Source: Candidatus Cloacimonadota bacterium (GTDB lineage: Bacteria; Cloacimonadota; Cloacimonadia; Cloacimonadales; TCS61). From it: DNA of 59,214 nt. Positions 1 to 59,214 of this stretch are shown piece after piece. Made by a program: the position numbers and the translations under genes. The stretch is from assembly GCA_030600585.1 (NCBI GenBank), contig JAUVLU010000013.1, positions 1 through 59,214 on the forward strand. The letters run 5' to 3'. Within the stretch, counting starts at the first letter, position 1. Every line of letters starts with the position of its first letter. Under the pieces are notes generated by a model that was not told where the DNA came from, ran no database searches, and saw only the letters and a list, made by a program, of their open reading frames with translations.

Positions 1-1
1 A

Positions 2-118
2 AATACAACAAACTCCCTTGAAGGAAAGTTTTCAAGACTGAAAACAAAACTTAGAGTTCATTCAGGATTAAAAGAGTGGAGAAAAAGAAGGATTATTGAT
101 GAAATTCTATCCAAATAG
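2..118 (+). CDS. 3' end of an insertion-sequence transposase (cut by window edge)
   Basis: An open frame enters from the left edge and gives 38 residues before the TAG stop at 116-118. It contains NTTNSLEGKFSRLKTKLRVH followed by SGLKEWRKRR. The N-T-x-N-x-x-E-G block with the following basic helix resembles the C-terminal end of the DDE catalytic domain in IS256/MULE-like transposases, where the last catalytic glutamate lies. I cannot name the IS family from this fragment. The terminal inverted repeat should lie just downstream, but its other copy is outside the window. Confidence 0.55.
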   Translation, partial: NTTNSLEGKFSRLKTKLRVHSGLKEWRKRRIIDEILSK

Positions 119-473
119 CAACCCAAAATGTCCATTAAGCCTAGATTTATTGAATCATACAGGAACGGTGTTCAAAAAAAATATCTGATTCAATCAAGAT
201 GATTGAACCAACAAGAATATCATTTTTTACTTTCTGATTTTTGCTTTTATCTTTTTTTTATTTGACATAAAAGAACAAATAAACATTTAAATTTGATGTG
301 TAAGAGATTTTTTTTACAGTAATCATTAAGACCAGAACATACAAGAAAAGAAACAAAATACTCAGTGATTGGTTGATGTAATTTAATCTTTTTTCCGTTT
401 CTAATGAGGGGGAAACAGGAAAATGGTTAATTGTACATTTAATAAAAACTACCCTTACAGGAGGAGGGAAAAG
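119..473. other. intergenic region after the transposase
   Basis: About 350 bases without a gene. The first part presumably holds the right end of the insertion sequence, but I cannot define an inverted repeat without the left end. A TTTGACATAAAAGAA element at 261-275 closely matches elements upstream of the genes at 7201 and 10587 and may be promoter-like. An AT-rich leader with an A-rich run at about 340-358 precedes the next gene. Nothing else is recognisable. Confidence 0.4.
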
Positions 474-1271
474 ATGAAAAAAAAGAAACTCTTTTTAGCG
501 TTTATCACCTTATTCTTAATTTCTCAGGCTTTTGCCGGCTGGGTGATAGAAGAGATGTCTTCCTATGGTGAAGAACAAAAAACCACAGAGATTAACTATG
601 TTCAGCAGAACAAAGTAAAATCTGTAGGTTCAAGAACAACTATAATCAATTTAGAAAAAGGGATTTTTTACTTTATTGTCTCCGAGCGCGAAACATATTG
701 GAGCGGTACACCCATAGAATTCCGAAAGCTCATGGAAGAAGGTAAAAAAATGATGGAAGAACACCAACTTAAAAATATGCCGCCTGAGCAAAGAGAAGCT
801 TATAAGCAGTACATGAAAACCAGAGAAGAAGAAGTTAAAACAGTTCCTCCCAAACAAAAAGTAGAAGTGAAAAAGACCTCGGGAAAAGCCAAGATAGCCG
901 GTTACTCCGGACAGAAATATGAGATATGGGTTGATGGAAAACTGAAAGAAGAGTTATGGGTCTGTGCCGATATAATGCCCCAAGACGAGATCGATATTAA
1001 TAAACTTGAACAATTCTTTGAAACGATGAACGAACCCAATAAAGATGAAGGTTCTTACAAATCCTCTCCCGAATATGAAAAGATAGCAACATATATGGAA
1101 AAAGGATATAAACTCAAGAAGATAACATACGATGAGCATGGCATGGAAAAATCGGTGAGTGAGACTGTAAAAATCGAGAAAAAGAATATTGCTGATTCTG
1201 AGTTTAAGGTACCCAAAAACTACAAAAAATTGAATGATGAAGAATTTATCAGGGGAATGATGAAACAATAA
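474..1271 (+). CDS. secreted DUF4412-like protein
   Basis: This 265-residue exported protein starts with a clear signal peptide (MKKKKLFLAFITLFLISQAFA, cleavage after AFA). I chose the ATG at 474 because GAGGAGGG lies 5 bases upstream; the longer frame from 423 has no such site and only adds a non-signal prefix. The mature part starts WVIEEMSSYG, has a charged helical stretch (about residues 80-130, rich in EE and KK), then IAGYSGQKYEIWVDGKLKEE. That layout is typical of DUF4412 proteins, which share a LolA-like half-barrel fold, with the late Cys in ELWVCAD. Its ligand is unknown. It stands alone, with a palindromic repeat immediately downstream. Confidence 0.6.
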   Translation: MKKKKLFLAFITLFLISQAFAGWVIEEMSSYGEEQKTTEINYVQQNKVKSVGSRTTIINLEKGIFYFIVSERETYWSGTPIEFRKLMEEGKKMMEEHQLKNMPPEQREAYKQYMKTREEEVKTVPPKQKVEVKKTSGKAKIAGYSGQKYEIWVDGKLKEELWVCADIMPQDEIDINKLEQFFETMNEPNKDEGSYKSSPEYEKIATYMEKGYKLKKITYDEHGMEKSVSETVKIEKKNIADSEFKVPKNYKKLNDEEFIRGMMKQ

Positions 1272-1284
1272 CATCTATACAACA

Positions 1285-1337
1285 ACCTTCCAAAGGTCTC
1301 ATAAAAAGTAACTATAATTTGTCGACATTTGGAAGGT
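1285..1337. repeat. imperfect inverted repeat (CCTTCC/GGAAGG family)
   Basis: The left arm ACCTTCCAAAGGTC (1285-1298) and right arm GACATTTGGAAGGT (1324-1337) pair at 13 of 14 positions across a 25-base AT-rich loop. It lies 14 bases after a stop codon but has no T-run, so it looks more like a palindromic intergenic repeat than a terminator. Related short palindromes occur at 34693-34742 and 26029-26060. Confidence 0.6.
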
Positions 1338-1360
1338 ATCGTTAAATATTAAATTTATTG

Positions 1361-1395
1361 AAAAACCAATTAAGTTTTAGAATACAAAGAGAAAA
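1361..1395 (+). promoter_or_regulatory. conserved leader element shared by surface-protein genes
   Basis: The 35 bases that include TTAAGTTTTAGAATACAAAG align with 7026-7060 and 10503-10537, each upstream of a gene for a secreted protein with a sorting domain. The shared pattern is roughly AAAAgCAnTTrAGnTTTrGrAkTAyrAAGAGrAAm. Conservation in otherwise diverged intergenic DNA suggests a promoter or untranslated leader. Its role is inferred. Confidence 0.4.
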
Positions 1396-1459
1396 TTTGA
1401 TTGTTAAATGTGAAGGTAATATTAACTTAAGTATTCAATTGTTTAAATTGGAGATTTAA

Positions 1460-3631
1460 ATGAAAAAAATTATTTTAGTCGTTTTTATAACATTCCTTTT
1501 AAATTTATCAGCAACTATTATTAATATCCCCGACGATTACGCTACAATACAAGAAGGAATAAACGCTTCCGTAAATAGTGATACGCTTTTAGTGCAACCA
1601 GACACCTACATTGAAAACATAAATTTCAATGGAAAAAACATAACTATTGCTTCTTTGTTCCTAACTACAGAAGATACATCTTATATCTCTCAAACGGTTA
1701 TCGATGGTAATCAGGCAGGTAGTGTAGTTACTTTTGAAAGCGGTGAAGATTCAACTGCTGTTTTATGTGGATTTACAATTTGTAATGGTGATGCTCTTCA
1801 CGGTGGTGGAATAAAAATTCTTAACTCAGCGTATCCTGAGTTAAATTATTTGATTATTCAAAACAATTTCTCAAGCTGGATCGGTGGAGGAGGTATTTAT
1901 TGTTTTTCAGCAGGTTGCAAATTATCAAATTCATTAATAAGAAACAATTCTTCAGAAATTTTAGGTGGTGGTATTTTATTTAGAGATTCTGTTTCTGAAA
2001 TATTGAATACTCTAATTATTAACAATAATTCAGAATCCGGAGGAGGAGCTTGTTTTTTTAATAGTAGTATTCAAATGGCAGATTGTACAATCAGTGATAA
2101 CCATTCTACTAATTTTGGTGGTGGATTATTTTTTTTAGCAAACAATTATAGCACTTTCTTGTCATCAACCACAATATCTGATAATATTAGTGATTATCTT
2201 GGTGGTGGTGTTTTCATTATAGATCCTGAAAATATTATTTTTGATCCAATTAACAGGTGTAGTATTTATAATAATTCGATCAATTATAGTAGAGGAGTTG
2301 GTTCAGATATCTTTATTGGAGAGCCTCTTCCAATGATTGTTGTTTTAGATACATTCACTGTTTTTCAACCTTCAGATTATTATGCTTCACCTATAGATTT
2401 TATCGAGTTTGATATACTCCACTCAACCCAAGAGGATTTAATTAACGCAGATTTGTATGTCTCTATTAATGGAGATGATTCTAATATCGGAATTTCACCG
2501 GAATTTCCTTTAAAGAAAATTCAAACAGCTATAGAAAGAATTTATACAGATTCATTAAACCATAATACTATTCATTTATTGCCTGGTGTGTATAGCCCAT
2601 CAACAACCGGAGAAATATTTCCAGTACATTCTATGAGTCATCTAACAATTTTAGGAACTTCCGCAGATGAAGTGGTTTTAGATTCTGAACAAACAAATAC
2701 TGTTCTGGAAATTGAGAATCTTAATAATGCTATAATTCAAAATGTTACAATTCGGAATGGTCTTTCCTCTTATTACGGAGGTGGAATCAGATGTCATATG
2801 GCTGACTTTAAAATTGAAAACTGCTTATTAATAAACAATTTTTCTGAAGAGTATGGAGGAGCAATTTTCTGTGATGAAACAAATCTTCAAATTACTAAAT
2901 GTACAATATCAAATAATGATGCAGATCATGGCGGAGCTATTTGTTGCAATTCAAATAATGAAATTGAAATATCTAACTCTATCTTTTTTTTTAATGAGCA
3001 GGAAATTAGTTTGTTAGCTATGCTTAGTCACGGTGAATCTAATATTTTTACCGCAACATATTCCGATATTTCCGGAGGAGAAGAAGCCATCGAAGGAAAT
3101 AGTAATCAACTTAACACCATTTATTGGGAAAACAATATTGATGAAGATCCTCAATTTATTGATTATATAAATGATGATTACCATTTATCAGAATTTTCAC
3201 CATGCATAGATGCAGGAGATCCCAATTCACCATTAGACCCGGATGGTACAATTGCTGATATAGGTGTTTTCTTTTTTGATCAAACATCAATTGAACAAGA
3301 TATTATTTCTGAGTGTTCATTTAATTTATCAAATTATCCCAATCCATTCAATCCAACCACAACGATCAGTTTTAATTTAACCACCAGCCTTCGCCAAGGC
3401 TACGCCGGGCAGGCAGAGATTACGGAGAACACGGGGTTGGTGATATATAATCTGAAAGGTCAGAAAATCAAAACCTTTTCAAATCTCCAAATCACCCAAT
3501 TTCCAAATCAGCAAATTATTTGGGACGGAACTGATGAAAACAATCAATCGGTTTCTTCAGGAATTTATTTCTATAAATTAAATGTGAACGGTAAAATTAA
3601 AGCTGTTAAGAAATGCTTGCTGTTGAAATAA
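1460..3631 (+). CDS. secreted right-handed beta-helix protein with Por/T9SS-type sorting domain
   Basis: A 723-residue secreted protein. The signal peptide is MKKIILVVFITFLLNLSAT. Next comes IINIPDDYATIQEGINASV, typical of pectate-lyase-like right-handed beta-helices, with many GGG-I-x-N turns such as LHGGGIKILNS, WIGGGGIYC and YGGGIRCHMADF. There seem to be two helical parts, at about residues 20-300 and 320-600; the second opens with LYVSINGDDSNIGISPEFPL, a DUF1565-like start. The C-terminal 95 residues are a sorting domain (SNYPNPFNPTTTISF ... SSGIYFYKL ... KKCLLLK) that should direct outer-membrane export and surface attachment. The domain carries two unusual in-frame inserts, at about 3386-3420 and 3483-3518. 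No catalytic residues can be assigned. The role is probably adhesion or glycan binding. Confidence 0.75.
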   Translation: MKKIILVVFITFLLNLSATIINIPDDYATIQEGINASVNSDTLLVQPDTYIENINFNGKNITIASLFLTTEDTSYISQTVIDGNQAGSVVTFESGEDSTAVLCGFTICNGDALHGGGIKILNSAYPELNYLIIQNNFSSWIGGGGIYCFSAGCKLSNSLIRNNSSEILGGGILFRDSVSEILNTLIINNNSESGGGACFFNSSIQMADCTISDNHSTNFGGGLFFLANNYSTFLSSTTISDNISDYLGGGVFIIDPENIIFDPINRCSIYNNSINYSRGVGSDIFIGEPLPMIVVLDTFTVFQPSDYYASPIDFIEFDILHSTQEDLINADLYVSINGDDSNIGISPEFPLKKIQTAIERIYTDSLNHNTIHLLPGVYSPSTTGEIFPVHSMSHLTILGTSADEVVLDSEQTNTVLEIENLNNAIIQNVTIRNGLSSYYGGGIRCHMADFKIENCLLINNFSEEYGGAIFCDETNLQITKCTISNNDADHGGAICCNSNNEIEISNSIFFFNEQEISLLAMLSHGESNIFTATYSDISGGEEAIEGNSNQLNTIYWENNIDEDPQFIDYINDDYHLSEFSPCIDAGDPNSPLDPDGTIADIGVFFFDQTSIEQDIISECSFNLSNYPNPFNPTTTISFNLTTSLRQGYAGQAEITENTGLVIYNLKGQKIKTFSNLQITQFPNQQIIWDGTDENNQSVSSGIYFYKLNVNGKIKAVKKCLLLK
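3386..3420. repeat. palindromic insert inside the sorting domain
   Basis: AGCCTT-CGCC-AAGGCT (3386-3401) is a perfect 6 bp hairpin followed by GC-rich ACGCCGGGCAGGC. It encodes SLRQGYAGQ, which breaks the expected strand between TISFNL and LVIYNLKGQ. Its base composition contrasts with the AT-rich gene. It looks like a short interspersed element tolerated in frame. Confidence 0.55.
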
Positions 3632-3715
3632 GGAAGTTGTTTGAACAATACTGACAGGATCAGTACGTAGAACCTGTCATTATGGAAACGTTATCATTAT
3701 TAAATTGGAGGAAAG
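3632..3715. repeat. 84 bp spacer repeat, copy A
   Basis: This whole spacer is repeated at 8671-8754 with, by my alignment, only three differences. Both copies follow a KCLLLK-stop 3' end and end in the same ribosome-binding site (TTGGAGGAAAG) directly before an ATG. An internal hairpin TGACAGG/CCTGTCA (about 3650-3677) is kept in both. Confidence 0.85.
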
Positions 3716-4420
3716 ATGAGAAAACAAATAATATGCCTTATCCTATTTTTTTTCCTGGTTTTTTATCCAGCAACTTCCTATTGTAAAAAAACTTATGAAG
3801 AAAAAAGAAAATCAATGGTTGAATGGCAGATCAAAGATAGAGGAATCAATGATAATGGTGTATTGAATGCAATGAACACTGTTCCCAGGCACTTATTCGT
3901 GCCAAAAATCTACCGCTCAACATCATATTCAGATCGCCCCTTGCCGATCGGTTTTGGACAAACAATTTCACAACCTTATATTGTTGCTTTAATGACAGAA
4001 TATCTCAAGCTCGATAAAGATGATAAAGTTTTGGAAGTAGGAACAGGCTCGGGTTATCAAGCAGCAATATTATCTCAGATAACAGATAACGTTTATACGA
4101 TCGAGATTGTTGAAAAATTGTATGAGCGAACTGATGATATGCTTAAAACTTCCGGTTATAAAAAGATTCACACGAAATGTGCAGATGGATATTTTGGCTG
4201 GGAAGAATTCGCTCCTTATGATGCAATCATCGTAACTTGCGCTGCTGAATTCATTCCTCCTCCACTCATTGCTCAACTTAAAATCGGTGGCAGAATGTGC
4301 ATTCCGGTTGGACCTCCTTTCAGAATCCAGAACCTGCTTCTCATCACTAAAAAATCGGAAACTGAAATCGTAACAGAAGTTATAACAAGTGTAAGATTTG
4401 TTCCTTTAATACGAGAATAA
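3716..4420 (+). CDS. pcm: protein-L-isoaspartate O-methyltransferase, exported form
   Basis: This enzyme methylates isoaspartyl residues with S-adenosylmethionine so that damaged proteins can be repaired. The family signature is complete: VPRHLFVP, the substrate loop GFGQTISQPYIVALM, the SAM-binding motif LEVGTGSGYQAAIL, and a C-terminal GGRMCIPVG strand. Unusually, the 234-residue protein starts with a signal peptide (MRKQIICLILFFFLVFYPATSYC), so it should act in the periplasm or as an anchored protein; a Cys at its end leaves lipidation possible. The upstream spacer and ribosome-binding site are a copy of those before the gene at 8755. The methyltransferase assignment is firm; the location is inferred. 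Confidence 0.9.
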   Translation: MRKQIICLILFFFLVFYPATSYCKKTYEEKRKSMVEWQIKDRGINDNGVLNAMNTVPRHLFVPKIYRSTSYSDRPLPIGFGQTISQPYIVALMTEYLKLDKDDKVLEVGTGSGYQAAILSQITDNVYTIEIVEKLYERTDDMLKTSGYKKIHTKCADGYFGWEEFAPYDAIIVTCAAEFIPPPLIAQLKIGGRMCIPVGPPFRIQNLLLITKKSETEIVTEVITSVRFVPLIRE

Positions 4421-4428
4421 AAAATATA

Positions 4429-4469
4429 GACCTTACGGATGGTTGAGGAACGAAACCTCCGTAATGGTC
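4429..4469. repeat. dispersed 41 bp palindromic repeat (inverted copy at 26124-26165)
   Basis: GACCTTACGGATGGTTGAG and CGAAACCTCCGTAATGGTC flank a three-base centre. The reverse complement of 26124-26165 carries both flanks identically and differs only in the centre. The two ends form an imperfect inverted repeat. It is followed by a short GC-richer stretch (about 4500-4555) that resembles other interspersed repeats. Confidence 0.75.
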
Positions 4470-4565
4470 AGGAAAGAAAAATAAGTTATTTTTATTTCTT
4501 CGTGTCTTTGCCTGTCGCGGCGAAACAAAGTGAAGACGGATGCCTTTGTGGCAAGGAATTATTAA

Positions 4566-6974
4566 ATGAAAAATAAGCTTGAAAATTCAGAAACTAAATT
4601 CATCCAACCTGTTATTTTCTTCACCTCTTTCACGATTCTTTGCTATGAAATAATTTTTATCAGGATATTCGCAATCACGCAGTGGCAAAATCTTTCTTCG
4701 CTCATCATCAGCATGGCACTTCTAAGTTTCGGAGTAAGTGGAACAGCAATCGTATTCTTTAAAAACAAGATAGAAAAACATTTCAATAAATTCATTTTTT
4801 CTACATTAGTCCTCTTCCCTATTTCAATGAGTTTGGGGTTTATTATATTTTGCAAAATCCCCTTTAACCCTTTTGAAATTGGAATCGATAATCGCCAGAT
4901 CATTTACCTTTTTTTATACTTTATTGTGATGGGAATTCCCTTTGTTTTTGCAGCTTCTACCATTGGAATTACTTTAACAAAATTCCCAATCAGCAAGACT
5001 TATTTTTCAAATTTAACAGGTTCCGGAATCGGAGCGATCTTTGTTGTTCTTATCTCATATTTTCTGCATCCGTTTTCTGCGTTGCTATTTATCACAATAG
5101 TCGCCTTCATTATTACAATTGTTTTCTCTATAAATCTGAGTAAAAAAATCATTTTATTTACAATAGTTTTTTCTATTATTTTTACTTCTCTTTTTTATCT
5201 TGCTTTTGATAAATTCAAACTGAAAAAGATCTCGCAATACAAAGCAATTTCTTATGCCTTAAATCTGCCGGAAGCAGAAATAATTGAAGAGAGATATTCT
5301 CCGCTTGGACTTGTACAAGTTGTTCAGGCAAAAGGATTAAGATCAACCGTAGGACTCAGCTTCCTTTCCAAACATCAAGTTCCTGAACAAAAAGGGATCT
5401 TTTATGATGGAGAAGTAATGAGTGCGATCACTCCTTTCGATGGAGATAAAAACTCAATTCTATATCTGAATGATATTCCTTCGAGTCTGCCCCACTTCCT
5501 ATTGGAGAAAAAAGATAAAGCTCTCATCGTGGGAGTCGGTGGCGGGATGGGTCTGTTAAAAGCATTATTACACAATTTTAAAGAGATAATAGGTCTTGAA
5601 CTGAACCAGAATGTTATTTCTCTGATGAAGAATGAATTTGCGGAATATTCGGGAAATATTTATAAAAATGAAAAAATCCAAATCATAAAAAAAGAGGCAC
5701 GCGGGTTTATCAGAAATTCAGATGAAAAATACGATTTAATAGAAGTTTCCATGCTGGATACTTACAACACTGCATCTTCAGGAATTTATGCTTTGAACGA
5801 AACTTATCTTTATACGGTCGAATCGATTCAAGATTTTTATCAGCATTTGGATGATGAGGGAATGCTGGCAATTACAAGGTGGGTTGTGAATCCTCCAAGA
5901 GATAATCTTAAACTGCTGAATATTTGTATTTCCGCACTTGAAAAACTGGAGATCAAAGATATTGGCAAACACATTATTTTTATCAGAAGTATCCAGGCAA
6001 CAACACTTGTAATTTCCAAAAAGCCGATAAGCGAAAATCAAATAAATATCTTAAAAGAATTCTGTGAATCACGTCTTTTTGATGTCTGTTATTATGATGG
6101 AATTAAGGAAAATGAGACGAACAGATTTATCAAACTCGATACACCAATTTACTTTTTGGCAGCAAAACAATTACTTTCCGAAAACAAACATAATTTCATC
6201 AAAGATTACGAATTCGATATAAAAACAACTTCGGATAACAGACCCTATTTTTACAATATCTTCAAAATGAAAATGCTGAAATACATTCGGGAATACGGCA
6301 CTGATAAAATCCCATTTACGCAGTGGGGATATTTCACGCTCATTATTCTGCTCATTCCTGTTCTGATGATCAGTTTTGTTTTGATCGTTTTACCATTATT
6401 TTTTATTCGGAAAAAGCAAAACAATCTCAATGGAAATATCATCGCATATTTTGGTTTGATCGGTATCGGTTTCTTCTTTGTGGAAATGCCGCTCATCCAG
6501 AAGCTGATTTTATTTCTATCTCATCCCACTTATTCTTTGAGCGTAATAATCTCTGCTTTGCTCATATTTTCTGGAATCGGCAGCTATTTCTCCGATAAAA
6601 TATTTCCCTCCAAACACAGGATATTTTATGCAAGTTTGATAATTATAAGTATAACTATTTTCTATCTTTTCTGTTTAGAGCCAATACTCTCAATCTTCAT
6701 GAACCAAAATGAAATAATAAAAATTTGCATTACAATTCTATTTCTAATGCCTTTAGGTTTTTTTATGGGAATACCATTTCCACAGGGTCTGATAAGAATT
6801 AAAAAAACGGATTCATCAAGAGTTGCCTGGGCTTGGGGAATTAATGGGTTTTTCTCTGTTATCAGCACTATTTTAGCAACAATTGCAGCAATCTTATTTG
6901 GTTTTAAATTCGTCTTTATTATTGCTTCAGTCTGCTACCTAACAGCAGGTTTAATCTCATTAAAATTGGAATGA
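4566..6974 (+). CDS. polytopic membrane protein with spermidine-synthase-like domain
   Basis: An 802-residue fusion. About six hydrophobic segments (residues 15-215) precede a soluble Rossmann domain (about 225-560) like polyamine aminopropyltransferases. The SAM-type loop is VGVGGGMGLLKALL, followed by an acidic strand end IIGLELNQNVI and YDLIEVSMLDTYNTASSG. Another set of hydrophobic segments follows (about 585-800). The layout matches the fused MFS/spermidine-synthase family. In true spermidine synthases the motif is GGGDG plus a catalytic aspartate; here it is GGGMG, so aminopropyl transfer is not assured. It stands alone after the repeat at 4429. The substrate is unknown. Confidence 0.75.
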   Translation: MKNKLENSETKFIQPVIFFTSFTILCYEIIFIRIFAITQWQNLSSLIISMALLSFGVSGTAIVFFKNKIEKHFNKFIFSTLVLFPISMSLGFIIFCKIPFNPFEIGIDNRQIIYLFLYFIVMGIPFVFAASTIGITLTKFPISKTYFSNLTGSGIGAIFVVLISYFLHPFSALLFITIVAFIITIVFSINLSKKIILFTIVFSIIFTSLFYLAFDKFKLKKISQYKAISYALNLPEAEIIEERYSPLGLVQVVQAKGLRSTVGLSFLSKHQVPEQKGIFYDGEVMSAITPFDGDKNSILYLNDIPSSLPHFLLEKKDKALIVGVGGGMGLLKALLHNFKEIIGLELNQNVISLMKNEFAEYSGNIYKNEKIQIIKKEARGFIRNSDEKYDLIEVSMLDTYNTASSGIYALNETYLYTVESIQDFYQHLDDEGMLAITRWVVNPPRDNLKLLNICISALEKLEIKDIGKHIIFIRSIQATTLVISKKPISENQINILKEFCESRLFDVCYYDGIKENETNRFIKLDTPIYFLAAKQLLSENKHNFIKDYEFDIKTTSDNRPYFYNIFKMKMLKYIREYGTDKIPFTQWGYFTLIILLIPVLMISFVLIVLPLFFIRKKQNNLNGNIIAYFGLIGIGFFFVEMPLIQKLILFLSHPTYSLSVIISALLIFSGIGSYFSDKIFPSKHRIFYASLIIISITIFYLFCLEPILSIFMNQNEIIKICITILFLMPLGFFMGIPFPQGLIRIKKTDSSRVAWAWGINGFFSVISTILATIAAILFGFKFVFIIASVCYLTAGLISLKLE

Positions 6975-7007
6975 ACATTCGTTGATCTTAACTCATGGTT
7001 TTTATTA

Positions 7008-7060
7008 TTTGACACAATAGAATTGAAAAGCAAGTTGAGATTTGGAATACGAAGAGGAAC
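7008..7060 (+). promoter_or_regulatory. promoter-like element and conserved leader
   Basis: TTTGACACAATAGAA (7008-7022) and the following AGATTTGGAATACGAAGAGG (7038-7057) match elements at 10485-10537, and in part those at 261 and 1361. TTGACA looks like a -35 box, but no good -10 sits 17 bases downstream, so the true start site is unclear. It lies 140 bases upstream of the gene at 7201. Confidence 0.4.
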
Positions 7061-7200
7061 TTTAAAGGAGATTATTCAAATTAAATTTATGATTATAAAT
7101 GAGATCTTCGAAACATTTGTCTTATACACACCCAAATTTTGTAGTGTTTATGACAGATGTGAAGAGATTACATATGTTATAAGCAATTTAAAGAGGAAAG

Positions 7201-8670
7201 ATGAGAAATAGAATATTGTTTTTATTTGTTTGTATAATATTATCCGCACAAGTATTTGCGCAAACTGCACCGGATACCTTGTGGACTAAAACTTTTGGTG
7301 GAAGCGAATATGATTGTGCTAGGTCAGTTAAGCAGACAGTAGATGGAGGTTTTATTATAGCTGGACATACTGAATCTTATGGGATGGGATTATTCGATTG
7401 TTGGTTGATTAAAACTGATGAGGACGGAAATGAAGAGTGGAATCATACTTATGGTGGAGTTTATTATGATTATGCTTTTTCAACTCAGCAGACTATAGAT
7501 TGTGGTTATATCATTGCTGGATTTACTTATTCATATGGATCAGGTGAATCTGATTTTTGGTTGGTAAAAACGGATGAAAATGGCAACGAAGAATGGAATC
7601 ATACTTATGGTGGAGTTGATTATGATCATGCCCATTCAGTTCAGCAGACCACAGACGGAGGTTACATTATTGCTGGAAATACTACATCTTATGGAGCAGG
7701 ATTATTCGATTGTTGGTTGATTAAAACTGATGAGAACGGAAATGAAGAGTGGGATCATACTTATGGTGGAGTTGGTGATGATTTTGCTAATTCAGTTAAA
7801 CAGACAGTAGATGGAGGTTTTATTATAGCTGGACATACTGATTCTTATGGGATGGGATTATTCGATTTTTGGTTGATAAAAACTGATGAAAATGGAAATG
7901 AAGAGTGGAATCTGACTTATGGTGGTATTGATGATGATTATGCTAGTTCAGTTCAGCAAACTGTAGGTGCAGGGTATGTCGTTACTGGATTTACTTATTC
8001 ATATGGAGCAGGGGAATCTGATTTTTGGTTGGTAAAAACGGATGAAAATGGAAATGAAGAGTGGAATCAGACTTATGGTGGTATTGATGACGATAGAGCT
8101 TATTCAGTTCAACAAACCCAAGATGAAGGCTTCATTATTGCAGGAACAACTAATTCTTTTGGAGTAGGTAATTATGATTGTTGGTTAATAAAAACGGACG
8201 AGAATGGAGATGAGGAGTGGAATCAGATTTATGATTTTGATTCTTTTGATAAAGCTAGATCAGTCCAGCAGACTACAGATGGAGGTTATATTATTGCAGG
8301 ATATGGATATTGTGTAGGAAATATTTACGATGCTTGGTTAATTAGATTAGGATCAGATGTCAGTATAGTGAACAATACAATTGCAGAATCTTTAATTTCA
8401 AATTTATCCAATTACCCAAATCCGTTCAATCCTTCTACAACAATTTCATTCTCAGTTCCAGTAGAAAGCAATATTGAACTTTCAATTTATAATATAAAAG
8501 GTCAGAGAATAAAATCACTAGCAAATGAATCTTTTGAAAGCGGAAATTATTCAATTGTCTGGAATGGTGATGATGATTTAGGTAATTCTGTAAGTTCAGG
8601 AATTTATTTGTACAATTTGAAAGTAGATGGTAAAAATGAAGCAGTGAAAAAATGTTTGCTGTTGAAATAA
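7201..8670 (+). CDS. secreted seven-repeat (propeller-like) protein with sorting domain
   Basis: A 489-residue secreted protein with signal peptide MRNRILFLFVCIILSAQVFA. Seven repeats of about 52 residues follow (about 30-390), each of the form SVQQTTDGGYIIAG ... DFWLIKTDENGNEEWN ... TYGG. Seven copies of a four-strand-like unit suggest a seven-bladed beta-propeller. Repeats 1 to 3 resemble 4 to 6 in order (GMGLFD in 1 and 4, FTYSYG in 2 and 5, DCWLIK in 3 and 6), so a three-blade block was duplicated. The C-terminus is a sorting domain ending KCLLLK, without insert. The gene at 8755 is its tandem paralogue. The ligand is unknown; a role in adhesion or substrate capture is a guess. Confidence 0.75.
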   Translation: MRNRILFLFVCIILSAQVFAQTAPDTLWTKTFGGSEYDCARSVKQTVDGGFIIAGHTESYGMGLFDCWLIKTDEDGNEEWNHTYGGVYYDYAFSTQQTIDCGYIIAGFTYSYGSGESDFWLVKTDENGNEEWNHTYGGVDYDHAHSVQQTTDGGYIIAGNTTSYGAGLFDCWLIKTDENGNEEWDHTYGGVGDDFANSVKQTVDGGFIIAGHTDSYGMGLFDFWLIKTDENGNEEWNLTYGGIDDDYASSVQQTVGAGYVVTGFTYSYGAGESDFWLVKTDENGNEEWNQTYGGIDDDRAYSVQQTQDEGFIIAGTTNSFGVGNYDCWLIKTDENGDEEWNQIYDFDSFDKARSVQQTTDGGYIIAGYGYCVGNIYDAWLIRLGSDVSIVNNTIAESLISNLSNYPNPFNPSTTISFSVPVESNIELSIYNIKGQRIKSLANESFESGNYSIVWNGDDDLGNSVSSGIYLYNLKVDGKNEAVKKCLLLK

Positions 8671-8754
8671 GGAAGTTGTTTGAACACTATTGACAGGATC
8701 AGTAAGTAGAACCTGTCATTATGGAAACGTTATCATTATTAAATTGGAGGAAAG
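8671..8754. repeat. 84 bp spacer repeat, copy B
   Basis: Near-identical copy of 3632-3715, including the TGACAGG/CCTGTCA hairpin and the GGAGGAAAG ribosome-binding site. Here it separates two paralogous repeat-protein genes; at copy A it precedes pcm. Confidence 0.85.
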
Positions 8755-10233
8755 ATGAGAAATAGAATATTGTTTTTATTTGTTTTTATAATATTATCAG
8801 CACAAGTATTTGCGCAAACTGCACCGGATACCTTGTGGACTAAAACCTATGGTGGGAGTAATCAAGACGGAGCTTATTCAGTTCAGTTGACTTCAGATGG
8901 AGGTTTTATTATTGCTGGATATACAAATTCTTATGGTGCAGGTAATAGTGATTTCTGGTTGATAAAAACGGATGAAAATGGAGATGAAGAGTGGAATCAA
9001 ACTTATGGTGGGAGTGGAATCGATGAAGCTAGTTCAGTTCAGCAAACTATAGATGGTGGCTATATTGTAGCTGGAAATACTAGATCTTTCGAAACAGGCG
9101 ATTATGATTTCTGGCTGGTAAAAACGGATGAAAATGGAGATGAAGTGTGGAATCAAACTTATGGTGGGAATGGGATCGATAAAGCTCATTCAGTTCAGCA
9201 AACTATAGATGGTGGCTATATTGTAGCTGGAAATACTACATCTTACGGAGCTGGCTATTATGATTTCTGGCTGGTGAAAACGGATGAAAATGGCAATGAA
9301 GAATGGAATCATACTTATGGTGGAGATTATCTTGAACAAGCTTATTCAGTTCAGCAAACCACAGATGGTGGTTACATTATCGCTGGATGGACTGATGTTT
9401 ATGGAGAATTCCTGTTAGTGAAAACAGATGAAAATGGCATTGAAGTGTGGAATCAGACTTATGGTGGAGTTGATTTTGCTAGAGCTCATTCGGTTCAGCA
9501 GACCACAGATGGTGGTTATATTATTGCCGGACAGATTGAATTTGAAAATGGCGATTGTGAATTTTATCTGGTGAAAACAGATGAGAATGGAAATGAAGAG
9601 TGGAATCAGACTTATGCTATAAATTCCATTGAAGTAGCTTATTCAGTTAAACAAACCATAGATAATGGTTACATTATTGCCGGATTGACTTTATCTTATG
9701 AAACATTTGGGTTTGATTTCTGGTTGGTGAAAACAGACGTAAATGGAAATGAAGAGTGGAATCAGTCTTATGGTGGAGATGAGCAAGATTTCGCTATGTC
9801 TATTCAACAGACCTTGGATGGTGGTTATGTTATTGCTGGGTTTACAGAGTCTTATGGAGCAGGAGAAAGTGATTTCTGGTTGATTCGTTTGGGTCCGGAA
9901 ATCAGTATAGCTAACAATACAATTGCGAAATCTTTAATTTCAAATTTATCCAATTACCCAAATCCGTTCAATCCAACTACGACTATTTCTTTTAATCTCA
10001 CCGCAGAGAACGCTGAGCTAATAATCTATAATATTAAAGGACAGAAAGTGAAAGATCTCTCCCCGAGCTTGTGTCATCCTGAGCGTGTCGAAGGACGAGG
10101 GGAAACAAAATACAGTGTAATCTGGGATGGTACGGATGAAAATAATCAACCGGTTTCATCAGGGATCTATTTCTATAAATTAAATATAAACGGCAAATCT
10201 GAATCAGTGAAAAAATGTTTGCTGTTAAAATAA
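8755..10233 (+). CDS. secreted seven-repeat protein with sorting domain, paralogue of the preceding gene
   Basis: The first 28 residues are almost identical to the upstream gene (MRNRILFLFVFIILSAQVFA, then QTAPDTLWTKTYGGS), which shows recent duplication. Seven SVQQTxDGGYIIAG units follow over about residues 30-390; the fourth is shortened (GWTDVYGEFLLVKTDENG). The sorting domain (SNYPNPFNPTTTISF ... SSGIYFYKL ... KKCLLLK) carries an in-frame insert reading SPSLCHPERVEGRGE after KGQKVKDL. That insert is the translation of an interspersed DNA repeat (10059-10104). A strong hairpin terminator follows. The protein is probably surface exposed; its binding partner is unknown. Confidence 0.75.
   Translation: MRNRILFLFVFIILSAQVFAQTAPDTLWTKTYGGSNQDGAYSVQLTSDGGFIIAGYTNSYGAGNSDFWLIKTDENGDEEWNQTYGGSGIDEASSVQQTIDGGYIVAGNTRSFETGDYDFWLVKTDENGDEVWNQTYGGNGIDKAHSVQQTIDGGYIVAGNTTSYGAGYYDFWLVKTDENGNEEWNHTYGGDYLEQAYSVQQTTDGGYIIAGWTDVYGEFLLVKTDENGIEVWNQTYGGVDFARAHSVQQTTDGGYIIAGQIEFENGDCEFYLVKTDENGNEEWNQTYAINSIEVAYSVKQTIDNGYIIAGLTLSYETFGFDFWLVKTDVNGNEEWNQSYGGDEQDFAMSIQQTLDGGYVIAGFTESYGAGESDFWLIRLGPEISIANNTIAKSLISNLSNYPNPFNPTTTISFNLTAENAELIIYNIKGQKVKDLSPSLCHPERVEGRGETKYSVIWDGTDENNQPVSSGIYFYKLNINGKSESVKKCLLLK
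10059..10104. repeat. interspersed repeat inside the sorting domain
   Basis: The stretch from CTCCCCGAGC to GGACGAGGGG contains TCATCCTGAGCGTGTCGAAG and is bounded by CCCC and GGGG ends. The TCCTGAGC...GTCGAAGG core is shared with the intergenic element at 10362-10392. It encodes SLCHPERVEGRG in the loop after KVKDL. Confidence 0.65.
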
Positions 10234-10251
10234 ATTGTAACTAATAAATCA

Positions 10252-10290
10252 AAAAGCCCTGCTCGATAAACGAGACAGGGCTTTTCTTTT
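10252..10290 (+). terminator. rho-independent terminator (family copy 1)
   Basis: AAAAGCCCTGCTCG-ATAAA-CGAGACAGGGCTTTT forms a long stem with one bulge, followed by CTTTT. The same hairpin occurs at 30373-30410, and a truncated copy is at 15556-15580. It ends the transcript of the preceding gene. Confidence 0.9.
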
Positions 10291-10299
10291 AGGGAGGAG

Positions 10300-10338
10300 T
10301 TATTTGATTTCCGGTTCTACCTGTAAGATCATTAATTG
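10300..10338 (-). pseudogene. stray copy of the sppA 3' end
   Basis: Read on the minus strand this gives QLMILQVEPEIK then TAA, nearly the same as the last codons of the sppA gene at 30422 (LMILPVKPEIK). The match continues through the GGGAGGAGT spacer into the terminator hairpin, so about 90 bases (10250-10338) correspond to 30372-30460. It is a remnant without a gene body. Confidence 0.75.
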
Positions 10339-10361
10339 CAAACCAACAAGTTATAAAATCT

Positions 10362-10392
10362 TTCGACTAAGCTTGTCCTGAGCTAAGTCGAA
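10362..10392. repeat. palindromic interspersed element
   Basis: TTCGACT (10362-10368) and AGTCGAA (10386-10392) flank AAGCTTGTCCTGAGCTA. The TCCTGAGC core is shared with the insert inside the gene at 8755. It continues into GGGCTCACGATGACA. It belongs to a widespread style of small interspersed repeats. Confidence 0.6.
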
Positions 10393-10484
10393 GGGCTCAC
10401 GATGACAAATCTTACTTTTTTTTACAAGCTCATCAAATTTAGTAAAAAAATTTCTTTTGGTTTTTCATTTTCTCACTTTTTTAA

Positions 10485-10537
10485 TTTGACATAAAAGAAT
10501 AAAAAAGCAGTTAAGATTTAGGAGTATAAAGAGGAAA
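10485..10537 (+). promoter_or_regulatory. promoter-like element and conserved leader
   Basis: TTTGACATAAAAGAA (10485-10499) is identical to 261-275 over 15 bases. The following AAGATTTAGGAGTATAAAG matches the leaders at 7038 and 1371. It ends 50 bases before the start codon of the LVIVD gene. A promoter role is inferred. Confidence 0.45.
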
Positions 10538-10586
10538 TTATATGAAAAACAAGATAATGAACTTAAAATAATTTAAGGAGGAAAAA

Positions 10587-12854
10587 ATGAGAAAGAAAGT
10601 TATTATGTTTGTAGTATTGATCATTTTACTTAATGCTTACATTTTTGCGTTCGATATTCCGGTTGAGGAAATGACGGAAGACAAGAGCCTCCCGGATGGA
10701 TGGGTAATACCCGCAGGAAATTTTACGGAACCCACAGATTTCAGGGATAATGGAACTATCGGGCATGTGGGAAGTTGCATGTGGCAAGGAATGAGTGATG
10801 TGTTTGTAACAGGTGACAGCGTCTGGTGTTCATTCGGGGATGGACTCTGGTTTATAGATATTTCAGATATTTTAAACCCCGAATTTCTTTCCAGGATCTA
10901 TACCCCGTTCTACACTTTGAAACAGGGACAGATAATGGGTTCGAATGATATCCTGGTAGAAGGAGATTATGCTTATATAGGTGACCACGAAGGCGTGAGA
11001 ATAATTAACATAAACGATATGGAACTTCTCTCTACCTACTCGCTGAAAAGGGCACACAGTTTGTATCTCAGGGGTACAAATCTTTATGTTGTTGATGGAA
11101 CGGGCTTCTATGTATTGGATATACAAAATCCTGCCCAGCCGGATTCCATTGGCTTTTATGAGAAAGCAGGTGCTGTGGGGCTCGATATAATCGGCAACCA
11201 TGCTTATGTTTCATCTACGGGAGGTGCAGGTTTTATTATACTCGACATCACTATTCCGGAAAATCCAACTTTTGTTTCTGAGCTTACCGATATTTGTTGT
11301 ACGAATAAGCTTATTGCAGAAAGCGGATATGCTTATCTCGCTTCCGGTACGAGTGGTTTTAATATAGTGGATGTATATGATCCCCTGAATCCATTCCTGG
11401 TTTCAAATATCGATTTTGAGGGATCGGTAATGCGTGTAGCAATGATAAATTCCCAATATGTTGTTGTATCCGTATCAACTCCTTCCGAGATCGCTGTGAT
11501 AGATATAACTGATCCGGTAAATCCTTTTGTAGCGGTGAGCTATGGAAGAAGCGGAAACCTGTTTGTGGATGGAGACAGGCTGTTTGAAGTGGGTTCCAAT
11601 TCTATAAAAATACAGGATATACAAGACCCATTAAATTTTGCACTTGAGGGAAGTATCGATGTAGAAGCTTATTATTCACGGGGAATACAGGTTTCAGGAA
11701 ATTTTGCTTACATAGTAGATATGGGAGATTGGTTTAATAGCGGACTTAATATTGTAGATATAAGTGATACTTATAATCCATATCCCAGGGGAAATTATTC
11801 TATCGGATTTCCCAGTTTCAGCTTCATACTTGCTGTTAAAGATGACTATGCATATATTCCGGATATTATGAATGAAATCCTTAACATCGTTGATGTTAGC
11901 GATCCTGATCTACCGGTATATGCCGGAGAATATGCAGCGGCTGTAGAGGATCTATTTGCCGGAGAACAATATACATATCTTGTGGTGAGCAACACTCTTC
12001 AGATAACAGATCTGCAGGTTCCCACAAACCCATCATTTATAAGTTCCATAACACTCGGCACTGAAGATGGTAGTAAAATATATGTAGATAACGAATACGC
12101 TTTTATTGGAGATTCTGCAGGTGAAGTATGGATCGTGGATGTAAATGAAAGTATAAATCCACAAATAGTTACATCATTTAATGCTGCCGGGGAAATAAAA
12201 GGGATTTTTGCGGTAGAAGACTTACTTTATGTTGTTTCTCAGGAACAACTTCAGATAGTTGACATCAGTGTTATCAATGCTCCCCAGATCGTCGGATCAT
12301 ATTTTGATGATGACCTTTCCAATTACACAGATATCTATGTTGATGGAGATTATGCCTATATTACAAATTTGATAGGTGGTTTTCTGGAAATAGATGTGAG
12401 CGATCCCAATGCTCCTTTTCGTGAGAAATTTTTTCAAACATCGGGCTGGTGCAGAGGTTTAGCTTATGCCAATGATCATATTTATGTTTCTACTGATTGT
12501 TCTTTTCAAATTCTTAAGAATGAACTTGTTGGAAGTATCGATGATGATTATAATTCCACTTGCAGTGTAACGGGGATTGAATTAATAAATTATCCCAATC
12601 CATTCAATCCAACTACAACGATACAATTCACCACCGAGGACATCGAAGAAAATACTGAAATAATTGTCTATAATATAAAGGGGCAGAAAATTAAAACGCT
12701 TTATTCGTTCCCAAACAGGGGTTTAGGAACGAGAAGTATTATTTGGGACGGAACGGATGAAAATGGTAAATCTGTTTCATCAGGAATTTATTTCTATAAA
12801 TTGAAAGCAGGTAATAATTTTTCCGAAACGAGGAGGATGCTGCTTTTGAAATAA
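10587..12854 (+). CDS. secreted LVIVD-repeat beta-propeller protein with sorting domain
   Basis: A 755-residue secreted protein with signal peptide MRKKVIMFVVLIILLNAYIFA and a good ribosome-binding site (AAGGAGGAAAAA). The body is a chain of about 40-residue LVIVD units, for example GLWFIDISDILNPEFLS, GFNIVDVYDPLNPFLVS and LNIVDVSDPDLPVYAGEY, spread over residues 60-660. LVIVD repeats form beta-propellers of unclear function, common on bacterial surfaces. The sorting domain starts INYPNPFNPTTTIQF and ends RRMLLLK. It holds an in-frame palindrome (12706-12731) reading FPNRGLGTR. The next gene is a paralogue. Cysteines in GSCMW and ISDICC-like positions are kept between the two proteins in part. 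Confidence 0.8.
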   Translation: MRKKVIMFVVLIILLNAYIFAFDIPVEEMTEDKSLPDGWVIPAGNFTEPTDFRDNGTIGHVGSCMWQGMSDVFVTGDSVWCSFGDGLWFIDISDILNPEFLSRIYTPFYTLKQGQIMGSNDILVEGDYAYIGDHEGVRIININDMELLSTYSLKRAHSLYLRGTNLYVVDGTGFYVLDIQNPAQPDSIGFYEKAGAVGLDIIGNHAYVSSTGGAGFIILDITIPENPTFVSELTDICCTNKLIAESGYAYLASGTSGFNIVDVYDPLNPFLVSNIDFEGSVMRVAMINSQYVVVSVSTPSEIAVIDITDPVNPFVAVSYGRSGNLFVDGDRLFEVGSNSIKIQDIQDPLNFALEGSIDVEAYYSRGIQVSGNFAYIVDMGDWFNSGLNIVDISDTYNPYPRGNYSIGFPSFSFILAVKDDYAYIPDIMNEILNIVDVSDPDLPVYAGEYAAAVEDLFAGEQYTYLVVSNTLQITDLQVPTNPSFISSITLGTEDGSKIYVDNEYAFIGDSAGEVWIVDVNESINPQIVTSFNAAGEIKGIFAVEDLLYVVSQEQLQIVDISVINAPQIVGSYFDDDLSNYTDIYVDGDYAYITNLIGGFLEIDVSDPNAPFREKFFQTSGWCRGLAYANDHIYVSTDCSFQILKNELVGSIDDDYNSTCSVTGIELINYPNPFNPTTTIQFTTEDIEENTEIIVYNIKGQKIKTLYSFPNRGLGTRSIIWDGTDENGKSVSSGIYFYKLKAGNNFSETRRMLLLK
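12706..12731. repeat. palindromic insert inside the sorting domain
   Basis: CGTTCCCAAAC-AGGG-GTTTAGGAACG pairs over 11 bases with one mismatch. It resembles the perfect intergenic palindrome GTTCCCAAAG-CCCT-CTTTGGGAAC at 26175-26198. Here it is translated as FPNRGLGTR in the loop after KIKTLYS. Confidence 0.7.
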
Positions 12855-12907
12855 CCTTGAAAAAGCTTCTTTCACAAATTCTTTTAGATTAGCCCTTTCA
12901 AGGTTAT
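12851..12907. repeat. 12 bp perfect inverted repeat at the gene end
   Basis: ATAACCTTGAAA (12851-12862) and TTTCAAGGTTAT (12896-12907) are perfect arms, with more pairing inside (GCT/AGC). The left arm overlaps the TAA stop. No T-run follows, so this is more likely a palindromic repeat than a classical terminator. Confidence 0.7.
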
Positions 12908-13021
12908 ACAGCAAGCATCGAAATATGTTCATAGTTGATTTATATTTCATCCGCAGGAGCGGAAACAAATATTCCAACTCTGAAGCATTGGAACGAGGTT
13001 AGTTATAAAAGGAGAATGTTT

Positions 13022-15538
13022 ATGTTTAATAAGAAGAAATCGTTATATACAATAATTCTGTTTTCATTATCTTTCATTTTTACCTCCACAATTATTGCTT
13101 CAGTCAATCCTGATATTTACCAAAAGAAAGTAAATAATGAATTCCCGTATGGCTGGGAAACAGGCAGTGATCCTGTAAACCGAAATACAAGAGAAGAGAC
13201 TATCGAATATGTGGGAAGTTGTATGTGGTCAGCAGTTACCGACGTATTTTCAACAGGAACCGATGTATGGGCTTCATTCAATAACGGTCTCTGCCACCTG
13301 AACATTTCCGATATTTCTAACCCTGTAGTTATTTCAGAGTTATACATTCCCTGTGGAAGCAAAGGCATAACCGGCACAAATGATATCATCGTAGAAGGCG
13401 ACTATGCCTATATCGGTGATAAAGACGGTGTAAGAATTGTTGCTATAAACAATATGGAACTCATCTCGACATATCTTCTGCAAAGAGCTCATACCTTATT
13501 TCTAAGTGATCCTTTTCTTTATGTGGTCGATGGATCAGGTCTGATTGTTCTGAATATCACAGATCCTGCTCAGCCGGATTCAATCGGCTTCTATCCGCTG
13601 CCGGGAGCAGTCGGAATAGATATTGAAGCAAATTATGCCTATATTTCCGACACAGCTAATATGGGGCTTACTATCCTGGATATAACAGTTCCGGAAGATC
13701 CTATTTTCGTCTCTAACTACAGCACTCCGGGTTATGGCAATAATGTTGCATTTTCAAACGGATATGCATTCATTGCAGATCATCAAAACGGACTTGAAAT
13801 CGTTGATGTAACTGATCCGTTGAATCCTGTTTTCAAATCGCAAATTTCAACATCCGGTTCTGCACACGATGTCAAAGTTGAAGAAAACTATGCTTTTGTT
13901 GCATCAGATAATATGGATGTTATCGATATTTCTGATATTAATTCTCCGTTCATTGCTCAGAGTTTTTCTACAATGGATAATGTGAGATCTCTGTTCCTTG
14001 CCGGTAATTATCTGTTTTCATCTGAAACATCCTTTCTGGAAATATTGAACGTTCAAGTTCCGTCCAACACGTTTTTGGAAGGAAGTCTGCAAAGACCGTA
14101 CTGGCTTCAGGAAGTAAAAGTAAATCAGAATTTTGCTTACCTTGCAGATATGGGTGAAATTTATTTAATCCCCGGAGGATTAAAAATAATTGATATTGGC
14201 AATCAGGTAAATCCATTTTTAAGGGGAGAATATGAAATGGGTTTATGGGCAATGCCCAATAATCTCGATGTAAGAGATAACTATGTTTTCATGCAGGATA
14301 ACATCGACTGGACATCCACTTTCACTGTGATCGATGTAATCGATCCTGATGCTCCGCAATTTGCCGGAGAATATCCATCTGCTGCAAAAGATATTTATTC
14401 AGAAGATTCATTTGTATATATTTTAGATAGTGACATTCTAAAAATATTAGACTTACAGGATCCGTCGAATCCTACTCTCGAAGGTACTTTAACACTTAAC
14501 GGCAACGCTCTCAGGATTTGTGTCGATAACGGATATGCCTTTATTGCCGGAGACGGTGCTTATACTTTATGGGTAATTAACGTAAATGATGTCTCAAACC
14601 CGCAATTGATAACAACCATAACAACTGTCTGTAATTATGCGAGAGATATGGTTGTTCAGGGTGATCTATTGTATCTTGTTTGTGATCAGCATTTCCAGAT
14701 CGTAAACATTGCCGATATTAATAACCCTGAAATAATTTGTACTTATGATGATGTGACCGGAGCCACGGGTATTTGCGTTACAGGCGATTATCTTTATATT
14801 GCCGAATATGATTTACTGAAATTCGATATCTCCGATCCGGAAGCTCCTGTTCATTTGGAATCATATCCGATTCCCGGATGCTGTTATAATGTTGCAGTTC
14901 AGGACAATTATTTATTCGTTACTACCGATTCGGCGTTTCTTATTTTTCAGGATGAAGATTTATTACCGGTTGGAAATATAGATGGAACCGTAACCGATTT
15001 TTACTCCGGTGAACCAATCGAAGATGCTTGTGTCTCCCTTGGAATTTTTTCTGATTTCACAGGATATGATGGTATTTATTTATTGGAAAACATTCCTGTT
15101 GGTGTTTGGGATGGTTTGACCTGTACGGCAGAAGGGTATTGTGATCTTACTTTTAATGGTATAGTTATAGAAGAGAATCAAACAACTACAGTTGACTTTG
15201 CATTATACCAAGACACAGGAACGAACGACAATATTACGCCTCCGTTTACAGAATTTCTCGGCAACTACCCAAATCCGTTCAATCCTTCTACAACAATTTC
15301 ATTCTCAGTTCCAGTAGAAAGCAATATTGAACTTTCAATTTATAATATAAAAGGTCAGAAAGTGAAAACTTTGGAGTGCATTAACCGTGTTAATGCAAAA
15401 GCGACGGAGTCGCTTCACCACATAACATGGAACGGTACGGATGAAAATAATCAACCGGTTTCATCAGGGATTTATTTCTATAAATTAAATGTGAACGGTA
15501 AAACTGAAGCAGTGAAAAAATGTTTGCTGTTGAAATAA
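13022..15538 (+). CDS. secreted LVIVD-repeat protein with carboxypeptidase-regulatory-like domain and sorting domain
   Basis: This is a paralogue of the preceding gene: both have a YVGSCMW- or HVGSCMW-type start and an RAHxLxL segment. I place the start at 13022 (MFNKKKSLYTIILFSLSFIF, a signal peptide), 7 bases after AAAGGAG; the longer frame from 12935 lacks a signal at its front. LVIVD units fill roughly residues 60-640. A domain starting GNIDGTVTDFYSGEPIEDAC (about 640-715) is a carboxypeptidase-regulatory-like Ig fold. The sorting domain follows and ends KKCLLLK. It carries a palindromic in-frame insert (15378-15415). Its two halves match two other genes in the window, so it is a mosaic. 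Confidence 0.8.
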   Translation: MFNKKKSLYTIILFSLSFIFTSTIIASVNPDIYQKKVNNEFPYGWETGSDPVNRNTREETIEYVGSCMWSAVTDVFSTGTDVWASFNNGLCHLNISDISNPVVISELYIPCGSKGITGTNDIIVEGDYAYIGDKDGVRIVAINNMELISTYLLQRAHTLFLSDPFLYVVDGSGLIVLNITDPAQPDSIGFYPLPGAVGIDIEANYAYISDTANMGLTILDITVPEDPIFVSNYSTPGYGNNVAFSNGYAFIADHQNGLEIVDVTDPLNPVFKSQISTSGSAHDVKVEENYAFVASDNMDVIDISDINSPFIAQSFSTMDNVRSLFLAGNYLFSSETSFLEILNVQVPSNTFLEGSLQRPYWLQEVKVNQNFAYLADMGEIYLIPGGLKIIDIGNQVNPFLRGEYEMGLWAMPNNLDVRDNYVFMQDNIDWTSTFTVIDVIDPDAPQFAGEYPSAAKDIYSEDSFVYILDSDILKILDLQDPSNPTLEGTLTLNGNALRICVDNGYAFIAGDGAYTLWVINVNDVSNPQLITTITTVCNYARDMVVQGDLLYLVCDQHFQIVNIADINNPEIICTYDDVTGATGICVTGDYLYIAEYDLLKFDISDPEAPVHLESYPIPGCCYNVAVQDNYLFVTTDSAFLIFQDEDLLPVGNIDGTVTDFYSGEPIEDACVSLGIFSDFTGYDGIYLLENIPVGVWDGLTCTAEGYCDLTFNGIVIEENQTTTVDFALYQDTGTNDNITPPFTEFLGNYPNPFNPSTTISFSVPVESNIELSIYNIKGQKVKTLECINRVNAKATESLHHITWNGTDENNQPVSSGIYFYKLNVNGKTEAVKKCLLLK
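15378..15415. repeat. twin palindromes inside the sorting domain
   Basis: GCATTAAC-CGT-GTTAATGC (15378-15396) is followed by AAGCGAC-GGA-GTCGCTT (15399-15415), two perfect hairpins in tandem. They are translated as CINRVNAKATESL in the loop after KVKTLE. Confidence 0.7.
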
Positions 15539-15540
15539 AT

Positions 15541-15580
15541 TGTAACTAATAAACCAAAAAGCCCTGCTCGATAAACTAGT
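15541..15580 (+). repeat. truncated copy of the terminator block
   Basis: TTGTAACTAATAAACC and AAAAAGCCCTGCTCGATAAA repeat the sequence after the gene at 8755 (10234-10270). The right arm of the hairpin is then lost: CTAGTCATT replaces CGAGACAGGGC. The gene at 13022 therefore has no intact copy of this terminator. Confidence 0.7.
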
Positions 15581-15633
15581 CATTAATCACAGTACAAGAT
15601 AAAAAAAATATTGACGAAATTTATTAAATAATA

Positions 15634-15660
15634 TTTTTCGACCACAGAGTGTGTATATTC
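15634..15660. promoter_or_regulatory. possible TetR operator upstream of the regulator gene
   Basis: ATTTTTCGACCACA (15634-15647) matches the reverse complement of 16293-16306 (ATTATTCGACCATA) at 12 of 14 positions. That second site lies directly before the next gene. A further TTCGA follows at about 15659. Shared sites before a TetR gene and its neighbour are typical of autoregulation. This is inference from sequence similarity only. Confidence 0.35.
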
Positions 15661-15678
15661 GATAAATAGGAGGTATGT

Positions 15679-16257
15679 TTGAAAGATAATCCAAAAAAGC
15701 AAATCATCACACAGGTTGCTCAAATTATATTTTCCAAGCACGGTTTGCTGGAAACAACTGTCGATGAAATAGCTAAAGCAGCACGAATGGGAAAAGCTTC
15801 TTTGTATCATTATTTTAAAAGTAAAGAAGAAATATTTAAAGAAGTGATAGAGCAAGAAAATAAATTCTTGAAAGAAAAAATTAGAGAAGCAGTTAATAAA
15901 GAAACAACTCCTCAGAAAAAAATGAAAATATACATTTCCAAGAAAATGGAACATCTAAAAGATCTCGTTAATATCAACAGTGCGCTAAAAGATGAATATC
16001 TGGAGCATTACGCTTTCATAGAAAGAATACGGGAAAATAACAGTAGAGAAGAGTTGTTCACTATCCGTGAAATTTTGCAGGATGGAGAAGATAAAGGAAT
16101 CTTTGAAATAAATGATATTGAACTTACGGCTTTTGCAATTGCTTCCGCTTTAAAAGGATTGGAATATCCGTGGTCAATAAATATTTCTTTTCCTGAAATT
16201 GAATCAAATATCAATAAACTTTTGGAAATACTATTCCATGGTATTGAAAAAAGGTAA
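15679..16257 (+). CDS. TetR/AcrR-family transcriptional regulator
   Basis: A 192-residue DNA-binding regulator. The N-terminal helix-turn-helix is clear: QIIFSKHGLLETTVDEIAKA, AARMGKASLYHYFKSKEEIF (about residues 10-55), followed by a helical ligand-binding domain. It starts at a TTG 4 bases after AGGAGG; the ATG just upstream (15674) runs out of frame into a stop at once. It opens a co-directional block that reaches 30240, and a motif near its start recurs before the next gene, so it probably represses itself and that block. The ligand is unknown; a fatty acid or acyl-CoA would fit the lipid genes but is a guess. Confidence 0.85.
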   Translation: MKDNPKKQIITQVAQIIFSKHGLLETTVDEIAKAARMGKASLYHYFKSKEEIFKEVIEQENKFLKEKIREAVNKETTPQKKMKIYISKKMEHLKDLVNINSALKDEYLEHYAFIERIRENNSREELFTIREILQDGEDKGIFEINDIELTAFAIASALKGLEYPWSINISFPEIESNINKLLEILFHGIEKR

Positions 16258-16292
16258 TTTTTTTTATTTATAAAACTCGAACCTAAAACCTA

Positions 16293-16306
16293 TATGGTCG
16301 AATAAT
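16293..16306. promoter_or_regulatory. second possible TetR site
   Basis: TATGGTCGAATAAT lies 11 bases before the start of the GNAT gene, in inverted orientation to the site at 15634-15647. Confidence 0.3.
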
Positions 16307-16316
16307 GGGGTAATAA

Positions 16317-17438
16317 ATGAACATTTTAATCAAAGAAGTAAAAAGTAAAAGGGATTTGAAAAAATTCATTTCATTTCCATACAAACTTTATAAAGGGAAT
16401 AAATACTGGATTCCACAGTTAAAAAAAGACGAGATGAATCTTTTTCAAAAGGAGAAGAATCCTGCTTATGAGTTCTGCGATATAGAATTATGGCTTGCTT
16501 ACAAAAATGAAAAGATCGTGGGAAGAATTGCCGGTATCATCAATTATCAATTCATAGAAAAGTGGCAGGATAAATATTGTCGTTTTGGCTGGATAGATTT
16601 CATCGATGATGAAAATGTTTCAAAAGCTCTTCTTAATACAGTTGAAAATTGGGCAAAAGGAAACGGTATGGAAGCAATTCACGGACCTCTCGGTTTCACA
16701 GACCTCGATCCTGAAGGAATGCTGATAGAAGGCTTCGAAGAACTGGGAACAATTGCTACGATTTATAATTATTCGTATTATAAGGAACATATCAAAAAAC
16801 TAGGTTATAATAAAGATGCCGATTGGGTTGAATATGAAATCAAAGTTCCGGATAAAGTTCCTGAAAAAATTGAAAGAATAGCAAAAATTGTTCAGAAAAG
16901 GAATAAATTGAGAATAGTCCGTGCATCTAAGATAAAAGAGATGAAACCATATTTATTGGATATGTTTTATGTATTGAACACCGCTTACGAAAACCTTTAT
17001 GGTTTTGTTCCCTTAAACGAAAAACAGATTCAAACTTATATCAAACAATATATAAGTTTTGCCAATCCGAAATTGATCAGTATTATCCTGGATGAAAACG
17101 ACAAAGTAGCTGCTTTCGGTTTAACATTCCCATCATTATCAAAATCTTTCCAAAAAGCAAATGGTAAGTTATTCCCGTTTGGTTTTATCCACATTCTTAA
17201 AGCACTGAAAAAAAACAATCTTATCGATCTTTATATCGTGGCTGTACGTCCCGATCTGCAGGGAAAAGGTGTTAATGCACTTCTCTTTAGTGAACTTATC
17301 AAAATCTATATTGATAATAATTTCGAAAAGGCAGAAAGTAACCCTGAACTTGAGACCAACAGCAAAGTTCAAGCACAATGGAAGTTTTTCGATAGAAGAC
17401 AGCATAAAAGAAGAAGATGTTTTATTAAGCATCTATGA
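16317..17438 (+). CDS. GNAT-like N-acyltransferase
   Basis: A 373-residue cytoplasmic protein that I assign to the GNAT superfamily. The first half has KYWIPQLKKDEMNLF, ELWLAYKNEKIVGRIAGIIN (a GNAT strand pair) and EAIHGPLGFTDLDPEGMLIE. The second half has LYIVAVRPDLQGKGVNALLF, where VRPDLQGKG matches the acyl-CoA-binding loop Q/R-x-x-G-x-G/A. The end QWKFFDRRQHKRRRCFIKHL is very basic. This two-part architecture is seen in YghO-like proteins, whose substrates are not known to me. It is the first gene after the TetR regulator, 41 bases before the radical SAM gene. An acyl transfer step in lipid or head-group synthesis is inferred from context. Confidence 0.65.
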   Translation: MNILIKEVKSKRDLKKFISFPYKLYKGNKYWIPQLKKDEMNLFQKEKNPAYEFCDIELWLAYKNEKIVGRIAGIINYQFIEKWQDKYCRFGWIDFIDDENVSKALLNTVENWAKGNGMEAIHGPLGFTDLDPEGMLIEGFEELGTIATIYNYSYYKEHIKKLGYNKDADWVEYEIKVPDKVPEKIERIAKIVQKRNKLRIVRASKIKEMKPYLLDMFYVLNTAYENLYGFVPLNEKQIQTYIKQYISFANPKLISIILDENDKVAAFGLTFPSLSKSFQKANGKLFPFGFIHILKALKKNNLIDLYIVAVRPDLQGKGVNALLFSELIKIYIDNNFEKAESNPELETNSKVQAQWKFFDRRQHKRRRCFIKHL

Positions 17439-17479
17439 TTTATAAAGTAAGAATAAAAAATTAAAAAAAGGAGTTAATT

Positions 17480-18943
17480 ATGAAAACAAGCACAATGAAA
17501 TTAAGCGAATTTATCGCAAAGCAAATTGCAAATTTAAGTTCAATCACAAAAGCATGGAAAATAGCTTTACCACCTCTCGAGAAAATTGCATACAAATATT
17601 TTGTGGATAAAGGAGATCCTGTAAAAGTTGGTCCTCGGCGTCAACGAGAGGACAAATTCTATATAGCATCAAATATTGTACGTGCTGCATTTAAAACGTA
17701 TGATAATGGCTCACCTGCTGTACGTGATCGAATTATAAATTTATTTCTCAAAGCGTTTGTTACGAAAAGTAATGAAAGAAAAGAAAAGATGAAAAAATTT
17801 GAAGAAGAATATGGTACAATGCCACCAACATTCATAACTCTTTCACCCGGAGGTAATTGTAATCTTCGTTGTAAAGATTGTTATGCTGCAAGTGTTCCCA
17901 AAGGACTTCCTTCTCTTTCTATGGAAGAAGTAGAACGAATTCTAAATGAAAAATATGAGAAATGGGGAAGCTGGTTCACGGTTATTTCCGGTGGTGAGCC
18001 ATTTCTCTGGAGAGATGGAGATGTGGACATCATCGATTTAGCAAGACTTCATCCTGAACAATATTTTCTCGTTTATACAAATGGTACTCTTATTGATGAA
18101 GTAAAAGCAAAAAGATTGGCAGAAGTTGGAAATATAACAACAGCTATTTCCGTGGAAGGTTTTGAAAAAGAAACAGACGAGCGAAGAGGAAAGGGAACAT
18201 ACAAAAGAATTCTTATTGCCTTTGAAAATCTGCGAAATGCAGGTGTTCCATTTGGTATCTCTGTTACTGCCACGCCAGAAAATGCAGAACTTCTCATCTC
18301 CAAAGAAATGGTAAAATTCTACTTCGATGAGCAGGGAGCAGTTTATGAATGGCTTTTCCAATATATGCCGATTGGAAGAGGTGTGGAAGTTGAAGGTCAG
18401 ATTTCACCTGAATTAAGGACAAAAATGTGGGCTCGAGAGCAAGAGATAGTTAGAAAAGATCGTTTATTTTTTGCTGATTTTTGGAATGGAGGAACTTTCT
18501 CCTCAGGTTGTATTGCCGGTGGTCGTGAAGGAGGTTATCTATATATTGATTGGAACGGTAACATTTACCCTTGTGTTTTTGTTCCGTTTTGGAAAGATAA
18601 TGTTCATGATCTCAAGAAAGAAGGAAAAACACTAACAGATGCTTTATACTCTGATTTGTTCAAAGGAGTTCGTGACTGGCAATTGTCATATAACTTTATG
18701 TGTAAACCAGATGTACGTGGAAACGAGATAAGACCCTGCTTTATACGAGATCATCACAAAGAAGCGCATGATTTGTTCATAAAGACAGAAGCAAAACCCG
18801 GATATCCTTCAGCAGCAATTTGTTTACATGATCAAGATTATTACAATAAAATGATACAATATGATGACAAACTTGCTGAACTCCTCGATCCGATCTGGGA
18901 AGAACAATATCTTGAATTCGATGAAAAAGATGATAAAAAGTGA
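17480..18943 (+). CDS. radical SAM/SPASM-domain protein
   Basis: A 487-residue radical SAM enzyme. A helical N-terminal extension (residues 1-110) precedes the core. The 4Fe-4S motif is CNLRCKDC (C127, C131, C134), followed by VISGGEPFLW, the conserved GGE motif. The C-terminal half has SPASM-type cysteines: GCIAGG, then NGNIYPCVFVPFW, FMCKPDV, RPCFIRD and AICLHDQD. Many SPASM proteins modify peptides, but others act on small molecules. No precursor peptide is visible next to it, and the neighbours are lipid genes (GNAT, GtrA, START, RND), so a lipid or head-group modification is plausible. The ribosome-binding site AAAGGAG is good. The substrate is unknown. Confidence 0.8.
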   Translation: MKTSTMKLSEFIAKQIANLSSITKAWKIALPPLEKIAYKYFVDKGDPVKVGPRRQREDKFYIASNIVRAAFKTYDNGSPAVRDRIINLFLKAFVTKSNERKEKMKKFEEEYGTMPPTFITLSPGGNCNLRCKDCYAASVPKGLPSLSMEEVERILNEKYEKWGSWFTVISGGEPFLWRDGDVDIIDLARLHPEQYFLVYTNGTLIDEVKAKRLAEVGNITTAISVEGFEKETDERRGKGTYKRILIAFENLRNAGVPFGISVTATPENAELLISKEMVKFYFDEQGAVYEWLFQYMPIGRGVEVEGQISPELRTKMWAREQEIVRKDRLFFADFWNGGTFSSGCIAGGREGGYLYIDWNGNIYPCVFVPFWKDNVHDLKKEGKTLTDALYSDLFKGVRDWQLSYNFMCKPDVRGNEIRPCFIRDHHKEAHDLFIKTEAKPGYPSAAICLHDQDYYNKMIQYDDKLAELLDPIWEEQYLEFDEKDDKK

Positions 18944-18994
18944 ATATTATAATGTTTACTAAAGAAAAACTAATGCCTGAATTAGTGAGTTAAT

Positions 18995-19405
18995 ATGTTG
19001 CGAAATTTCATTAAGTTTGCGATAAGAGGAGTTGCCGGAGTAGTTATCGATACATCAGTGTTATGGATACTGACAACATTTTTTTTCCATTCATATTTCA
19101 CAAAATATGTATTATCTCCGGCAATCTCTTATGAATTAGGAATTGCTGTAACTTATATTATCTGCTATTTCTGGATATGGAATCATAGAGTTCATAATGA
19201 AAAATCTGATTTTTTAAAGCTGTTTCTGCATTATAATTTTGCATTGTTAATTTTTCTTGTTATAAAGATAGGATTATTAACTTTAATCAATGATCTTTTT
19301 CATTTTCATATCGTTATTTGTAATGTATTAGCCTTATGCTTTTCTGGAATTTTTAGTTTTTTTGCAAGTGAAAAATTTATATTTATAAAGAAGGATGAAA
19401 AATAA
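18995..19405 (+). CDS. GtrA-like membrane protein
   Basis: A 136-residue protein with four hydrophobic segments, starting LRNFIKFAIRGVAGVVIDTS, the usual GtrA opening, and with the late block ALCFSGIFSFFASEKFIF. GtrA-family proteins are thought to flip polyprenyl-linked sugars across the inner membrane. The stop is 2 bases before the next start, so the two genes are co-translated. In this block it could supply a lipid-linked sugar or flip another lipid. Confidence 0.75.
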   Translation: MLRNFIKFAIRGVAGVVIDTSVLWILTTFFFHSYFTKYVLSPAISYELGIAVTYIICYFWIWNHRVHNEKSDFLKLFLHYNFALLIFLVIKIGLLTLINDLFHFHIVICNVLALCFSGIFSFFASEKFIFIKKDEK

Positions 19406-19407
19406 TA

Positions 19408-20025
19408 ATGAAAAAAATGTTGGCAATTATACTAACCGTAAGCTTTTTTATGTTGATTGAAAATAATACTTACGCTAATCTTTTAGAGCAAAAATTGGAT
19501 GAGTCAACTTTAAAGGAATTACTGAACAGAGGTGAATTAATTCATCTTGAAGAAGAAAATGGGAAACTAAAACACATTGATTATGCTATCCTTATAGATG
19601 CGCCGTTGGATAAAGTATGGCATGTAATAACTGATTTTGAAAACTATCCTGACTTTATACCGGGACAAAAGGCATGTAAAATTATTAATAAACAAGGTAA
19701 TGAGACGATAGTCGAATCTGCTGTAGAATTTAAATTTATGGGAGTTGGTTCTACAGTTAATTATACTACAAAATATATCTTAAATAAACCTGAATTAATA
19801 ATTTTCGATACAAAAAAAAATAGGGAGATAGGACGTTATAAATTTATTCCAATTGATGAAGGAAAACGTGTTGTGCTTTTTCGGACAAAGGAGGTTGATA
19901 GGGATAACTTTACAGGTGTTGTCAAAATTTTAATCAACAAGAAACCGGAGATAGAATTTTCTTTATATTTATCTCCTCTCAGGATTAATATGAAAGCAAT
20001 AAAAGAAAGAGCAGAACAATCATAA
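19408..20025 (+). CDS. exported START/SRPBCC-like lipid-binding protein
   Basis: A 205-residue protein with signal peptide MKKMLAIILTVSFFMLIENN followed by TYA. The mature part fits the SRPBCC fold: IDYAILIDAPLDKVWHVITD then FENYPDFIPG, a hallmark of START/polyketide-cyclase-like proteins, followed by strands and a C-terminal helix. The fold makes a hydrophobic cavity that binds lipids or other apolar ligands. Export to the periplasm next to an RND exporter and a LolA-like carrier suggests a periplasmic lipid shuttle. The function is inferred. Confidence 0.7.
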   Translation: MKKMLAIILTVSFFMLIENNTYANLLEQKLDESTLKELLNRGELIHLEEENGKLKHIDYAILIDAPLDKVWHVITDFENYPDFIPGQKACKIINKQGNETIVESAVEFKFMGVGSTVNYTTKYILNKPELIIFDTKKNREIGRYKFIPIDEGKRVVLFRTKEVDRDNFTGVVKILINKKPEIEFSLYLSPLRINMKAIKERAEQS

Positions 20026-20045
20026 ACAAAAAAAGGAGAATTAAA

Positions 20046-20474
20046 ATGAAAAGAAATTTATTCTTATTAGCAGTTTTGATAGTTATCACAATATCAGGTT
20101 GTGACGATGTAGTGAAAGCAATAACTACAACTATTTCAGGGAACGTAAGCAATGATGGAGAAGCTGTTTCAGGTGCCTATGTACTATTATTAGAAGCAGG
20201 GGATGAAGTAACCCAGGGTATTTCGCTTTCCAATGGAATGATAACAAATTCTGCCGGAGATTATACTATGGTTGCAGTAAGTGCAGGAGATTACTATGTA
20301 GCAGCAATTGATGATGCCAATAATAACATTATTTTTGACCTGGATACAGATAGAGTTGGCTATTATGGCGTGGCTGATACACTTACAGGCATTACGATTC
20401 CACAAACTCTCCATATCAGTAAAGGGGATGATTTAGAAGATATTGATATTACCGACCTGTATCAATTGCCGTAA
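20046..20474 (+). CDS. lipoprotein with carboxypeptidase-regulatory-like domain
   Basis: A 142-residue lipoprotein: MKRNLFLLAVLIVITISGCD has a lipobox (ISGC, Cys19). The rest, TTISGNVSNDGEAVSGAYVL ... SAGDYTMVAVSAGDYYVAAI, is a carboxypeptidase-regulatory-like or transthyretin-like Ig fold of about 90 residues. It has a DxDxD-like acidic loop (FDLDTDRVG) that could bind calcium. A good ribosome-binding site (AAAAAGGAG) precedes it. It is probably a structural or docking lipoprotein of the block. Confidence 0.65.
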   Translation: MKRNLFLLAVLIVITISGCDDVVKAITTTISGNVSNDGEAVSGAYVLLLEAGDEVTQGISLSNGMITNSAGDYTMVAVSAGDYYVAAIDDANNNIIFDLDTDRVGYYGVADTLTGITIPQTLHISKGDDLEDIDITDLYQLP

Positions 20475-20504
20475 TTGATGAAGGTATTAATCAAAAGAAT
20501 ATCT

Positions 20505-21014
20505 ATGAAAACATACAAAGTTGTTACTTACATTATACTTGGGGCAGTTCTTTTTCTTGTTGGTTGCACTGAAAAAAATTTTGTTTCCGTGCCGGATAGC
20601 TATAATGACCAGGGCAGGGAATTAATTTACGCTGAAGAACGAGTTGAAGGTGAACATTCTTGCGGTTCCTTTTTGAAATTTACTCCAAGCGTAGATTTTC
20701 AGGTTGCAATAGACAATGCTATTGAAAAAGGACAAGAAAAATTCGGAGATGAATATGTTGCTTTTGCTGATATTATCGCTTGGTACGAAGTAACAAATTA
20801 TGTGCTTTATAAAACATATTCAGCAAAAGTTACCGGATGGCCTGCTCGATTTGCTACTGACAGATTTGACTCTTCAAATTTTACAGGAGAAGAATTTCCA
20901 ATGATATTTAATGGTAAACCTGTTTATTATCATATTTCTACAGGTATAAAAAACAATTTTGATAATTTTGAATACAGTGTAAAAAATATAGAGGGAAATA
21001 TTATAGGAGAGTAA
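20505..21014 (+). CDS. lipoprotein of unknown function
   Basis: From the ATG at 20505 the product is 169 residues and begins MKTYKVVTYIILGAVLFLVG then C, a lipobox-type signal. In-frame TTG (20475) and ATG (20478) codons lie directly after the preceding stop and would add 9-10 basic residues; neither has a clear ribosome-binding site. I do not recognise the mature domain. It contains EGEHSCGSFLKF, an FEYSVKNIEG end and many aromatic residues. It is tightly packed between other exported proteins and the 43-codon gene that follows. Confidence 0.55.
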   Translation: MKTYKVVTYIILGAVLFLVGCTEKNFVSVPDSYNDQGRELIYAEERVEGEHSCGSFLKFTPSVDFQVAIDNAIEKGQEKFGDEYVAFADIIAWYEVTNYVLYKTYSAKVTGWPARFATDRFDSSNFTGEEFPMIFNGKPVYYHISTGIKNNFDNFEYSVKNIEGNIIGE

Positions 21015-21018
21015 AGGT

Positions 21019-21150
21019 ATGAAAAAAGCAACAGAACTACTCATAATATATCGAACTGGAGAAATTATTGGATTAATTACAATAATTGTAGGTGTTAATT
21101 ATTTATTAAAAAGGTTGAATAATAAATTATGTGATATTAATTTCATTTAA
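21019..21150 (+). CDS. small membrane protein (43 residues)
   Basis: A short open frame with an ATG 7 bases after TAGGAGAG and only 4 bases after the previous stop. It encodes MKKATELLIIYRTGEIIGLI, then TIIVGVNYLLKRLNNKLCDI and NFI. One transmembrane segment (about residues 15-30) is flanked by positive residues on both sides. Spacing and ribosome-binding site suggest that it is real and co-translated. It might be an accessory subunit of the exporter encoded next. No homologue is known to me. Confidence 0.5.
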   Translation: MKKATELLIIYRTGEIIGLITIIVGVNYLLKRLNNKLCDINFI

Positions 21151-21219
21151 TCTTTATGATTAACCGCAATAATTGTGAGACACACTAAATTAAATAAGAA
21201 ATAGCAGGAGAATAAAAGT

Positions 21220-24165
21220 ATGAGAAAATTCGCAGAATTGGTACTGAAATATCGTGTTCCGATAATAATTGGAACTATCATTATAACAGTATTTATGGCA
21301 TTTCAATTGAGAAAACTGGAAATCAGCAGTGACATTCTGGAATACTTACCGCAAGATGATCCGAATGTAGTTTTATTTAATGAGGTCGGAGATAAATTCG
21401 GCGGAAATTCAATAGCAATGATCGCTTTGGAAACTGATGATGTTTTCAATCCTGAAACATTGAATCGTGTAAACACTATAACACAAAGATTCAAAGAAAT
21501 GTCTGAAATATCTTATGTGACCAGCCTTACGGATGTTATAGATATTAAGAAAATGGAAGATGGTCTGGAAGTTGGAAAATTGTTCGATGAGCGATATATC
21601 CCATCTGAAAAAAATGAATTGGAAAATATCAAGAATTACACATTATCCAAAGAGATGTATCGTGGAAATATCGTTTCGGATGACGGAAATATCGCAGTAG
21701 TTATTGCCCGCTTAAATGAAGATGCAGACAGGCTTATTGTCGGGCGAGAAATGAAAGAATTTGTTCTATCTACAACAGGAAATGAAAAACTATATTTTGC
21801 CGGTATTCCTTTCCAGATGATTTATCTGACAGATGTTATTAATTCCGATATTGTCAAATTGCTTCCTGTAGTTTGTCTTTTGCTGATCATAACTTTGGCA
21901 ATAAGTTTCCGCAGTAAGCGCGGAGTGATATTGCCACTCGCAACTGTGTTCATCAGCACAACCTGGGGTTTGGGATTAATGTCTTTGTTTGGTGTCAAAC
22001 TCACGGTCGCTTCCGACGGAATACCTATCTTACTGATCGCTATCGGCAGTGCTTACGGAATTCACCTGGTAAATAAATATATGGAAGATATCCGTAAAGG
22101 TGATAATAAAATCGAGGCTATCAAAGAAACTATTAGCGAAGTAGGTGTACCAATTTTCCTGGCGGGCTTAACCACATCTATCGGATTTTTAGCATTTTTA
22201 ATTTCCAATCTGACGATTATCAAAGAGTTCGGAATTTTCACTGCAATTGGAGTTATGTTCGCTTATATTGTTGCCATCACTTTTTTGCCTGCTCTTCTGT
22301 CATTTATGCCTGCTCCCAAAATCAAAGTAAAAAAGGAATCTCTTGAGCCGACTTTAATGAATCGTTTTATGACCGGTTTAAGCAGGTTAATTCTAAAAAG
22401 AAAAATTGTAATTCTGATTATCGGTTTCATTATTTTTATTGTTGGAACCTTCTCGCTCTTTAAAATTAACAGAGAAGTAAATATGGTGGATTACTTTAAG
22501 AAGGATAGTGAGATTCGTCAGGCAGAAGATATGATGGAATCAAAACTCGGCGGTTCCATTCCTATCCAGATTTTAGTGAAAGGCGATTTGCAGGAACCTG
22601 CTGTACTAAAAGAGATGATCAAATTGGAAAAATACCTGAAAAGCCTACCGGATGTTCACGGTCCTCAATCTATTGCAGATCTGATCTGCGAAATGAACGA
22701 TGTGATGAATGACCGTTACTGCATTCCGCAAACCCGCGAAGGAGTGGCAAACCTCTGGTTCTTTTTAGATGGAAATGAAATTCTTCCACAATTGATCAAT
22801 TCGCAAAATAATGAAGGATTAATTCAAGCAAAACTGGGAACGGTAAATACAAAAAAAGTGAATCATATAACCGGAAAAATAGATGAATTTATTTCTGAAA
22901 ATATAAATTCTGATATTTTAATGATCAACTTAACGGAAGCAAATTCCAATATAAAAGAAATAGATATGGAAAGAGTGAAAAGCATTTCAAATATGATTTT
23001 TTATGATGCTGCTTATTATGGTTTTGAAATAAAAGACAAAAATGCTTTGGAAAAAATCCTGCATAAATATATAACTCAAGAGAATCAGAAAATTCCAACT
23101 TCCAATCTAACCATTAAATTAGTAAATTATATGAATAATGAGGACGGTGATCTACTGATAGAATCTTCATCTCTGCAGAATAAAGTGGTTAAATCTCTCT
23201 TGAAATATTTTGAGAAAAATCAAGATTATTTTGAAAAGGGAATTGTTTCAAACTTAAAGAAAGTTGTTCCTTATTCATATTATGAAGATGATCCTGAAAT
23301 GCTGGATTATGCAGCGATGTCGATTGTTTCTATTGTTGAGAGTGAAATAAAATGGAATAAAACGAATAATCTAATAAAAGAGATAACACCATTATTTTCA
23401 AAAGATATACAGCAAAATCCTGATTTTAAGAAAAACCTGATCGGTGATGTCTGGGAAATTAATGATACTCAAATTTTCATTTCCAAGGAGAAATTTAAGA
23501 ACTTGAATAATAATGATCAACTCTCAACGATTTCTCTCAATTTACAGCAAACAGGAATGCCGATAATCTATAAAGATATTGATAACAACATAGTTTCCAG
23601 CCAGACATACAGCCTTCTTTTTGCAATCGGGCTTGTGTTTATTTTGCTGGCAATTCAATTCAAATCGGTTATTGGCGGTTTGATATCTATTTTACCGATA
23701 ATATTGACTGTTCTTTTCAATTTTGCACTTATGTGGATTTTCAAAATCCCTTTAGACGCAGCCACCGTTATGATCGGAAGTGTTGCAGTGGGAATTGGAA
23801 TCGATTATACGATACATTTTAATAATCGTTTTCATTTTGAGATCAGCAATAAAAACAGCGTGGAAAATGCTCTTGAAACTACATTACAAACAACCGGAAG
23901 AGCTATCATAATCAATGCCTTCTCCGTAATGCTCGGTTTTTTAACACTATTATTGGGAAGCATAGTTCCGATGCAGAGATTCGGGTGGCTGATCGCCCTG
24001 ACAATGTTGATCAGTGCAACAGCTTCGATCACATTTTTGCCTTCGTTACTTTTAGTTACACACGCTTCCTTCCTTGGAGATTTGAAAAATATGACATTGA
24101 AACAAGCTATCAATATAAAAGCAAACATCAAACAGAAAGCGAATAATATTAAAGAACAGAAATAA
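21220..24165 (+). CDS. MMPL/RND-family lipid exporter
   Basis: A 981-residue inner-membrane transporter with the duplicated RND layout. One transmembrane helix (RVPIIIGTIIITVFMAFQL) leads into a periplasmic domain (about 35-200), then five helices (about 205-340), helix 7 (about 390-410), a second large periplasmic domain (about 415-790), and five more helices (about 795-945). SDILEYLPQDDPNVVLFNEV is typical of the hopanoid/MMPL branch, which moves lipids or lipid conjugates rather than small drugs. GIGIDYTIHFNNRF carries the helix aspartate expected for proton coupling. Patatin, LolA-like and DUF1302-like genes follow, a grouping that suggests export of a lipid to the outer membrane. The substrate is unknown. 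Confidence 0.85.
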   Translation: MRKFAELVLKYRVPIIIGTIIITVFMAFQLRKLEISSDILEYLPQDDPNVVLFNEVGDKFGGNSIAMIALETDDVFNPETLNRVNTITQRFKEMSEISYVTSLTDVIDIKKMEDGLEVGKLFDERYIPSEKNELENIKNYTLSKEMYRGNIVSDDGNIAVVIARLNEDADRLIVGREMKEFVLSTTGNEKLYFAGIPFQMIYLTDVINSDIVKLLPVVCLLLIITLAISFRSKRGVILPLATVFISTTWGLGLMSLFGVKLTVASDGIPILLIAIGSAYGIHLVNKYMEDIRKGDNKIEAIKETISEVGVPIFLAGLTTSIGFLAFLISNLTIIKEFGIFTAIGVMFAYIVAITFLPALLSFMPAPKIKVKKESLEPTLMNRFMTGLSRLILKRKIVILIIGFIIFIVGTFSLFKINREVNMVDYFKKDSEIRQAEDMMESKLGGSIPIQILVKGDLQEPAVLKEMIKLEKYLKSLPDVHGPQSIADLICEMNDVMNDRYCIPQTREGVANLWFFLDGNEILPQLINSQNNEGLIQAKLGTVNTKKVNHITGKIDEFISENINSDILMINLTEANSNIKEIDMERVKSISNMIFYDAAYYGFEIKDKNALEKILHKYITQENQKIPTSNLTIKLVNYMNNEDGDLLIESSSLQNKVVKSLLKYFEKNQDYFEKGIVSNLKKVVPYSYYEDDPEMLDYAAMSIVSIVESEIKWNKTNNLIKEITPLFSKDIQQNPDFKKNLIGDVWEINDTQIFISKEKFKNLNNNDQLSTISLNLQQTGMPIIYKDIDNNIVSSQTYSLLFAIGLVFILLAIQFKSVIGGLISILPIILTVLFNFALMWIFKIPLDAATVMIGSVAVGIGIDYTIHFNNRFHFEISNKNSVENALETTLQTTGRAIIINAFSVMLGFLTLLLGSIVPMQRFGWLIALTMLISATASITFLPSLLLVTHASFLGDLKNMTLKQAINIKANIKQKANNIKEQK

Positions 24166-24175
24166 TGAGGTGCTT

Positions 24176-25117
24176 ATGGACTGGAAAAATGAATTAATGA
24201 GGCATTTAAAAAAGAAAAAAGTGGGTTTGGTTCTTGGCAGCGGTGGCGCAAAAGGGTTATCTCATATCGGTGTAATAAAATTTTTGGAAGAAATGGATGT
24301 AAAAATAGATTTTATTACCGGTTCGAGTATTGGATCCTTGATCGGAGGTGCTTACGCCAGCGGATTAAGCATCAACGAAATTGAGGATATTGCTCTAAAA
24401 ACCGATCTCACATCCACAGCAAAGCTTTTTTCACCAGGATTTGGAAAATCAGGTTTGGTTACGGGAACAAAAGTTCAGGAATTTTTAACTTCAACATTAG
24501 GTAACAAAAATATAGAAGATCTTCAAATTCCTTTCACAGCAGTAGCAACCGATATAATCACAGGAGAAGAAATCCATTTTAATAAAGGTGATCTCGTAGA
24601 AGCAATTCGAGCCAGTATTTCAATTCCTATCGTTTTTCAACCGGTGATCTGGAATGATATTGTTCTTGTTGACGGCGGTCTGGTCAATCCTGTTCCAATT
24701 AATGTAGCACGTGAAATGGGAGCGGATTACATTATTGCAGTTAACATATTATCATCAAAAAATAAACCTGACTCAAAACTTGATACGAAGTTCGATAATA
24801 AAATAAATTTGGAGAGACCTCTCGAAATCATTCCAGTTCTGCAAAGAAAACTCGAAGACTTGATAATCGACCATAAATGGATAAGGAATTTCATTAAGCA
24901 CAAAGAGAAGGAAGATTTACCGGGAATGAAAAAAATATTTTATCAATCGGTTCAGATCGCTCAGGAAAAGTTGATCGAATTATCTATCGAATTATACAAA
25001 CCGGATCTTTTAATAGAACCTGAAGTAGGGAATTATAGTATGTTCGATTTTTATAAAGCAGAAGAAATAATTGTAAAAGGATATGACGCTGCAAAAGAAG
25101 CTTTAAAAGAAAAATGA
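24176..25117 (+). CDS. patatin-like phospholipase
   Basis: A 313-residue serine acyl hydrolase. The oxyanion loop LGSGGAKGLSHIGVIKFLEE, the nucleophile elbow FITGSSIGSLIGG (GxSxG) and the catalytic aspartate in VLVDGGLVNPVP are all present. Such enzymes cleave acyl chains from phospholipids, and bacterial RssA-like members are intracellular. I chose the ATG at 24176, with TGAGG 5 bases upstream; a GTG at 24170 is an alternative. It starts 10 bases after the exporter stop. It could free acyl groups for remodelling or release the exported lipid precursor. Confidence 0.85.
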   Translation: MDWKNELMRHLKKKKVGLVLGSGGAKGLSHIGVIKFLEEMDVKIDFITGSSIGSLIGGAYASGLSINEIEDIALKTDLTSTAKLFSPGFGKSGLVTGTKVQEFLTSTLGNKNIEDLQIPFTAVATDIITGEEIHFNKGDLVEAIRASISIPIVFQPVIWNDIVLVDGGLVNPVPINVAREMGADYIIAVNILSSKNKPDSKLDTKFDNKINLERPLEIIPVLQRKLEDLIIDHKWIRNFIKHKEKEDLPGMKKIFYQSVQIAQEKLIELSIELYKPDLLIEPEVGNYSMFDFYKAEEIIVKGYDAAKEALKEK

Positions 25118-25129
25118 GTTCTATTTAAA

Positions 25130-25164
25130 ACTTGTCACAAGCGGTTTATCGTCTTGTGATAAGT
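25130..25164. repeat. imperfect inverted repeat
   Basis: ACTTGTCACAAG (25130-25141) and CTTGTGATAAGT (25153-25164) pair at 11 of 12 positions. A second, more irregular palindromic stretch follows to about 25245, with CAAGACCTTCC and GGTCGGCTTGTG parts. It has no T-run and lies between patatin and the LolA-like gene. Confidence 0.55.
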
Positions 25165-25277
25165 TGACTTTGCTATCGACTTAACACAAGACCTTCCGGC
25201 TTCATACATTATGCCGAGACAGGTCGGCTTGTGCCAAGTCTTGGAAAAAGCAAAAGAATAAAAAAAGGAGACGAAAG

Positions 25278-26018
25278 ATGAAAAAAATGGCAATAACCAT
25301 TACAATGCTTCTAATTATTGGAAGTATTTATGCTCAAACACACTCAGCAGAAGACATCCTGATAAATGCAGATGCAGTCGTGAATGCACCGCAAGATCAG
25401 GAAATATCGCTGAAAATGACTTTAACGGATAAAGGCGGAAACGAGAAAGTAAGAGAGATAAAGATGTATCAGAAAGGTGATGAAACTCGTTTAATTCGCT
25501 TTCTTTCACCGGCAGACCAGAAAGGTGTGAGTTTCTTATCACTTCCCGATGATGTTCAATATCTATATCTTCCTGCATTTCATAAAGTAAGACGAATTGC
25601 ATCTCACATAAAGAATGATAATTTCGCCGGTACGGATTTCAGTTATGACGATATGAGTGCCAGCAAATATGCAGAAGAATATGATGCCACTCTCTTGGAC
25701 AAAACAGATGATCTGTATATACTTGAACTGATTCCCAAACAAGGTGTGGAAAAGAATTACAGTAAACTGAAAATGTGGGCAAGGCAAGATAATTTTTATC
25801 CTGTAAAGGTAGAATTTTATGATAAGAATTCCACCCTTTGGAAATTATTTGAAAGCCGAAACATCAAAAAGAACGGTAAGTATTGGGTTGCATCAGAAGC
25901 AGAAATGACAGACCTGAAAAAACAGCACAGCACCAAAATGATCATTGATAAAGTGGAACTGGATAAAGGTCTTGCTGATAATATTTTTACTAAAAGAAAT
26001 CTGAAAAGAGTGAAATAG
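25278..26018 (+). CDS. LolA-like outer-membrane lipoprotein-sorting protein
   Basis: A 246-residue periplasmic protein with signal peptide MKKMAITITMLLIIGSIYAQ. The mature part matches the LolA-like family annotated as outer membrane lipoprotein-sorting protein. QTHSAEDILINADAVVNAPQ opens it, followed by GDETRLIRFLSPADQKGVSF, LPDDVQYLYLPAFHKVRRIA, and DNFAGTDFSYDDM, which is very typical. The half-barrel carries an acyl chain across the periplasm. Pairing with an MMPL exporter and a DUF1302-like barrel is a recurring arrangement, so it is likely the periplasmic carrier for the exported lipid. Confidence 0.85.
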   Translation: MKKMAITITMLLIIGSIYAQTHSAEDILINADAVVNAPQDQEISLKMTLTDKGGNEKVREIKMYQKGDETRLIRFLSPADQKGVSFLSLPDDVQYLYLPAFHKVRRIASHIKNDNFAGTDFSYDDMSASKYAEEYDATLLDKTDDLYILELIPKQGVEKNYSKLKMWARQDNFYPVKVEFYDKNSTLWKLFESRNIKKNGKYWVASEAEMTDLKKQHSTKMIIDKVELDKGLADNIFTKRNLKRVK

Positions 26019-26028
26019 ATTGGGTTAA

Positions 26029-26060
26029 AACTTCCGAAGTTTCAAAAAACTTCGGAAGTT
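26029..26060. repeat. perfect 14 bp palindrome
   Basis: AACTTCCGAAGTTT (26029-26042) and AAACTTCGGAAGTT (26047-26060) with a 4-base loop. It lies 11 bases after the LolA-like stop and has no T-run. It is the first of several palindromes up to 26198. Confidence 0.8.
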
Positions 26061-26123
26061 GATTCAAAAATAACTCAAAACCTTGCGAATGGTCACAGAC
26101 CTTCGCAATGGTTGAAAAACACC

Positions 26124-26165
26124 GACCATTACGGAGGTTTCGTAAACTCAACCATCCGTAAGGTC
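26124..26165. repeat. dispersed 42 bp repeat, inverted copy of 4429-4469
   Basis: GACCATTACGGAGGTTTCG and CTCAACCATCCGTAAGGTC flank a TAAA centre. The reverse complement equals the copy at 4429 except in the centre. A related but diverged pair (CCTTGCGAATGGTC and GACCTTCGCAATGGT, about 26081-26114) stands directly before it. Confidence 0.75.
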
Positions 26166-26174
26166 TTAATTCTT

Positions 26175-26198
26175 GTTCCCAAAGCCCTCTTTGGGAAC
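26175..26198. repeat. perfect 10 bp palindrome
   Basis: GTTCCCAAAG-CCCT-CTTTGGGAAC. It resembles the palindrome translated inside the sorting domain at 12706-12731, so the same kind of element is found both between and inside genes. Confidence 0.75.
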
Positions 26199-26253
26199 AT
26201 AATAATAAAATATGAAACAGGAAGTTTATTAAAAAAAAGAAAGGAGAAGTAGA

Positions 26254-27597
26254 ATGAGGAAAAAAGTATTTATAATAATCGGCATATTAATCGCAATATT
26301 CAGCAATTCTTATGCTCAAGCAGATTTCAGTATCAATGGTTATTTGAAAACAGATAATCGAATGCTCACGGATGATAATTATTTTACCTGGAATGAAAAT
26401 CAATTAGGACTCAAATTTGAAGGTTCGTATTCTGGCAAATATCATCTATACAGTGAAGTTCGTTTAAGAGGATTCGGCTTTCCTGAAACATCTCAAACAG
26501 CGGATTTGCAGAGCAAAAATAAAGTTTATAAATGGGATTTGGAATTTCGGGAAGCATATCTCGATCTATACCAGTTTGGTTTACAGGATTTGGATGTAAG
26601 GATCGGACGACAGGTAATTACATGGGGAACTGCTGATAGATTGAATCCGACCGGCAATATCTGTCCTGAAGATTTGGAAGATGTTTTCAATTTTGGTGAG
26701 CAATCGGGCGTAAATTCCGTTTTGACAACTTACTATTTGGGAGATTTCACTTTTTCTGGAGTATACGTTCCCGCCTTCACTCCGGCAGTTTTACCTTCAG
26801 GTATTTATGCTTCCGCTCTATCCGCACCAATGGAATTTCCGGTAGGAATGACGCTTCGTAAGTATTGGGACACAATAATCTTACCGGAACAGAAATTTAC
26901 AGAATCGTCGCAGGCAGCTTTTAAACTCGGCACTAGTTTATTTGATTATGATCTGTCGTTCAGTTATTATTACGGCAGAGACGATTTACCTTTGCTTAAC
27001 AAAGTTATTATTACTCCTGTCGATACATTGGGCACTGTAGATGCAACAGCTGAGATGATCTATCCGAAAATGCAGGTTATCGGTGCGGACTTTGCAGGAA
27101 GCTTTCTCGATGTAGGAATTTGGGGAGAAGCCGCTCTTACGATTCCTGAAAAGATAATACTTTCTACCGATTTAACAGCTTTAGGTATGGGAATTCAAGA
27201 ATCTGTTGCTCTCGATGATGCTCCGTATTGCAAATTCGTGTTTGGTGGAGATTATACATTCAAAAACGGATTGTATTTTAATGCTCAATATCTGCACGGT
27301 TTCATTCACGAAAGGGGAAATGACAATCTGAATGATTATCTTACATTTCACTTTGAAAAGAAATTCTTTAATGATGAATTGAAAATAGTTCCGATTGACG
27401 GAGCAATTTCTGTAACTGATTGGGATGATTACGAAAACAACTATGGTTTAGTCCTTAATCCTGAATTATCTTTTCTTCCGTATGATAATATTGAAATGAT
27501 TCTCGGAGCGTTTATTCTCGATGGAAAAGGAAGCAATATGTTCAGTAGTTTGAAGGATAATGATGAAGTATATTTCAAAGCAAAAGTGAGTTTTTAA
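26254..27597 (+). CDS. DUF1302-like outer-membrane beta-barrel
   Basis: A 447-residue outer-membrane protein with signal peptide MRKKVFIIIGILIAIFSNSY then AQA. Alternating strands run throughout, and the block DVRIGRQVITWGTADRLNPT is a hallmark of DUF1302-like barrels. It ends with an aromatic residue (YFKAKVSF), as barrels do for BAM assembly. DUF1302 proteins are found next to LolA-like proteins and RND exporters, as here. A role as the outer-membrane exit or receptor of the lipid route is inferred. Confidence 0.8.
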   Translation: MRKKVFIIIGILIAIFSNSYAQADFSINGYLKTDNRMLTDDNYFTWNENQLGLKFEGSYSGKYHLYSEVRLRGFGFPETSQTADLQSKNKVYKWDLEFREAYLDLYQFGLQDLDVRIGRQVITWGTADRLNPTGNICPEDLEDVFNFGEQSGVNSVLTTYYLGDFTFSGVYVPAFTPAVLPSGIYASALSAPMEFPVGMTLRKYWDTIILPEQKFTESSQAAFKLGTSLFDYDLSFSYYYGRDDLPLLNKVIITPVDTLGTVDATAEMIYPKMQVIGADFAGSFLDVGIWGEAALTIPEKIILSTDLTALGMGIQESVALDDAPYCKFVFGGDYTFKNGLYFNAQYLHGFIHERGNDNLNDYLTFHFEKKFFNDELKIVPIDGAISVTDWDDYENNYGLVLNPELSFLPYDNIEMILGAFILDGKGSNMFSSLKDNDEVYFKAKVSF

Positions 27598-27608
27598 AAA
27601 AAAGTGAA

Positions 27609-27806
27609 ATGGAATATTCAAAAATTATATTCCTGATAATAGGTTCTCTTTTTTTTCTATTTGGCATTGCAATAACTATTTATCCAAATGAAATCGGGAG
27701 ATGGTTAAAAAATCATTCTTTTCTATCGAATGATTCATTGTATTTAATCGGTTATATTCTGGGTTTATTTGGGTTAACAATATTGGTTATAATATTTTGG
27801 GGGTAG
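27609..27806 (+). CDS. small two-helix membrane protein
   Basis: A 65-residue protein made of two hydrophobic segments: KIIFLIIGSLFFLFGIAITI at the front and YLIGYILGLFGLTILVIIFW near the end, joined by PNEIGRWLKNHSFLS. It starts 11 bases after the barrel gene and ends 7 bases before the next, so it is part of the same transcript. I do not recognise a family. Confidence 0.55.
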   Translation: MEYSKIIFLIIGSLFFLFGIAITIYPNEIGRWLKNHSFLSNDSLYLIGYILGLFGLTILVIIFWG

Positions 27807-27813
27807 TTTAATT

Positions 27814-28254
27814 ATGTTACTGAAGTATATTTTGCTCGCTGTTTTTGGAATTGCAATGGCTCATCTGGAAGGAGTCGTTGTCGTCTATTTGCGTAAAGCT
27901 CTCGATTTTAATGAAAATGGTTCGAATATAAATTTTCTGCAGAAATTTCCTAAAAAATATCTTTTCATTGAACGAACAAGGGAAGCAGCTACGATCATTA
28001 TGCTCGTTGTATTAGCTGTTCTTGTTGGAAATGGTTTGTTTGATATGATCATCGTTTTCCTCTGGACATTTGCTTTTTGGGATTTATTCTATTATGTTTC
28101 ACTCTATGTTTTGATAAAATGGCCGAATAATCTTAAAACAATAGATGTTCTTTTTCTCATTCCCAAACCCTGGATCGCCCCGGTCTGGTTTCCGATATGT
28201 ATCTCATCGATAACAATTCTGTGTATTTTTATATATCTGGTTTTTTTATCTTGA
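27814..28254 (+). CDS. polytopic membrane protein of unknown function
   Basis: A 146-residue inner-membrane protein with about four hydrophobic segments. LLKYILLAVFGIAMAHLEGV opens it; EGVVVVYLRKAL and IERTREAATIIMLVVLAVLV carry charges at the membrane border; FLWTFAFWDLFYYVSLYVLI and the end IPKPWIAPVWFPICIS are rich in aromatic residues. The embedded His, Glu and Arg residues look enzyme- or transport-like, but I cannot assign a function. Confidence 0.6.
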   Translation: MLLKYILLAVFGIAMAHLEGVVVVYLRKALDFNENGSNINFLQKFPKKYLFIERTREAATIIMLVVLAVLVGNGLFDMIIVFLWTFAFWDLFYYVSLYVLIKWPNNLKTIDVLFLIPKPWIAPVWFPICISSITILCIFIYLVFLS

Positions 28255-28299
28255 GTCCAGTCCAATAATGATTACTGAAGATAAAAGGAGAATTATATA

Positions 28300-28407
28300 A
28301 TGAGCAATGATAATGAAGCCGTACGTGTACTGGAATTGCTGTGTTGTTTTCAATCTATTACAGAACGTTGCAAAGATATTCTAGAAAATATAAATTTCAG
28401 GAGATAA
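28300..28407 (+). pseudogene. fragment of a DUF2156 gene
   Basis: The 35-codon frame reads MSNDNEAVRVLELLCCFQSI then TERCKDILENINFRR. Its middle (LLCCFQSITERCKDILE) is almost the same as LLCCFQTITERCKDILE in the intact gene at 29068, and the DNA matches closely over about 60 bases (28336-28395 with 29310-29370). A good ribosome-binding site (AAAAGGAG) precedes the ATG. It is probably the remnant of a duplicated gene; translation may still couple into the next gene. Confidence 0.6.
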
Positions 28408-28410
28408 CTT

Positions 28411-29007
28411 TTGAGAATTTTATACAGAATTTTTGCATTCATTGTAAATTTATTCTCCAAAGTTATTGGAAACCTAAAGATAATTCATCCTGAGAGATTA
28501 AGAGATATTGAGGGCTGTATTATTGCTCCCAACCATATTAAAGCTAGTGATGCACCTTTTATTATGAGTATCTTTCAAAAAGAGATGTATTTAATTGCCA
28601 AAAAAGAACTTTTTGAAATTCCGTTTTTAAATATTTTGATAAAATATGTGGGAGCAATTTCAGTTCGGCGTGGTCAAGTGGATAGAAAAGCTATTGTTCA
28701 AGCAAAAGCGGTATTAGAAAAAGGCTATATACTAATGGTATTTCCCGAAGGTTCCAGAAAATCAGATACTGCCAAACCGGGGATCGGAAAAATAGCTTTC
28801 GAATCTCAAAGCGATATTGTACCTATTTTTATCAAATATCCCAAAAGCTGGATTAAATCTGTTATCAGAAAAGATTGTATGAAAATTGTGGTTGGTGAGA
28901 AAATTATAATTTCAGAATATGAAATATCTGAGAATCATAAAGATGTTTATCGTTTTATTGCCAAAGATATTTTGCAAAAAATAATGATGTTAGAAAAAGA
29001 GTGCTAG
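28411..29007 (+). CDS. plsC: 1-acyl-glycerol-3-phosphate-type acyltransferase (PlsC family)
   Basis: A 198-residue membrane-associated acyltransferase. The HX4D motif is NHIKASDAPF, and the substrate motif is MVFPEGSRKSD; ISVRRGQVDRKAI lies between them. An N-terminal amphipathic or hydrophobic stretch (ILYRIFAFIVNLFSKVIGNL) anchors it. PlsC homologues add acyl chains to lysophosphatidic acid or other lipids. It starts at TTG, with CAGGAG 10 bases upstream. Between lipid-export genes and a DUF2156 gene it could make a specialised lipid rather than bulk phosphatidic acid. Confidence 0.85.
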   Translation: MRILYRIFAFIVNLFSKVIGNLKIIHPERLRDIEGCIIAPNHIKASDAPFIMSIFQKEMYLIAKKELFEIPFLNILIKYVGAISVRRGQVDRKAIVQAKAVLEKGYILMVFPEGSRKSDTAKPGIGKIAFESQSDIVPIFIKYPKSWIKSVIRKDCMKIVVGEKIIISEYEISENHKDVYRFIAKDILQKIMMLEKEC

Positions 29008-29067
29008 GATTTATTGAAATTAAAGAATTTAATATTCAAATTCTTTTAACAAAAGGAAAATAGTAAA

Positions 29068-30240
29068 ATGCAAAAAGAAAATGAAGCTGATCTTGTGCTA
29101 GAATTACTGAAAAAATATGGCTATCATTCCCAATCATACAATATCCTGCGCAGCGACAAATCATACTTTTATTCGTCTTCCGGTATCGAGGGAGTGATCG
29201 CTTATGTTGTTAAAGCCAATGTGGCGATGGCAGCGGCTGATCCTGTCTGTGACCCTTCCAATATTAATTCGTTTGTTACTGAATTCAGAATGTTCTGTAA
29301 AGAGCGGAAATTGCTGTGTTGTTTTCAAACTATCACAGAACGTTGCAAAGATATTCTAGAAGAAATGGGGTTTGGAATGATTAAAATAGGCGAAGAACCT
29401 ATCTTTGATTTAGAACAATTTTCGTTGGATGGAAGCAAGTTTAGAAGTTTGCGAAAAAACATAAATCAAGCGAAAAAACAAGGTTTGTCAATTGTGGAAT
29501 ATCATCCTCTTTTGGAGAGACAACCGGAATGGGAAAAAGATATGGAAGAACTTTCCGCTATCTGGAAAAAATTCAAAGGCTCGGGTGAGTTCTCTTTCCT
29601 GATTGGAGAACCTGCTATAGACAATCCCAAAGACAGGAAATATTTTCTGGCACTCCTCGATAACAGAGTTGAAGCATTTGTGGTTTGCACTCCCGTTTAC
29701 ACAAGAAACGGAATTTACTTCGATGTAATGCGCCGCCAGGAAAAAACTTTAAATGGATTGCCGCAGTTATTATTTACAGAATCTTTTCGTATCTTAAAAG
29801 AGCAAGGATACACGATGGCAACTCTTGGAACTGCACCACTTTCATACGAACATACAACTGATTCGGAGCAAAGTAGAATAATTAAAACAGCACTCAAATT
29901 AGCGTTTAATCGTTTGGGATATTTTCATAGATTCAAACCACTTTATAAATTTAAAAGACAATTTGGTCCAACCTCGTGGGAAAGTCGTTACCTTGCATTT
30001 TCACCTAAACTATTCAATCCGATTATTCTCTATGCTCTTCTGAAGGTTTATGATCCGACCAGTGTAACCAGAAAACTTTTATATCAACTGAATTCCGCTT
30101 GGAAAAGTATTAACAAACTAAAAGATGGTTCCGTTGATTTTTTAGGTTCTACTTCCGGAAATGTAATTAAAGGAATCAAAGGAACAAGTCATAAAGCAGT
30201 TGGGAAAACTAAAAGGAAAATTACTAAACTATTGCAGTAG
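29068..30240 (+). CDS. DUF2156 (MprF C-terminal-like) protein
   Basis: A 390-residue soluble protein of the DUF2156 family, which is the cytosolic domain of lysyl-phosphatidylglycerol synthase MprF and has a twin-GNAT fold. Typical blocks are EGVIAYVVKANVAMAAADPV, SLRKNINQAKKQGLSIVEY, and YTMATLGTAPLSYEHT. There is no flippase part. It may transfer an aminoacyl group from tRNA onto a lipid head group, or another acyl group. The C-terminal tail is strongly basic (KAVGKTKRKITKLL). It is the last gene of the block and ends at a shared bidirectional terminator. A degenerate copy of one part lies at 28300. Confidence 0.75.
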   Translation: MQKENEADLVLELLKKYGYHSQSYNILRSDKSYFYSSSGIEGVIAYVVKANVAMAAADPVCDPSNINSFVTEFRMFCKERKLLCCFQTITERCKDILEEMGFGMIKIGEEPIFDLEQFSLDGSKFRSLRKNINQAKKQGLSIVEYHPLLERQPEWEKDMEELSAIWKKFKGSGEFSFLIGEPAIDNPKDRKYFLALLDNRVEAFVVCTPVYTRNGIYFDVMRRQEKTLNGLPQLLFTESFRILKEQGYTMATLGTAPLSYEHTTDSEQSRIIKTALKLAFNRLGYFHRFKPLYKFKRQFGPTSWESRYLAFSPKLFNPIILYALLKVYDPTSVTRKLLYQLNSAWKSINKLKDGSVDFLGSTSGNVIKGIKGTSHKAVGKTKRKITKLLQ

Positions 30241-30372
30241 TTTTTTTTAAGAAGACTGTGGCTAATTTTGTGCTCCAAGTTCAGATTGAAAGAAAAGCAA
30301 GAAGTACCTGGCACGCAGCCGATAGGCAATATTCACTCCATTTTATTAAGAGTGTTGGAGTACTCTAAACCA

Positions 30373-30410
30373 AAAAAGCCCTGCTCGATAAACGAGTCAG
30401 GGCTTTTCGT
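30373..30410. terminator. bidirectional terminator between convergent genes
   Basis: AAAAAAGCCCTG-CTCG-ATAAA-CGAG-TCAGGGCTTTT with A-rich and T-rich sides serves both the DUF2156 gene (+) and sppA (-). It is the parent-like copy of the hairpin at 10252. Bases 30241-30372 hold nothing recognisable. Confidence 0.9.
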
Positions 30411-30421
30411 TTAGGGAGGAG

Positions 30422-32788
30422 TTATTTGATTTCCGGTTTTACCGGTAAGATCATCAAGTAATTTTCACCATCTAATTTTTTCATTTTTGTGCCAAATTCC
30501 CAGACTGTTTTCAATCCTTCAGGAATAACGGATGAAGCTTTCATACCAAGTGTAAATGTCATATCAGAATCATCACCTTCAAATTCAACAAGTTTCACTT
30601 CATTTTCCAGATCAGCCAGTATTTTCATTTCCTTAACTGCCAGATCCATTCCACCCAGCGCATCAATTAGTCCACGTTCAAATGCCTGCTTGCCGGTCCA
30701 AACTCTACCTTGCGCAATCTTATGAACATCATCTTTTGGCAGGTTGCGTCCTTCTGCTACGATCGAGATGAATCTATCATAGAAGTGTTGAATGGCATCT
30801 TCAGCAATCTTCTTCTCTCCAGCAGTAATTTGTCTGTGAGTTGAACCGAAATCGGCATGTTTACCTTTCTTCACGGTATCCCAGTTTACATGGATCTTTT
30901 CATACAATCTTTCAAAAACGGGAAATATACCAATCACACCGATCGAGCCGGTTATTGTAGTTGGCTGCGCGATAATTTTATCTGCAAAAGCTGCAATATA
31001 ATATCCACCGCTGGCAGCTACACCGCCCATGGAAACGATAACAGGTTTCTTGTTTTTCCCTGTTTTACAAAGTTCAACTTCTCTGGCAATAACATCAGAA
31101 GCAAGAGCAGAACCGCCGCCGCTATTTACACGGATGATAATACCTTTTACCGTTTTATTTTCACGCGCTTTCTTAATTGCTTTTGCAGTTGTTTCCGAGC
31201 CTATGGATTTTCCGGGAATCCCTTCACCGGAATGGATGTTGCCAACTGCATAGATAAGTGCGATATTATCTTTTTTACTTTTACTCCATTTAGTTGTTGC
31301 AGCATTGTTATGATATTTCTCTACTATCTTACCAGATTGATATTTATTTTTTATTTCTTTTTCAAGTTGATCTTCGTAGATCACCCCGTCAATAAGCCCA
31401 AGTTCAAGTGCTTTATTAGCATTCCAATACGGTCCTTCATCGATAAGCTGTTGTACAGGTTTTGTTAGTTTCTCACCTCTTCCCTCTTCTATCATCATCA
31501 CGATTTCATTATAAATATCTTCTAGAAGAGCTTCATAAGTTTCGCGCTCTGCATCTGTCATGTGATCTTCACTTATGGAATTGCCGGCTGTTTTGTAATC
31601 ATGACTTTTCAGGTTGACCACATCTATTCCAAGCGTATCGAGCAAGTTTTTAAAGTAAGGTATATTCACAGAAATACCTTTTAGATCTATTGAACCGATT
31701 GGATTAAGATATATTTCATCGGCAACAGAAGCTGCAAAAGCATAATTAGCGCCGCTTATCCCTTCGTAATAGAACACGATCTTTTTACCGCTTGATTTGA
31801 AATCTAACAGTGCATTCTTGAGTTCAGTACGTTGAGCAAATCCGGCAGCAAAATTTCCGGATTTAAAAACAAGACCTTTTACATTCTCATCTTCCTTAAG
31901 TTTTTCTATATCTTCAATTATATCAGATAAAGTTTTACCTTTTGACATCACAATTTTGAAAGGTCCGATCTTTTGAACCGGATTTTTTTCCATTATCTCA
32001 CCTTTCAATTCGTAATCGAGAAAATAGTTCTTTTTCTTTCCGATAAATGTGCGGAACGCCTTGTCTGATGCACTTAAATAGTATTGACCGTGAGAGAATT
32101 CATTTTCGGTATCTGCGCTTACACTGCTGCCTATTCCAAAATTCCCAAAAGAAATTCCAAAATCAATACCAAAGGTTTCATCTTCCATATTATAGGAACC
32201 GCCAAGTTTTACACCATCCAGAATTTCTGTTTGTAATCCTGCCACAGGTTTGGAAAATTCTTCTCCATCATAATTCATATCGGCACTCACGGTAAGCCTG
32301 TCTGTCCATTTACTATCAAAGAATATTGGTCTTACTGCCACACCAAGACCGTAATTTCTTTCATCATTGAACACATCATTCATAACAGCTCCGATCGATA
32401 AAAAATCTGCCGGACGGAACAGGATGGATTCGGATAATTTTCCATCTTTGAAATGCTTGTTATTCCAATCCCAGGAAGTTCCAAAATAAAGGTTTGGAGA
32501 TAATTCTGCCATAGAAGAGAATATAGCTAATCTGTGTGAAGAGCTTCTTCCATATTGATCCAGTATGTATGTAAAATTATTACCGCCAATTATAAGTGAA
32601 TAATCCTCCTCAGAAAAACCATCCTTATCATAATTTCCCAAAAAGGTGAATCCACCACTATTTCCAACTCCCATCGCTGCCGGATTTACTTTTGCAGCCA
32701 TAAAGTTATCTGTGTTTGCCAGCGAATTATAAGCCAACAACGCTCCGGTTAATCCAATTAACAATAATACGAATAAAATCTTTTTCAT
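30422..32788 (-). CDS. sppA: signal peptide peptidase SppA with N-terminal barrel-like domain
   Basis: A 788-residue fusion. After the signal peptide (MKKILFVLLLIGLTGALLAY), residues 21-250 look like an outer-membrane strand-rich domain (NPAAMGVGNSGGFTFLGNYD, many G-x-aromatic strands), ending before the protease. The SppA 67-kDa-type part (about 270-770) has the catalytic lysine in SHDYKTAGN (K399) and the serine in VAASGGYYIAAFAD (S593), 194 residues apart as in E. coli protease IV. SppA degrades cleaved signal peptides and membrane peptides. No second hydrophobic anchor is obvious, so the location (periplasm or outer membrane) is open. Its 3' end is duplicated at 10300-10338. Confidence 0.9.
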   Translation of the reverse strand: MKKILFVLLLIGLTGALLAYNSLANTDNFMAAKVNPAAMGVGNSGGFTFLGNYDKDGFSEEDYSLIIGGNNFTYILDQYGRSSSHRLAIFSSMAELSPNLYFGTSWDWNNKHFKDGKLSESILFRPADFLSIGAVMNDVFNDERNYGLGVAVRPIFFDSKWTDRLTVSADMNYDGEEFSKPVAGLQTEILDGVKLGGSYNMEDETFGIDFGISFGNFGIGSSVSADTENEFSHGQYYLSASDKAFRTFIGKKKNYFLDYELKGEIMEKNPVQKIGPFKIVMSKGKTLSDIIEDIEKLKEDENVKGLVFKSGNFAAGFAQRTELKNALLDFKSSGKKIVFYYEGISGANYAFAASVADEIYLNPIGSIDLKGISVNIPYFKNLLDTLGIDVVNLKSHDYKTAGNSISEDHMTDAERETYEALLEDIYNEIVMMIEEGRGEKLTKPVQQLIDEGPYWNANKALELGLIDGVIYEDQLEKEIKNKYQSGKIVEKYHNNAATTKWSKSKKDNIALIYAVGNIHSGEGIPGKSIGSETTAKAIKKARENKTVKGIIIRVNSGGGSALASDVIAREVELCKTGKNKKPVIVSMGGVAASGGYYIAAFADKIIAQPTTITGSIGVIGIFPVFERLYEKIHVNWDTVKKGKHADFGSTHRQITAGEKKIAEDAIQHFYDRFISIVAEGRNLPKDDVHKIAQGRVWTGKQAFERGLIDALGGMDLAVKEMKILADLENEVKLVEFEGDDSDMTFTLGMKASSVIPEGLKTVWEFGTKMKKLDGENYLMILPVKPEIK

Positions 32789-33191
32789 TTTTCATTTCTC
32801 CTTTTTAGTTTATTTAAAAGTTTAACATAATCCATTTTCTGTGTCCTCCTGAGGTTTCTTTCAGCCTTACTTGCGAAGGAACTCATGGAAGAACTTGCAG
32901 CTTTACATCTTGCTTGGATAGAGATTCTTCCCAAAAACAACGTGCAAGATTCGTCAGAATGACAGTAATTTTTCATTATATTTTCCTTAATAAATATTTA
33001 CAAAATTAACTTCGTCATTGCGTCCATTCTCCGTAGTACTACGAAGGACGAAAGGAACGCAAGTGATGTGGCAATCATTTCTTTCTCTTCTCTCACTGCA
33101 GAGATTGCTTCGCTCGAAGCCGTAGAAAGAAAACTCGCAAAGACAATTTTTTACCTTTCTAACTAAAACTCTCAATTTTGCAAATTTCACT
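32789..33191. repeat. 400 bp intergenic region of interspersed repeats
   Basis: Two elements fill it. At 32843-32963 one edge reads GTCCTCCTGAGG and the other TCAGAATGAC. At 33014-33144 the edges GTCATTGCG and CGCAAAGAC are inverted and enclose GTGATGTGGCAATC and GAGATTGCTTCGCTC. Both resemble short interspersed repeats found in many bacterial genomes. Short open frames here have no family features and read through the repeats, so I do not call genes. Confidence 0.65.
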
Positions 33192-34634
33192 TTATTTCTC
33201 CAGTTTATAAAACTTTATACTTCCATTACTGGTTGTAGCCGTGATCTTTTTACCACCCTTATTTATCTTCCCGACCAAACTATTTTTTGAGAATTTGGAT
33301 GACGTAACCTCAATCCCGTTAAGATCGATGCGGGAATTGGAAGTGGAAGCATCAATATTCAGATCAAGTGACGGATCGAGAGATATTCTGATAGAACCGT
33401 TGGATGTTGAAAGATAGATGTCGTTCTTCATTTTCTCATCGATTTCAAGAGTTATTTTTCCATTGGAAGTAACCCCTTTCTTGAATCCGGGAGTTCTCAC
33501 AACCCGAATGTCTCCATTTGAAGTATAAGCTTCTGCTTTTCCATTTAGATGAACAAATTCAACTCTTCCGTTACTTGAATTCGCAATAAAACTTCCCTTT
33601 GAATCAAAAACCTCGATTCTTCCATTACTTGTTTTCAAGTTCATTTCACCTTCGCAGTCAATGATAAGAATTGTACCATTTGAAGAATTAATATCGCTCA
33701 CTTTAACGCTTTTTGGAACTTTTATTTCATATTGTACGCTTACTTTGGGATTCTTCTCAAGAGTTTTTGTTTTTATTGTACAACCATCTTTATCCAGAAT
33801 TTCTATCTTGATTTTTTCAAACTCTTTTTTAGATTTTTTAGTTTCAAGAATTGCCGAAATATCGATGTAATCTTTCTCCCAACTTTTTATCTCAATTTTG
33901 CCGTTCCTGTTATCTACATTGAGTTTGCATCCCCTTTTTGGTTGGAATGTTTCGTGAAAGTTTTGCGTGATCTTTTTACCGTCAGAAGAAAAATTAAAAT
34001 TCATATTAACCCCACCGTTATAATCATCATCATTTATGATTTGTTTCACAATGAAACCCGGATTATTCCCGATCCAACCAACAGAATATTTGGTTATAAA
34101 ACTAATTGCACCACCCAGAAGCTGTCCCCAGAATCCGGTGATATGCTTAGTTTCATCAGGTGATTCCACAATGATCCCACGGGAACTGATCTCAACATGC
34201 TCATCATTATCATTCACAATAATACCTTCCGAGCTGATCTCTACAGTTTCATTATCATCAGTTACAAATAACCCGCCGTCACGAAATTCAACAACTTTCT
34301 TTTCATTTTCAATGATTGTTACCTTACTTTCATTAAATTCAATTTTTCCACCATCTTTTATAAGAGTATATGTCTTCCCCGATGGTAATTCAAGCTCGAT
34401 TTTTGCACTCTTATCTGCTTTGATAATAACCTTTTGCTTTTTCTTCACAATTGTTACATCAGCATTCTTAGCGTGTTCTATCTTAATTTTGTTACCATCG
34501 CTGAATTCAATATCTTTGATGTGGATATTTTCAAATTCTAAGGTTATGCTCTTTTCCTTAACAGTTACATCTTGTGTAACCGCTGACAGCGTTAACACCG
34601 TCATTACCATAATCATAACTAAAATACATTTCAT
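33192..34634 (-). CDS. exported DUF4097-like beta-helical protein
   Basis: A 480-residue protein. I start it at the second ATG of the MMKC pair (34634), 5 bases after AAGGAG; the frame from 34664 lacks such a site. MKCILVMIMVMTVLTLSAV is a signal peptide. The C-terminal half (about residues 235-480) has repeated SNG units (INSSNGTILI, LKTSNGRIEVF, ANSSNGRVEF, AYTSNGDIRV, STSNGSIRI, TTSNGSIKFY), the hallmark of DUF4097 beta-helix proteins. The first half is strand-rich and charged. DUF4097 genes often sit beside ABC or PspC-like regulatory genes, as here. The function is not known. Confidence 0.75.
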   Translation of the reverse strand: MKCILVMIMVMTVLTLSAVTQDVTVKEKSITLEFENIHIKDIEFSDGNKIKIEHAKNADVTIVKKKQKVIIKADKSAKIELELPSGKTYTLIKDGGKIEFNESKVTIIENEKKVVEFRDGGLFVTDDNETVEISSEGIIVNDNDEHVEISSRGIIVESPDETKHITGFWGQLLGGAISFITKYSVGWIGNNPGFIVKQIINDDDYNGGVNMNFNFSSDGKKITQNFHETFQPKRGCKLNVDNRNGKIEIKSWEKDYIDISAILETKKSKKEFEKIKIEILDKDGCTIKTKTLEKNPKVSVQYEIKVPKSVKVSDINSSNGTILIIDCEGEMNLKTSNGRIEVFDSKGSFIANSSNGRVEFVHLNGKAEAYTSNGDIRVVRTPGFKKGVTSNGKITLEIDEKMKNDIYLSTSNGSIRISLDPSLDLNIDASTSNSRIDLNGIEVTSSKFSKNSLVGKINKGGKKITATTSNGSIKFYKLEK

Positions 34635-34692
34635 CATTTCTCCTTTTTGCCACATGACTTTCACTTACCATACACTGACTTTTTTGATAGCC

Positions 34693-34742
34693 AACCTTCA
34701 GAAGGTTAAGAATTCTTGAGAGTAACATAACCTTCGGAAGGT
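34693..34742. repeat. pair of ACCTTCnGAAGGT palindromes
   Basis: AACCTTCAGAAGGTT (34693-34707) and ACCTTCGGAAGGT (34730-34742), each palindromic about its central base, lie between the permease and DUF4097 genes. They may fold together as one hairpin. No T-run follows on the minus strand. Confidence 0.55.
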
Positions 34743-34814
34743 GTTTGCATAATCTCTTTTAAAGTCATTCTTTAGTCTGTGCTTGTCTGTAGCTGATTTT
34801 TTCATTTTTTTTCA

Positions 34815-35663
34815 CTATTTTATTTCTCTACTTTTATATATCAGAGTTGCTCCAACAAACAAAGCTCCGCTAACTCCCACTTGCAGTAAAGTCTTCCAAT
34901 TTATCAGAATTTTTTTCCATGATTCTATAATGTATAAATTTACATTCTCACTAAAAATTTCAGTATCTACTGATGCAGGTGTTGCTGTATGTATCAGTTT
35001 CATTATGTAACTGAGTGGAAGCGGAAGATGCCATTGCATAAGCGCATTGAGAATCATAAATAGAAATTGAACTCCCACTACTATTGCCAATCCCTGCATG
35101 AAAGCCTTATCTTTGAAAACTGCCGAACAAAAGAACGTTAAACCTCCAATAATTAAACCTGTTTTCATAAATGAGACAACAGACTGTGTCATTCCGGCAA
35201 AAGCTATATTGAAAATAAATTTATCTGTTACAGCCAATATTATTGCAGCAACTATGAAATTAAATAATGCAATTGCAAAGAGTACAAGCCAATTTCCGGC
35301 AATTCCAACAATATATCTGGAAGCTGATTGATACCAGATCGAGACCGGTTGTGAACAATGAAAAAGTTCGCTGTTATTTCTTATATTCTCATTTAATGCA
35401 CCTTGTGTAAGAATTATTATGAAAATCAAACTTATGAATCCCGGTAATGCCATTATCGCAATATTTACAATGTAATTTATCATTTCGGAAGGTGGTGTTC
35501 CCTGTATATTACCCAGATCGAAATTAAGATTCCCGAAGAAATAAGAAGCAGCGGAAATTAAGATAATTAGCAAGTAGAATCCGGCTGTTATCCATAAAGG
35601 TATCATGAGTGTTTTCTTGTTTATCTGTAGATCTTTTCTGATGAGTGCTTTAAATTTATTCAT
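34815..35663 (-). CDS. ABC-2-type transporter permease
   Basis: A 282-residue inner-membrane protein with six hydrophobic segments, opening MNKFKALIRKDLQINKKTLM, a typical ABC-2 permease start (a cytosolic helix with R-K-D-L). It overlaps the ATPase gene by 8 bases, so the two are co-translated. With the GntR regulator and the ATPase it forms a Ytr-like three-gene unit. The substrate is unknown; such systems often respond to cell-wall stress. Confidence 0.8.
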   Translation of the reverse strand: MNKFKALIRKDLQINKKTLMIPLWITAGFYLLIILISAASYFFGNLNFDLGNIQGTPPSEMINYIVNIAIMALPGFISLIFIIILTQGALNENIRNNSELFHCSQPVSIWYQSASRYIVGIAGNWLVLFAIALFNFIVAAIILAVTDKFIFNIAFAGMTQSVVSFMKTGLIIGGLTFFCSAVFKDKAFMQGLAIVVGVQFLFMILNALMQWHLPLPLSYIMKLIHTATPASVDTEIFSENVNLYIIESWKKILINWKTLLQVGVSGALFVGATLIYKSREIK

Positions 35664-36510
35664 TTGAACCTCCTACTTTTTCCAGAAATAGATCTGATAG
35701 GGATGGGCGGATTACTTTAGCATCTGTTATCTCGATCTTACTGTCTAATAATGCACTAACTTGTCCCAAGGTTTTATTGATGATCTTAGGATCATGCTGC
35801 TCAAGTTTTTCCCTTTGGTCTGAAGGAACTGTGAAAATCGAATATTCACTTTTCAGTTCTTCAATATTTTGCTGCAATATGACCTTTCCTTCATTGATGA
35901 ATATTATATCCTGTAAAATCTGCTCTACTTCTTCAACCTGATGTGTAGAAATAATAATAGTTTTATTTTCATCATAGAAATCTCCAAGGATTATATTGAA
36001 AAACTCTTTTCGGAAAACAATATCCAATCCAAGTGTCGGTTCATCTAAAAGCAAGATCTTCACATTTAAAGAAAGTGTAATGAGGAGATAGAGTTTTGTT
36101 TTCATACCTTTGGAAAGAGTTGCAACTTTCTGATTCGGCTTGAGATCACTGTTTGCAAGTAATTCTTCTGCTTTATCATTATTCCATGAACTGTTTAATG
36201 CAGAAACGTAATCCATAGTCTGCTTTACTGTTAATCTGTCATCCAAGCTGTTCACATCGGGGATAAAAGCTATATCTTCATGTATTGATTCACGGTGTCT
36301 TTTTATTGTTTTTCCAAGAATTTCAATTTCTCCTTTATGCTTTAGAAAACCAAGAAGGCACCTCATCAAAGTTGATTTCCCGGCTCCATTCTTACCGAGC
36401 AAACCAATAATTCTTCCCTGCGGAATTTCTAAGTCGATATTATCAAGAGCTTTGAATTTCCCATAATATTTGGTTAGATTATTTACTTTAATTACATTTT
36501 CTTGTGTCAC
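35656..36510 (-). CDS. ABC transporter ATP-binding protein
   Basis: A 284-residue ATPase. It has the Walker A motif GLLGKNGAGKSTLMRCLLG, a signature region ATLSKGMKTKLYLLITL (LSKGM rather than LSGGQ, common in this YtrB/CcmA-like branch), Walker B KILLLDEPTLGLD, and the switch histidine in IIISTHQVEEVE. It overlaps the GntR gene by 4 bases and the permease gene by 8. It powers the permease encoded next. Confidence 0.9.
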   Translation of the reverse strand: MTQENVIKVNNLTKYYGKFKALDNIDLEIPQGRIIGLLGKNGAGKSTLMRCLLGFLKHKGEIEILGKTIKRHRESIHEDIAFIPDVNSLDDRLTVKQTMDYVSALNSSWNNDKAEELLANSDLKPNQKVATLSKGMKTKLYLLITLSLNVKILLLDEPTLGLDIVFRKEFFNIILGDFYDENKTIIISTHQVEEVEQILQDIIFINEGKVILQQNIEELKSEYSIFTVPSDQREKLEQHDPKIINKTLGQVSALLDSKIEITDAKVIRPSLSDLFLEKVGGSNE

Positions 36511-36881
36511 TTCTCCCCTCCTTTGTCATATGAATCTTCTATTAAATTCAGTAGTTTATTCTTTGAAATACCAAGTGATCTGCTTTTTGCTATCATTTTT
36601 TGTAGATCTGCTTTTATGAATTCTTGATAGGTTTTTGCTTTTAATTTTTTTTGTGCACCTTTCTCCACGAACATCCCAATCCCTCTTTTCTTAAAAAGGA
36701 TCCCTTCATTAAGAAGCTCGCTAATCGCATTGGATATTGTTTGCGGATTTAATCTGTATTGCTTTGCCATAACACGGATAGAAGGCACAGCTTCCTCCTC
36801 TGTTAGAGAACCAAAGATAATTGCATTTTTTATCACACATTTTATCTGCAGATAAATCGGAGTATTCCCGTCAAACTTCAT
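36507..36881 (-). CDS. GntR-family regulator (YtrA-like)
   Basis: A 124-residue regulator with an N-terminal winged helix: NTPIYLQIKCVIKNAIIFGS, then VPSIRVMAKQYRLNPQTISN and GILFKKRGIGMFV. The short C-terminal helical tail without a ligand domain is the YtrA type. It is the first gene of the ABC operon and likely controls it. A TTGACA lies upstream on the minus strand (complement of about 36937-36942) as a possible -35 box; the -10 is unclear. The ribosome-binding site AAGGAGG is strong. Confidence 0.85.
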   Translation of the reverse strand: MKFDGNTPIYLQIKCVIKNAIIFGSLTEEEAVPSIRVMAKQYRLNPQTISNAISELLNEGILFKKRGIGMFVEKGAQKKLKAKTYQEFIKADLQKMIAKSRSLGISKNKLLNLIEDSYDKGGEK

Positions 36882-36960
36882 TCCACCTCCTTGTGTTTTA
36901 CTGTATGGGTCAAGCGGAACACCGTGACTCTATTTGTCAATAACTTTTTTCTATCATGCT

Positions 36961-36986
36961 AAAAAAGCCCTGAATATTCAGGGCTT
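36961..36986 (-). terminator. terminator of the polysaccharide operon
   Basis: AAGCCCTGAATATTCAGGGCTT (36965-36986) is a perfect palindrome, followed on the minus strand by a T-run (AAAAAA on the plus strand). It stands 39 bases after the wecB stop. Confidence 0.9.
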
Positions 36987-37024
36987 ATAAGTTGGGGTTA
37001 AACAATTACTACTAAGCGTTTACA

Positions 37025-38092
37025 TTACTTCATCAACTCTGTAATTATTTTTTTTGAAGCTTCACCATTTCCGTACAAATTAATATTGTAATTATTTTTC
37101 ATCTGGATCATTTCCTGATAGCCGGAGATAATTTTATTTTCATCAGCACCAACAATTTTGTTAAAACCGTTATCAACCAATTCCACCCATTCGGTTTCAT
37201 CCCTTAAAGTAACGCACGGTTTTTCAAAGAAAAATGCTTCCTTTTGCAATCCGCCGCTATCGGTCATAATTAATGAACAATTTTTTAGAAGATAGATCAT
37301 CTCCAGATAACCAACCGGATCGATAATGATCAGTTGTGAGTTGTGAGTTGTAAGTTGTGAGTTGGAGATAATTTTCTTTGTACGAGGATGAAGTGGAAGA
37401 ATGATTGGAATATCATTTGAAATTTTAGTAAGAGCATTAAATATGGAAACCAAACGTTTGGGATCATCGGTATTTTCAGCACGGTGAATTGTGGAGAGAA
37501 TAAATTTTTCCGGAAGTTCGAAGTCAGGTTTTTGTGCCAGGTTGGAATAGAAAATGGCAGCATCCTGCATAACATCACCGCATTTCACAATTCGGGTAAG
37601 AGAGTTTTTTCCGATTCCTTCATTCTGTAGATTTTGTACTGCTGTATCTGTCGGACAGAACAATATATCGCTGATCTTATCCGTAAGTATTCTATTAATT
37701 TCTTCGGGCATGTTTCTATTGAACGAGCGTAATCCGGCTTCTACATGAGCAACTTTAATGTGTAATTTTTTAGCAGCGAGGCTACCTGCAATGGTAGAAT
37801 TTGTATCTCCATAAACCAGTACCCAGTCAGGTTTTTCCTGCAAAAGCACTTCCTCGATCTTTTCTATCATTCTTCCGGTCATTGCACCGTGCGTTAGACT
37901 ATTTATCTCAAGATTATAATCCGGTTTGGGAATCTGCATCTGATGAAAAAATATCTTGCTCATGTTAGCATCAAAATGCTGACCTGTATGAACAATTATT
38001 TCTTTTATATCTTTGTGTTTAGCTATTTCACGGCTTACCGCTGCTGCTTTGATGAATTGAGGACGGGCTCCGATTATGGTTATTAGTTTCAT
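37025..38092 (-). CDS. wecB: UDP-N-acetylglucosamine 2-epimerase (non-hydrolysing)
   Basis: The enzyme interconverts UDP-GlcNAc and UDP-ManNAc, or a 6-deoxy analogue in FnlC-like members. In 355 residues it has MKLITIIGARPQFIKAAAVS, HVEAGLRSFNRNMPEEINR (catalytic glutamates), LSTIHRAEN (catalytic His) and LIMTDSGGLQKEAF. I start at 38092, where ATG overlaps the upstream TGA as ATGA; the longer frame adds 8 unrelated residues. A tandem run of five 7-base units (37332-37366) is translated as NSQLTTHNSQL, in a surface segment before IIIDPVGYLEM. It is the last gene of the polysaccharide operon. Confidence 0.92.
   Translation of the reverse strand: MKLITIIGARPQFIKAAAVSREIAKHKDIKEIIVHTGQHFDANMSKIFFHQMQIPKPDYNLEINSLTHGAMTGRMIEKIEEVLLQEKPDWVLVYGDTNSTIAGSLAAKKLHIKVAHVEAGLRSFNRNMPEEINRILTDKISDILFCPTDTAVQNLQNEGIGKNSLTRIVKCGDVMQDAAIFYSNLAQKPDFELPEKFILSTIHRAENTDDPKRLVSIFNALTKISNDIPIILPLHPRTKKIISNSQLTTHNSQLIIIDPVGYLEMIYLLKNCSLIMTDSGGLQKEAFFFEKPCVTLRDETEWVELVDNGFNKIVGADENKIISGYQEMIQMKNNYNINLYGNGEASKKIITELMK
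37332..37366. repeat. heptanucleotide tandem repeat inside wecB
   Basis: Five units of AGTTGTG or close variants (AGTTGTG, AGTTGTG, AGTTGTA, AGTTGTG, AGTTGGA). Seven is not a multiple of three, so a gain or loss of one unit would shift the wecB frame. Confidence 0.85.
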
Positions 38093-39063
38093 TTGTTGTT
38101 TACCTTTAAATACCATTCACAAGTTTGTTTAAACACTTCTTTAATTGAATGCTGCTGCACATATCCTAATTCCCGTATTTTTTCTGCACGGTAATCAGTT
38201 GAGGTTCCAAATTTTTTCATTCTATCACTATTGATTGGAAGCTCTTTTCTTATAATCTTTCCAAAGAAGTCAAAAACCTTCCCAATTGAAATGGCAATCC
38301 ATAATGGTATGTAAATTTTTGGCATCGAAAATCCGTCATTCTTAGCAATAGTTTGCATTAGCTGTTTCACTGTTAGATATGGTTTATCGATACAATTAAA
38401 ATTCTGTACTTCCGATTTAAATTTATCAAGCATAAAATATGTCATGTCAACCATATTCTCTAGTGCAACCATAGATTTTATATGGCTGCCATTTCCCACC
38501 ATAAACATGGGTAATTTATGCATTTGATTGATAAGATTGTACATATTTGCAAAATTATTTGGACCATAGATCACAGATGGACGTAAAGTAATAAGGGCTC
38601 GTTCTTCTTCCGTTTCCTTCCATTTCCATAAAACTTTCTCTCCGGCAAATTTGGAGTCTCCGTAAACTGTATTGGAAAGATACTCGGCTGTTTCATCACA
38701 AGGATGGTTCTGATGCCCATAAGCTGAAACGGTGCTGAAGTATATAATTTTCTTAATTCCTCTTTTTTCAGCATAATCAGCAACGATCTGTGTTCCATAT
38801 TCATTATTACTAAAGTAACTCTCTCTTGAAATACCAAAATCGTGTTTATCTGCGGCACAATGGATAATAACATCAAAATTCACATCATCAAATTTATGTA
38901 AATCCTCAATATTTCTTATGTCACCAATCTTTGTTTTTGTGTGATTTTCTATATTGCATTCTTTGCTATTATCAATTCCCAAAACCTGATGTCCTTTTTC
39001 TTCTAAATAATACATCAAGCGTGAGCCGACAAAACCATTAGAGCCTGTTATGAGGATGTTCAT
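38089..39063 (-). CDS. NAD-dependent epimerase/dehydratase (extended SDR)
   Basis: A 324-residue nucleotide-sugar enzyme with Rossmann motif ITGSNGFVGSRLMYYLEEKG, an active-site pair YFSTVSAYG and VYGDSKFAGE (YxxxK), and a sugar-binding half with TLRPSVIYGPNNFAN. The order glycosyltransferase, SDR, epimerase recalls the L-FucNAc genes (wbuB, fnl genes), but FnlA is not in the window. It could also be a 4-reductase for another amino sugar. It overlaps both neighbours by 4 bases (ATGA). Confidence 0.8.
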   Translation of the reverse strand: MNILITGSNGFVGSRLMYYLEEKGHQVLGIDNSKECNIENHTKTKIGDIRNIEDLHKFDDVNFDVIIHCAADKHDFGISRESYFSNNEYGTQIVADYAEKRGIKKIIYFSTVSAYGHQNHPCDETAEYLSNTVYGDSKFAGEKVLWKWKETEEERALITLRPSVIYGPNNFANMYNLINQMHKLPMFMVGNGSHIKSMVALENMVDMTYFMLDKFKSEVQNFNCIDKPYLTVKQLMQTIAKNDGFSMPKIYIPLWIAISIGKVFDFFGKIIRKELPINSDRMKKFGTSTDYRAEKIRELGYVQQHSIKEVFKQTCEWYLKVNNK

Positions 39064-40292
39064 TTATTCTCCAGTAATTCTTTTAGGATATCTTCAATCT
39101 TTGATGCCTGTTTCGTTCTATTAAAATTGTTGTAAACATATTTATTCCCTTTTGATGCCATGGAATAAAGTTCTTTAGGATGATTCTTTAAATGTATGAT
39201 TTTTTTCGCGAGATCTTCACTATTATCAGATTCAAATCCCAATCCTGTTCCAGAATCTTCAACAAGAGTTTTTGCTTCACCCTCAACTCCTAAAAGTATT
39301 GTTAGATCACAAGCCATATAATCAAATATCTTAGAAGGTAATGCCCCTGTAAATAGCGGAATTCTTTTTAATATTACTACTCCACAATCTGCTAGACAGA
39401 GATATTCATGAATCTTCTCACGATCAATCTCTCCAACAAATATTACATTCTTTAACCCTTTTCTAACAACAAGCTGTTCTAATTGATTCTTGTAAGGTCC
39501 ATCCCCAACAAACAAAAATAGAACATTTTCATTTTGTAATATTTCAGCGGAATTAATAACAATGTTCAAATTTTGAGCAATCCCAATATTACCAGCATAT
39601 ATTACAATAAAATTATTTCTTGTTCTATATTTCTCTAGCAGGTTTTGTGGTATTTTTTTTGTTTTAGTAATAAATTCTTCATCTGTACCATTATGAATTA
39701 TTACGATTTTATCTTCCATAATTCTTTTATCCATGATTCTATTTTTTATATAATTTGATATAACAATTATTCTTTCTGAAATGGAATATATTTTCTTTTC
39801 CATTCTCATACTTAATTTGATTGCTAATTTATTGTTTAATTCACCAAGATCAATAGCGCTATCTGGCCAAAGATCTCTAACTTCAAAAACTAATTTTGTT
39901 TTTGGGAAAAATTTCTTTAATATTATAGTAATTCCTGCAACGAAAAGTGGTGGTGATGAAGTATAAACAATATCATATTTTTTCCAATTGATTAGTGTAT
40001 GAATAGTTCCGAAGATCATAAAGCTAACATAAAATAGCATGCGTGTAATAAAATTTTTCTTTTTACTAGTAAAGACCCAAACTCGGTTTATTAGAAAGTC
40101 ATCAATTCTCTCTTTTTGAAATAGCTTATGCTTATAACCATCAAGGATAACTCCTCTCGGGTGATTGGGCATTTCAGTTAAAACAGTAACTTCATGTCCT
40201 TTATCCGCAAAATACTTAACATTTGCTAGTGCCCTGTTAGAAGGTGCACAAACTTCAGGGTAAAAATATTGAGATATATATAATATTTTCAT
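39060..40292 (-). CDS. glycosyltransferase family 4 (WbuB-like)
   Basis: A 410-residue GT-B enzyme. The acceptor side starts MKILYISQYFYPEVCAPSNR, followed by HEVTVLTEMPNHPRGVILDG, both typical of WbuB-like L-FucNAc transferases. The donor side has IVIYAGNIGIAQNLNIVI and a late nucleotide-sugar motif (PSKIFDYMACDLTILLGVEG). A hydrophobic stretch at about residues 85-120 suggests membrane association. It adds a sugar to the lipid-linked repeat unit. Confidence 0.8.
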   Translation of the reverse strand: MKILYISQYFYPEVCAPSNRALANVKYFADKGHEVTVLTEMPNHPRGVILDGYKHKLFQKERIDDFLINRVWVFTSKKKNFITRMLFYVSFMIFGTIHTLINWKKYDIVYTSSPPLFVAGITIILKKFFPKTKLVFEVRDLWPDSAIDLGELNNKLAIKLSMRMEKKIYSISERIIVISNYIKNRIMDKRIMEDKIVIIHNGTDEEFITKTKKIPQNLLEKYRTRNNFIVIYAGNIGIAQNLNIVINSAEILQNENVLFLFVGDGPYKNQLEQLVVRKGLKNVIFVGEIDREKIHEYLCLADCGVVILKRIPLFTGALPSKIFDYMACDLTILLGVEGEAKTLVEDSGTGLGFESDNSEDLAKKIIHLKNHPKELYSMASKGNKYVYNNFNRTKQASKIEDILKELLENK

Positions 40293-40303
40293 GAAACTTC
40301 CTA

Positions 40304-42316
40304 TTACTTAAAATATCTCAAAAATACGATTATAATTCCAGAATAACTAAAGATGATTGTAATAGCAGTATAAATTAACAATTTATTATTTTTCATTTTT
40401 AAACGATTATAAAAAAATATAAATAATAATATTATTATTAAGGCAACACTATTAAGGAAAAGTAATTGAATTCTATAATCCCTAACTCGTAACCAAATAT
40501 TATAAAATAAATTACTATTTTGTTTTATGTTATAAGATTTTTCCAAATTGATTTTTTGTAATATATTGCTATTAATTGTTATATTATCAACTTCAAATAA
40601 TAAAGTATCATTATCTGGGTAACTTAATATTAAATGATCACTTCTTTCAAGATCAAATTTTACTGGATCATCTTTTGAGATTCCGATTAGTAGTTTTGCT
40701 TTTCGTTCAGTATTTTTTTGAATGATCGAATATGATGGTTTAAGGTGTTGCATCGGTTCAGCTAACCATCCAATTTTAGGAGAATCAGAACCCTTTACTA
40801 TTCTTAATGGATTTTTATAAGATGAGAAGAAAAAGAACTCACCATTAATCATGTTGAGTTCAATGACAGTATCACTAATTACATTCACTTCTTTAACATA
40901 TTCAGAAAGATTAAATATTCTTATCCAATCTTCAGGATATTCCTGAAATAAAGAGTCTATAATTAGTAAATATTTCCCGTTGCTCAATAAAAATTCTCTT
41001 TTTATTGGATATTTTCCAATTTCACCTAGTAATTCTGAGTAATAATAATTATCATTTATTGCATAATTCTTAAACAAGCTTTTAGTTTGAATACTAAAAT
41101 TATCTATCAGACATTCAGGAATAATTGTATTATGGGCTTGATAGCTTTTTGAAAACTGGCTTTCCATACTATTCGAATAATCTAAAAAACCGCTATCTGT
41201 AATAATATTATTATCGTTTGTATAATATACAAAAGATAAACCATCCTGATGTGAATGGTTCGGTAAAATCCCATTTGATCTTATTAACAGATAATCTTTT
41301 TCTTTGTTTCTAAGAATCCCATAACCTGCTAAGGTATCATGAAGACATAAATTGGAATTTATTTTAATATCATAATAAAATTTATGCCTATGTGTATCCC
41401 CGATTGGAACTAATTCATTGTTGGGAAATAAGAATGCTCCTTTATTATTCTCGAGAAAATGAATCCTTTTAATAACATCTTGAGTTAATTTATAATCTTT
41501 ATTTAATATTGACATGAAAGAATGAATTTGATTTGCAATTACAAAATTATAGCCTGCTGAGTTTTCCAAATGTATCCCCTTGGGAGAGATCGTCGTTATT
41601 ATCTGCTTCTCAAACCTTTTAATTGCTTTCTGTGTATATTTATTACTTAGTGATTTTTTTGATATATGCTTACTTAGAAACAACAATGCAATATCTTGGA
41701 AAATCCCATGATTGTGTCTATATGTATAGTTTAATGGATTTGAAAGAAAGTACAATGCATCAGAACAATATTTATTAATGTCATCAGTAAGCATGTCATC
41801 AATTTCAAAAAACATACTATAATAATCTATAAAAAGTAAAATTGTAATTGTCCTAGTTGCAGTTGAATGGTCATTCCACGCATATCGTGATTTCATTGGA
41901 TTGATTCTTTGATTATTTTTAATCCAAGAAAGAATTATTTCTCTACCTTTTACTAAAAACAAATCATTATGAGTTTTTTGATGAGCAATTATTAGATCCC
42001 ATAAAATTGTTAAAGAGTGAGCATAGAGTTCATGAGAATTGTTTTTAAATTTTTCATGTAAATCCCAGATTTTATCAATATGCATACTTATTGGTATAAA
42101 ATCATTAAATTGATAAATATCTTCTAATGAATTATTAGCTCTTATTATTACATTATCATCATTTCTTCGTTGCATTTTTACGTAATAATCAAATTGATCG
42201 TATCCAAGAAATTCAATTTGCAACTGAGGTTTAATTGTAGTACTAATTATAATTACAGTTGAAAATATAAGAAGAAAAATAATAATATAACAAAACCATT
42301 GATAAAAAATTTTCAT
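40304..42316 (-). CDS. membrane-anchored heparinase II/III-like protein
   Basis: A 670-residue protein. A transmembrane helix sits at the front (about residues 5-28). An alpha-helical toroid (about 60-320) follows, with NDHSTATRTITILLFIDYYS and YRHNHGIFQDIALLFLSKH, typical of the alginate-lyase/heparinase fold. A beta domain has PNHSHQDGLSFVYYTNDNNI and ITDSGF, the heparinase II/III His-x-x-D-G motif. Two more transmembrane segments end the protein (about 610-668). The family cleaves acidic polysaccharides by elimination, so it may trim or release the polymer made by this locus. The gene has close spacing with its neighbours (10 and 2 bases). Confidence 0.75.
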   Translation of the reverse strand: MKIFYQWFCYIIIFLLIFSTVIIISTTIKPQLQIEFLGYDQFDYYVKMQRRNDDNVIIRANNSLEDIYQFNDFIPISMHIDKIWDLHEKFKNNSHELYAHSLTILWDLIIAHQKTHNDLFLVKGREIILSWIKNNQRINPMKSRYAWNDHSTATRTITILLFIDYYSMFFEIDDMLTDDINKYCSDALYFLSNPLNYTYRHNHGIFQDIALLFLSKHISKKSLSNKYTQKAIKRFEKQIITTISPKGIHLENSAGYNFVIANQIHSFMSILNKDYKLTQDVIKRIHFLENNKGAFLFPNNELVPIGDTHRHKFYYDIKINSNLCLHDTLAGYGILRNKEKDYLLIRSNGILPNHSHQDGLSFVYYTNDNNIITDSGFLDYSNSMESQFSKSYQAHNTIIPECLIDNFSIQTKSLFKNYAINDNYYYSELLGEIGKYPIKREFLLSNGKYLLIIDSLFQEYPEDWIRIFNLSEYVKEVNVISDTVIELNMINGEFFFFSSYKNPLRIVKGSDSPKIGWLAEPMQHLKPSYSIIQKNTERKAKLLIGISKDDPVKFDLERSDHLILSYPDNDTLLFEVDNITINSNILQKINLEKSYNIKQNSNLFYNIWLRVRDYRIQLLFLNSVALIIILLFIFFYNRLKMKNNKLLIYTAITIIFSYSGIIIVFLRYFK

Positions 42317-42318
42317 AA

Positions 42319-43413
42319 TTAATTAAGCTTCCTATACAAATCTAATAACTTTTTCTCTTCAATATACCAATTGAAATGATTCGTTATTGTTCTTTTACCA
42401 TTTTTTCCCATCAAGCTTGCCTCAGAAGGATTATCTAATAACCAGCATATTTTGTCAGCAATATCATGAGGATCCGTTGGGTCTGCTGATAATCCAACCT
42501 TGAATTTATCTAATTTGTTACACCAATTAGAAAAATTGGAATATAGGATTGGGATTCCAGCTTCCATATACTCAAATATTTTATTAGATCTTAAAAACAT
42601 ATGATTTTGTACAGGCAAATATAATACTATTCCCAAGAAACTCTTTCTGGTTTCGTTTAATGCCTCCTCTCTTTTTCTCCAACCATAAAATCGAATCACT
42701 TTTGAATATTTGCTTAATAAATGTTCTTTAAAATCTTTGTTAGAGAATTCCCCAATTAATTTTATTTTTAAGTTACGATTTGTTTTATCATTAACTATTT
42801 TTATCGCTTTTGCAACCTCTTCTACACCTCGTATTTTTGTAATGCCTCCAAGATATACAAGAGCATCATCTTTATTATACTCATTAATATTTTTTGCTCC
42901 AATTATGGGATAATTATTTATTATAGTTCTTTTTTCATAAGATTTTAAAATATCATTCCCAGCTACGATAACACTATCAAAAAAACCTATTGCAATTCTT
43001 TCAATAATTGAAAAGATCATTGATATCAATTTACGTAGAAATCTTGTAGGAATATAATCTTTATTTAATATTTGCTTAGTCACATTTTCATGTACATCAT
43101 AAATTACTTTCTTTTTTTTAATAATCTTTAAATATAAACCAATAATTATTAGTTCGGGATCGTGAAAATGAAAGATATCAGCATTCGATTTTTTAATTCT
43201 TTTCCAAATCTCTTTCCGTATTCCTTTTCTTTCTAAAACTTTTTCCCACTTTGGGAGACCATAGACATTAACATTCTCTACAATTTTGAAATCAAACTCT
43301 GCGGGGGCATGTAGGTCTACATTGTATTCTTTTGAAAGCGATATAGCCTCTTTATGAAAAATTCTAACATCATTCCATTGATGAACTGAAGTAAAAATAA
43401 ATATCTTTCTCAT
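42319..43413 (-). CDS. glycosyltransferase family 4
   Basis: A 364-residue GT-B glycosyltransferase. N-terminal half: MRKIFIFTSVHQWNDVRIFH with later FHFHDPELIIIGLYLK. C-terminal half: DALVYLGGITKIRGVEEVAK and RSNKIFEYMEAGIPILYSNF, the usual donor-site region with E-x-x-x-x-G in variant form. It belongs to the series of GT4 genes in the locus. The sugar specificity cannot be read from sequence. Confidence 0.8.
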   Translation of the reverse strand: MRKIFIFTSVHQWNDVRIFHKEAISLSKEYNVDLHAPAEFDFKIVENVNVYGLPKWEKVLERKGIRKEIWKRIKKSNADIFHFHDPELIIIGLYLKIIKKKKVIYDVHENVTKQILNKDYIPTRFLRKLISMIFSIIERIAIGFFDSVIVAGNDILKSYEKRTIINNYPIIGAKNINEYNKDDALVYLGGITKIRGVEEVAKAIKIVNDKTNRNLKIKLIGEFSNKDFKEHLLSKYSKVIRFYGWRKREEALNETRKSFLGIVLYLPVQNHMFLRSNKIFEYMEAGIPILYSNFSNWCNKLDKFKVGLSADPTDPHDIADKICWLLDNPSEASLMGKNGKRTITNHFNWYIEEKKLLDLYRKLN

Positions 43414-43415
43414 AA

Positions 43416-44567
43416 TTAATTATCTATACTATGTAACAGTTTTAATAATTTTTTCCCCTCGTTTTCCCAGTTATATGTTTTAATAAATCTTTGATGATCT
43501 TTTATGGATATCTGAAAATTCTTTGAAAACAACTCATTAACAACTGTCGCAATTTCATTTGCCGAAACAGGATTGTATGTAGCACCTAAATTAAATTCAT
43601 TAACTAACTTACTCAATTCTGGAAAATTGCTAGATAATATTGGTTTTTTCATCTGTGCATATTGAAAGAACTTATTAGGTAAACAATAATAGTTGTTTTT
43701 GCATGAAGACTGATAAGCAATAATTCCAGCATCACATGCAGCTGCATACTGTAAAACTTCATTCTGTAGTACAGAACCAAGAAAATGCACTTTCTCTTCT
43801 ACTGAATTGTTCTTTGAGATTTCTTTTAATTCGAGTTCAAGTGCTCCAGAACCAAGAATTGCAAAAACAATATTATCATGCCAATATTGTACGCTTTCAA
43901 TTATATATTCTAATCCTCTTCCTGGGGCTATACCACCAATGTAAAGAACAATTCTTTTTGATTGATCTATTAGTGCTTTCTTTCGTATTATATTTTCTTC
44001 TTTAATCTCAAATTTATTAATTTTATTGATGTTCATTATTACCAACGGTCTCACAATTTTGTGATCCTCAGTTAGAATATCTGCAATACTATCATTTACC
44101 GTTATTACGGCGTCAGTTTTACGAATTGTTTTCTTTTGAATCCAATATAGTACTTTATATAATTTTGCATTATATGCATAATGATGCATTGTATCTTTCC
44201 ATAATTCATGAGAATCATAAATAAATTTTTTCTTCTTTTTCTTGAACCACCATCCAAAAAATAATGTATAGACATCATTACAATATACAATATCTGGATT
44301 ATATTTGTTAATATGATATAATGTAACTATAAAATATTCAAAAAACTTAAGTATTTGTACTAATGGATGGTTCGGAAGTTTTTTTGTTTTTAAAGGAGTC
44401 ATTCTAATATTGATACCATGATAAAAGGAGGGATAATTATCTATATTGTCAGTAGTTACAAAAACTTTAACTTCATATTTCTCTGATAATGCTTCTGCCG
44501 TTCTTTGAACTCGACCATCATTTAAATAGTTACCAAACAATACTATTGCAATTTTTTTCTTTTTCAT
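43416..44567 (-). CDS. glycosyltransferase family 4
   Basis: A 383-residue GT-B enzyme: KIAIVLFGNYLNDGRVQRTA at the front, FIYDSHELWKDTMHHYAYNA in the middle (the DSHEL motif of this subgroup), then IVLYIGGIAPGRGLEYIIES and CLPNKFFQYAQMKKPILSSN in the donor half. It resembles its upstream neighbour, which has the same DSHELW motif, so the two may have arisen by duplication. It overlaps that gene by 4 bases. Confidence 0.8.
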   Translation of the reverse strand: MKKKKIAIVLFGNYLNDGRVQRTAEALSEKYEVKVFVTTDNIDNYPSFYHGINIRMTPLKTKKLPNHPLVQILKFFEYFIVTLYHINKYNPDIVYCNDVYTLFFGWWFKKKKKKFIYDSHELWKDTMHHYAYNAKLYKVLYWIQKKTIRKTDAVITVNDSIADILTEDHKIVRPLVIMNINKINKFEIKEENIIRKKALIDQSKRIVLYIGGIAPGRGLEYIIESVQYWHDNIVFAILGSGALELELKEISKNNSVEEKVHFLGSVLQNEVLQYAAACDAGIIAYQSSCKNNYYCLPNKFFQYAQMKKPILSSNFPELSKLVNEFNLGATYNPVSANEIATVVNELFSKNFQISIKDHQRFIKTYNWENEGKKLLKLLHSIDN

Positions 44568-45784
44568 AATTTTATTATTTCCATGAGTTTATTTTCATCT
44601 ATTTCCCAAGAATATTTCTTTCTGATATTTCGAGAATTGTTCTTATATTTTTCAAGATTTTCCATTTTTATAACATTTTTAATTGCAGATATTATCTCAT
44701 CAATATTGCGATAATCAACAACCTTACCTAACTCTTCATTTTCCACAATTTTCTTCATTTCAGGATAGTTATTTGCAACAATAGCCAAACCAGCCATAAT
44801 ACATTCTAACAGTTTATTGGAGATAACAGTATAATGATTAAACGTATAGTGAAATAATTGAATACCTACATCAGCAGAAGCAATATAGTCTAAAACTTCA
44901 TCTGGAGAAACTGCATCCTTCACAAACATTCGATCCTCAAGATTATTCTCTGCTATATATTCTCTAAGATTTACTATATCCGATCCTAATCCCATAAAAA
45001 CAACAGCAATATTTTTAATATTTTTTACAGCATCAACTATTGTGAATATCCCTCTTATTTCTGTTATTGCACCATGATAAACAAGGATTGGGATATTCTG
45101 TTGTATATGAAATTCATCACGAAATAATGTTGTCGGTTTTATTGCTTCATAGCTTGAACAGTTTCGAATAGTATACACTTTTTCTAAACTATATTGCTTT
45201 TCGATAAACTCTGCTCTAGTATCTGTAGTTACTATTACGGCATTTGGCTTATTAATAAGATTTTTTTGTAAGAATCTCCACATCGATTGTCTGATTTTCG
45301 AACTATTCAAATATTTACTTCCAAAAAACCATAGTTCATGACTATCAAATATCAATTTTGCTTTGCAAATTCTTGAAACACAGTAGCCCACAGTTAATGT
45401 ATCAAGATCATTTGCATAAACAATATCAGGATTTGTAAAGATTCCTACAAAAAATAAACCCAAATTAAAACTTAACCAGTTTAAGAATGAAGTAATATAT
45501 AATCTAATCTTATTATTTTTTATAAATCTAAATATTGATCTCTTCTGTATTTTTTTTGTCATTTTAGATACTGAGGATATATTTTTCTTTTTGGAATAAA
45601 GAGATGAAAATTGCGGAATACGTCTAATTCTCACTTTTCCATTTTCTGAAATAGATAATCCTTTATAAGGTTTTGCTGCAATAACAGTAACATCATACTC
45701 CTGCTTACTAAAAGATATTGAGATATTTTTAACGCGTTTATCATGTGTAAAATCATTCCATACTAAAATTGAAATCTTTTTCAT
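44564..45784 (-). CDS. glycosyltransferase family 4
   Basis: A 406-residue GT-B enzyme opening MKKISILVWNDFTHDKRVKN, with IFDSHELWFFGSKYLNSSK (DSHELW motif shared with the downstream gene), ILVYHGAITEIRGIFTIVDA, and the donor-side VISNKLLECIMAGLAIVANN with the E-x-x-M-A-G pattern. It probably transfers a sugar to the growing lipid-linked unit. Confidence 0.8.
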   Translation of the reverse strand: MKKISILVWNDFTHDKRVKNISISFSKQEYDVTVIAAKPYKGLSISENGKVRIRRIPQFSSLYSKKKNISSVSKMTKKIQKRSIFRFIKNNKIRLYITSFLNWLSFNLGLFFVGIFTNPDIVYANDLDTLTVGYCVSRICKAKLIFDSHELWFFGSKYLNSSKIRQSMWRFLQKNLINKPNAVIVTTDTRAEFIEKQYSLEKVYTIRNCSSYEAIKPTTLFRDEFHIQQNIPILVYHGAITEIRGIFTIVDAVKNIKNIAVVFMGLGSDIVNLREYIAENNLEDRMFVKDAVSPDEVLDYIASADVGIQLFHYTFNHYTVISNKLLECIMAGLAIVANNYPEMKKIVENEELGKVVDYRNIDEIISAIKNVIKMENLEKYKNNSRNIRKKYSWEIDENKLMEIIKL

Positions 45785-45785
45785 T

Positions 45786-47246
45786 TTATTTTCTAATCCT
45801 TTCCATCGCCATTTTCCAAAAAGATGTTATGTGTGAATATTTAACTAATCCAGTTAGTGGTGTCGCAGTTACAATAACTATGAATAGTAAACATTTAAAA
45901 ATCAGATGTATCTGAAAATAATTTTGAATAATACCGATTCCCAGTAGTACAAAAAGATAACTGCTTACCTTAATAATATTATAGTTAATGTAATAATGCT
46001 TTTGTGCATTAAAATATAGAAACATTGTTCTGAAAATAAATGAAATCAAGCTAGCAAGAGCTGCTCCAGTCATTCCAAATTTGGGAATAAACATAAAATT
46101 AAGAATTATATTTAATAGTGCTGCAAATAAATTTGCGTATGAAATATATTTTGTTTTTTTTGTGAGTGTAACGCCAACTGTAAAGACCATATAAATTCCG
46201 AATAATAATTTCGAGAATGTAAGATACGGAACGACTTTATAGGCAACTAAATAATCTTTGTTCTGAGAAAGTAATCCTAATATCTCCGGTGAGAATAATG
46301 AAACTATAATAAATAATATGCCACCTATAACAGTAAAAATATTCAAAATATTCTTATAGATATTCTTAGCATTTGGATCATTCTGATATGAATACATTAG
46401 AGCACCCCATGACAACATGAAAGGTGCAACCAAAGCAAATTGAAGGAATGATGCTATCTTGGCTCCGAGAGAATATATACCCACCTGTGTTAAGGCAATA
46501 TTATTTGGCAATAAGAATTTAAGCATATAACGATCTGTCATATTTAGAACCCAACTGGCTAATCCTGCTATTGCTAATGGTATTCCGATTATTAGAATCT
46601 CTTTTAAATATTCCCGTTTAAATGTCCACTTGATCTTATTTATCACTATGATAGCCATAATAATAAATGATATGATTATTGATATTAATACAGCTTCTTT
46701 AACCCCGATATATTTTCTATGCATTATAGCAACAAAATATATATTTAGAAGAATATAAATTAACAAACGACATACACTGAAAATCCCATAAGTTATTGAC
46801 TTCTCATTAGCCCTTAATATTGACATTCCTAAAGTAATTAAACCTTCAAAATATGCTGCCAGAATTATTAATGTAAAAAGATAGCTACTTTGTTCAACAC
46901 CAATTAATAAATTTGATAGAAAATCTCTAAAAATAAATAATAGGATGATTAAAAAAGCTGCAGATATTAAATAAAATATTATTGCTGTTCCTAGTATTGC
47001 TTTTCTGTCTTCAGATTTACTTTCATTGTAATATACTTTAAATAAAGCAGATGAAGAACCCATTAAGAGAATTATGACTATAATTGAATGTAAAACATTA
47101 CAAATTTGCAGAACTCCATAATCAGATGGAGTTAAGTAAGCTGTATACAATGGTAACAATAATATTGCTACGATTTTTGTTGCTACATTACCTAACCCAT
47201 ATATTAATGAGTGTTTTCCTAATTTCAATATTGCTTCTTTAATCAT
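45786..47246 (-). CDS. wzx: Wzx-type lipid-linked oligosaccharide flippase
   Basis: A 486-residue polytopic protein with about 12-14 hydrophobic segments. It starts LGKHSLIYGLGNVATKIVAI then LLLPLYTAYLTPSDYG, the classic opening of the MATE/MurJ-superfamily Wzx proteins, and later has FGMTGAALASLISFIFRTMF. It moves the undecaprenyl-linked repeat unit to the periplasmic face of the inner membrane. It overlaps the upstream glycosyltransferase by 8 bases. Together with Wzy and Wzz in the same operon this defines a Wzx/Wzy-dependent pathway. Confidence 0.9.
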   Translation of the reverse strand: MIKEAILKLGKHSLIYGLGNVATKIVAILLLPLYTAYLTPSDYGVLQICNVLHSIIVIILLMGSSSALFKVYYNESKSEDRKAILGTAIIFYLISAAFLIILLFIFRDFLSNLLIGVEQSSYLFTLIILAAYFEGLITLGMSILRANEKSITYGIFSVCRLLIYILLNIYFVAIMHRKYIGVKEAVLISIIISFIIMAIIVINKIKWTFKREYLKEILIIGIPLAIAGLASWVLNMTDRYMLKFLLPNNIALTQVGIYSLGAKIASFLQFALVAPFMLSWGALMYSYQNDPNAKNIYKNILNIFTVIGGILFIIVSLFSPEILGLLSQNKDYLVAYKVVPYLTFSKLLFGIYMVFTVGVTLTKKTKYISYANLFAALLNIILNFMFIPKFGMTGAALASLISFIFRTMFLYFNAQKHYYINYNIIKVSSYLFVLLGIGIIQNYFQIHLIFKCLLFIVIVTATPLTGLVKYSHITSFWKMAMERIRK

Positions 47247-48486
47247 AAAGTTCTATTATTTCTTCCTCAATTTTGTTTATTACTTGTTTCCAATTCAATT
47301 CATCTTTTATTCGCCTATATCCATTCTCACCCATCGCTATTCTTGTTTTAGAATCCACAAGCAATTTTGTAATCTTTTCACTTATATCTTCTTTCGAATA
47401 AGGATCTACAAGAAAACCCGTTTCTCCATCAATCACAGCATCTACAGCCCCACCAGAATTACCAACTATAACGGGCTTCTTACAAGCACTAGCTTCCAAA
47501 AAAACAATTCCAAAACCTTCGACATCATAACCTTCTTTTCTATTCGGCATTACAAATATGTCGCAGGCATTCATGTAATCAGCTAATTCTTCATCTGGCA
47601 CATATCCTGCAAATATTACATTTGCCTTAACATTACATTTTTCTATTAATTCAATTAGATGTTCTTTATAATGACCTTTGCCAACAATTAAATACGTGAG
47701 ATTCGGAACCGACTTTAATATTATTGGCAACGAAGAAATTACCATATCATTTCCTTTTCTAGGAATTAAATGCGAAATTGTTAATATTAATTTATTCTTC
47801 TTAGGGATATCAAACTTATCATAAACTTCATTCCGTGTATTATGAGGATAGAATTTGTTTACATCTGCACCAAGATTTATTATTCTAATTTTTTTTGTAT
47901 TAACTCCCAAATTTATTGCTAGTTCTTTAGTGTAATTGCTGTTTGAAATAACTAAATCTGCAGCATTTAGAATAAATTTTTGAAATATGTTATAGTTCCA
48001 TCGTTTTTGATATTTTATCAATTCTGAACCATGTATATATACAATAAACTTATGACTAAAAATGATTTTCGCAAAAATTCCAATTGATCCTGGACCAATG
48101 GCTGTCGAAGAATGAATTGCCCATTTTCCACGTTTATCTGAAAGATACTCAACTAATATTTCTAATCTTGGGAAAAGAGACTTAAGGAATTGCCTATTAA
48201 TAATCAATAATAAAATATAATGAAAAGCTAATTTTGAATCATTACTTTTTTTGTATAAAATTTTAAGTACTTTATACATTGATTTCCAATATGGCGTTAA
48301 TAGTTTTGGTAATCTAAATATTTCATATCTTTCCTTCTCTGAAACTGGATCTTTCTTAGTCTTCTGACATATAATTACTTTCTTCCCATGTGACCATTTA
48401 TTTGCAATTTGATACATATAGGTTTCAATTCCGCCTTCTGCAGGTGGAAAACCTCTTGTGATAATTATAGAATTTATTTTTCCCAT
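47239..48486 (-). CDS. glycosyltransferase family 4
   Basis: A 415-residue GT-B enzyme. Front: INSIIITRGFPPAEGGIETY then MYQIANKW, typical of GT4 (the GG-I-E-x-Y motif). Middle: GADVNKFYP. Donor half: LILTISHLIPRKGNDMVISS, IFAGYVPDEELADYMNACDI and FVMPNRKEGYDVEGFGIVFL with the full E-G-F-G-I-V-x-x-E motif. Of the five GT4 genes this has the best-kept catalytic motif. Confidence 0.85.
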   Translation of the reverse strand: MGKINSIIITRGFPPAEGGIETYMYQIANKWSHGKKVIICQKTKKDPVSEKERYEIFRLPKLLTPYWKSMYKVLKILYKKSNDSKLAFHYILLLIINRQFLKSLFPRLEILVEYLSDKRGKWAIHSSTAIGPGSIGIFAKIIFSHKFIVYIHGSELIKYQKRWNYNIFQKFILNAADLVISNSNYTKELAINLGVNTKKIRIINLGADVNKFYPHNTRNEVYDKFDIPKKNKLILTISHLIPRKGNDMVISSLPIILKSVPNLTYLIVGKGHYKEHLIELIEKCNVKANVIFAGYVPDEELADYMNACDIFVMPNRKEGYDVEGFGIVFLEASACKKPVIVGNSGGAVDAVIDGETGFLVDPYSKEDISEKITKLLVDSKTRIAMGENGYRRIKDELNWKQVINKIEEEIIELYD

Positions 48487-48540
48487 ATTAACTCTTATGT
48501 TACTTTTATTAATTGTAAATACTTATTATGTAATATAACA

Positions 48541-48723
48541 TTAAATTCTGATTCTTGTTCGATAGAATAGTATTAAGCAAATCTGCTTTTGTTGATAATA
48601 GATACAGTCCCCATCTTTCAGATTACATCTAAAGCTGAAAAAGGACTTTGTTATTTTGTTCAATCTATTTGTTATCATATCATTAAGATTAATTATTAAT
48701 TTAATAAATAAATGAGAATCCAT
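48541..48723 (-). CDS. doubtful small open frame, possible acyltransferase remnant
   Basis: From the ATG at 48723, directly after the wzy stop, a 60-codon frame reads MDSHLFIKLIINLNDMITNR and later FSFRCNLKDGDCIYYQQKQI. The FRCNLKDGDCI part faintly recalls the first coil of left-handed beta-helix acetyltransferases of polysaccharide loci, but no hexapeptide repeats follow. It fills the only large gap of the operon (48487-48725). It could be a truncated gene or non-coding. Confidence 0.2.
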   Translation of the reverse strand: MDSHLFIKLIINLNDMITNRLNKITKSFFSFRCNLKDGDCIYYQQKQICLILFYRTRIRI

Positions 48724-48725
48724 AA

Positions 48726-50087
48726 TTACAACCTTACTTCTTCTTTTTGAGTTGTCCATTTATAAAACAGCTCTGTAATAGCTATAAACAAAGCCCAAAT
48801 GAAATTATAATGATATTGAGTTAAGACTACACATGCTAAACTATTAACTAATTGACCAACAATCACACTGAAAACTATTATAGATATTGATTGTATTAAT
48901 ATATCTTTTGTGGTTTTGATGACATAAATTAGTTTCCATAGTACTTTAGTAAACAGATATAGGAATAATAATAGACCTATTATGCCCATTTTCCAAAACA
49001 GGGCGATATAACTATTATCCACTAGATTCTTAATATTATTCGATAGAAGAGGAAAATGGGCTGAATCACCTAAACCTCTTCCCCAAATTGCATCATTTTT
49101 AGTGATATCCAACACTTTAATGAATGTATATATTCTAATTGCTAAGCTGGAATCCATTTCACCTTTCTGCATTTTTTCTGTACGTTCTATAAGAACATCA
49201 GTATCTAATGAAATTTTATTAAAAACAAAAAGTACAGAGAACAATAATAAACCAAGAATAGATAGTTTTAATAAACTTTCTTTCAGGTTCATTTTTCTAC
49301 TTATAAGATCAAGAAGGTAAAATACCGTTATCGATATAGCAGTTGCAATCCACAAAGAACGCTGCATAGTTAGAAGAATTCCAACTGACATTAAGATAAT
49401 TGAGAAATAATAGAAAATCTTTTTTAGTGGAGAAATATCCTTAATCCTTATGAAACTAAGTGAGATAATTAAGCCAATTAAAATAACATTTCCAGATCTT
49501 GTTAATACTCTACCACCTTTGGTAATGAAAAGATATATCATAATAATCTCAGTAGAAGCAATGGAGGTAAAAATAATGCAATACTCAAAAATTTTTTTAA
49601 TGATCCTTAAATCACTTTTTTCCTCAAATACGGTAAGAAAAAAATAAAATGCTATTGGATAGAACAAGAATTTGATAGTTTCATAAAAAATAAATATCTT
49701 ATCATAGTTGCTATATATTCCTCTTATAGCGTTAATAATAATAAGAACAATAAAAAATAAAAAGGTAAGGAAAAAGCTATTATCAATTCTGATACCTCTT
49801 AAACTGTGAATTAGAAGAATAATTAAGATAAAAAATGATGAGTATAGATTAACAAAAACATAATTAGTGTACCAATAAGTTTGAGGGAATACAATAAGGA
49901 AAAACAAAATTGCAAAAATTATTTTTTTTGAATCAAACAATATTTTTGGAAAATAAAATATTATGATTGGTAAGGTAAGAATCAAAAAAAATAGTTGATA
50001 ATTTAAATGAAAAATGTAAACTGAAATTAAGATCAGAAAAAAAAGTATAAAGTAGAGTACGTTATTTTTCTTTTCAGTTATTATCAT
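48726..50087 (-). CDS. wzy: Wzy-type polymerase (O-antigen ligase family)
   Basis: A 453-residue membrane protein with about 11-12 hydrophobic segments and a larger periplasmic loop (about 300-360). The loop has AIWGRGLGDSAHFPLLSNNI, matching the G-x-G-x-x-x-x-H pattern of the O-antigen ligase/polymerase family (GLG, then a His). It joins repeat units on the periplasmic side. Its place between Wzz and the flippase supports polymerase over WaaL ligase. Confidence 0.8.
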   Translation of the reverse strand: MIITEKKNNVLYFILFFLILISVYIFHLNYQLFFLILTLPIIIFYFPKILFDSKKIIFAILFFLIVFPQTYWYTNYVFVNLYSSFFILIILLIHSLRGIRIDNSFFLTFLFFIVLIIINAIRGIYSNYDKIFIFYETIKFLFYPIAFYFFLTVFEEKSDLRIIKKIFEYCIIFTSIASTEIIMIYLFITKGGRVLTRSGNVILIGLIISLSFIRIKDISPLKKIFYYFSIILMSVGILLTMQRSLWIATAISITVFYLLDLISRKMNLKESLLKLSILGLLLFSVLFVFNKISLDTDVLIERTEKMQKGEMDSSLAIRIYTFIKVLDITKNDAIWGRGLGDSAHFPLLSNNIKNLVDNSYIALFWKMGIIGLLLFLYLFTKVLWKLIYVIKTTKDILIQSISIIVFSVIVGQLVNSLACVVLTQYHYNFIWALFIAITELFYKWTTQKEEVRL

Positions 50088-50095
50088 TTTATCTG

Positions 50096-51280
50096 TTATT
50101 TTGTAAATGTCTTCATGATTTGAGTAATTTTATCCGCATGGTTTTTATCTTTATTCATTTGTTTGATTAATTCTAAAATTATCATACATCCTGCAGAAAG
50201 AATAAAAGCAATTAAAAAAGATAATATGCAGATTACAGCACGTCGAGGAGATGTTCTTTTACCGGCAGGGATAGCATTATCAATAATCTCTAACGAAGGA
50301 AGATCCTTCATCTCTTCAATTTTTGCAGATTCATATTCAGAATATAAATATTTGTAAACTTTGCTGTCGATTTCCAATTGAAGGACAAGGTTAGAATATT
50401 GCATTTTTAGTTCTGGTATACTACCAAGATTTAACAAATAGTCAGATTCTCCCGATGAAGTAGGATTTCCGAGATCATCTATTTTATTTTGTAGTATGCT
50501 AATTTTATCTTCAAGGGTATTCATTATGGGTGATTTAAGACCATAATTCTTCAATGCCAATTCCAATTCTATTTCTGATGAAATTTTCCGAGCTACTAAG
50601 TCAGAGTAATGTGAAATTATTGCATTTGTTTGTTCGTTTATTGAAATTGTGTGATGATCTTTACTAAATTGCATCAATGCTACTGATTGTGAATCTATAC
50701 TTGATTTTTCTTCTTTCAATCTTTTTTCTAGGAAAATTCTTGTTTGTCTTCTTTTTGTTTTTCTTGTCTTTAAATTATATTCTTCCAATCTTTCTAAATA
50801 ATAATTTGCTATTCCTGCAGAAAGGCTTTTATCTTTTGTTGTGATTAAAATCGAGATAATACCCGTTTCTTCATTAAAATTGATTTTAGTAATTTCATTA
50901 TTCAATTTCCTCACAGTTTCTTCCATAGATAATAATGAATCATTAAAATCAATTTTTAATAATTCAATTAAATTAAATTTTCGAATAATATCTTCAGAGA
51001 AATTTCTACTTTTCATTATTGCTATTAAGTTCTGATTTTCGTTAGTCCCACTACCTAACAATGATGAATTTAATCCAAAAAGCGACGAGCTACTTAATGA
51101 AAAACTATTTCTTTCATATTCCAAGGTCATAAAAGTTGCAGTAGATGTCCAAGTAAATGGAACAACTAAACTATAAACTATTGCAATAATACTCACAATA
51201 AGCGTCGTTAACAAAATAAACTTCTTATGCTTTGCTAAAATTAAGAGTACATCCAATATATCGATTTGCTTGTTTTCCAT
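50096..51280 (-). CDS. wzz: Wzz-type chain-length determinant
   Basis: A 394-residue polysaccharide co-polymerase. It has N-terminal transmembrane helix FILLTTLIVSIIAIVYSLVV, then PFTWTSTATFM, a periplasmic helical part (about 45-345) with a long coiled coil (TKRRQTRIFLEKRLKEEKSS onward), and a proline-containing second helix region (PAGKRTSPRRAVICILSFLI). There is no kinase domain, as in O-antigen-type Wzz. It is the first gene of the operon, 65 bases after nth, and sets polymer length together with Wzy. Confidence 0.85.
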   Translation of the reverse strand: MENKQIDILDVLLILAKHKKFILLTTLIVSIIAIVYSLVVPFTWTSTATFMTLEYERNSFSLSSSSLFGLNSSLLGSGTNENQNLIAIMKSRNFSEDIIRKFNLIELLKIDFNDSLLSMEETVRKLNNEITKINFNEETGIISILITTKDKSLSAGIANYYLERLEEYNLKTRKTKRRQTRIFLEKRLKEEKSSIDSQSVALMQFSKDHHTISINEQTNAIISHYSDLVARKISSEIELELALKNYGLKSPIMNTLEDKISILQNKIDDLGNPTSSGESDYLLNLGSIPELKMQYSNLVLQLEIDSKVYKYLYSEYESAKIEEMKDLPSLEIIDNAIPAGKRTSPRRAVICILSFLIAFILSAGCMIILELIKQMNKDKNHADKITQIMKTFTK

Positions 51281-51345
51281 ATATAATCCTTATAAATAAT
51301 TTTTGTTTATATTTTTTAATCTTGTTTCTCTGTCAATTGAAAACA

Positions 51346-52002
51346 TCATTTCTTGCTATACTTCGTTTTCACTTCTACCCTTTCACATTCATTATATATC
51401 GGACAGGTAGAACATTTTGGGTTACGTGGTGTGCAATGATTCTGACCAAATGCCACAAGGTAAGAATTGTACATAAGCCAATGTTTTAAGGGTAGCTTGG
51501 AACGTAAAGCCATCTCGGTTTCAAAAGGAGTTTTGGTCTTTATATAGCCGAATCTATTGGAAATTCTGTGAACATGAACATCTACGCAGATCGCAGGTTT
51601 TTTAAAGGCTATAGTCCGAACCAGATTCGCAGTCTTTCTACCAACCCCCGGCAGCTTGATAAGATCACCGATCTCCTGCGGAATTGTATTATTAAATTTC
51701 ATTTTGATTACTTTGGGAAGCTCTTTTAAATATCTCGCTTTATTCCTGTAGAATCCAACCGGATAGATCATTTTTTCTAATTCTTTCACAGAGAATTTGT
51801 TTATATCTTCTGGTTTATTTATAATTTCAAATAATCTATGTGCAACCTCTGATGTTATTTGATCTTTGGTTCTGGCGCTTAGCATTGTAGTTACTAATAT
51901 TTTAAATGGATCCTTAGTTTGAGCTTCGATGAGATCGACAACAGGAGTAGGATAGCTTTTAAATTGTTTTTCCAAAATTTTATATATTTTACTAATATCC
52001 AT
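51346..52002 (-). CDS. nth: endonuclease III (DNA glycosylase/AP lyase)
   Basis: A 218-residue base-excision repair enzyme that removes oxidised pyrimidines. The helix-hairpin-helix LPGVGRKTANLV has the catalytic Lys123. The catalytic aspartate is D141 in CVDVHVHRISNRFG. The C-terminal 4Fe-4S cluster has the C-x6-C-x2-C-x5-C spacing in CTPRNPKCSTCPIYNEC. I start at 52002 (MDISKIYKILEKQF), with AGGA 7 bases upstream; the frame to 52077 only runs through the repeat unit. It is probably a single gene. Confidence 0.93.
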   Translation of the reverse strand: MDISKIYKILEKQFKSYPTPVVDLIEAQTKDPFKILVTTMLSARTKDQITSEVAHRLFEIINKPEDINKFSVKELEKMIYPVGFYRNKARYLKELPKVIKMKFNNTIPQEIGDLIKLPGVGRKTANLVRTIAFKKPAICVDVHVHRISNRFGYIKTKTPFETEMALRSKLPLKHWLMYNSYLVAFGQNHCTPRNPKCSTCPIYNECERVEVKTKYSKK

Positions 52003-52030
52003 TCTTTTTCCTAATTTTCTTGTATTAAAA

Positions 52031-52135
52031 ATTGGTCCCGATAACAATCGGGATTTATTGGGATGCCCTTCCGCCAAAAGGTCGGTTATCCACTACCAAA
52101 AACATTATAAATTCAACTTTTGTATTACATAAACA
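52031..52135. repeat. tandem repeat unit 1 beside tRNA-Pro
   Basis: The unit begins ATTGGTCCCGATAACAATCG and runs on to GGTCGGTTATCC and an AT-rich tail with TTGTATTACA. It holds a hairpin TCCCGAT-AACA-ATCGGGA. Unit 2 follows at 52136 with the same layout, at a period of 105 bases. Confidence 0.7.
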
Positions 52136-52237
52136 ATTGGTCGGGATGATCCCGATTTATCGGGACGCCCTTTCGCCCGTAAAGATCGGTTATCCTCAAA
52201 CAAACACCATATAACACAATACTTTGCACTGTAAAAA
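52136..52237. repeat. tandem repeat unit 2 beside tRNA-Pro
   Basis: The unit begins ATTGGTCGGGATGATCCCGA and has TCCCGAT/ATCGGGA, CGCCCTTTCGCCC and GATCGGTTATCC in the same order as unit 1. On the minus strand its end, CATCCCGACCAAT, closely matches the tRNA-Pro 3' end CATCCCGACCAT, and GGGCGAAAGG occurs in both. Confidence 0.7.
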
Positions 52238-52315
52238 TGGTCGGGATGAGAGGATTTGAACCTCCGACCTTTCGCCCCCCAGACGAACGCGCTAACCGAG
52301 CTGCGCTACATCCCG
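52238..52315 (-). tRNA. tRNA-Pro (anticodon GGG)
   Basis: On the minus strand, CGGGATG (52315-52309) pairs with CATCCCG for the acceptor stem, followed by discriminator A and an encoded CCA (52240-52238). The D-arm starts GTAGCGCAGCTCGG. The anticodon stem-loop TTCGT-CTGGGGG-CGAA type gives GGG after U33. The T-arm is GGAGG-TTCAAAT-CCTCT-like. Total length is 78 with CCA. It reads CCC and CCU codons. Confidence 0.95.
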
Positions 52316-52395
52316 ACGGTGGACATATTTGAAATATCACTATTTGCTGACAAGTATTATCTTTCTATTTTCTTTTTGATTTCTTGTATGAAAAA

Positions 52396-52401
52396 TTGAC
52401 A
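52396..52401 (+). promoter_or_regulatory. possible -35 box before the ABC-F gene
   Basis: TTGACA followed by CAATCA resembles the TTGACACAATAG element at 7009. It lies 39 bases before the start codon. No convincing -10 is visible; TTTTTTG follows. Confidence 0.3.
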
Positions 52402-52439
52402 CAATCACTGAAACTCAATTTTTTGTTTTTGAGGTTTAA

Positions 52440-54332
52440 ATGAGCATTGTATCATTGTCTAATATATATCACAGCTTTGGAGCTGAAAAACTTTTCCAAG
52501 CGTTAAGTTTTTCTATAGAACATAATAGCAGGATAGGATTAGTTGGTAAGAATGGCAGCGGAAAAACTACTCTTTTCAATATTCTTACACAAAATTTAAT
52601 CCCGGATAAAGGCAATGTACATAAATCTAAAACCGCAAAAATATCCTACCTGACTCAGGAACCTGAACTGGACGATTCACTTACCCTGAAAGAATGTGTG
52701 CTGCAATCCCGACCTGATCATATAGAACTGAGTGAACAACTTAGGAAAGCCGAGTTGAAATTGGCTGAAGATGATTCTCAAAAAAACTTGGATCATTATG
52801 CACAAATGCAGCAAAGATTTGAGTTGGCTGGAGGTTATCATTTTAATACGGAAATGAAGTTGGTTCTAACAAGTTTGAACTTTCCGCAAGATGTTTGGAA
52901 TCAGAAAATAAGGAACTTTAGCGGTGGAGAAAAAACCAGAATTCAGCTTGCTACGATCCTGCTTCAACCCTTTGACCTGCTGCTTTTGGATGAGCCTACA
53001 AATCATCTTGATATCGAGATGATATACTGGCTTGAAAAATATCTCTCATCTCTGAATAAACCATATCTTATCATATCTCATGATCGTCATTTTCTGGATA
53101 ATACCGTAACTAAGATCGCTGAGATTAGGAATTACTCGATTGATCTTTATTCAGGAAATTACAGTCAATATAGAGAACAATTACAACTGCGGTTGGAACT
53201 GCAGGAAAAGACATTCCGCAAACAGCAGAAGAAGATCGATAGAATGGAGAAACAGATCGATCAATACCGTATTTGGGGACGTGCGAGAGATAGCGAAAAA
53301 ATGTTTGTAAGGGCAAAAGAGCTTGAGAAAAGGCTTGAAAAAATTGAGAGAACCGATCTTCCCAAAAAAGAGAAGAAGATCAAACTGAATTTTGAAACTG
53401 AAAAACGCAGCGGAAATGATGTTTACACATTCGACGACATGAGCTTCGGCTTCCCAGATAACACATTAGCTTCCAACGTAAATTTAAGAATATTCTATCA
53501 AAATAAAATTGCAATTCTGGGAACGAACGGCTGTGGTAAAACTACATTTCTTAAACTCCTTAATGAAGAGATCCTGCCCATTTCCGGAAAAGTAAAAAAA
53601 GGCGCAAGTTTGGACATCGGTTATTATGATCAAATGCATCTTGAACTTGATGATTCATTAACTGTTATGCAGACTATTTGGCAGCTTGTTCCAAATACAC
53701 CAAAAGGATATGTCTTTTCTTATCTGGCAAAATACGGATTTACCGGAGATGAAGTAGAAAAGCAGGTTTCCGTTCTCAGCGGAGGAGAAAAAGCCAGACT
53801 ATATCTGGCAAAATTAATCCATGAAAAACCAAATTTTCTGATTCTTGATGAACCGACAAACCATCTCGATATTAATATGATCTCTTATCTCGAAAATGCT
53901 TTACTGGAATTTGACGGCACAATTGTTTTCGTTTCACACGATAGATATTTTATAGAAAAAATTGCTAAGAAAAAATGGATATTCACATCCGGTACAATTA
54001 AAGAAACTTCACAAAAACTGGACGACCTTTTCTTCCAAAAAGAGAAGAAAAAGAAAACTGAAAACAGCAAACCGAAAAGCACTGAAAACAGAAAAACAAA
54101 TCCATTTGTATTGAAGAAATTATTAACTACCATAGATCAAACTTTGGCTTTTCTCGATTCTAAAACTGAAAAACTTGATCTTTGCGAACTCGAATTCTCT
54201 AAACAGGAAATTTATAATGACCGGCAAAAAGTAAAATCTTTGACAGGCAATATAAAGAGAATAAAAGAGGAAATTGAGGATTTGAAAAAAGAACTCGATG
54301 AACTTGAGAATGAATATCTGGAGTTGTTATGA
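52440..54332 (+). CDS. ABC-F family ATPase (Uup-like)
   Basis: A 630-residue soluble protein with two ABC domains and no membrane part. Domain 1 has LVGKNGSGKTTLFNI, the signature RNFSGGEKTRIQLATILL and LLLDEPTNHLD. Domain 2 has ILGTNGCGKTTFLKLL, VLSGGEKARLYLAKLI and LILDEPTNHLDI. The linker (about 240-320) is strongly charged and coiled, and a C-terminal coiled coil follows (about 555-630). ABC-F proteins act on the ribosome, and Uup-type members also bind branched DNA. The last 4 bases overlap the next gene (ATG in the stop). Confidence 0.88.
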   Translation: MSIVSLSNIYHSFGAEKLFQALSFSIEHNSRIGLVGKNGSGKTTLFNILTQNLIPDKGNVHKSKTAKISYLTQEPELDDSLTLKECVLQSRPDHIELSEQLRKAELKLAEDDSQKNLDHYAQMQQRFELAGGYHFNTEMKLVLTSLNFPQDVWNQKIRNFSGGEKTRIQLATILLQPFDLLLLDEPTNHLDIEMIYWLEKYLSSLNKPYLIISHDRHFLDNTVTKIAEIRNYSIDLYSGNYSQYREQLQLRLELQEKTFRKQQKKIDRMEKQIDQYRIWGRARDSEKMFVRAKELEKRLEKIERTDLPKKEKKIKLNFETEKRSGNDVYTFDDMSFGFPDNTLASNVNLRIFYQNKIAILGTNGCGKTTFLKLLNEEILPISGKVKKGASLDIGYYDQMHLELDDSLTVMQTIWQLVPNTPKGYVFSYLAKYGFTGDEVEKQVSVLSGGEKARLYLAKLIHEKPNFLILDEPTNHLDINMISYLENALLEFDGTIVFVSHDRYFIEKIAKKKWIFTSGTIKETSQKLDDLFFQKEKKKKTENSKPKSTENRKTNPFVLKKLLTTIDQTLAFLDSKTEKLDLCELEFSKQEIYNDRQKVKSLTGNIKRIKEEIEDLKKELDELENEYLELL

Positions 54333-55300
54333 AAATTGGATTTACCACATCTTTTCCTGTTGAAGTTGTAATTGCCGCCGGGCACACACCAATAGATATG
54401 AATAATATTTTTGTAACCGGAAATGCTGCCGATTTTGTAGAACAAGCAGAATTTGATGGTTATCCACGGAATATTTGCAGTTGGATAAAGGGGATGTACA
54501 GCGTTGCGCTGTCTTCCGGTATTGACGCTGTAATCGGTGTGGTGGAGGGTGATTGCTCTAATACTCATTCACTGATGTCCACACTTGTAGATAAAAACAT
54601 TGAAGTGATCTCTTTTTCATTTCCACACAATAAAGATAGGAAAAAACTTGCGGCTGAGATAGAAAAACTGGAACAATATTTCAAGGTAGAACACTCAAAG
54701 GTTCTTGAAGTGAAAGTACGACTCGATAAGATCAGGAAGAAATTGATCCGACTCGATGAGCTTACTTTTAAGGATAACAAAGTAACCGGATTGGAAAATC
54801 ATCTCTGGCTGGTGAATTCATCAGATTTTAATGGAAATCCTGATGATTTTGAAATAAGACTGGATAAATTCATTTTGGAAGCTGGAGAACGAAAATCGAT
54901 AAATTCCGATTTCCGATTTGGATTTCTGGGTGTTCCACCAATTATTACAGATCTTTATGACTTTTTATTAGAATATAACGTAAATGTTGTTTTCAATGAA
55001 ATCCAAAGGCAATTCAGTATGCCATATCTGGAGAATGATATTGTTGATCAATATCTGCATTACACCTATCCATACACGATTTTTGATAGATTAAAAGATA
55101 TACGGGATGAGATTGAAAACCGCAAACTCGATGCAGTGATCAGTTACTCACAATCCTTCTGTCATCGGCAGATCGACAATATTCTCATAAAAAAATATAT
55201 TGATATTCCCGTTCTTACAATAGAAGGTGATCAACCCGGTGAATTGGATGCCAGAACAAAACTCAGGATCGAAAGTTTTTTGGATATGCTGAAATACTAA
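54329..55300 (+). CDS. 2-hydroxyacyl-CoA dehydratase (HgdB)-like protein
   Basis: A 323-residue protein of the HgdB/BcrB-like family, which holds a 4Fe-4S cluster for difficult reductions. It starts KIGFTTSFPVEVVIAAGHTP, a typical opening. It has cysteines in YPRNICSWIKG, VVEGDCSNTH and SQSFCHRQI, and ends with VLTIEGDQPGELDARTKLRI then ESFLDML, the usual family end. At 323 residues it is shorter than the ~400-residue dehydratase subunits. No activator ATPase gene (HgdC) is next to it. The ATG overlaps the ABC-F stop. The substrate is unknown. Confidence 0.8.
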   Translation: MKIGFTTSFPVEVVIAAGHTPIDMNNIFVTGNAADFVEQAEFDGYPRNICSWIKGMYSVALSSGIDAVIGVVEGDCSNTHSLMSTLVDKNIEVISFSFPHNKDRKKLAAEIEKLEQYFKVEHSKVLEVKVRLDKIRKKLIRLDELTFKDNKVTGLENHLWLVNSSDFNGNPDDFEIRLDKFILEAGERKSINSDFRFGFLGVPPIITDLYDFLLEYNVNVVFNEIQRQFSMPYLENDIVDQYLHYTYPYTIFDRLKDIRDEIENRKLDAVISYSQSFCHRQIDNILIKKYIDIPVLTIEGDQPGELDARTKLRIESFLDMLKY

Positions 55301-55305
55301 CGTAA

Positions 55306-55383
55306 CTCGAAATTCCGATTTCGAGAAGAATAAGAGTAAGATTGGAATCTTGCTTTTACTCGTTCCTCCCGAAAGTATTCGGG
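55306..55383. repeat. three consecutive hairpins
   Basis: CTCGAAAT-TCCG-ATTTCGAG (55306-55325), AAGATT-GG-AATCTT (55338-55351) and CCCGAA-AGTA-TTCGGG (55368-55383) are all perfect. The first stands 5 bases after a stop. None has a strong T-run. They look like interspersed palindromes rather than a single terminator. Confidence 0.65.
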
Positions 55384-55437
55384 ATCTTGGGAATGCAAAT
55401 AACTCGATCTACCGGATCGGGTAAGGAGAAATATAAA

Positions 55438-55995
55438 ATGAAATTTATAATTTTAGCTTTTATTTTTTTGTTATTTTGTTACTCACTATTTTCTCAAGAT
55501 AACATACTGAATTACGATAAACAAATCTCAGAATTAATTGAAGATATCAATAAAGAGAATGTTTCAATATTAATAGAAAAATCTGAATACAAGCTAACTG
55601 TTCTATACAACGATGAGAAAATTAAAAGCTATCCTGTAGTTTTTGGTTCAAATCCAATTGATGATAAACTGCAAGAAGGTGATTGCTGCACTCCCGAAGG
55701 TGTTTTTAAAGTTCGCACACATTATCCGCATAAAAGCTGGTCAAAATTTATTTGGATAGATTATCCGACAGCAAATTCATGGGAAAAACACAATTCTGCG
55801 AAATCCAAGGATTCAATTTCTGATAATGCAACTATCGGGGGTGAGATTGGAATTCACGGAGTTCCCGATGGTTATGATAATATGATCGATGAAAAATACA
55901 ACTGGACTCTTGGCTGCATTTCACTAAAGAATATCGATGTTAATGAGATTTATCAAATAATAAAAGTGGGAACTAAAATTGAGATCAGAAATTGA
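55438..55995 (+). CDS. L,D-transpeptidase (YkuD family)
   Basis: A 185-residue exported enzyme that cross-links peptidoglycan or attaches proteins to it. From the ATG at 55438 (TAAGGAGA upstream) it starts MKFIILAFIFLLFCYSLFSQ, a signal peptide; the longer frame from 55342 only reads the repeat DNA. The catalytic region has GGEIGIHGVPDG (His) and NWTLGCISLKN (Cys), the HxG ... SxGC pattern with T for S. The entry region ILIEKSEYKLTVLYNDEKIK is the usual first strand pair. It overlaps the next gene by 17 bases. Confidence 0.88.
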   Translation: MKFIILAFIFLLFCYSLFSQDNILNYDKQISELIEDINKENVSILIEKSEYKLTVLYNDEKIKSYPVVFGSNPIDDKLQEGDCCTPEGVFKVRTHYPHKSWSKFIWIDYPTANSWEKHNSAKSKDSISDNATIGGEIGIHGVPDGYDNMIDEKYNWTLGCISLKNIDVNEIYQIIKVGTKIEIRN

Positions 55996-56416
55996 AATAA
56001 GAAGACCTGAAACAAAACAAGAATTCGACAAATATTATGATCTGCGCTGGCGAATTTTGCGAAAACCGTGGAATCAACCAAAAGGAAGTGAAAAAGATGA
56101 AATGGATCAGACAAGCATTCATATCATGGCTATTAAAGACGATAAAGTAATTGGTTGTGGACGTGGGCATTTTAATTCATCTGTAGAAGCTCAAATCCGT
56201 TATATGGCTGTTGATGAGAGTTTTCAAGGACAAGGAGTAGGTTTAAGAATATTAAAGGCTCTGGAAGAAATATTGACAGAAAACGGAGCTAAAGAAATTA
56301 TTCTTAAAGCTCGTGAAAAAGCTGTTTCACTTTATGAGAAACAGGGATACAAAATTTATAAAGAAGGTAAGATATTGTTTGGTGAGATCAAGCATTATTG
56401 GATGAGGGAAAAATGA
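55979..56416 (+). CDS. GNAT-family N-acetyltransferase
   Basis: A 145-residue acetyltransferase: EIEIRRPETKQEFDKYYDLR, then IRYMAVDESFQGQGVGLRIL with the acetyl-CoA loop QGQGVG, and LYEKQGYKIYKEGKILFGEI at the end, a complete single GNAT domain of the ElaA/YjcF-like style. It starts at TTG inside the 3' end of the transpeptidase gene; no ATG is near. It also overlaps the deaminase gene (ATGA). The substrate is unknown. Confidence 0.8.
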   Translation: MRSEIEIRRPETKQEFDKYYDLRWRILRKPWNQPKGSEKDEMDQTSIHIMAIKDDKVIGCGRGHFNSSVEAQIRYMAVDESFQGQGVGLRILKALEEILTENGAKEIILKAREKAVSLYEKQGYKIYKEGKILFGEIKHYWMREK

Positions 56417-57723
56417 AAATCGACATATTAATCAAAAATGGAATTATTATAGAATTTGATAAAAATCCAGCAATAAGCAGCATAGCAATTACAGATGGTA
56501 AAATTCTGGAAATAGGAAAAGAATTAGAACAGAAATATGATGCAAAACAGATCATAGATGCAACAAATAAAATCGTGATGCCCGGCTTTATAAATACTCA
56601 CTCCCACGTGGCAATGAGCTATTTTAAAGGTTTGGCAGATGATCTTCCTCTGCAAGAGTGGTTATCAAAACACATTTGGCCGGTTGAGAATAAATTCCTA
56701 TCAGCAGAATTTGTAGAAGATGCAGCTCTGCACGGTTGTGCTGAAATGATAAAAAACGGAATAACCACTTTCAGTGACATGTATTTCTTTGGAGATCAAA
56801 CAGCTATGTCAGCCGAGAAAATTGGTATTCGTGCTGTCTTAGGTGAAGGTGTTCTGGATCTTCCGGTCGCTAATTACCAGAATGCAGATGAGATATTTGC
56901 TTACATAAGAAAAATGCATGATAAATATGAGAAAAGTGAGCTTATTGATTTTGCAGTTGCTCCTCATGCTATCTATACTTGTGGGAAAGAGAATCTTATT
57001 AAAGCAAAAGATCTGGCACTGGAACTTGGAATTTTACTTCATATCCATCTTTCCGAAACTAAACAGGAAGTGCAGAATTGCATCAAAAAAACCGGTTTAC
57101 GCCCGGTTGAATATTTGGATTCATTCGGCTTTTTTGAAGGAGATGTTGTCGTTGCTCATGCAATTTGGATAGATGAGAATGAGCAAAATATCCTATCTAA
57201 AAATAATACTTCAATCGCAATTAATACAAACAGTAATTTAAAATTAGCTTCCGGATTCGATTCGTTCAAAAGTTACCTGGATCATGGAGTTAATCTGAGC
57301 ATTGGAACAGACGGAGTTGCCAGTAACAACAATCTGAGTATAATAGAGGAAATGAGCTTTACCTCTAAAATGCAAAAAGCTTTGAATAACGATCCAACTA
57401 TTTTCCCGGCAAAAGAGATGGTGCAAATTGCAACTATTGGCGGTGCAAAAGCTTTGAAAAAGTGCGATCAGATCGGCTCAATTGAAGTTGGTAAAAGAGC
57501 TGATATCATCCTCATTGATATAAACAATATAGAAGCACAACCAATGTACGATCCATATTCTCATCTGGTTTATTCATTAACTTCAGAGCAGATAAAAGAT
57601 GTAATTATAAATGGGAAGATCGTAATGAAAGACAGACAGTTAGTTAATATCGAAGAAAAAGAATTGATTGAGAAGGCAAAATATTATCAAAAAAAGATAG
57701 CGGAATTCAATCATGTTAGATAA
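56413..57723 (+). CDS. mtaD: 5-methylthioadenosine/S-adenosylhomocysteine deaminase
   Basis: A 436-residue amidohydrolase that deaminates methylthioadenosine or S-adenosylhomocysteine in SAM recycling. Motifs are VMPGFINTHSHVAMSYFKGL (metal-binding H-x-H), ADDLPLQEWLSKHIWPVE, which is diagnostic of the subfamily, VAPHAIYTCG, LHIHLSETKQEV, VVAHAIWIDENE and SIGTDGVASNNNLSIIEEM. The ATG at 56413 overlaps the previous stop (ATGA); a TTG at 56398 would add five residues. The end has the usual GxxADIILID strand. Confidence 0.9.
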   Translation: MKIDILIKNGIIIEFDKNPAISSIAITDGKILEIGKELEQKYDAKQIIDATNKIVMPGFINTHSHVAMSYFKGLADDLPLQEWLSKHIWPVENKFLSAEFVEDAALHGCAEMIKNGITTFSDMYFFGDQTAMSAEKIGIRAVLGEGVLDLPVANYQNADEIFAYIRKMHDKYEKSELIDFAVAPHAIYTCGKENLIKAKDLALELGILLHIHLSETKQEVQNCIKKTGLRPVEYLDSFGFFEGDVVVAHAIWIDENEQNILSKNNTSIAINTNSNLKLASGFDSFKSYLDHGVNLSIGTDGVASNNNLSIIEEMSFTSKMQKALNNDPTIFPAKEMVQIATIGGAKALKKCDQIGSIEVGKRADIILIDINNIEAQPMYDPYSHLVYSLTSEQIKDVIINGKIVMKDRQLVNIEEKELIEKAKYYQKKIAEFNHVR

Positions 57724-57726
57724 AAA

Positions 57727-57748
57727 AAGCGGAGGGAAAACCCTCCGC
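57727..57748 (-). terminator. hairpin terminator
   Basis: GCGGAGGG-AAAA-CCCTCCGC with a run of T on the minus-strand side (AAAAAAA at 57722-57728 on the plus strand). It ends the outer-membrane protein gene and may also stop the convergent deaminase transcript. Confidence 0.85.
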
Positions 57749-57759
57749 AATTCCAATTA

Positions 57760-59169
57760 TTACCACAAATACTTCAAATCTAACTGCCATGAATTAAATT
57801 GAGAAAAATCACTTCCAAAGTTAACATCGACTTTTAAACATTCAAATAGTGTGATGGTAGTTCCAAATGCAACGTAACGGTCAGTTTCCCATCTGCTGAA
57901 TTCATTATCCTCGAAATATTCAAGTTCCTGTCTTATCAATTTCAATCCCATTCCACCAAAGATCTGAATAGCTTCATTTAATTTGTAACTTACTCCAAAC
58001 GGTACTTCAATAACCACTTTCCAATCCTTGATCTCAAAATTGTTTTCTCCACTTGTAGAAGTTGAATCAGTATATGTAGTATCAGTGTATATGTCTTGAG
58101 AAAAATCAAGAATGTAGTAAGATTCATCTCGCACCGTTTCACCATACATTCCAAACAATTTAATTCCATAGAATATATCTAATTTTTCTTTGTTTATTGC
58201 TTTCCCAAATCCTAATGTAGCTGTATACAATTCCGTATCTTCTATTTTATCATCTTCATAAATATCTTTACGTTCACGATTTAATTCACTATCTTCATAA
58301 TCTAAATTATGATAAGAACTTAAGTATTCGTAATCGGTTGATTGTTGAATATAATGAGACTCCAGGAAAAAACGATTTACTGTGCCGGTTTCTTGAGTTT
58401 CCAATAAAATAGAAAATCCCATATCTTCAATTTTATGTTCGATATTTTCTAATCTCTCAAATATATTTCGATCAGAATAAACTACACTATTGTAGTAAGA
58501 GAACCTTTCATAGTCGTATTTACTTAAGTAGAAATCTTCAATATCATTTTTTGAATACATCATTGTAATATCAGTTTTATAGTTAGATAATAATCTGAAA
58601 TTAATTCCCGTTGAGAAATAATCGTTATCATAATCATAATCTTCAATATCTTCATAGATAACATAATCCGGTTCTTCTATTTCCAATTCATCATGAACAA
58701 TATCTTGCCAGTTAACTCCATATTTAAAGAAACATCCCAGATGAAAACTATCCGATAATTCATAAGATATTGTGTTATTTATCAAGCTTGCTCCATATTC
58801 AGTACCATCAAAATAAGTAGAGTTACCGTAATAATTAATAATATCATCCAAATATATACGTGGTTCACGATTGTTACTGGCAATATCTGCATTAACTCTA
58901 ACACATAACTTACTGGCTAACGGCATTATGCTGAAGTTGATGTTTTTTGCACTAAATCCTTCATAACTATTTGAGTAACCGTTATTAATGATCTGCACAT
59001 ATCTGCTGTTGTACTCAGAAATGTGCGAGGGGAACAATTCAATATCTGTTTCCGTATCCGATATAAGATATTCAAAATAGCTTCCCAATCCATTAATCAT
59101 GACACTTGCACTTAAATTCATAGCCAATCCCAATATGACTATGCCAAACAAAATTTTTGTGGTTTTCAT
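57760..59169 (-). CDS. outer-membrane beta-barrel-like protein of unknown function
   Basis: A 469-residue exported protein with signal peptide MKTTKILFGIVILGLAMNLS then ASV. The mature part has alternating strands with many Tyr and Asp residues (EEPDYVIYEDIEDYDYDNDY, a very acidic loop at about residues 175-195), and ends SQFNSWQLDLKYLW with a terminal aromatic residue, as barrels do. I do not recognise a family. The ribosome-binding site CTGGAGGAAAG precedes it. The acidic loops could bind cations. It is transcribed alone. Confidence 0.65.
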   Translation of the reverse strand: MKTTKILFGIVILGLAMNLSASVMINGLGSYFEYLISDTETDIELFPSHISEYNSRYVQIINNGYSNSYEGFSAKNINFSIMPLASKLCVRVNADIASNNREPRIYLDDIINYYGNSTYFDGTEYGASLINNTISYELSDSFHLGCFFKYGVNWQDIVHDELEIEEPDYVIYEDIEDYDYDNDYFSTGINFRLLSNYKTDITMMYSKNDIEDFYLSKYDYERFSYYNSVVYSDRNIFERLENIEHKIEDMGFSILLETQETGTVNRFFLESHYIQQSTDYEYLSSYHNLDYEDSELNRERKDIYEDDKIEDTELYTATLGFGKAINKEKLDIFYGIKLFGMYGETVRDESYYILDFSQDIYTDTTYTDSTSTSGENNFEIKDWKVVIEVPFGVSYKLNEAIQIFGGMGLKLIRQELEYFEDNEFSRWETDRYVAFGTTITLFECLKVDVNFGSDFSQFNSWQLDLKYLW

Positions 59170-59214
59170 CTTTCCTCCAGTTTTGTTTTTTTTAAAAATA
59201 TAAAATTATAACTT

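Follow-up and report, generated by a model that had tools for sequence, protein, structure and literature searches.

What would a tightly packed locus make and move in which a TetR regulator, a radical SAM enzyme, lipid enzymes and an MMPL exporter stand together, and do its genes form one system? This was examined in the window, i.e. the whole stretch of 59,214 nucleotides that was analysed. A sequence-only reading had described an uninterrupted plus-strand run with small gaps. This was confirmed: all 16 open reading frames from 15679 to 30240 lie at the positions given, on the plus strand, with intergenic gaps of 2-235 bp. The upstream gene ends 140 bp before the run begins. At the other end a strong terminator hairpin faces a convergent gene (30422-32788); the terminator scan was at chance level and the promoter scan little above chance. 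Profile searches returned the families which the earlier reading had named (TetR_N, GNAT, Radical_SAM, GtrA, Polyketide_cyc2 as START-like, MMPL twice, patatin, LolA_like, DUF1302 and Acyltransferase), and its DUF2156 was matched as LPG_synthase_C, the present name of that family. The start of lipoprotein 2 was corrected and is probably ATG 20505 rather than TTG 20475. The features are:

15638-15662, plus strand: operator-like site 1, TCGACCACAGAGTGTGTATATTCGA, upstream of TetR; kept in 13 loci, its flanks not
15679-16257, plus strand: TetR regulator (PF00440, 56.6 bits)
16277-16301, plus strand: operator-like site 2, TCGAACCTAAAACCTATATGGTCGA, between TetR and GNAT; conserved across phyla
16317-17438, plus strand: GNAT-type acyltransferase, 373 residues (PF00583, 33.9 bits)
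17480-18943, plus strand: radical SAM enzyme with one three-cysteine auxiliary site (PF04055, 86 bits)
18995-19405, plus strand: GtrA-type small membrane protein (PF04138, 53 bits)
19408-20025, plus strand: START-like (SRPBCC) protein (PF10604, Polyketide_cyc2, 39 bits), N-terminal signal sequence by inspection
20046-20474, plus strand: lipoprotein 1, lipobox ISGC (CarboxypepD_reg), aligned Cys19 invariant
20505-21014, plus strand: lipoprotein 2, lipobox LVGC, no family
21019-21150, plus strand: 43-residue single-span membrane protein, homologues 57-84% identical in other genomes
21220-24165, plus strand: MMPL/RND exporter, HAE3-like, 12 predicted spans, two MMPL domains (PF03176, 181 bits)
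24176-25117, plus strand: patatin-like phospholipase, RssA-like (PF01734, 121.6 bits; NF007623, 187.5 bits, cut-off 272)
25278-26018, plus strand: LolA-like periplasmic carrier (PF17131, 194 bits; PF07044, DUF1329, 37 bits, over cut-off)
26254-27597, plus strand: DUF1302-like outer-membrane barrel (PF06980, 32.1 bits, cut-off 23.2, partial)
27609-27806, plus strand: small membrane protein, 65 residues, conserved in loci L138, L139 and L198
27814-28254, plus strand: membrane protein, 146 residues, about four spans, 89-90% identical in L139 and L145
about 28300-28398, plus strand: decayed LPG-synthase (LPGS) gene fragment before PlsC, by similarity to LPGS
28411-29007, plus strand: PlsC-like acyltransferase (PF01553, 77.8 bits)
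29068-30240, plus strand: LPG-synthase (MprF C-terminal) domain protein (PF09924, 200 bits)
about 30370-30410, no strand assigned: hairpin terminator closing the block, stem GCCCTG-CTCG/CGAG-CAGGGC, then TTTT

The regulator weakly resembles the Bacillus-type fatty-acid regulator FadR (NF053878, 51 bits versus a cut-off of 200). Its gene is flanked on both sides by a 25-bp palindromic operator-like site which recurs in several phylum-level groups. No second exact match to site 1 exists in the own genome, and site 2 is the single match when up to three mismatches are allowed (control, 0). A model of the site gave 32 matches in 2.2 Mb (both strands) versus none in reversed sequence; half of these (16 of 32) were outside the training set and all 16 adjoin TetR. 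The sites stand before GNAT, FabH, radical SAM, phasin or PlsC genes, weaker ones before patatin and MMPL. At the level of sequence, then, operator-like palindromes as expected of a TetR-controlled operon were found as two conserved sites beside the regulator gene, and we regard both as putative TetR operators. A second good site elsewhere in the own genome, as for a further regulon, was sought and not found; a site at C10 falls within a nucleotidyltransferase gene and was rejected as a regulon member.

Other families of Cloacimonadota have near-complete blocks whose proteins are mostly 71-92% identical, whereas a housekeeping neighbour was only 46-49% identical in the same genomes. The copy in genome G114 may illustrate this: radical SAM enzyme 86%, MMPL 88% and LolA 91%, with the neighbouring SppA at 46% (GroEL of a same-family genome is 70% identical in G114). 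Because the block proteins are far more identical than SppA, and because the block is largely absent from genomes of the same genus, we conclude that it has moved laterally. The pair of TetR and radical SAM genes was also present on an archaeal plasmid; a close block was not found in the plasmid collection.

The neighbours of the radical SAM gene in numerous other phyla are TetR, patatin, PlsC, UbiB with a phasin-like protein, or an MMPL-LolA-DUF1302 exporter. Among 80 loci, many of them related so that the tests are not independent, TetR accounted for 42 of 387 genes within 4 kb of the radical SAM gene, versus 4 of 438 (p 8e-11). In the same set UbiB (p 1e-4), phasin (p 8e-4), patatin (p 3e-3) and PlsC (p 0.03) were enriched, the exporter weakly (MMPL, p 0.1; LolA, none). 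Radical SAM distances correlated with those of UbiB, phasin, PlsC, patatin and TetR (Mantel r 0.80, 0.74, 0.70, 0.63 and 0.49, respectively). FabH, PlsC, thioesterase, DUF212, a second radical SAM gene and UbiB/phasin vary between loci. In three genomes (G019, G020, G039) the exporter is present without a close radical SAM gene, and many radical SAM relatives have no exporter nearby. The expectation that the gene order recurs in relatives thus held in part: the block recurs as a unit, moves laterally and carries operator-like sites, but judging by the genomes compared its genes travel together as modules, not as one fixed set. UbiB was absent from the window's own genome, which ruled out a dependence on it. 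A sphingolipid locus was likewise rejected: a serine palmitoyltransferase-like gene with a CDP-alcohol transferase occurs in one Marinimicrobia cluster (L090), and the 50% identical relative in the own genome is on another contig.

The radical SAM motifs are intact. C127, C131 and C134 (CX3CX2C), C365 and C420 were present in all 70 relatives and C344 in 69 of 70. The enzyme had been called radical SAM/SPASM. The radical SAM core stood; a full SPASM domain did not, since PF13186 stayed below cut-off (18.0 versus 21.5 bits) and only C344, C365 and C420 are conserved as auxiliary cysteines instead of the seven of the two-cluster motif. Its structure was predicted with a pLDDT of 91.5. The closest solved relatives of the enzyme are SuiB, anaerobic sulfatase-maturating enzyme (anSME) and SkfB; substrates of the solved relatives are mostly peptides or nucleotides.

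Of the lipid enzymes, the GNAT protein was predicted with a pLDDT of 56, and its paralogues adjoin PlsY-like and FakA/DegV-like genes (families read from sequence). The slot of PlsC is occupied by other genes in relatives. The decayed fragment before it matches LPGS in two stretches, with 77% identity at residues 81-102 (E 1.6e-10) and 64% at residues 1-14; PlsC looks like a recent, variable passenger. The LPG-synthase protein aligns with LysPGS 4v36 (E 1.5e-27). With 390 residues and no predicted span it lacks the N-terminal flippase domain of MprF (NF033480, 170.8 bits, cut-off 600).

The MMPL protein scored 320.4 bits with the HAE3 model TIGR00921 (cut-off 351.9). The motif of its first half, AIGSAYGIH, is without Asp; that of the second half, GIGIDYTIH, has it. 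Homologues of the 43-residue protein are mostly located directly before MMPL, which argues for a real gene; it has no fixed cysteine, C38 being Tyr or Phe elsewhere. Relatives of the LolA-like carrier in the PDB are 9tp6, 3bk5 and 4z48. Cys19 of lipoprotein 1 is invariant also among relatives in loci of other phyla, and DUF2065 is a weak, sub-threshold match of the 65-residue protein (PF09838, 17.4 bits). The earlier statement that MMPL exporters, LolA-like proteins and DUF1302-like barrels recur together agrees with a characterised kind of export cassette, AmeABCD for apolar monoterpene efflux in Castellaniella defragrans (PMC6394551). Its DUF1302 and LolA/DUF1329-superfamily components were both found, and by analogy the exporter part resembles this known HAE3 export set.

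From these sequence comparisons we consider it slightly more probable than its opposite that the block is a single, modular locus for lipid modification and export, spread by lateral transfer and controlled by a lipid-sensing TetR. We infer the ligand, the lipid, the order of steps and the direction of transport, as well as an aminoacylation and a radical step on the lipid, as follows. TetR would bind both palindromes and repress the block. A ligand of lipid type, which is probably an acyl compound, would release TetR, and the block would be switched on. Cytoplasmic and inner-membrane enzymes would then alter a membrane lipid: acyl groups might be set by GNAT and PlsC (in relatives FabH or thioesterase), patatin could trim the lipid, the LPG-synthase domain could aminoacylate its head, and a further change would come from the radical SAM enzyme with its single open-site auxiliary cluster. 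The MMPL pump may then deliver the product to the periplasm, possibly assisted by the 43-residue protein in the manner of AcrZ. START protein, LolA-like protein and lipoproteins would carry it, and the DUF1302 barrel would insert it into the outer membrane or let it pass through. Some observations speak against this reading: the modules separate, the solved radical SAM relatives are mostly peptide or nucleotide enzymes, and the substrates of AmeABCD are terpenes from outside rather than lipids of the cell itself.

A TetR gene beside an RND pump is a classic efflux arrangement. TetR might sense a toxic hydrophobic compound which MMPL-LolA-DUF1302 expels, with patatin, PlsC, GNAT, LPG-synthase domain and radical SAM enzyme repairing or remodelling the membrane and no dedicated exported lipid. 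Optional, laterally moving gene sets would suit such a stress role, and AmeABCD, with its HAE3 pump, DUF1302 and LolA-superfamily protein, gives monoterpene tolerance. However, an AmeC-like protein was not found among the block proteins, and AmeABCD contains nothing that corresponds to lipoprotein 1 or the START protein. Many loci have TetR with radical SAM, UbiB/phasin and patatin genes and no pump at all; therefore the core of the regulon is enzymatic. We consider efflux with membrane repair rather unlikely. An unrelated neighbourhood brought together by chance would agree with module boundaries that differ between genomes; yet lateral transfer and small gaps argue against it, as do, where the whole set is concerned, its return in other phyla and the conserved operator-like sites. 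It is extremely improbable.

Two further explanations concern the radical SAM enzyme. It might mature a small ribosomal peptide, e.g. the 43-residue protein, for export by MMPL, as its nearest solved relatives act on peptides or proteins. Yet no PqqD-like peptide-recognition gene was detected by family profiles in the block, and the 43-residue protein, which spans the membrane, stays with the exporter where no close radical SAM gene was found (G019). Its missing fixed cysteine and the enzyme's three instead of seven auxiliary cysteines led us to discard this quite improbable candidate. Alternatively, a membrane-spanning-lipid synthase of the Mss or Tes type would join two lipid tails, the other genes supplying or moving the product. 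Mss has been reported from a range of taxa that overlaps with the one seen here (Cloacimonadota, Latescibacterota, Spirochaetota, Patescibacteria, Planctomycetota and others; PMC11868695). Mss, reported to retain the Tes catalytic architecture (PMC13274423), was judged through this likeness. Such an architecture was not found: Tes (7tom/7tol) ranked only 48th and 50th by fold (TM 0.37-0.38), and the profile match was restricted to the core (E 2e-9). By predicted fold and profile the enzyme is not close to tetraether synthase; this very improbable assignment was dropped as a lead.

The locus for lipid modification and export thus stays our preferred reading. The sequence-only reading did not recognise the combination as a described system; likewise, no description was found in the literature and family libraries searched, where also the TetR-radical SAM core with its operator-like sites matched nothing, and we call it undescribed. 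More tentatively, and as a possibility below even chance, TetR, paired palindromic operators and the radical SAM enzyme with three auxiliary cysteines may be the core of a lipid-modifying system in many bacterial phyla. According to need, it would be combined with UbiB/phasin, patatin/PlsC, aminoacyl transfer or an HAE3-LolA-DUF1302 exporter. Its product would be a lipid carrying a carbon-centred modification of a hitherto unknown kind. Outer-membrane delivery of unusual lipids in diderms and the roles of most radical SAM enzymes in uncultured phyla are open questions. Here one candidate regulon with a searchable DNA site ties radical SAM enzyme, lipid enzymes and exporter together and offers concrete genes and a predicted ligand class. 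If true, it would mean new lipid chemistry for anaerobes of the FCB group and their relatives, on whose envelopes hardly any work exists.

Among known systems, UbiB/COQ8-type lipid handling is related by the UbiB and phasin-like proteins which often accompany the radical SAM gene in other phyla, but which the genome of the window does without as far as UbiB is concerned. MprF/LPG synthases share the catalytic C-terminal domain; the block protein is without the flippase half and is encoded within a putative lipid-export block. With the SPASM enzymes SuiB, SkfB and anSME the radical SAM core and the first auxiliary-cluster motif, CX15GX4C, are common; unlike these, the block enzyme keeps three auxiliary cysteines only and has a helical N-terminal domain of about 110 residues. 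HpnN hopanoid and MmpL exporters, which have lipid substrates, share the MMPL/RND fold with 12 predicted spans, whereas the block MMPL matches HpnN models far below cut-off (TIGR03480, 165 versus 751.85 bits), has Ala for the first-half acidic residue and is encoded with a carrier and barrel set. AmeABCD, whose pump is of HAE3 type, is similar in that an RND pump, a DUF1302 outer-membrane protein and a LolA-superfamily periplasmic protein are co-encoded. The block differs from it by family profiles in having no AmeC-like (COG4447) periplasmic protein, and by its genome setting; it additionally has the 43-residue partner, the START protein, the lipoproteins, the lipid enzymes and a TetR with paired operator-like sites.

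The draft genome amounts to 2.58 Mb, of which the window is one entire contig. The sixteen genes listed in the sequence-only reading were all present, in that order and with agreeing Pfam families: TetR, GNAT, radical SAM (rSAM), GtrA, START-like protein, lipoproteins 1 and 2, a 43-residue protein, MMPL exporter, patatin, LolA-like carrier, DUF1302 barrel, membrane proteins of 65 and 146 residues, PlsC and LPG synthase (formerly DUF2156). Intergenic gaps were 2-235 bp. The 3' end is a hairpin at about 30370-30410 (stem GCCCTG-CTCG/CGAG-CAGGGC, then T).

15638-15662, first operator-like site, upstream of TetR
15679-30240, + strand, block of sixteen genes
16277-16301, second operator-like site, between TetR and GNAT
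30422-32788, convergent with the block, SppA-like gene facing the closing hairpin

Three copies of an 18-base terminator-type repeat, AAAGCCCTGCTCGATAAA, lie on both sides of the block (10253-10270, 15558-15575 and 30375-30392; the one at 15558 is missing its right arm) and could have been a substrate for recombination. LolA is flanked by hairpin-rich gaps (25117-25278 and 26018-26254, predicted at -48.1 and -77.6 kcal/mol), which may adjust how strongly the LolA and barrel genes are expressed. Further downstream, at 37025-51280, a glycan cluster was read from sequence (glycosyltransferases, flippase, polymerase, chain-length protein), largely of low GC (26-31% over 38-52 kb).

Recurrence was examined with the radical SAM protein as bait. 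Among 60 related genomes, no close copy was found in the other nine genomes of the genus; where present in other genera and families, identity was 81-89%. A collection scan yielded 80 loci from many phyla, and the genomes carrying the closest block relatives were mostly Candidatus Cloacimonadota. When all block proteins were compared with these loci, near-complete blocks emerged in Cloacimonadota (L041, L042 and L044 among them) and partial versions in WOR-3, Latescibacteria, Eisenbacteria, Aminicenantes, Calditrichia, Marinimicrobia and Spirochaetes. The gene-order search in related genomes added G114, which carries a near-complete block and shares taxonomy with the window's genome only at class. 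Further regions held the exporter half (G019, G020, G029, G039). The earlier observation of the block was right, and it is more than a neighbourhood. That the genes travel together was borne out by the near-complete blocks in Cloacimonadota; one fixed set they are not, as the exporter half occurs separately and slots are exchanged. On the plasmid pNP174 of the archaeon Methanosphaera a TetR gene lies directly 5' of a 33% rSAM relative (L221, 7212-8924). On Klebsiella and E. albertii plasmids (L220, L222), rSAM relatives of 34-36% lie close to IS elements and replication genes of the plasmid; the remainder of the block was absent beside them. A second MMPL gene, distinct in type (L152; G000:C64:206-2509) has relatives in many related genomes, and in L053 (G025) a gene of this type adjoins TetR, LolA and DUF1302.

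Across relatives, genes were added or exchanged at fixed points: FabH between TetR and GNAT, PlsC between the two lipoproteins, and either PlsC, a thioesterase or DUF212 ahead of LPG synthase. In L044 a second GNAT and a second radical SAM gene follow rSAM. Second radical SAM paralogues within the same locus were seen in L044 (11455-13990), L039 and L076, with a GNAT-type neighbour in L044 and L039. In the window a decayed 5' fragment of LPG synthase (28300-28398) precedes PlsC, and in G019 a longer one (L138, about 9940) stands at the same point before a thioesterase. Therefore, the slot was apparently filled by recombination through LPG synthase copies. Within the gene set PlsC has the least secure place. 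In L138 IS66-type transposase genes, as read from sequence (267-1105), occupy the place expected for the front half of the block, beside a START fragment. In L067, L069 and L092 a gene for an NAD-synthase-like ATP pyrophosphatase, possibly an amide-forming enzyme, lies near the radical SAM gene.

Genes within 4 kb of rSAM were compared with those at 4 kb and beyond. TetR accounted for 42 of 387 genes within and 4 of 438 beyond; the corresponding numbers were 17 vs 2 for UbiB, 16 vs 3 for phasin, 19 vs 6 for patatin, 11 vs 4 for PlsC and 10 vs 5 for MMPL. LolA and DUF1302 were not enriched within 4 kb because both follow MMPL, further from rSAM. Distances correlated with those of rSAM for UbiB (r = 0.80), phasin (0.74), PlsC (0.70), patatin (0.63), TetR and LolA (0.49 each) and MMPL (0.36). 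As these tests count related genomes as independent and species history is common, they support a joint history of rSAM and its associates without proving it.

The recurrent operator-like sites are the strongest evidence that the linked genes would form one regulon. Upstream of TetR, a promoter-like TTGAC and a palindrome were conserved in 13 aligned loci, the rest was not. A second copy of the motif (consensus AACTCGAACAAAAAACCAATATGGTCGAATA) lies between TetR and the gene that follows it. A weight matrix built from 19 second sites gave 32 matches above 14 bits on both strands of 2.2 Mb; the reversed-sequence control gave 0. Sixteen of the 32 were outside the training set, in Cloacimonadota, Aminicenantes, Marinimicrobia and other lineages, and all 16 either immediately preceded TetR or lay in the gap from TetR to the adjoining gene. 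A search of the window's genome at up to three mismatches found the second site alone (control, none). Retraining on both site types brought up weaker sites, some near background score: those in Bacteroidales L099 lie ahead of patatin, TetR and MMPL, and others were in loci of WOR-3 and Stahlbacteria. The genes 3' of the site include GNAT, FabH, rSAM, PlsC, phasin (with UbiB and rSAM after it) and, for G039, the exporter module. TetR matched the fatty-acid FadR model weakly (51 bits, cut-off 200); a lipid ligand is thus only a guess.

As judged from sequence comparisons, the block moves laterally. G114 and the window share 86% identity in rSAM, 88% in MMPL and 91% in LolA. With GroEL of the same-family genome G028 as reference, the window's genome scored 82%, G042 78% and G114 70%, so at this distance GroEL is less similar than the block proteins. 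SppA of G114 is 46% identical to that of the window, same-genus copies mostly 79-86%. In the same-genus G002 (L223, contig C131), the next genes after SppA are one for a surface protein and then a 90% relative of gene 4566-6974 of the window, where that gene is some 23 kb from SppA; the block and its neighbours are absent there. G005, also of this genus, has GNAT, the 43- and 65-residue proteins, patatin, LPG synthase, phasin and UbiB; exporter genes are absent.

What might the block do? In rSAM, CX3CX2C, GGEP and cysteines 344, 365 and 420 are kept in nearly all of 70 relatives. The radical SAM assignment stood; the SPASM label did not hold in full, since three auxiliary cysteines instead of seven suggest a single auxiliary cluster with a free corner. 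The predicted model (pLDDT 91.5) was nearest to SuiB, anaerobic sulfatase-maturating enzyme and SkfB (TM about 0.43-0.52), and tetraether synthase ranked 48th. GNAT relatives adjoin genes read from sequence as PlsY-like and FakA/DegV-like, a setting that suggests acyl transfer. The first 320 residues of the LPG-synthase protein align with lysyl- and alanyl-PG synthases. MMPL is HAE3-like (320 bits, cut-off 351.9); in block-type copies across phyla the first-half motif has Ala where Asp is usual, and the second-half Asp is kept. The lipobox cysteine of lipoprotein 1 is kept in 10 of 10 aligned sequences, and the LolA-like protein has relatives with solved structures. Our best reading, to which we give about even chances, is that the block would serve lipid modification and export; the main rival is efflux with membrane repair.

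A literature search on combinations of the block families, covering few subscription papers, found no description. Among characterised export sets AmeABCD comes nearest: there, an HAE3 pump together with a DUF1302 and a LolA-superfamily protein confers monoterpene tolerance (PMC6394551). The DUF1302 and LolA-superfamily parts are common to both, and the block's pump is HAE3-like; the fourth AmeABCD protein is absent from the block, which has added proteins of its own.
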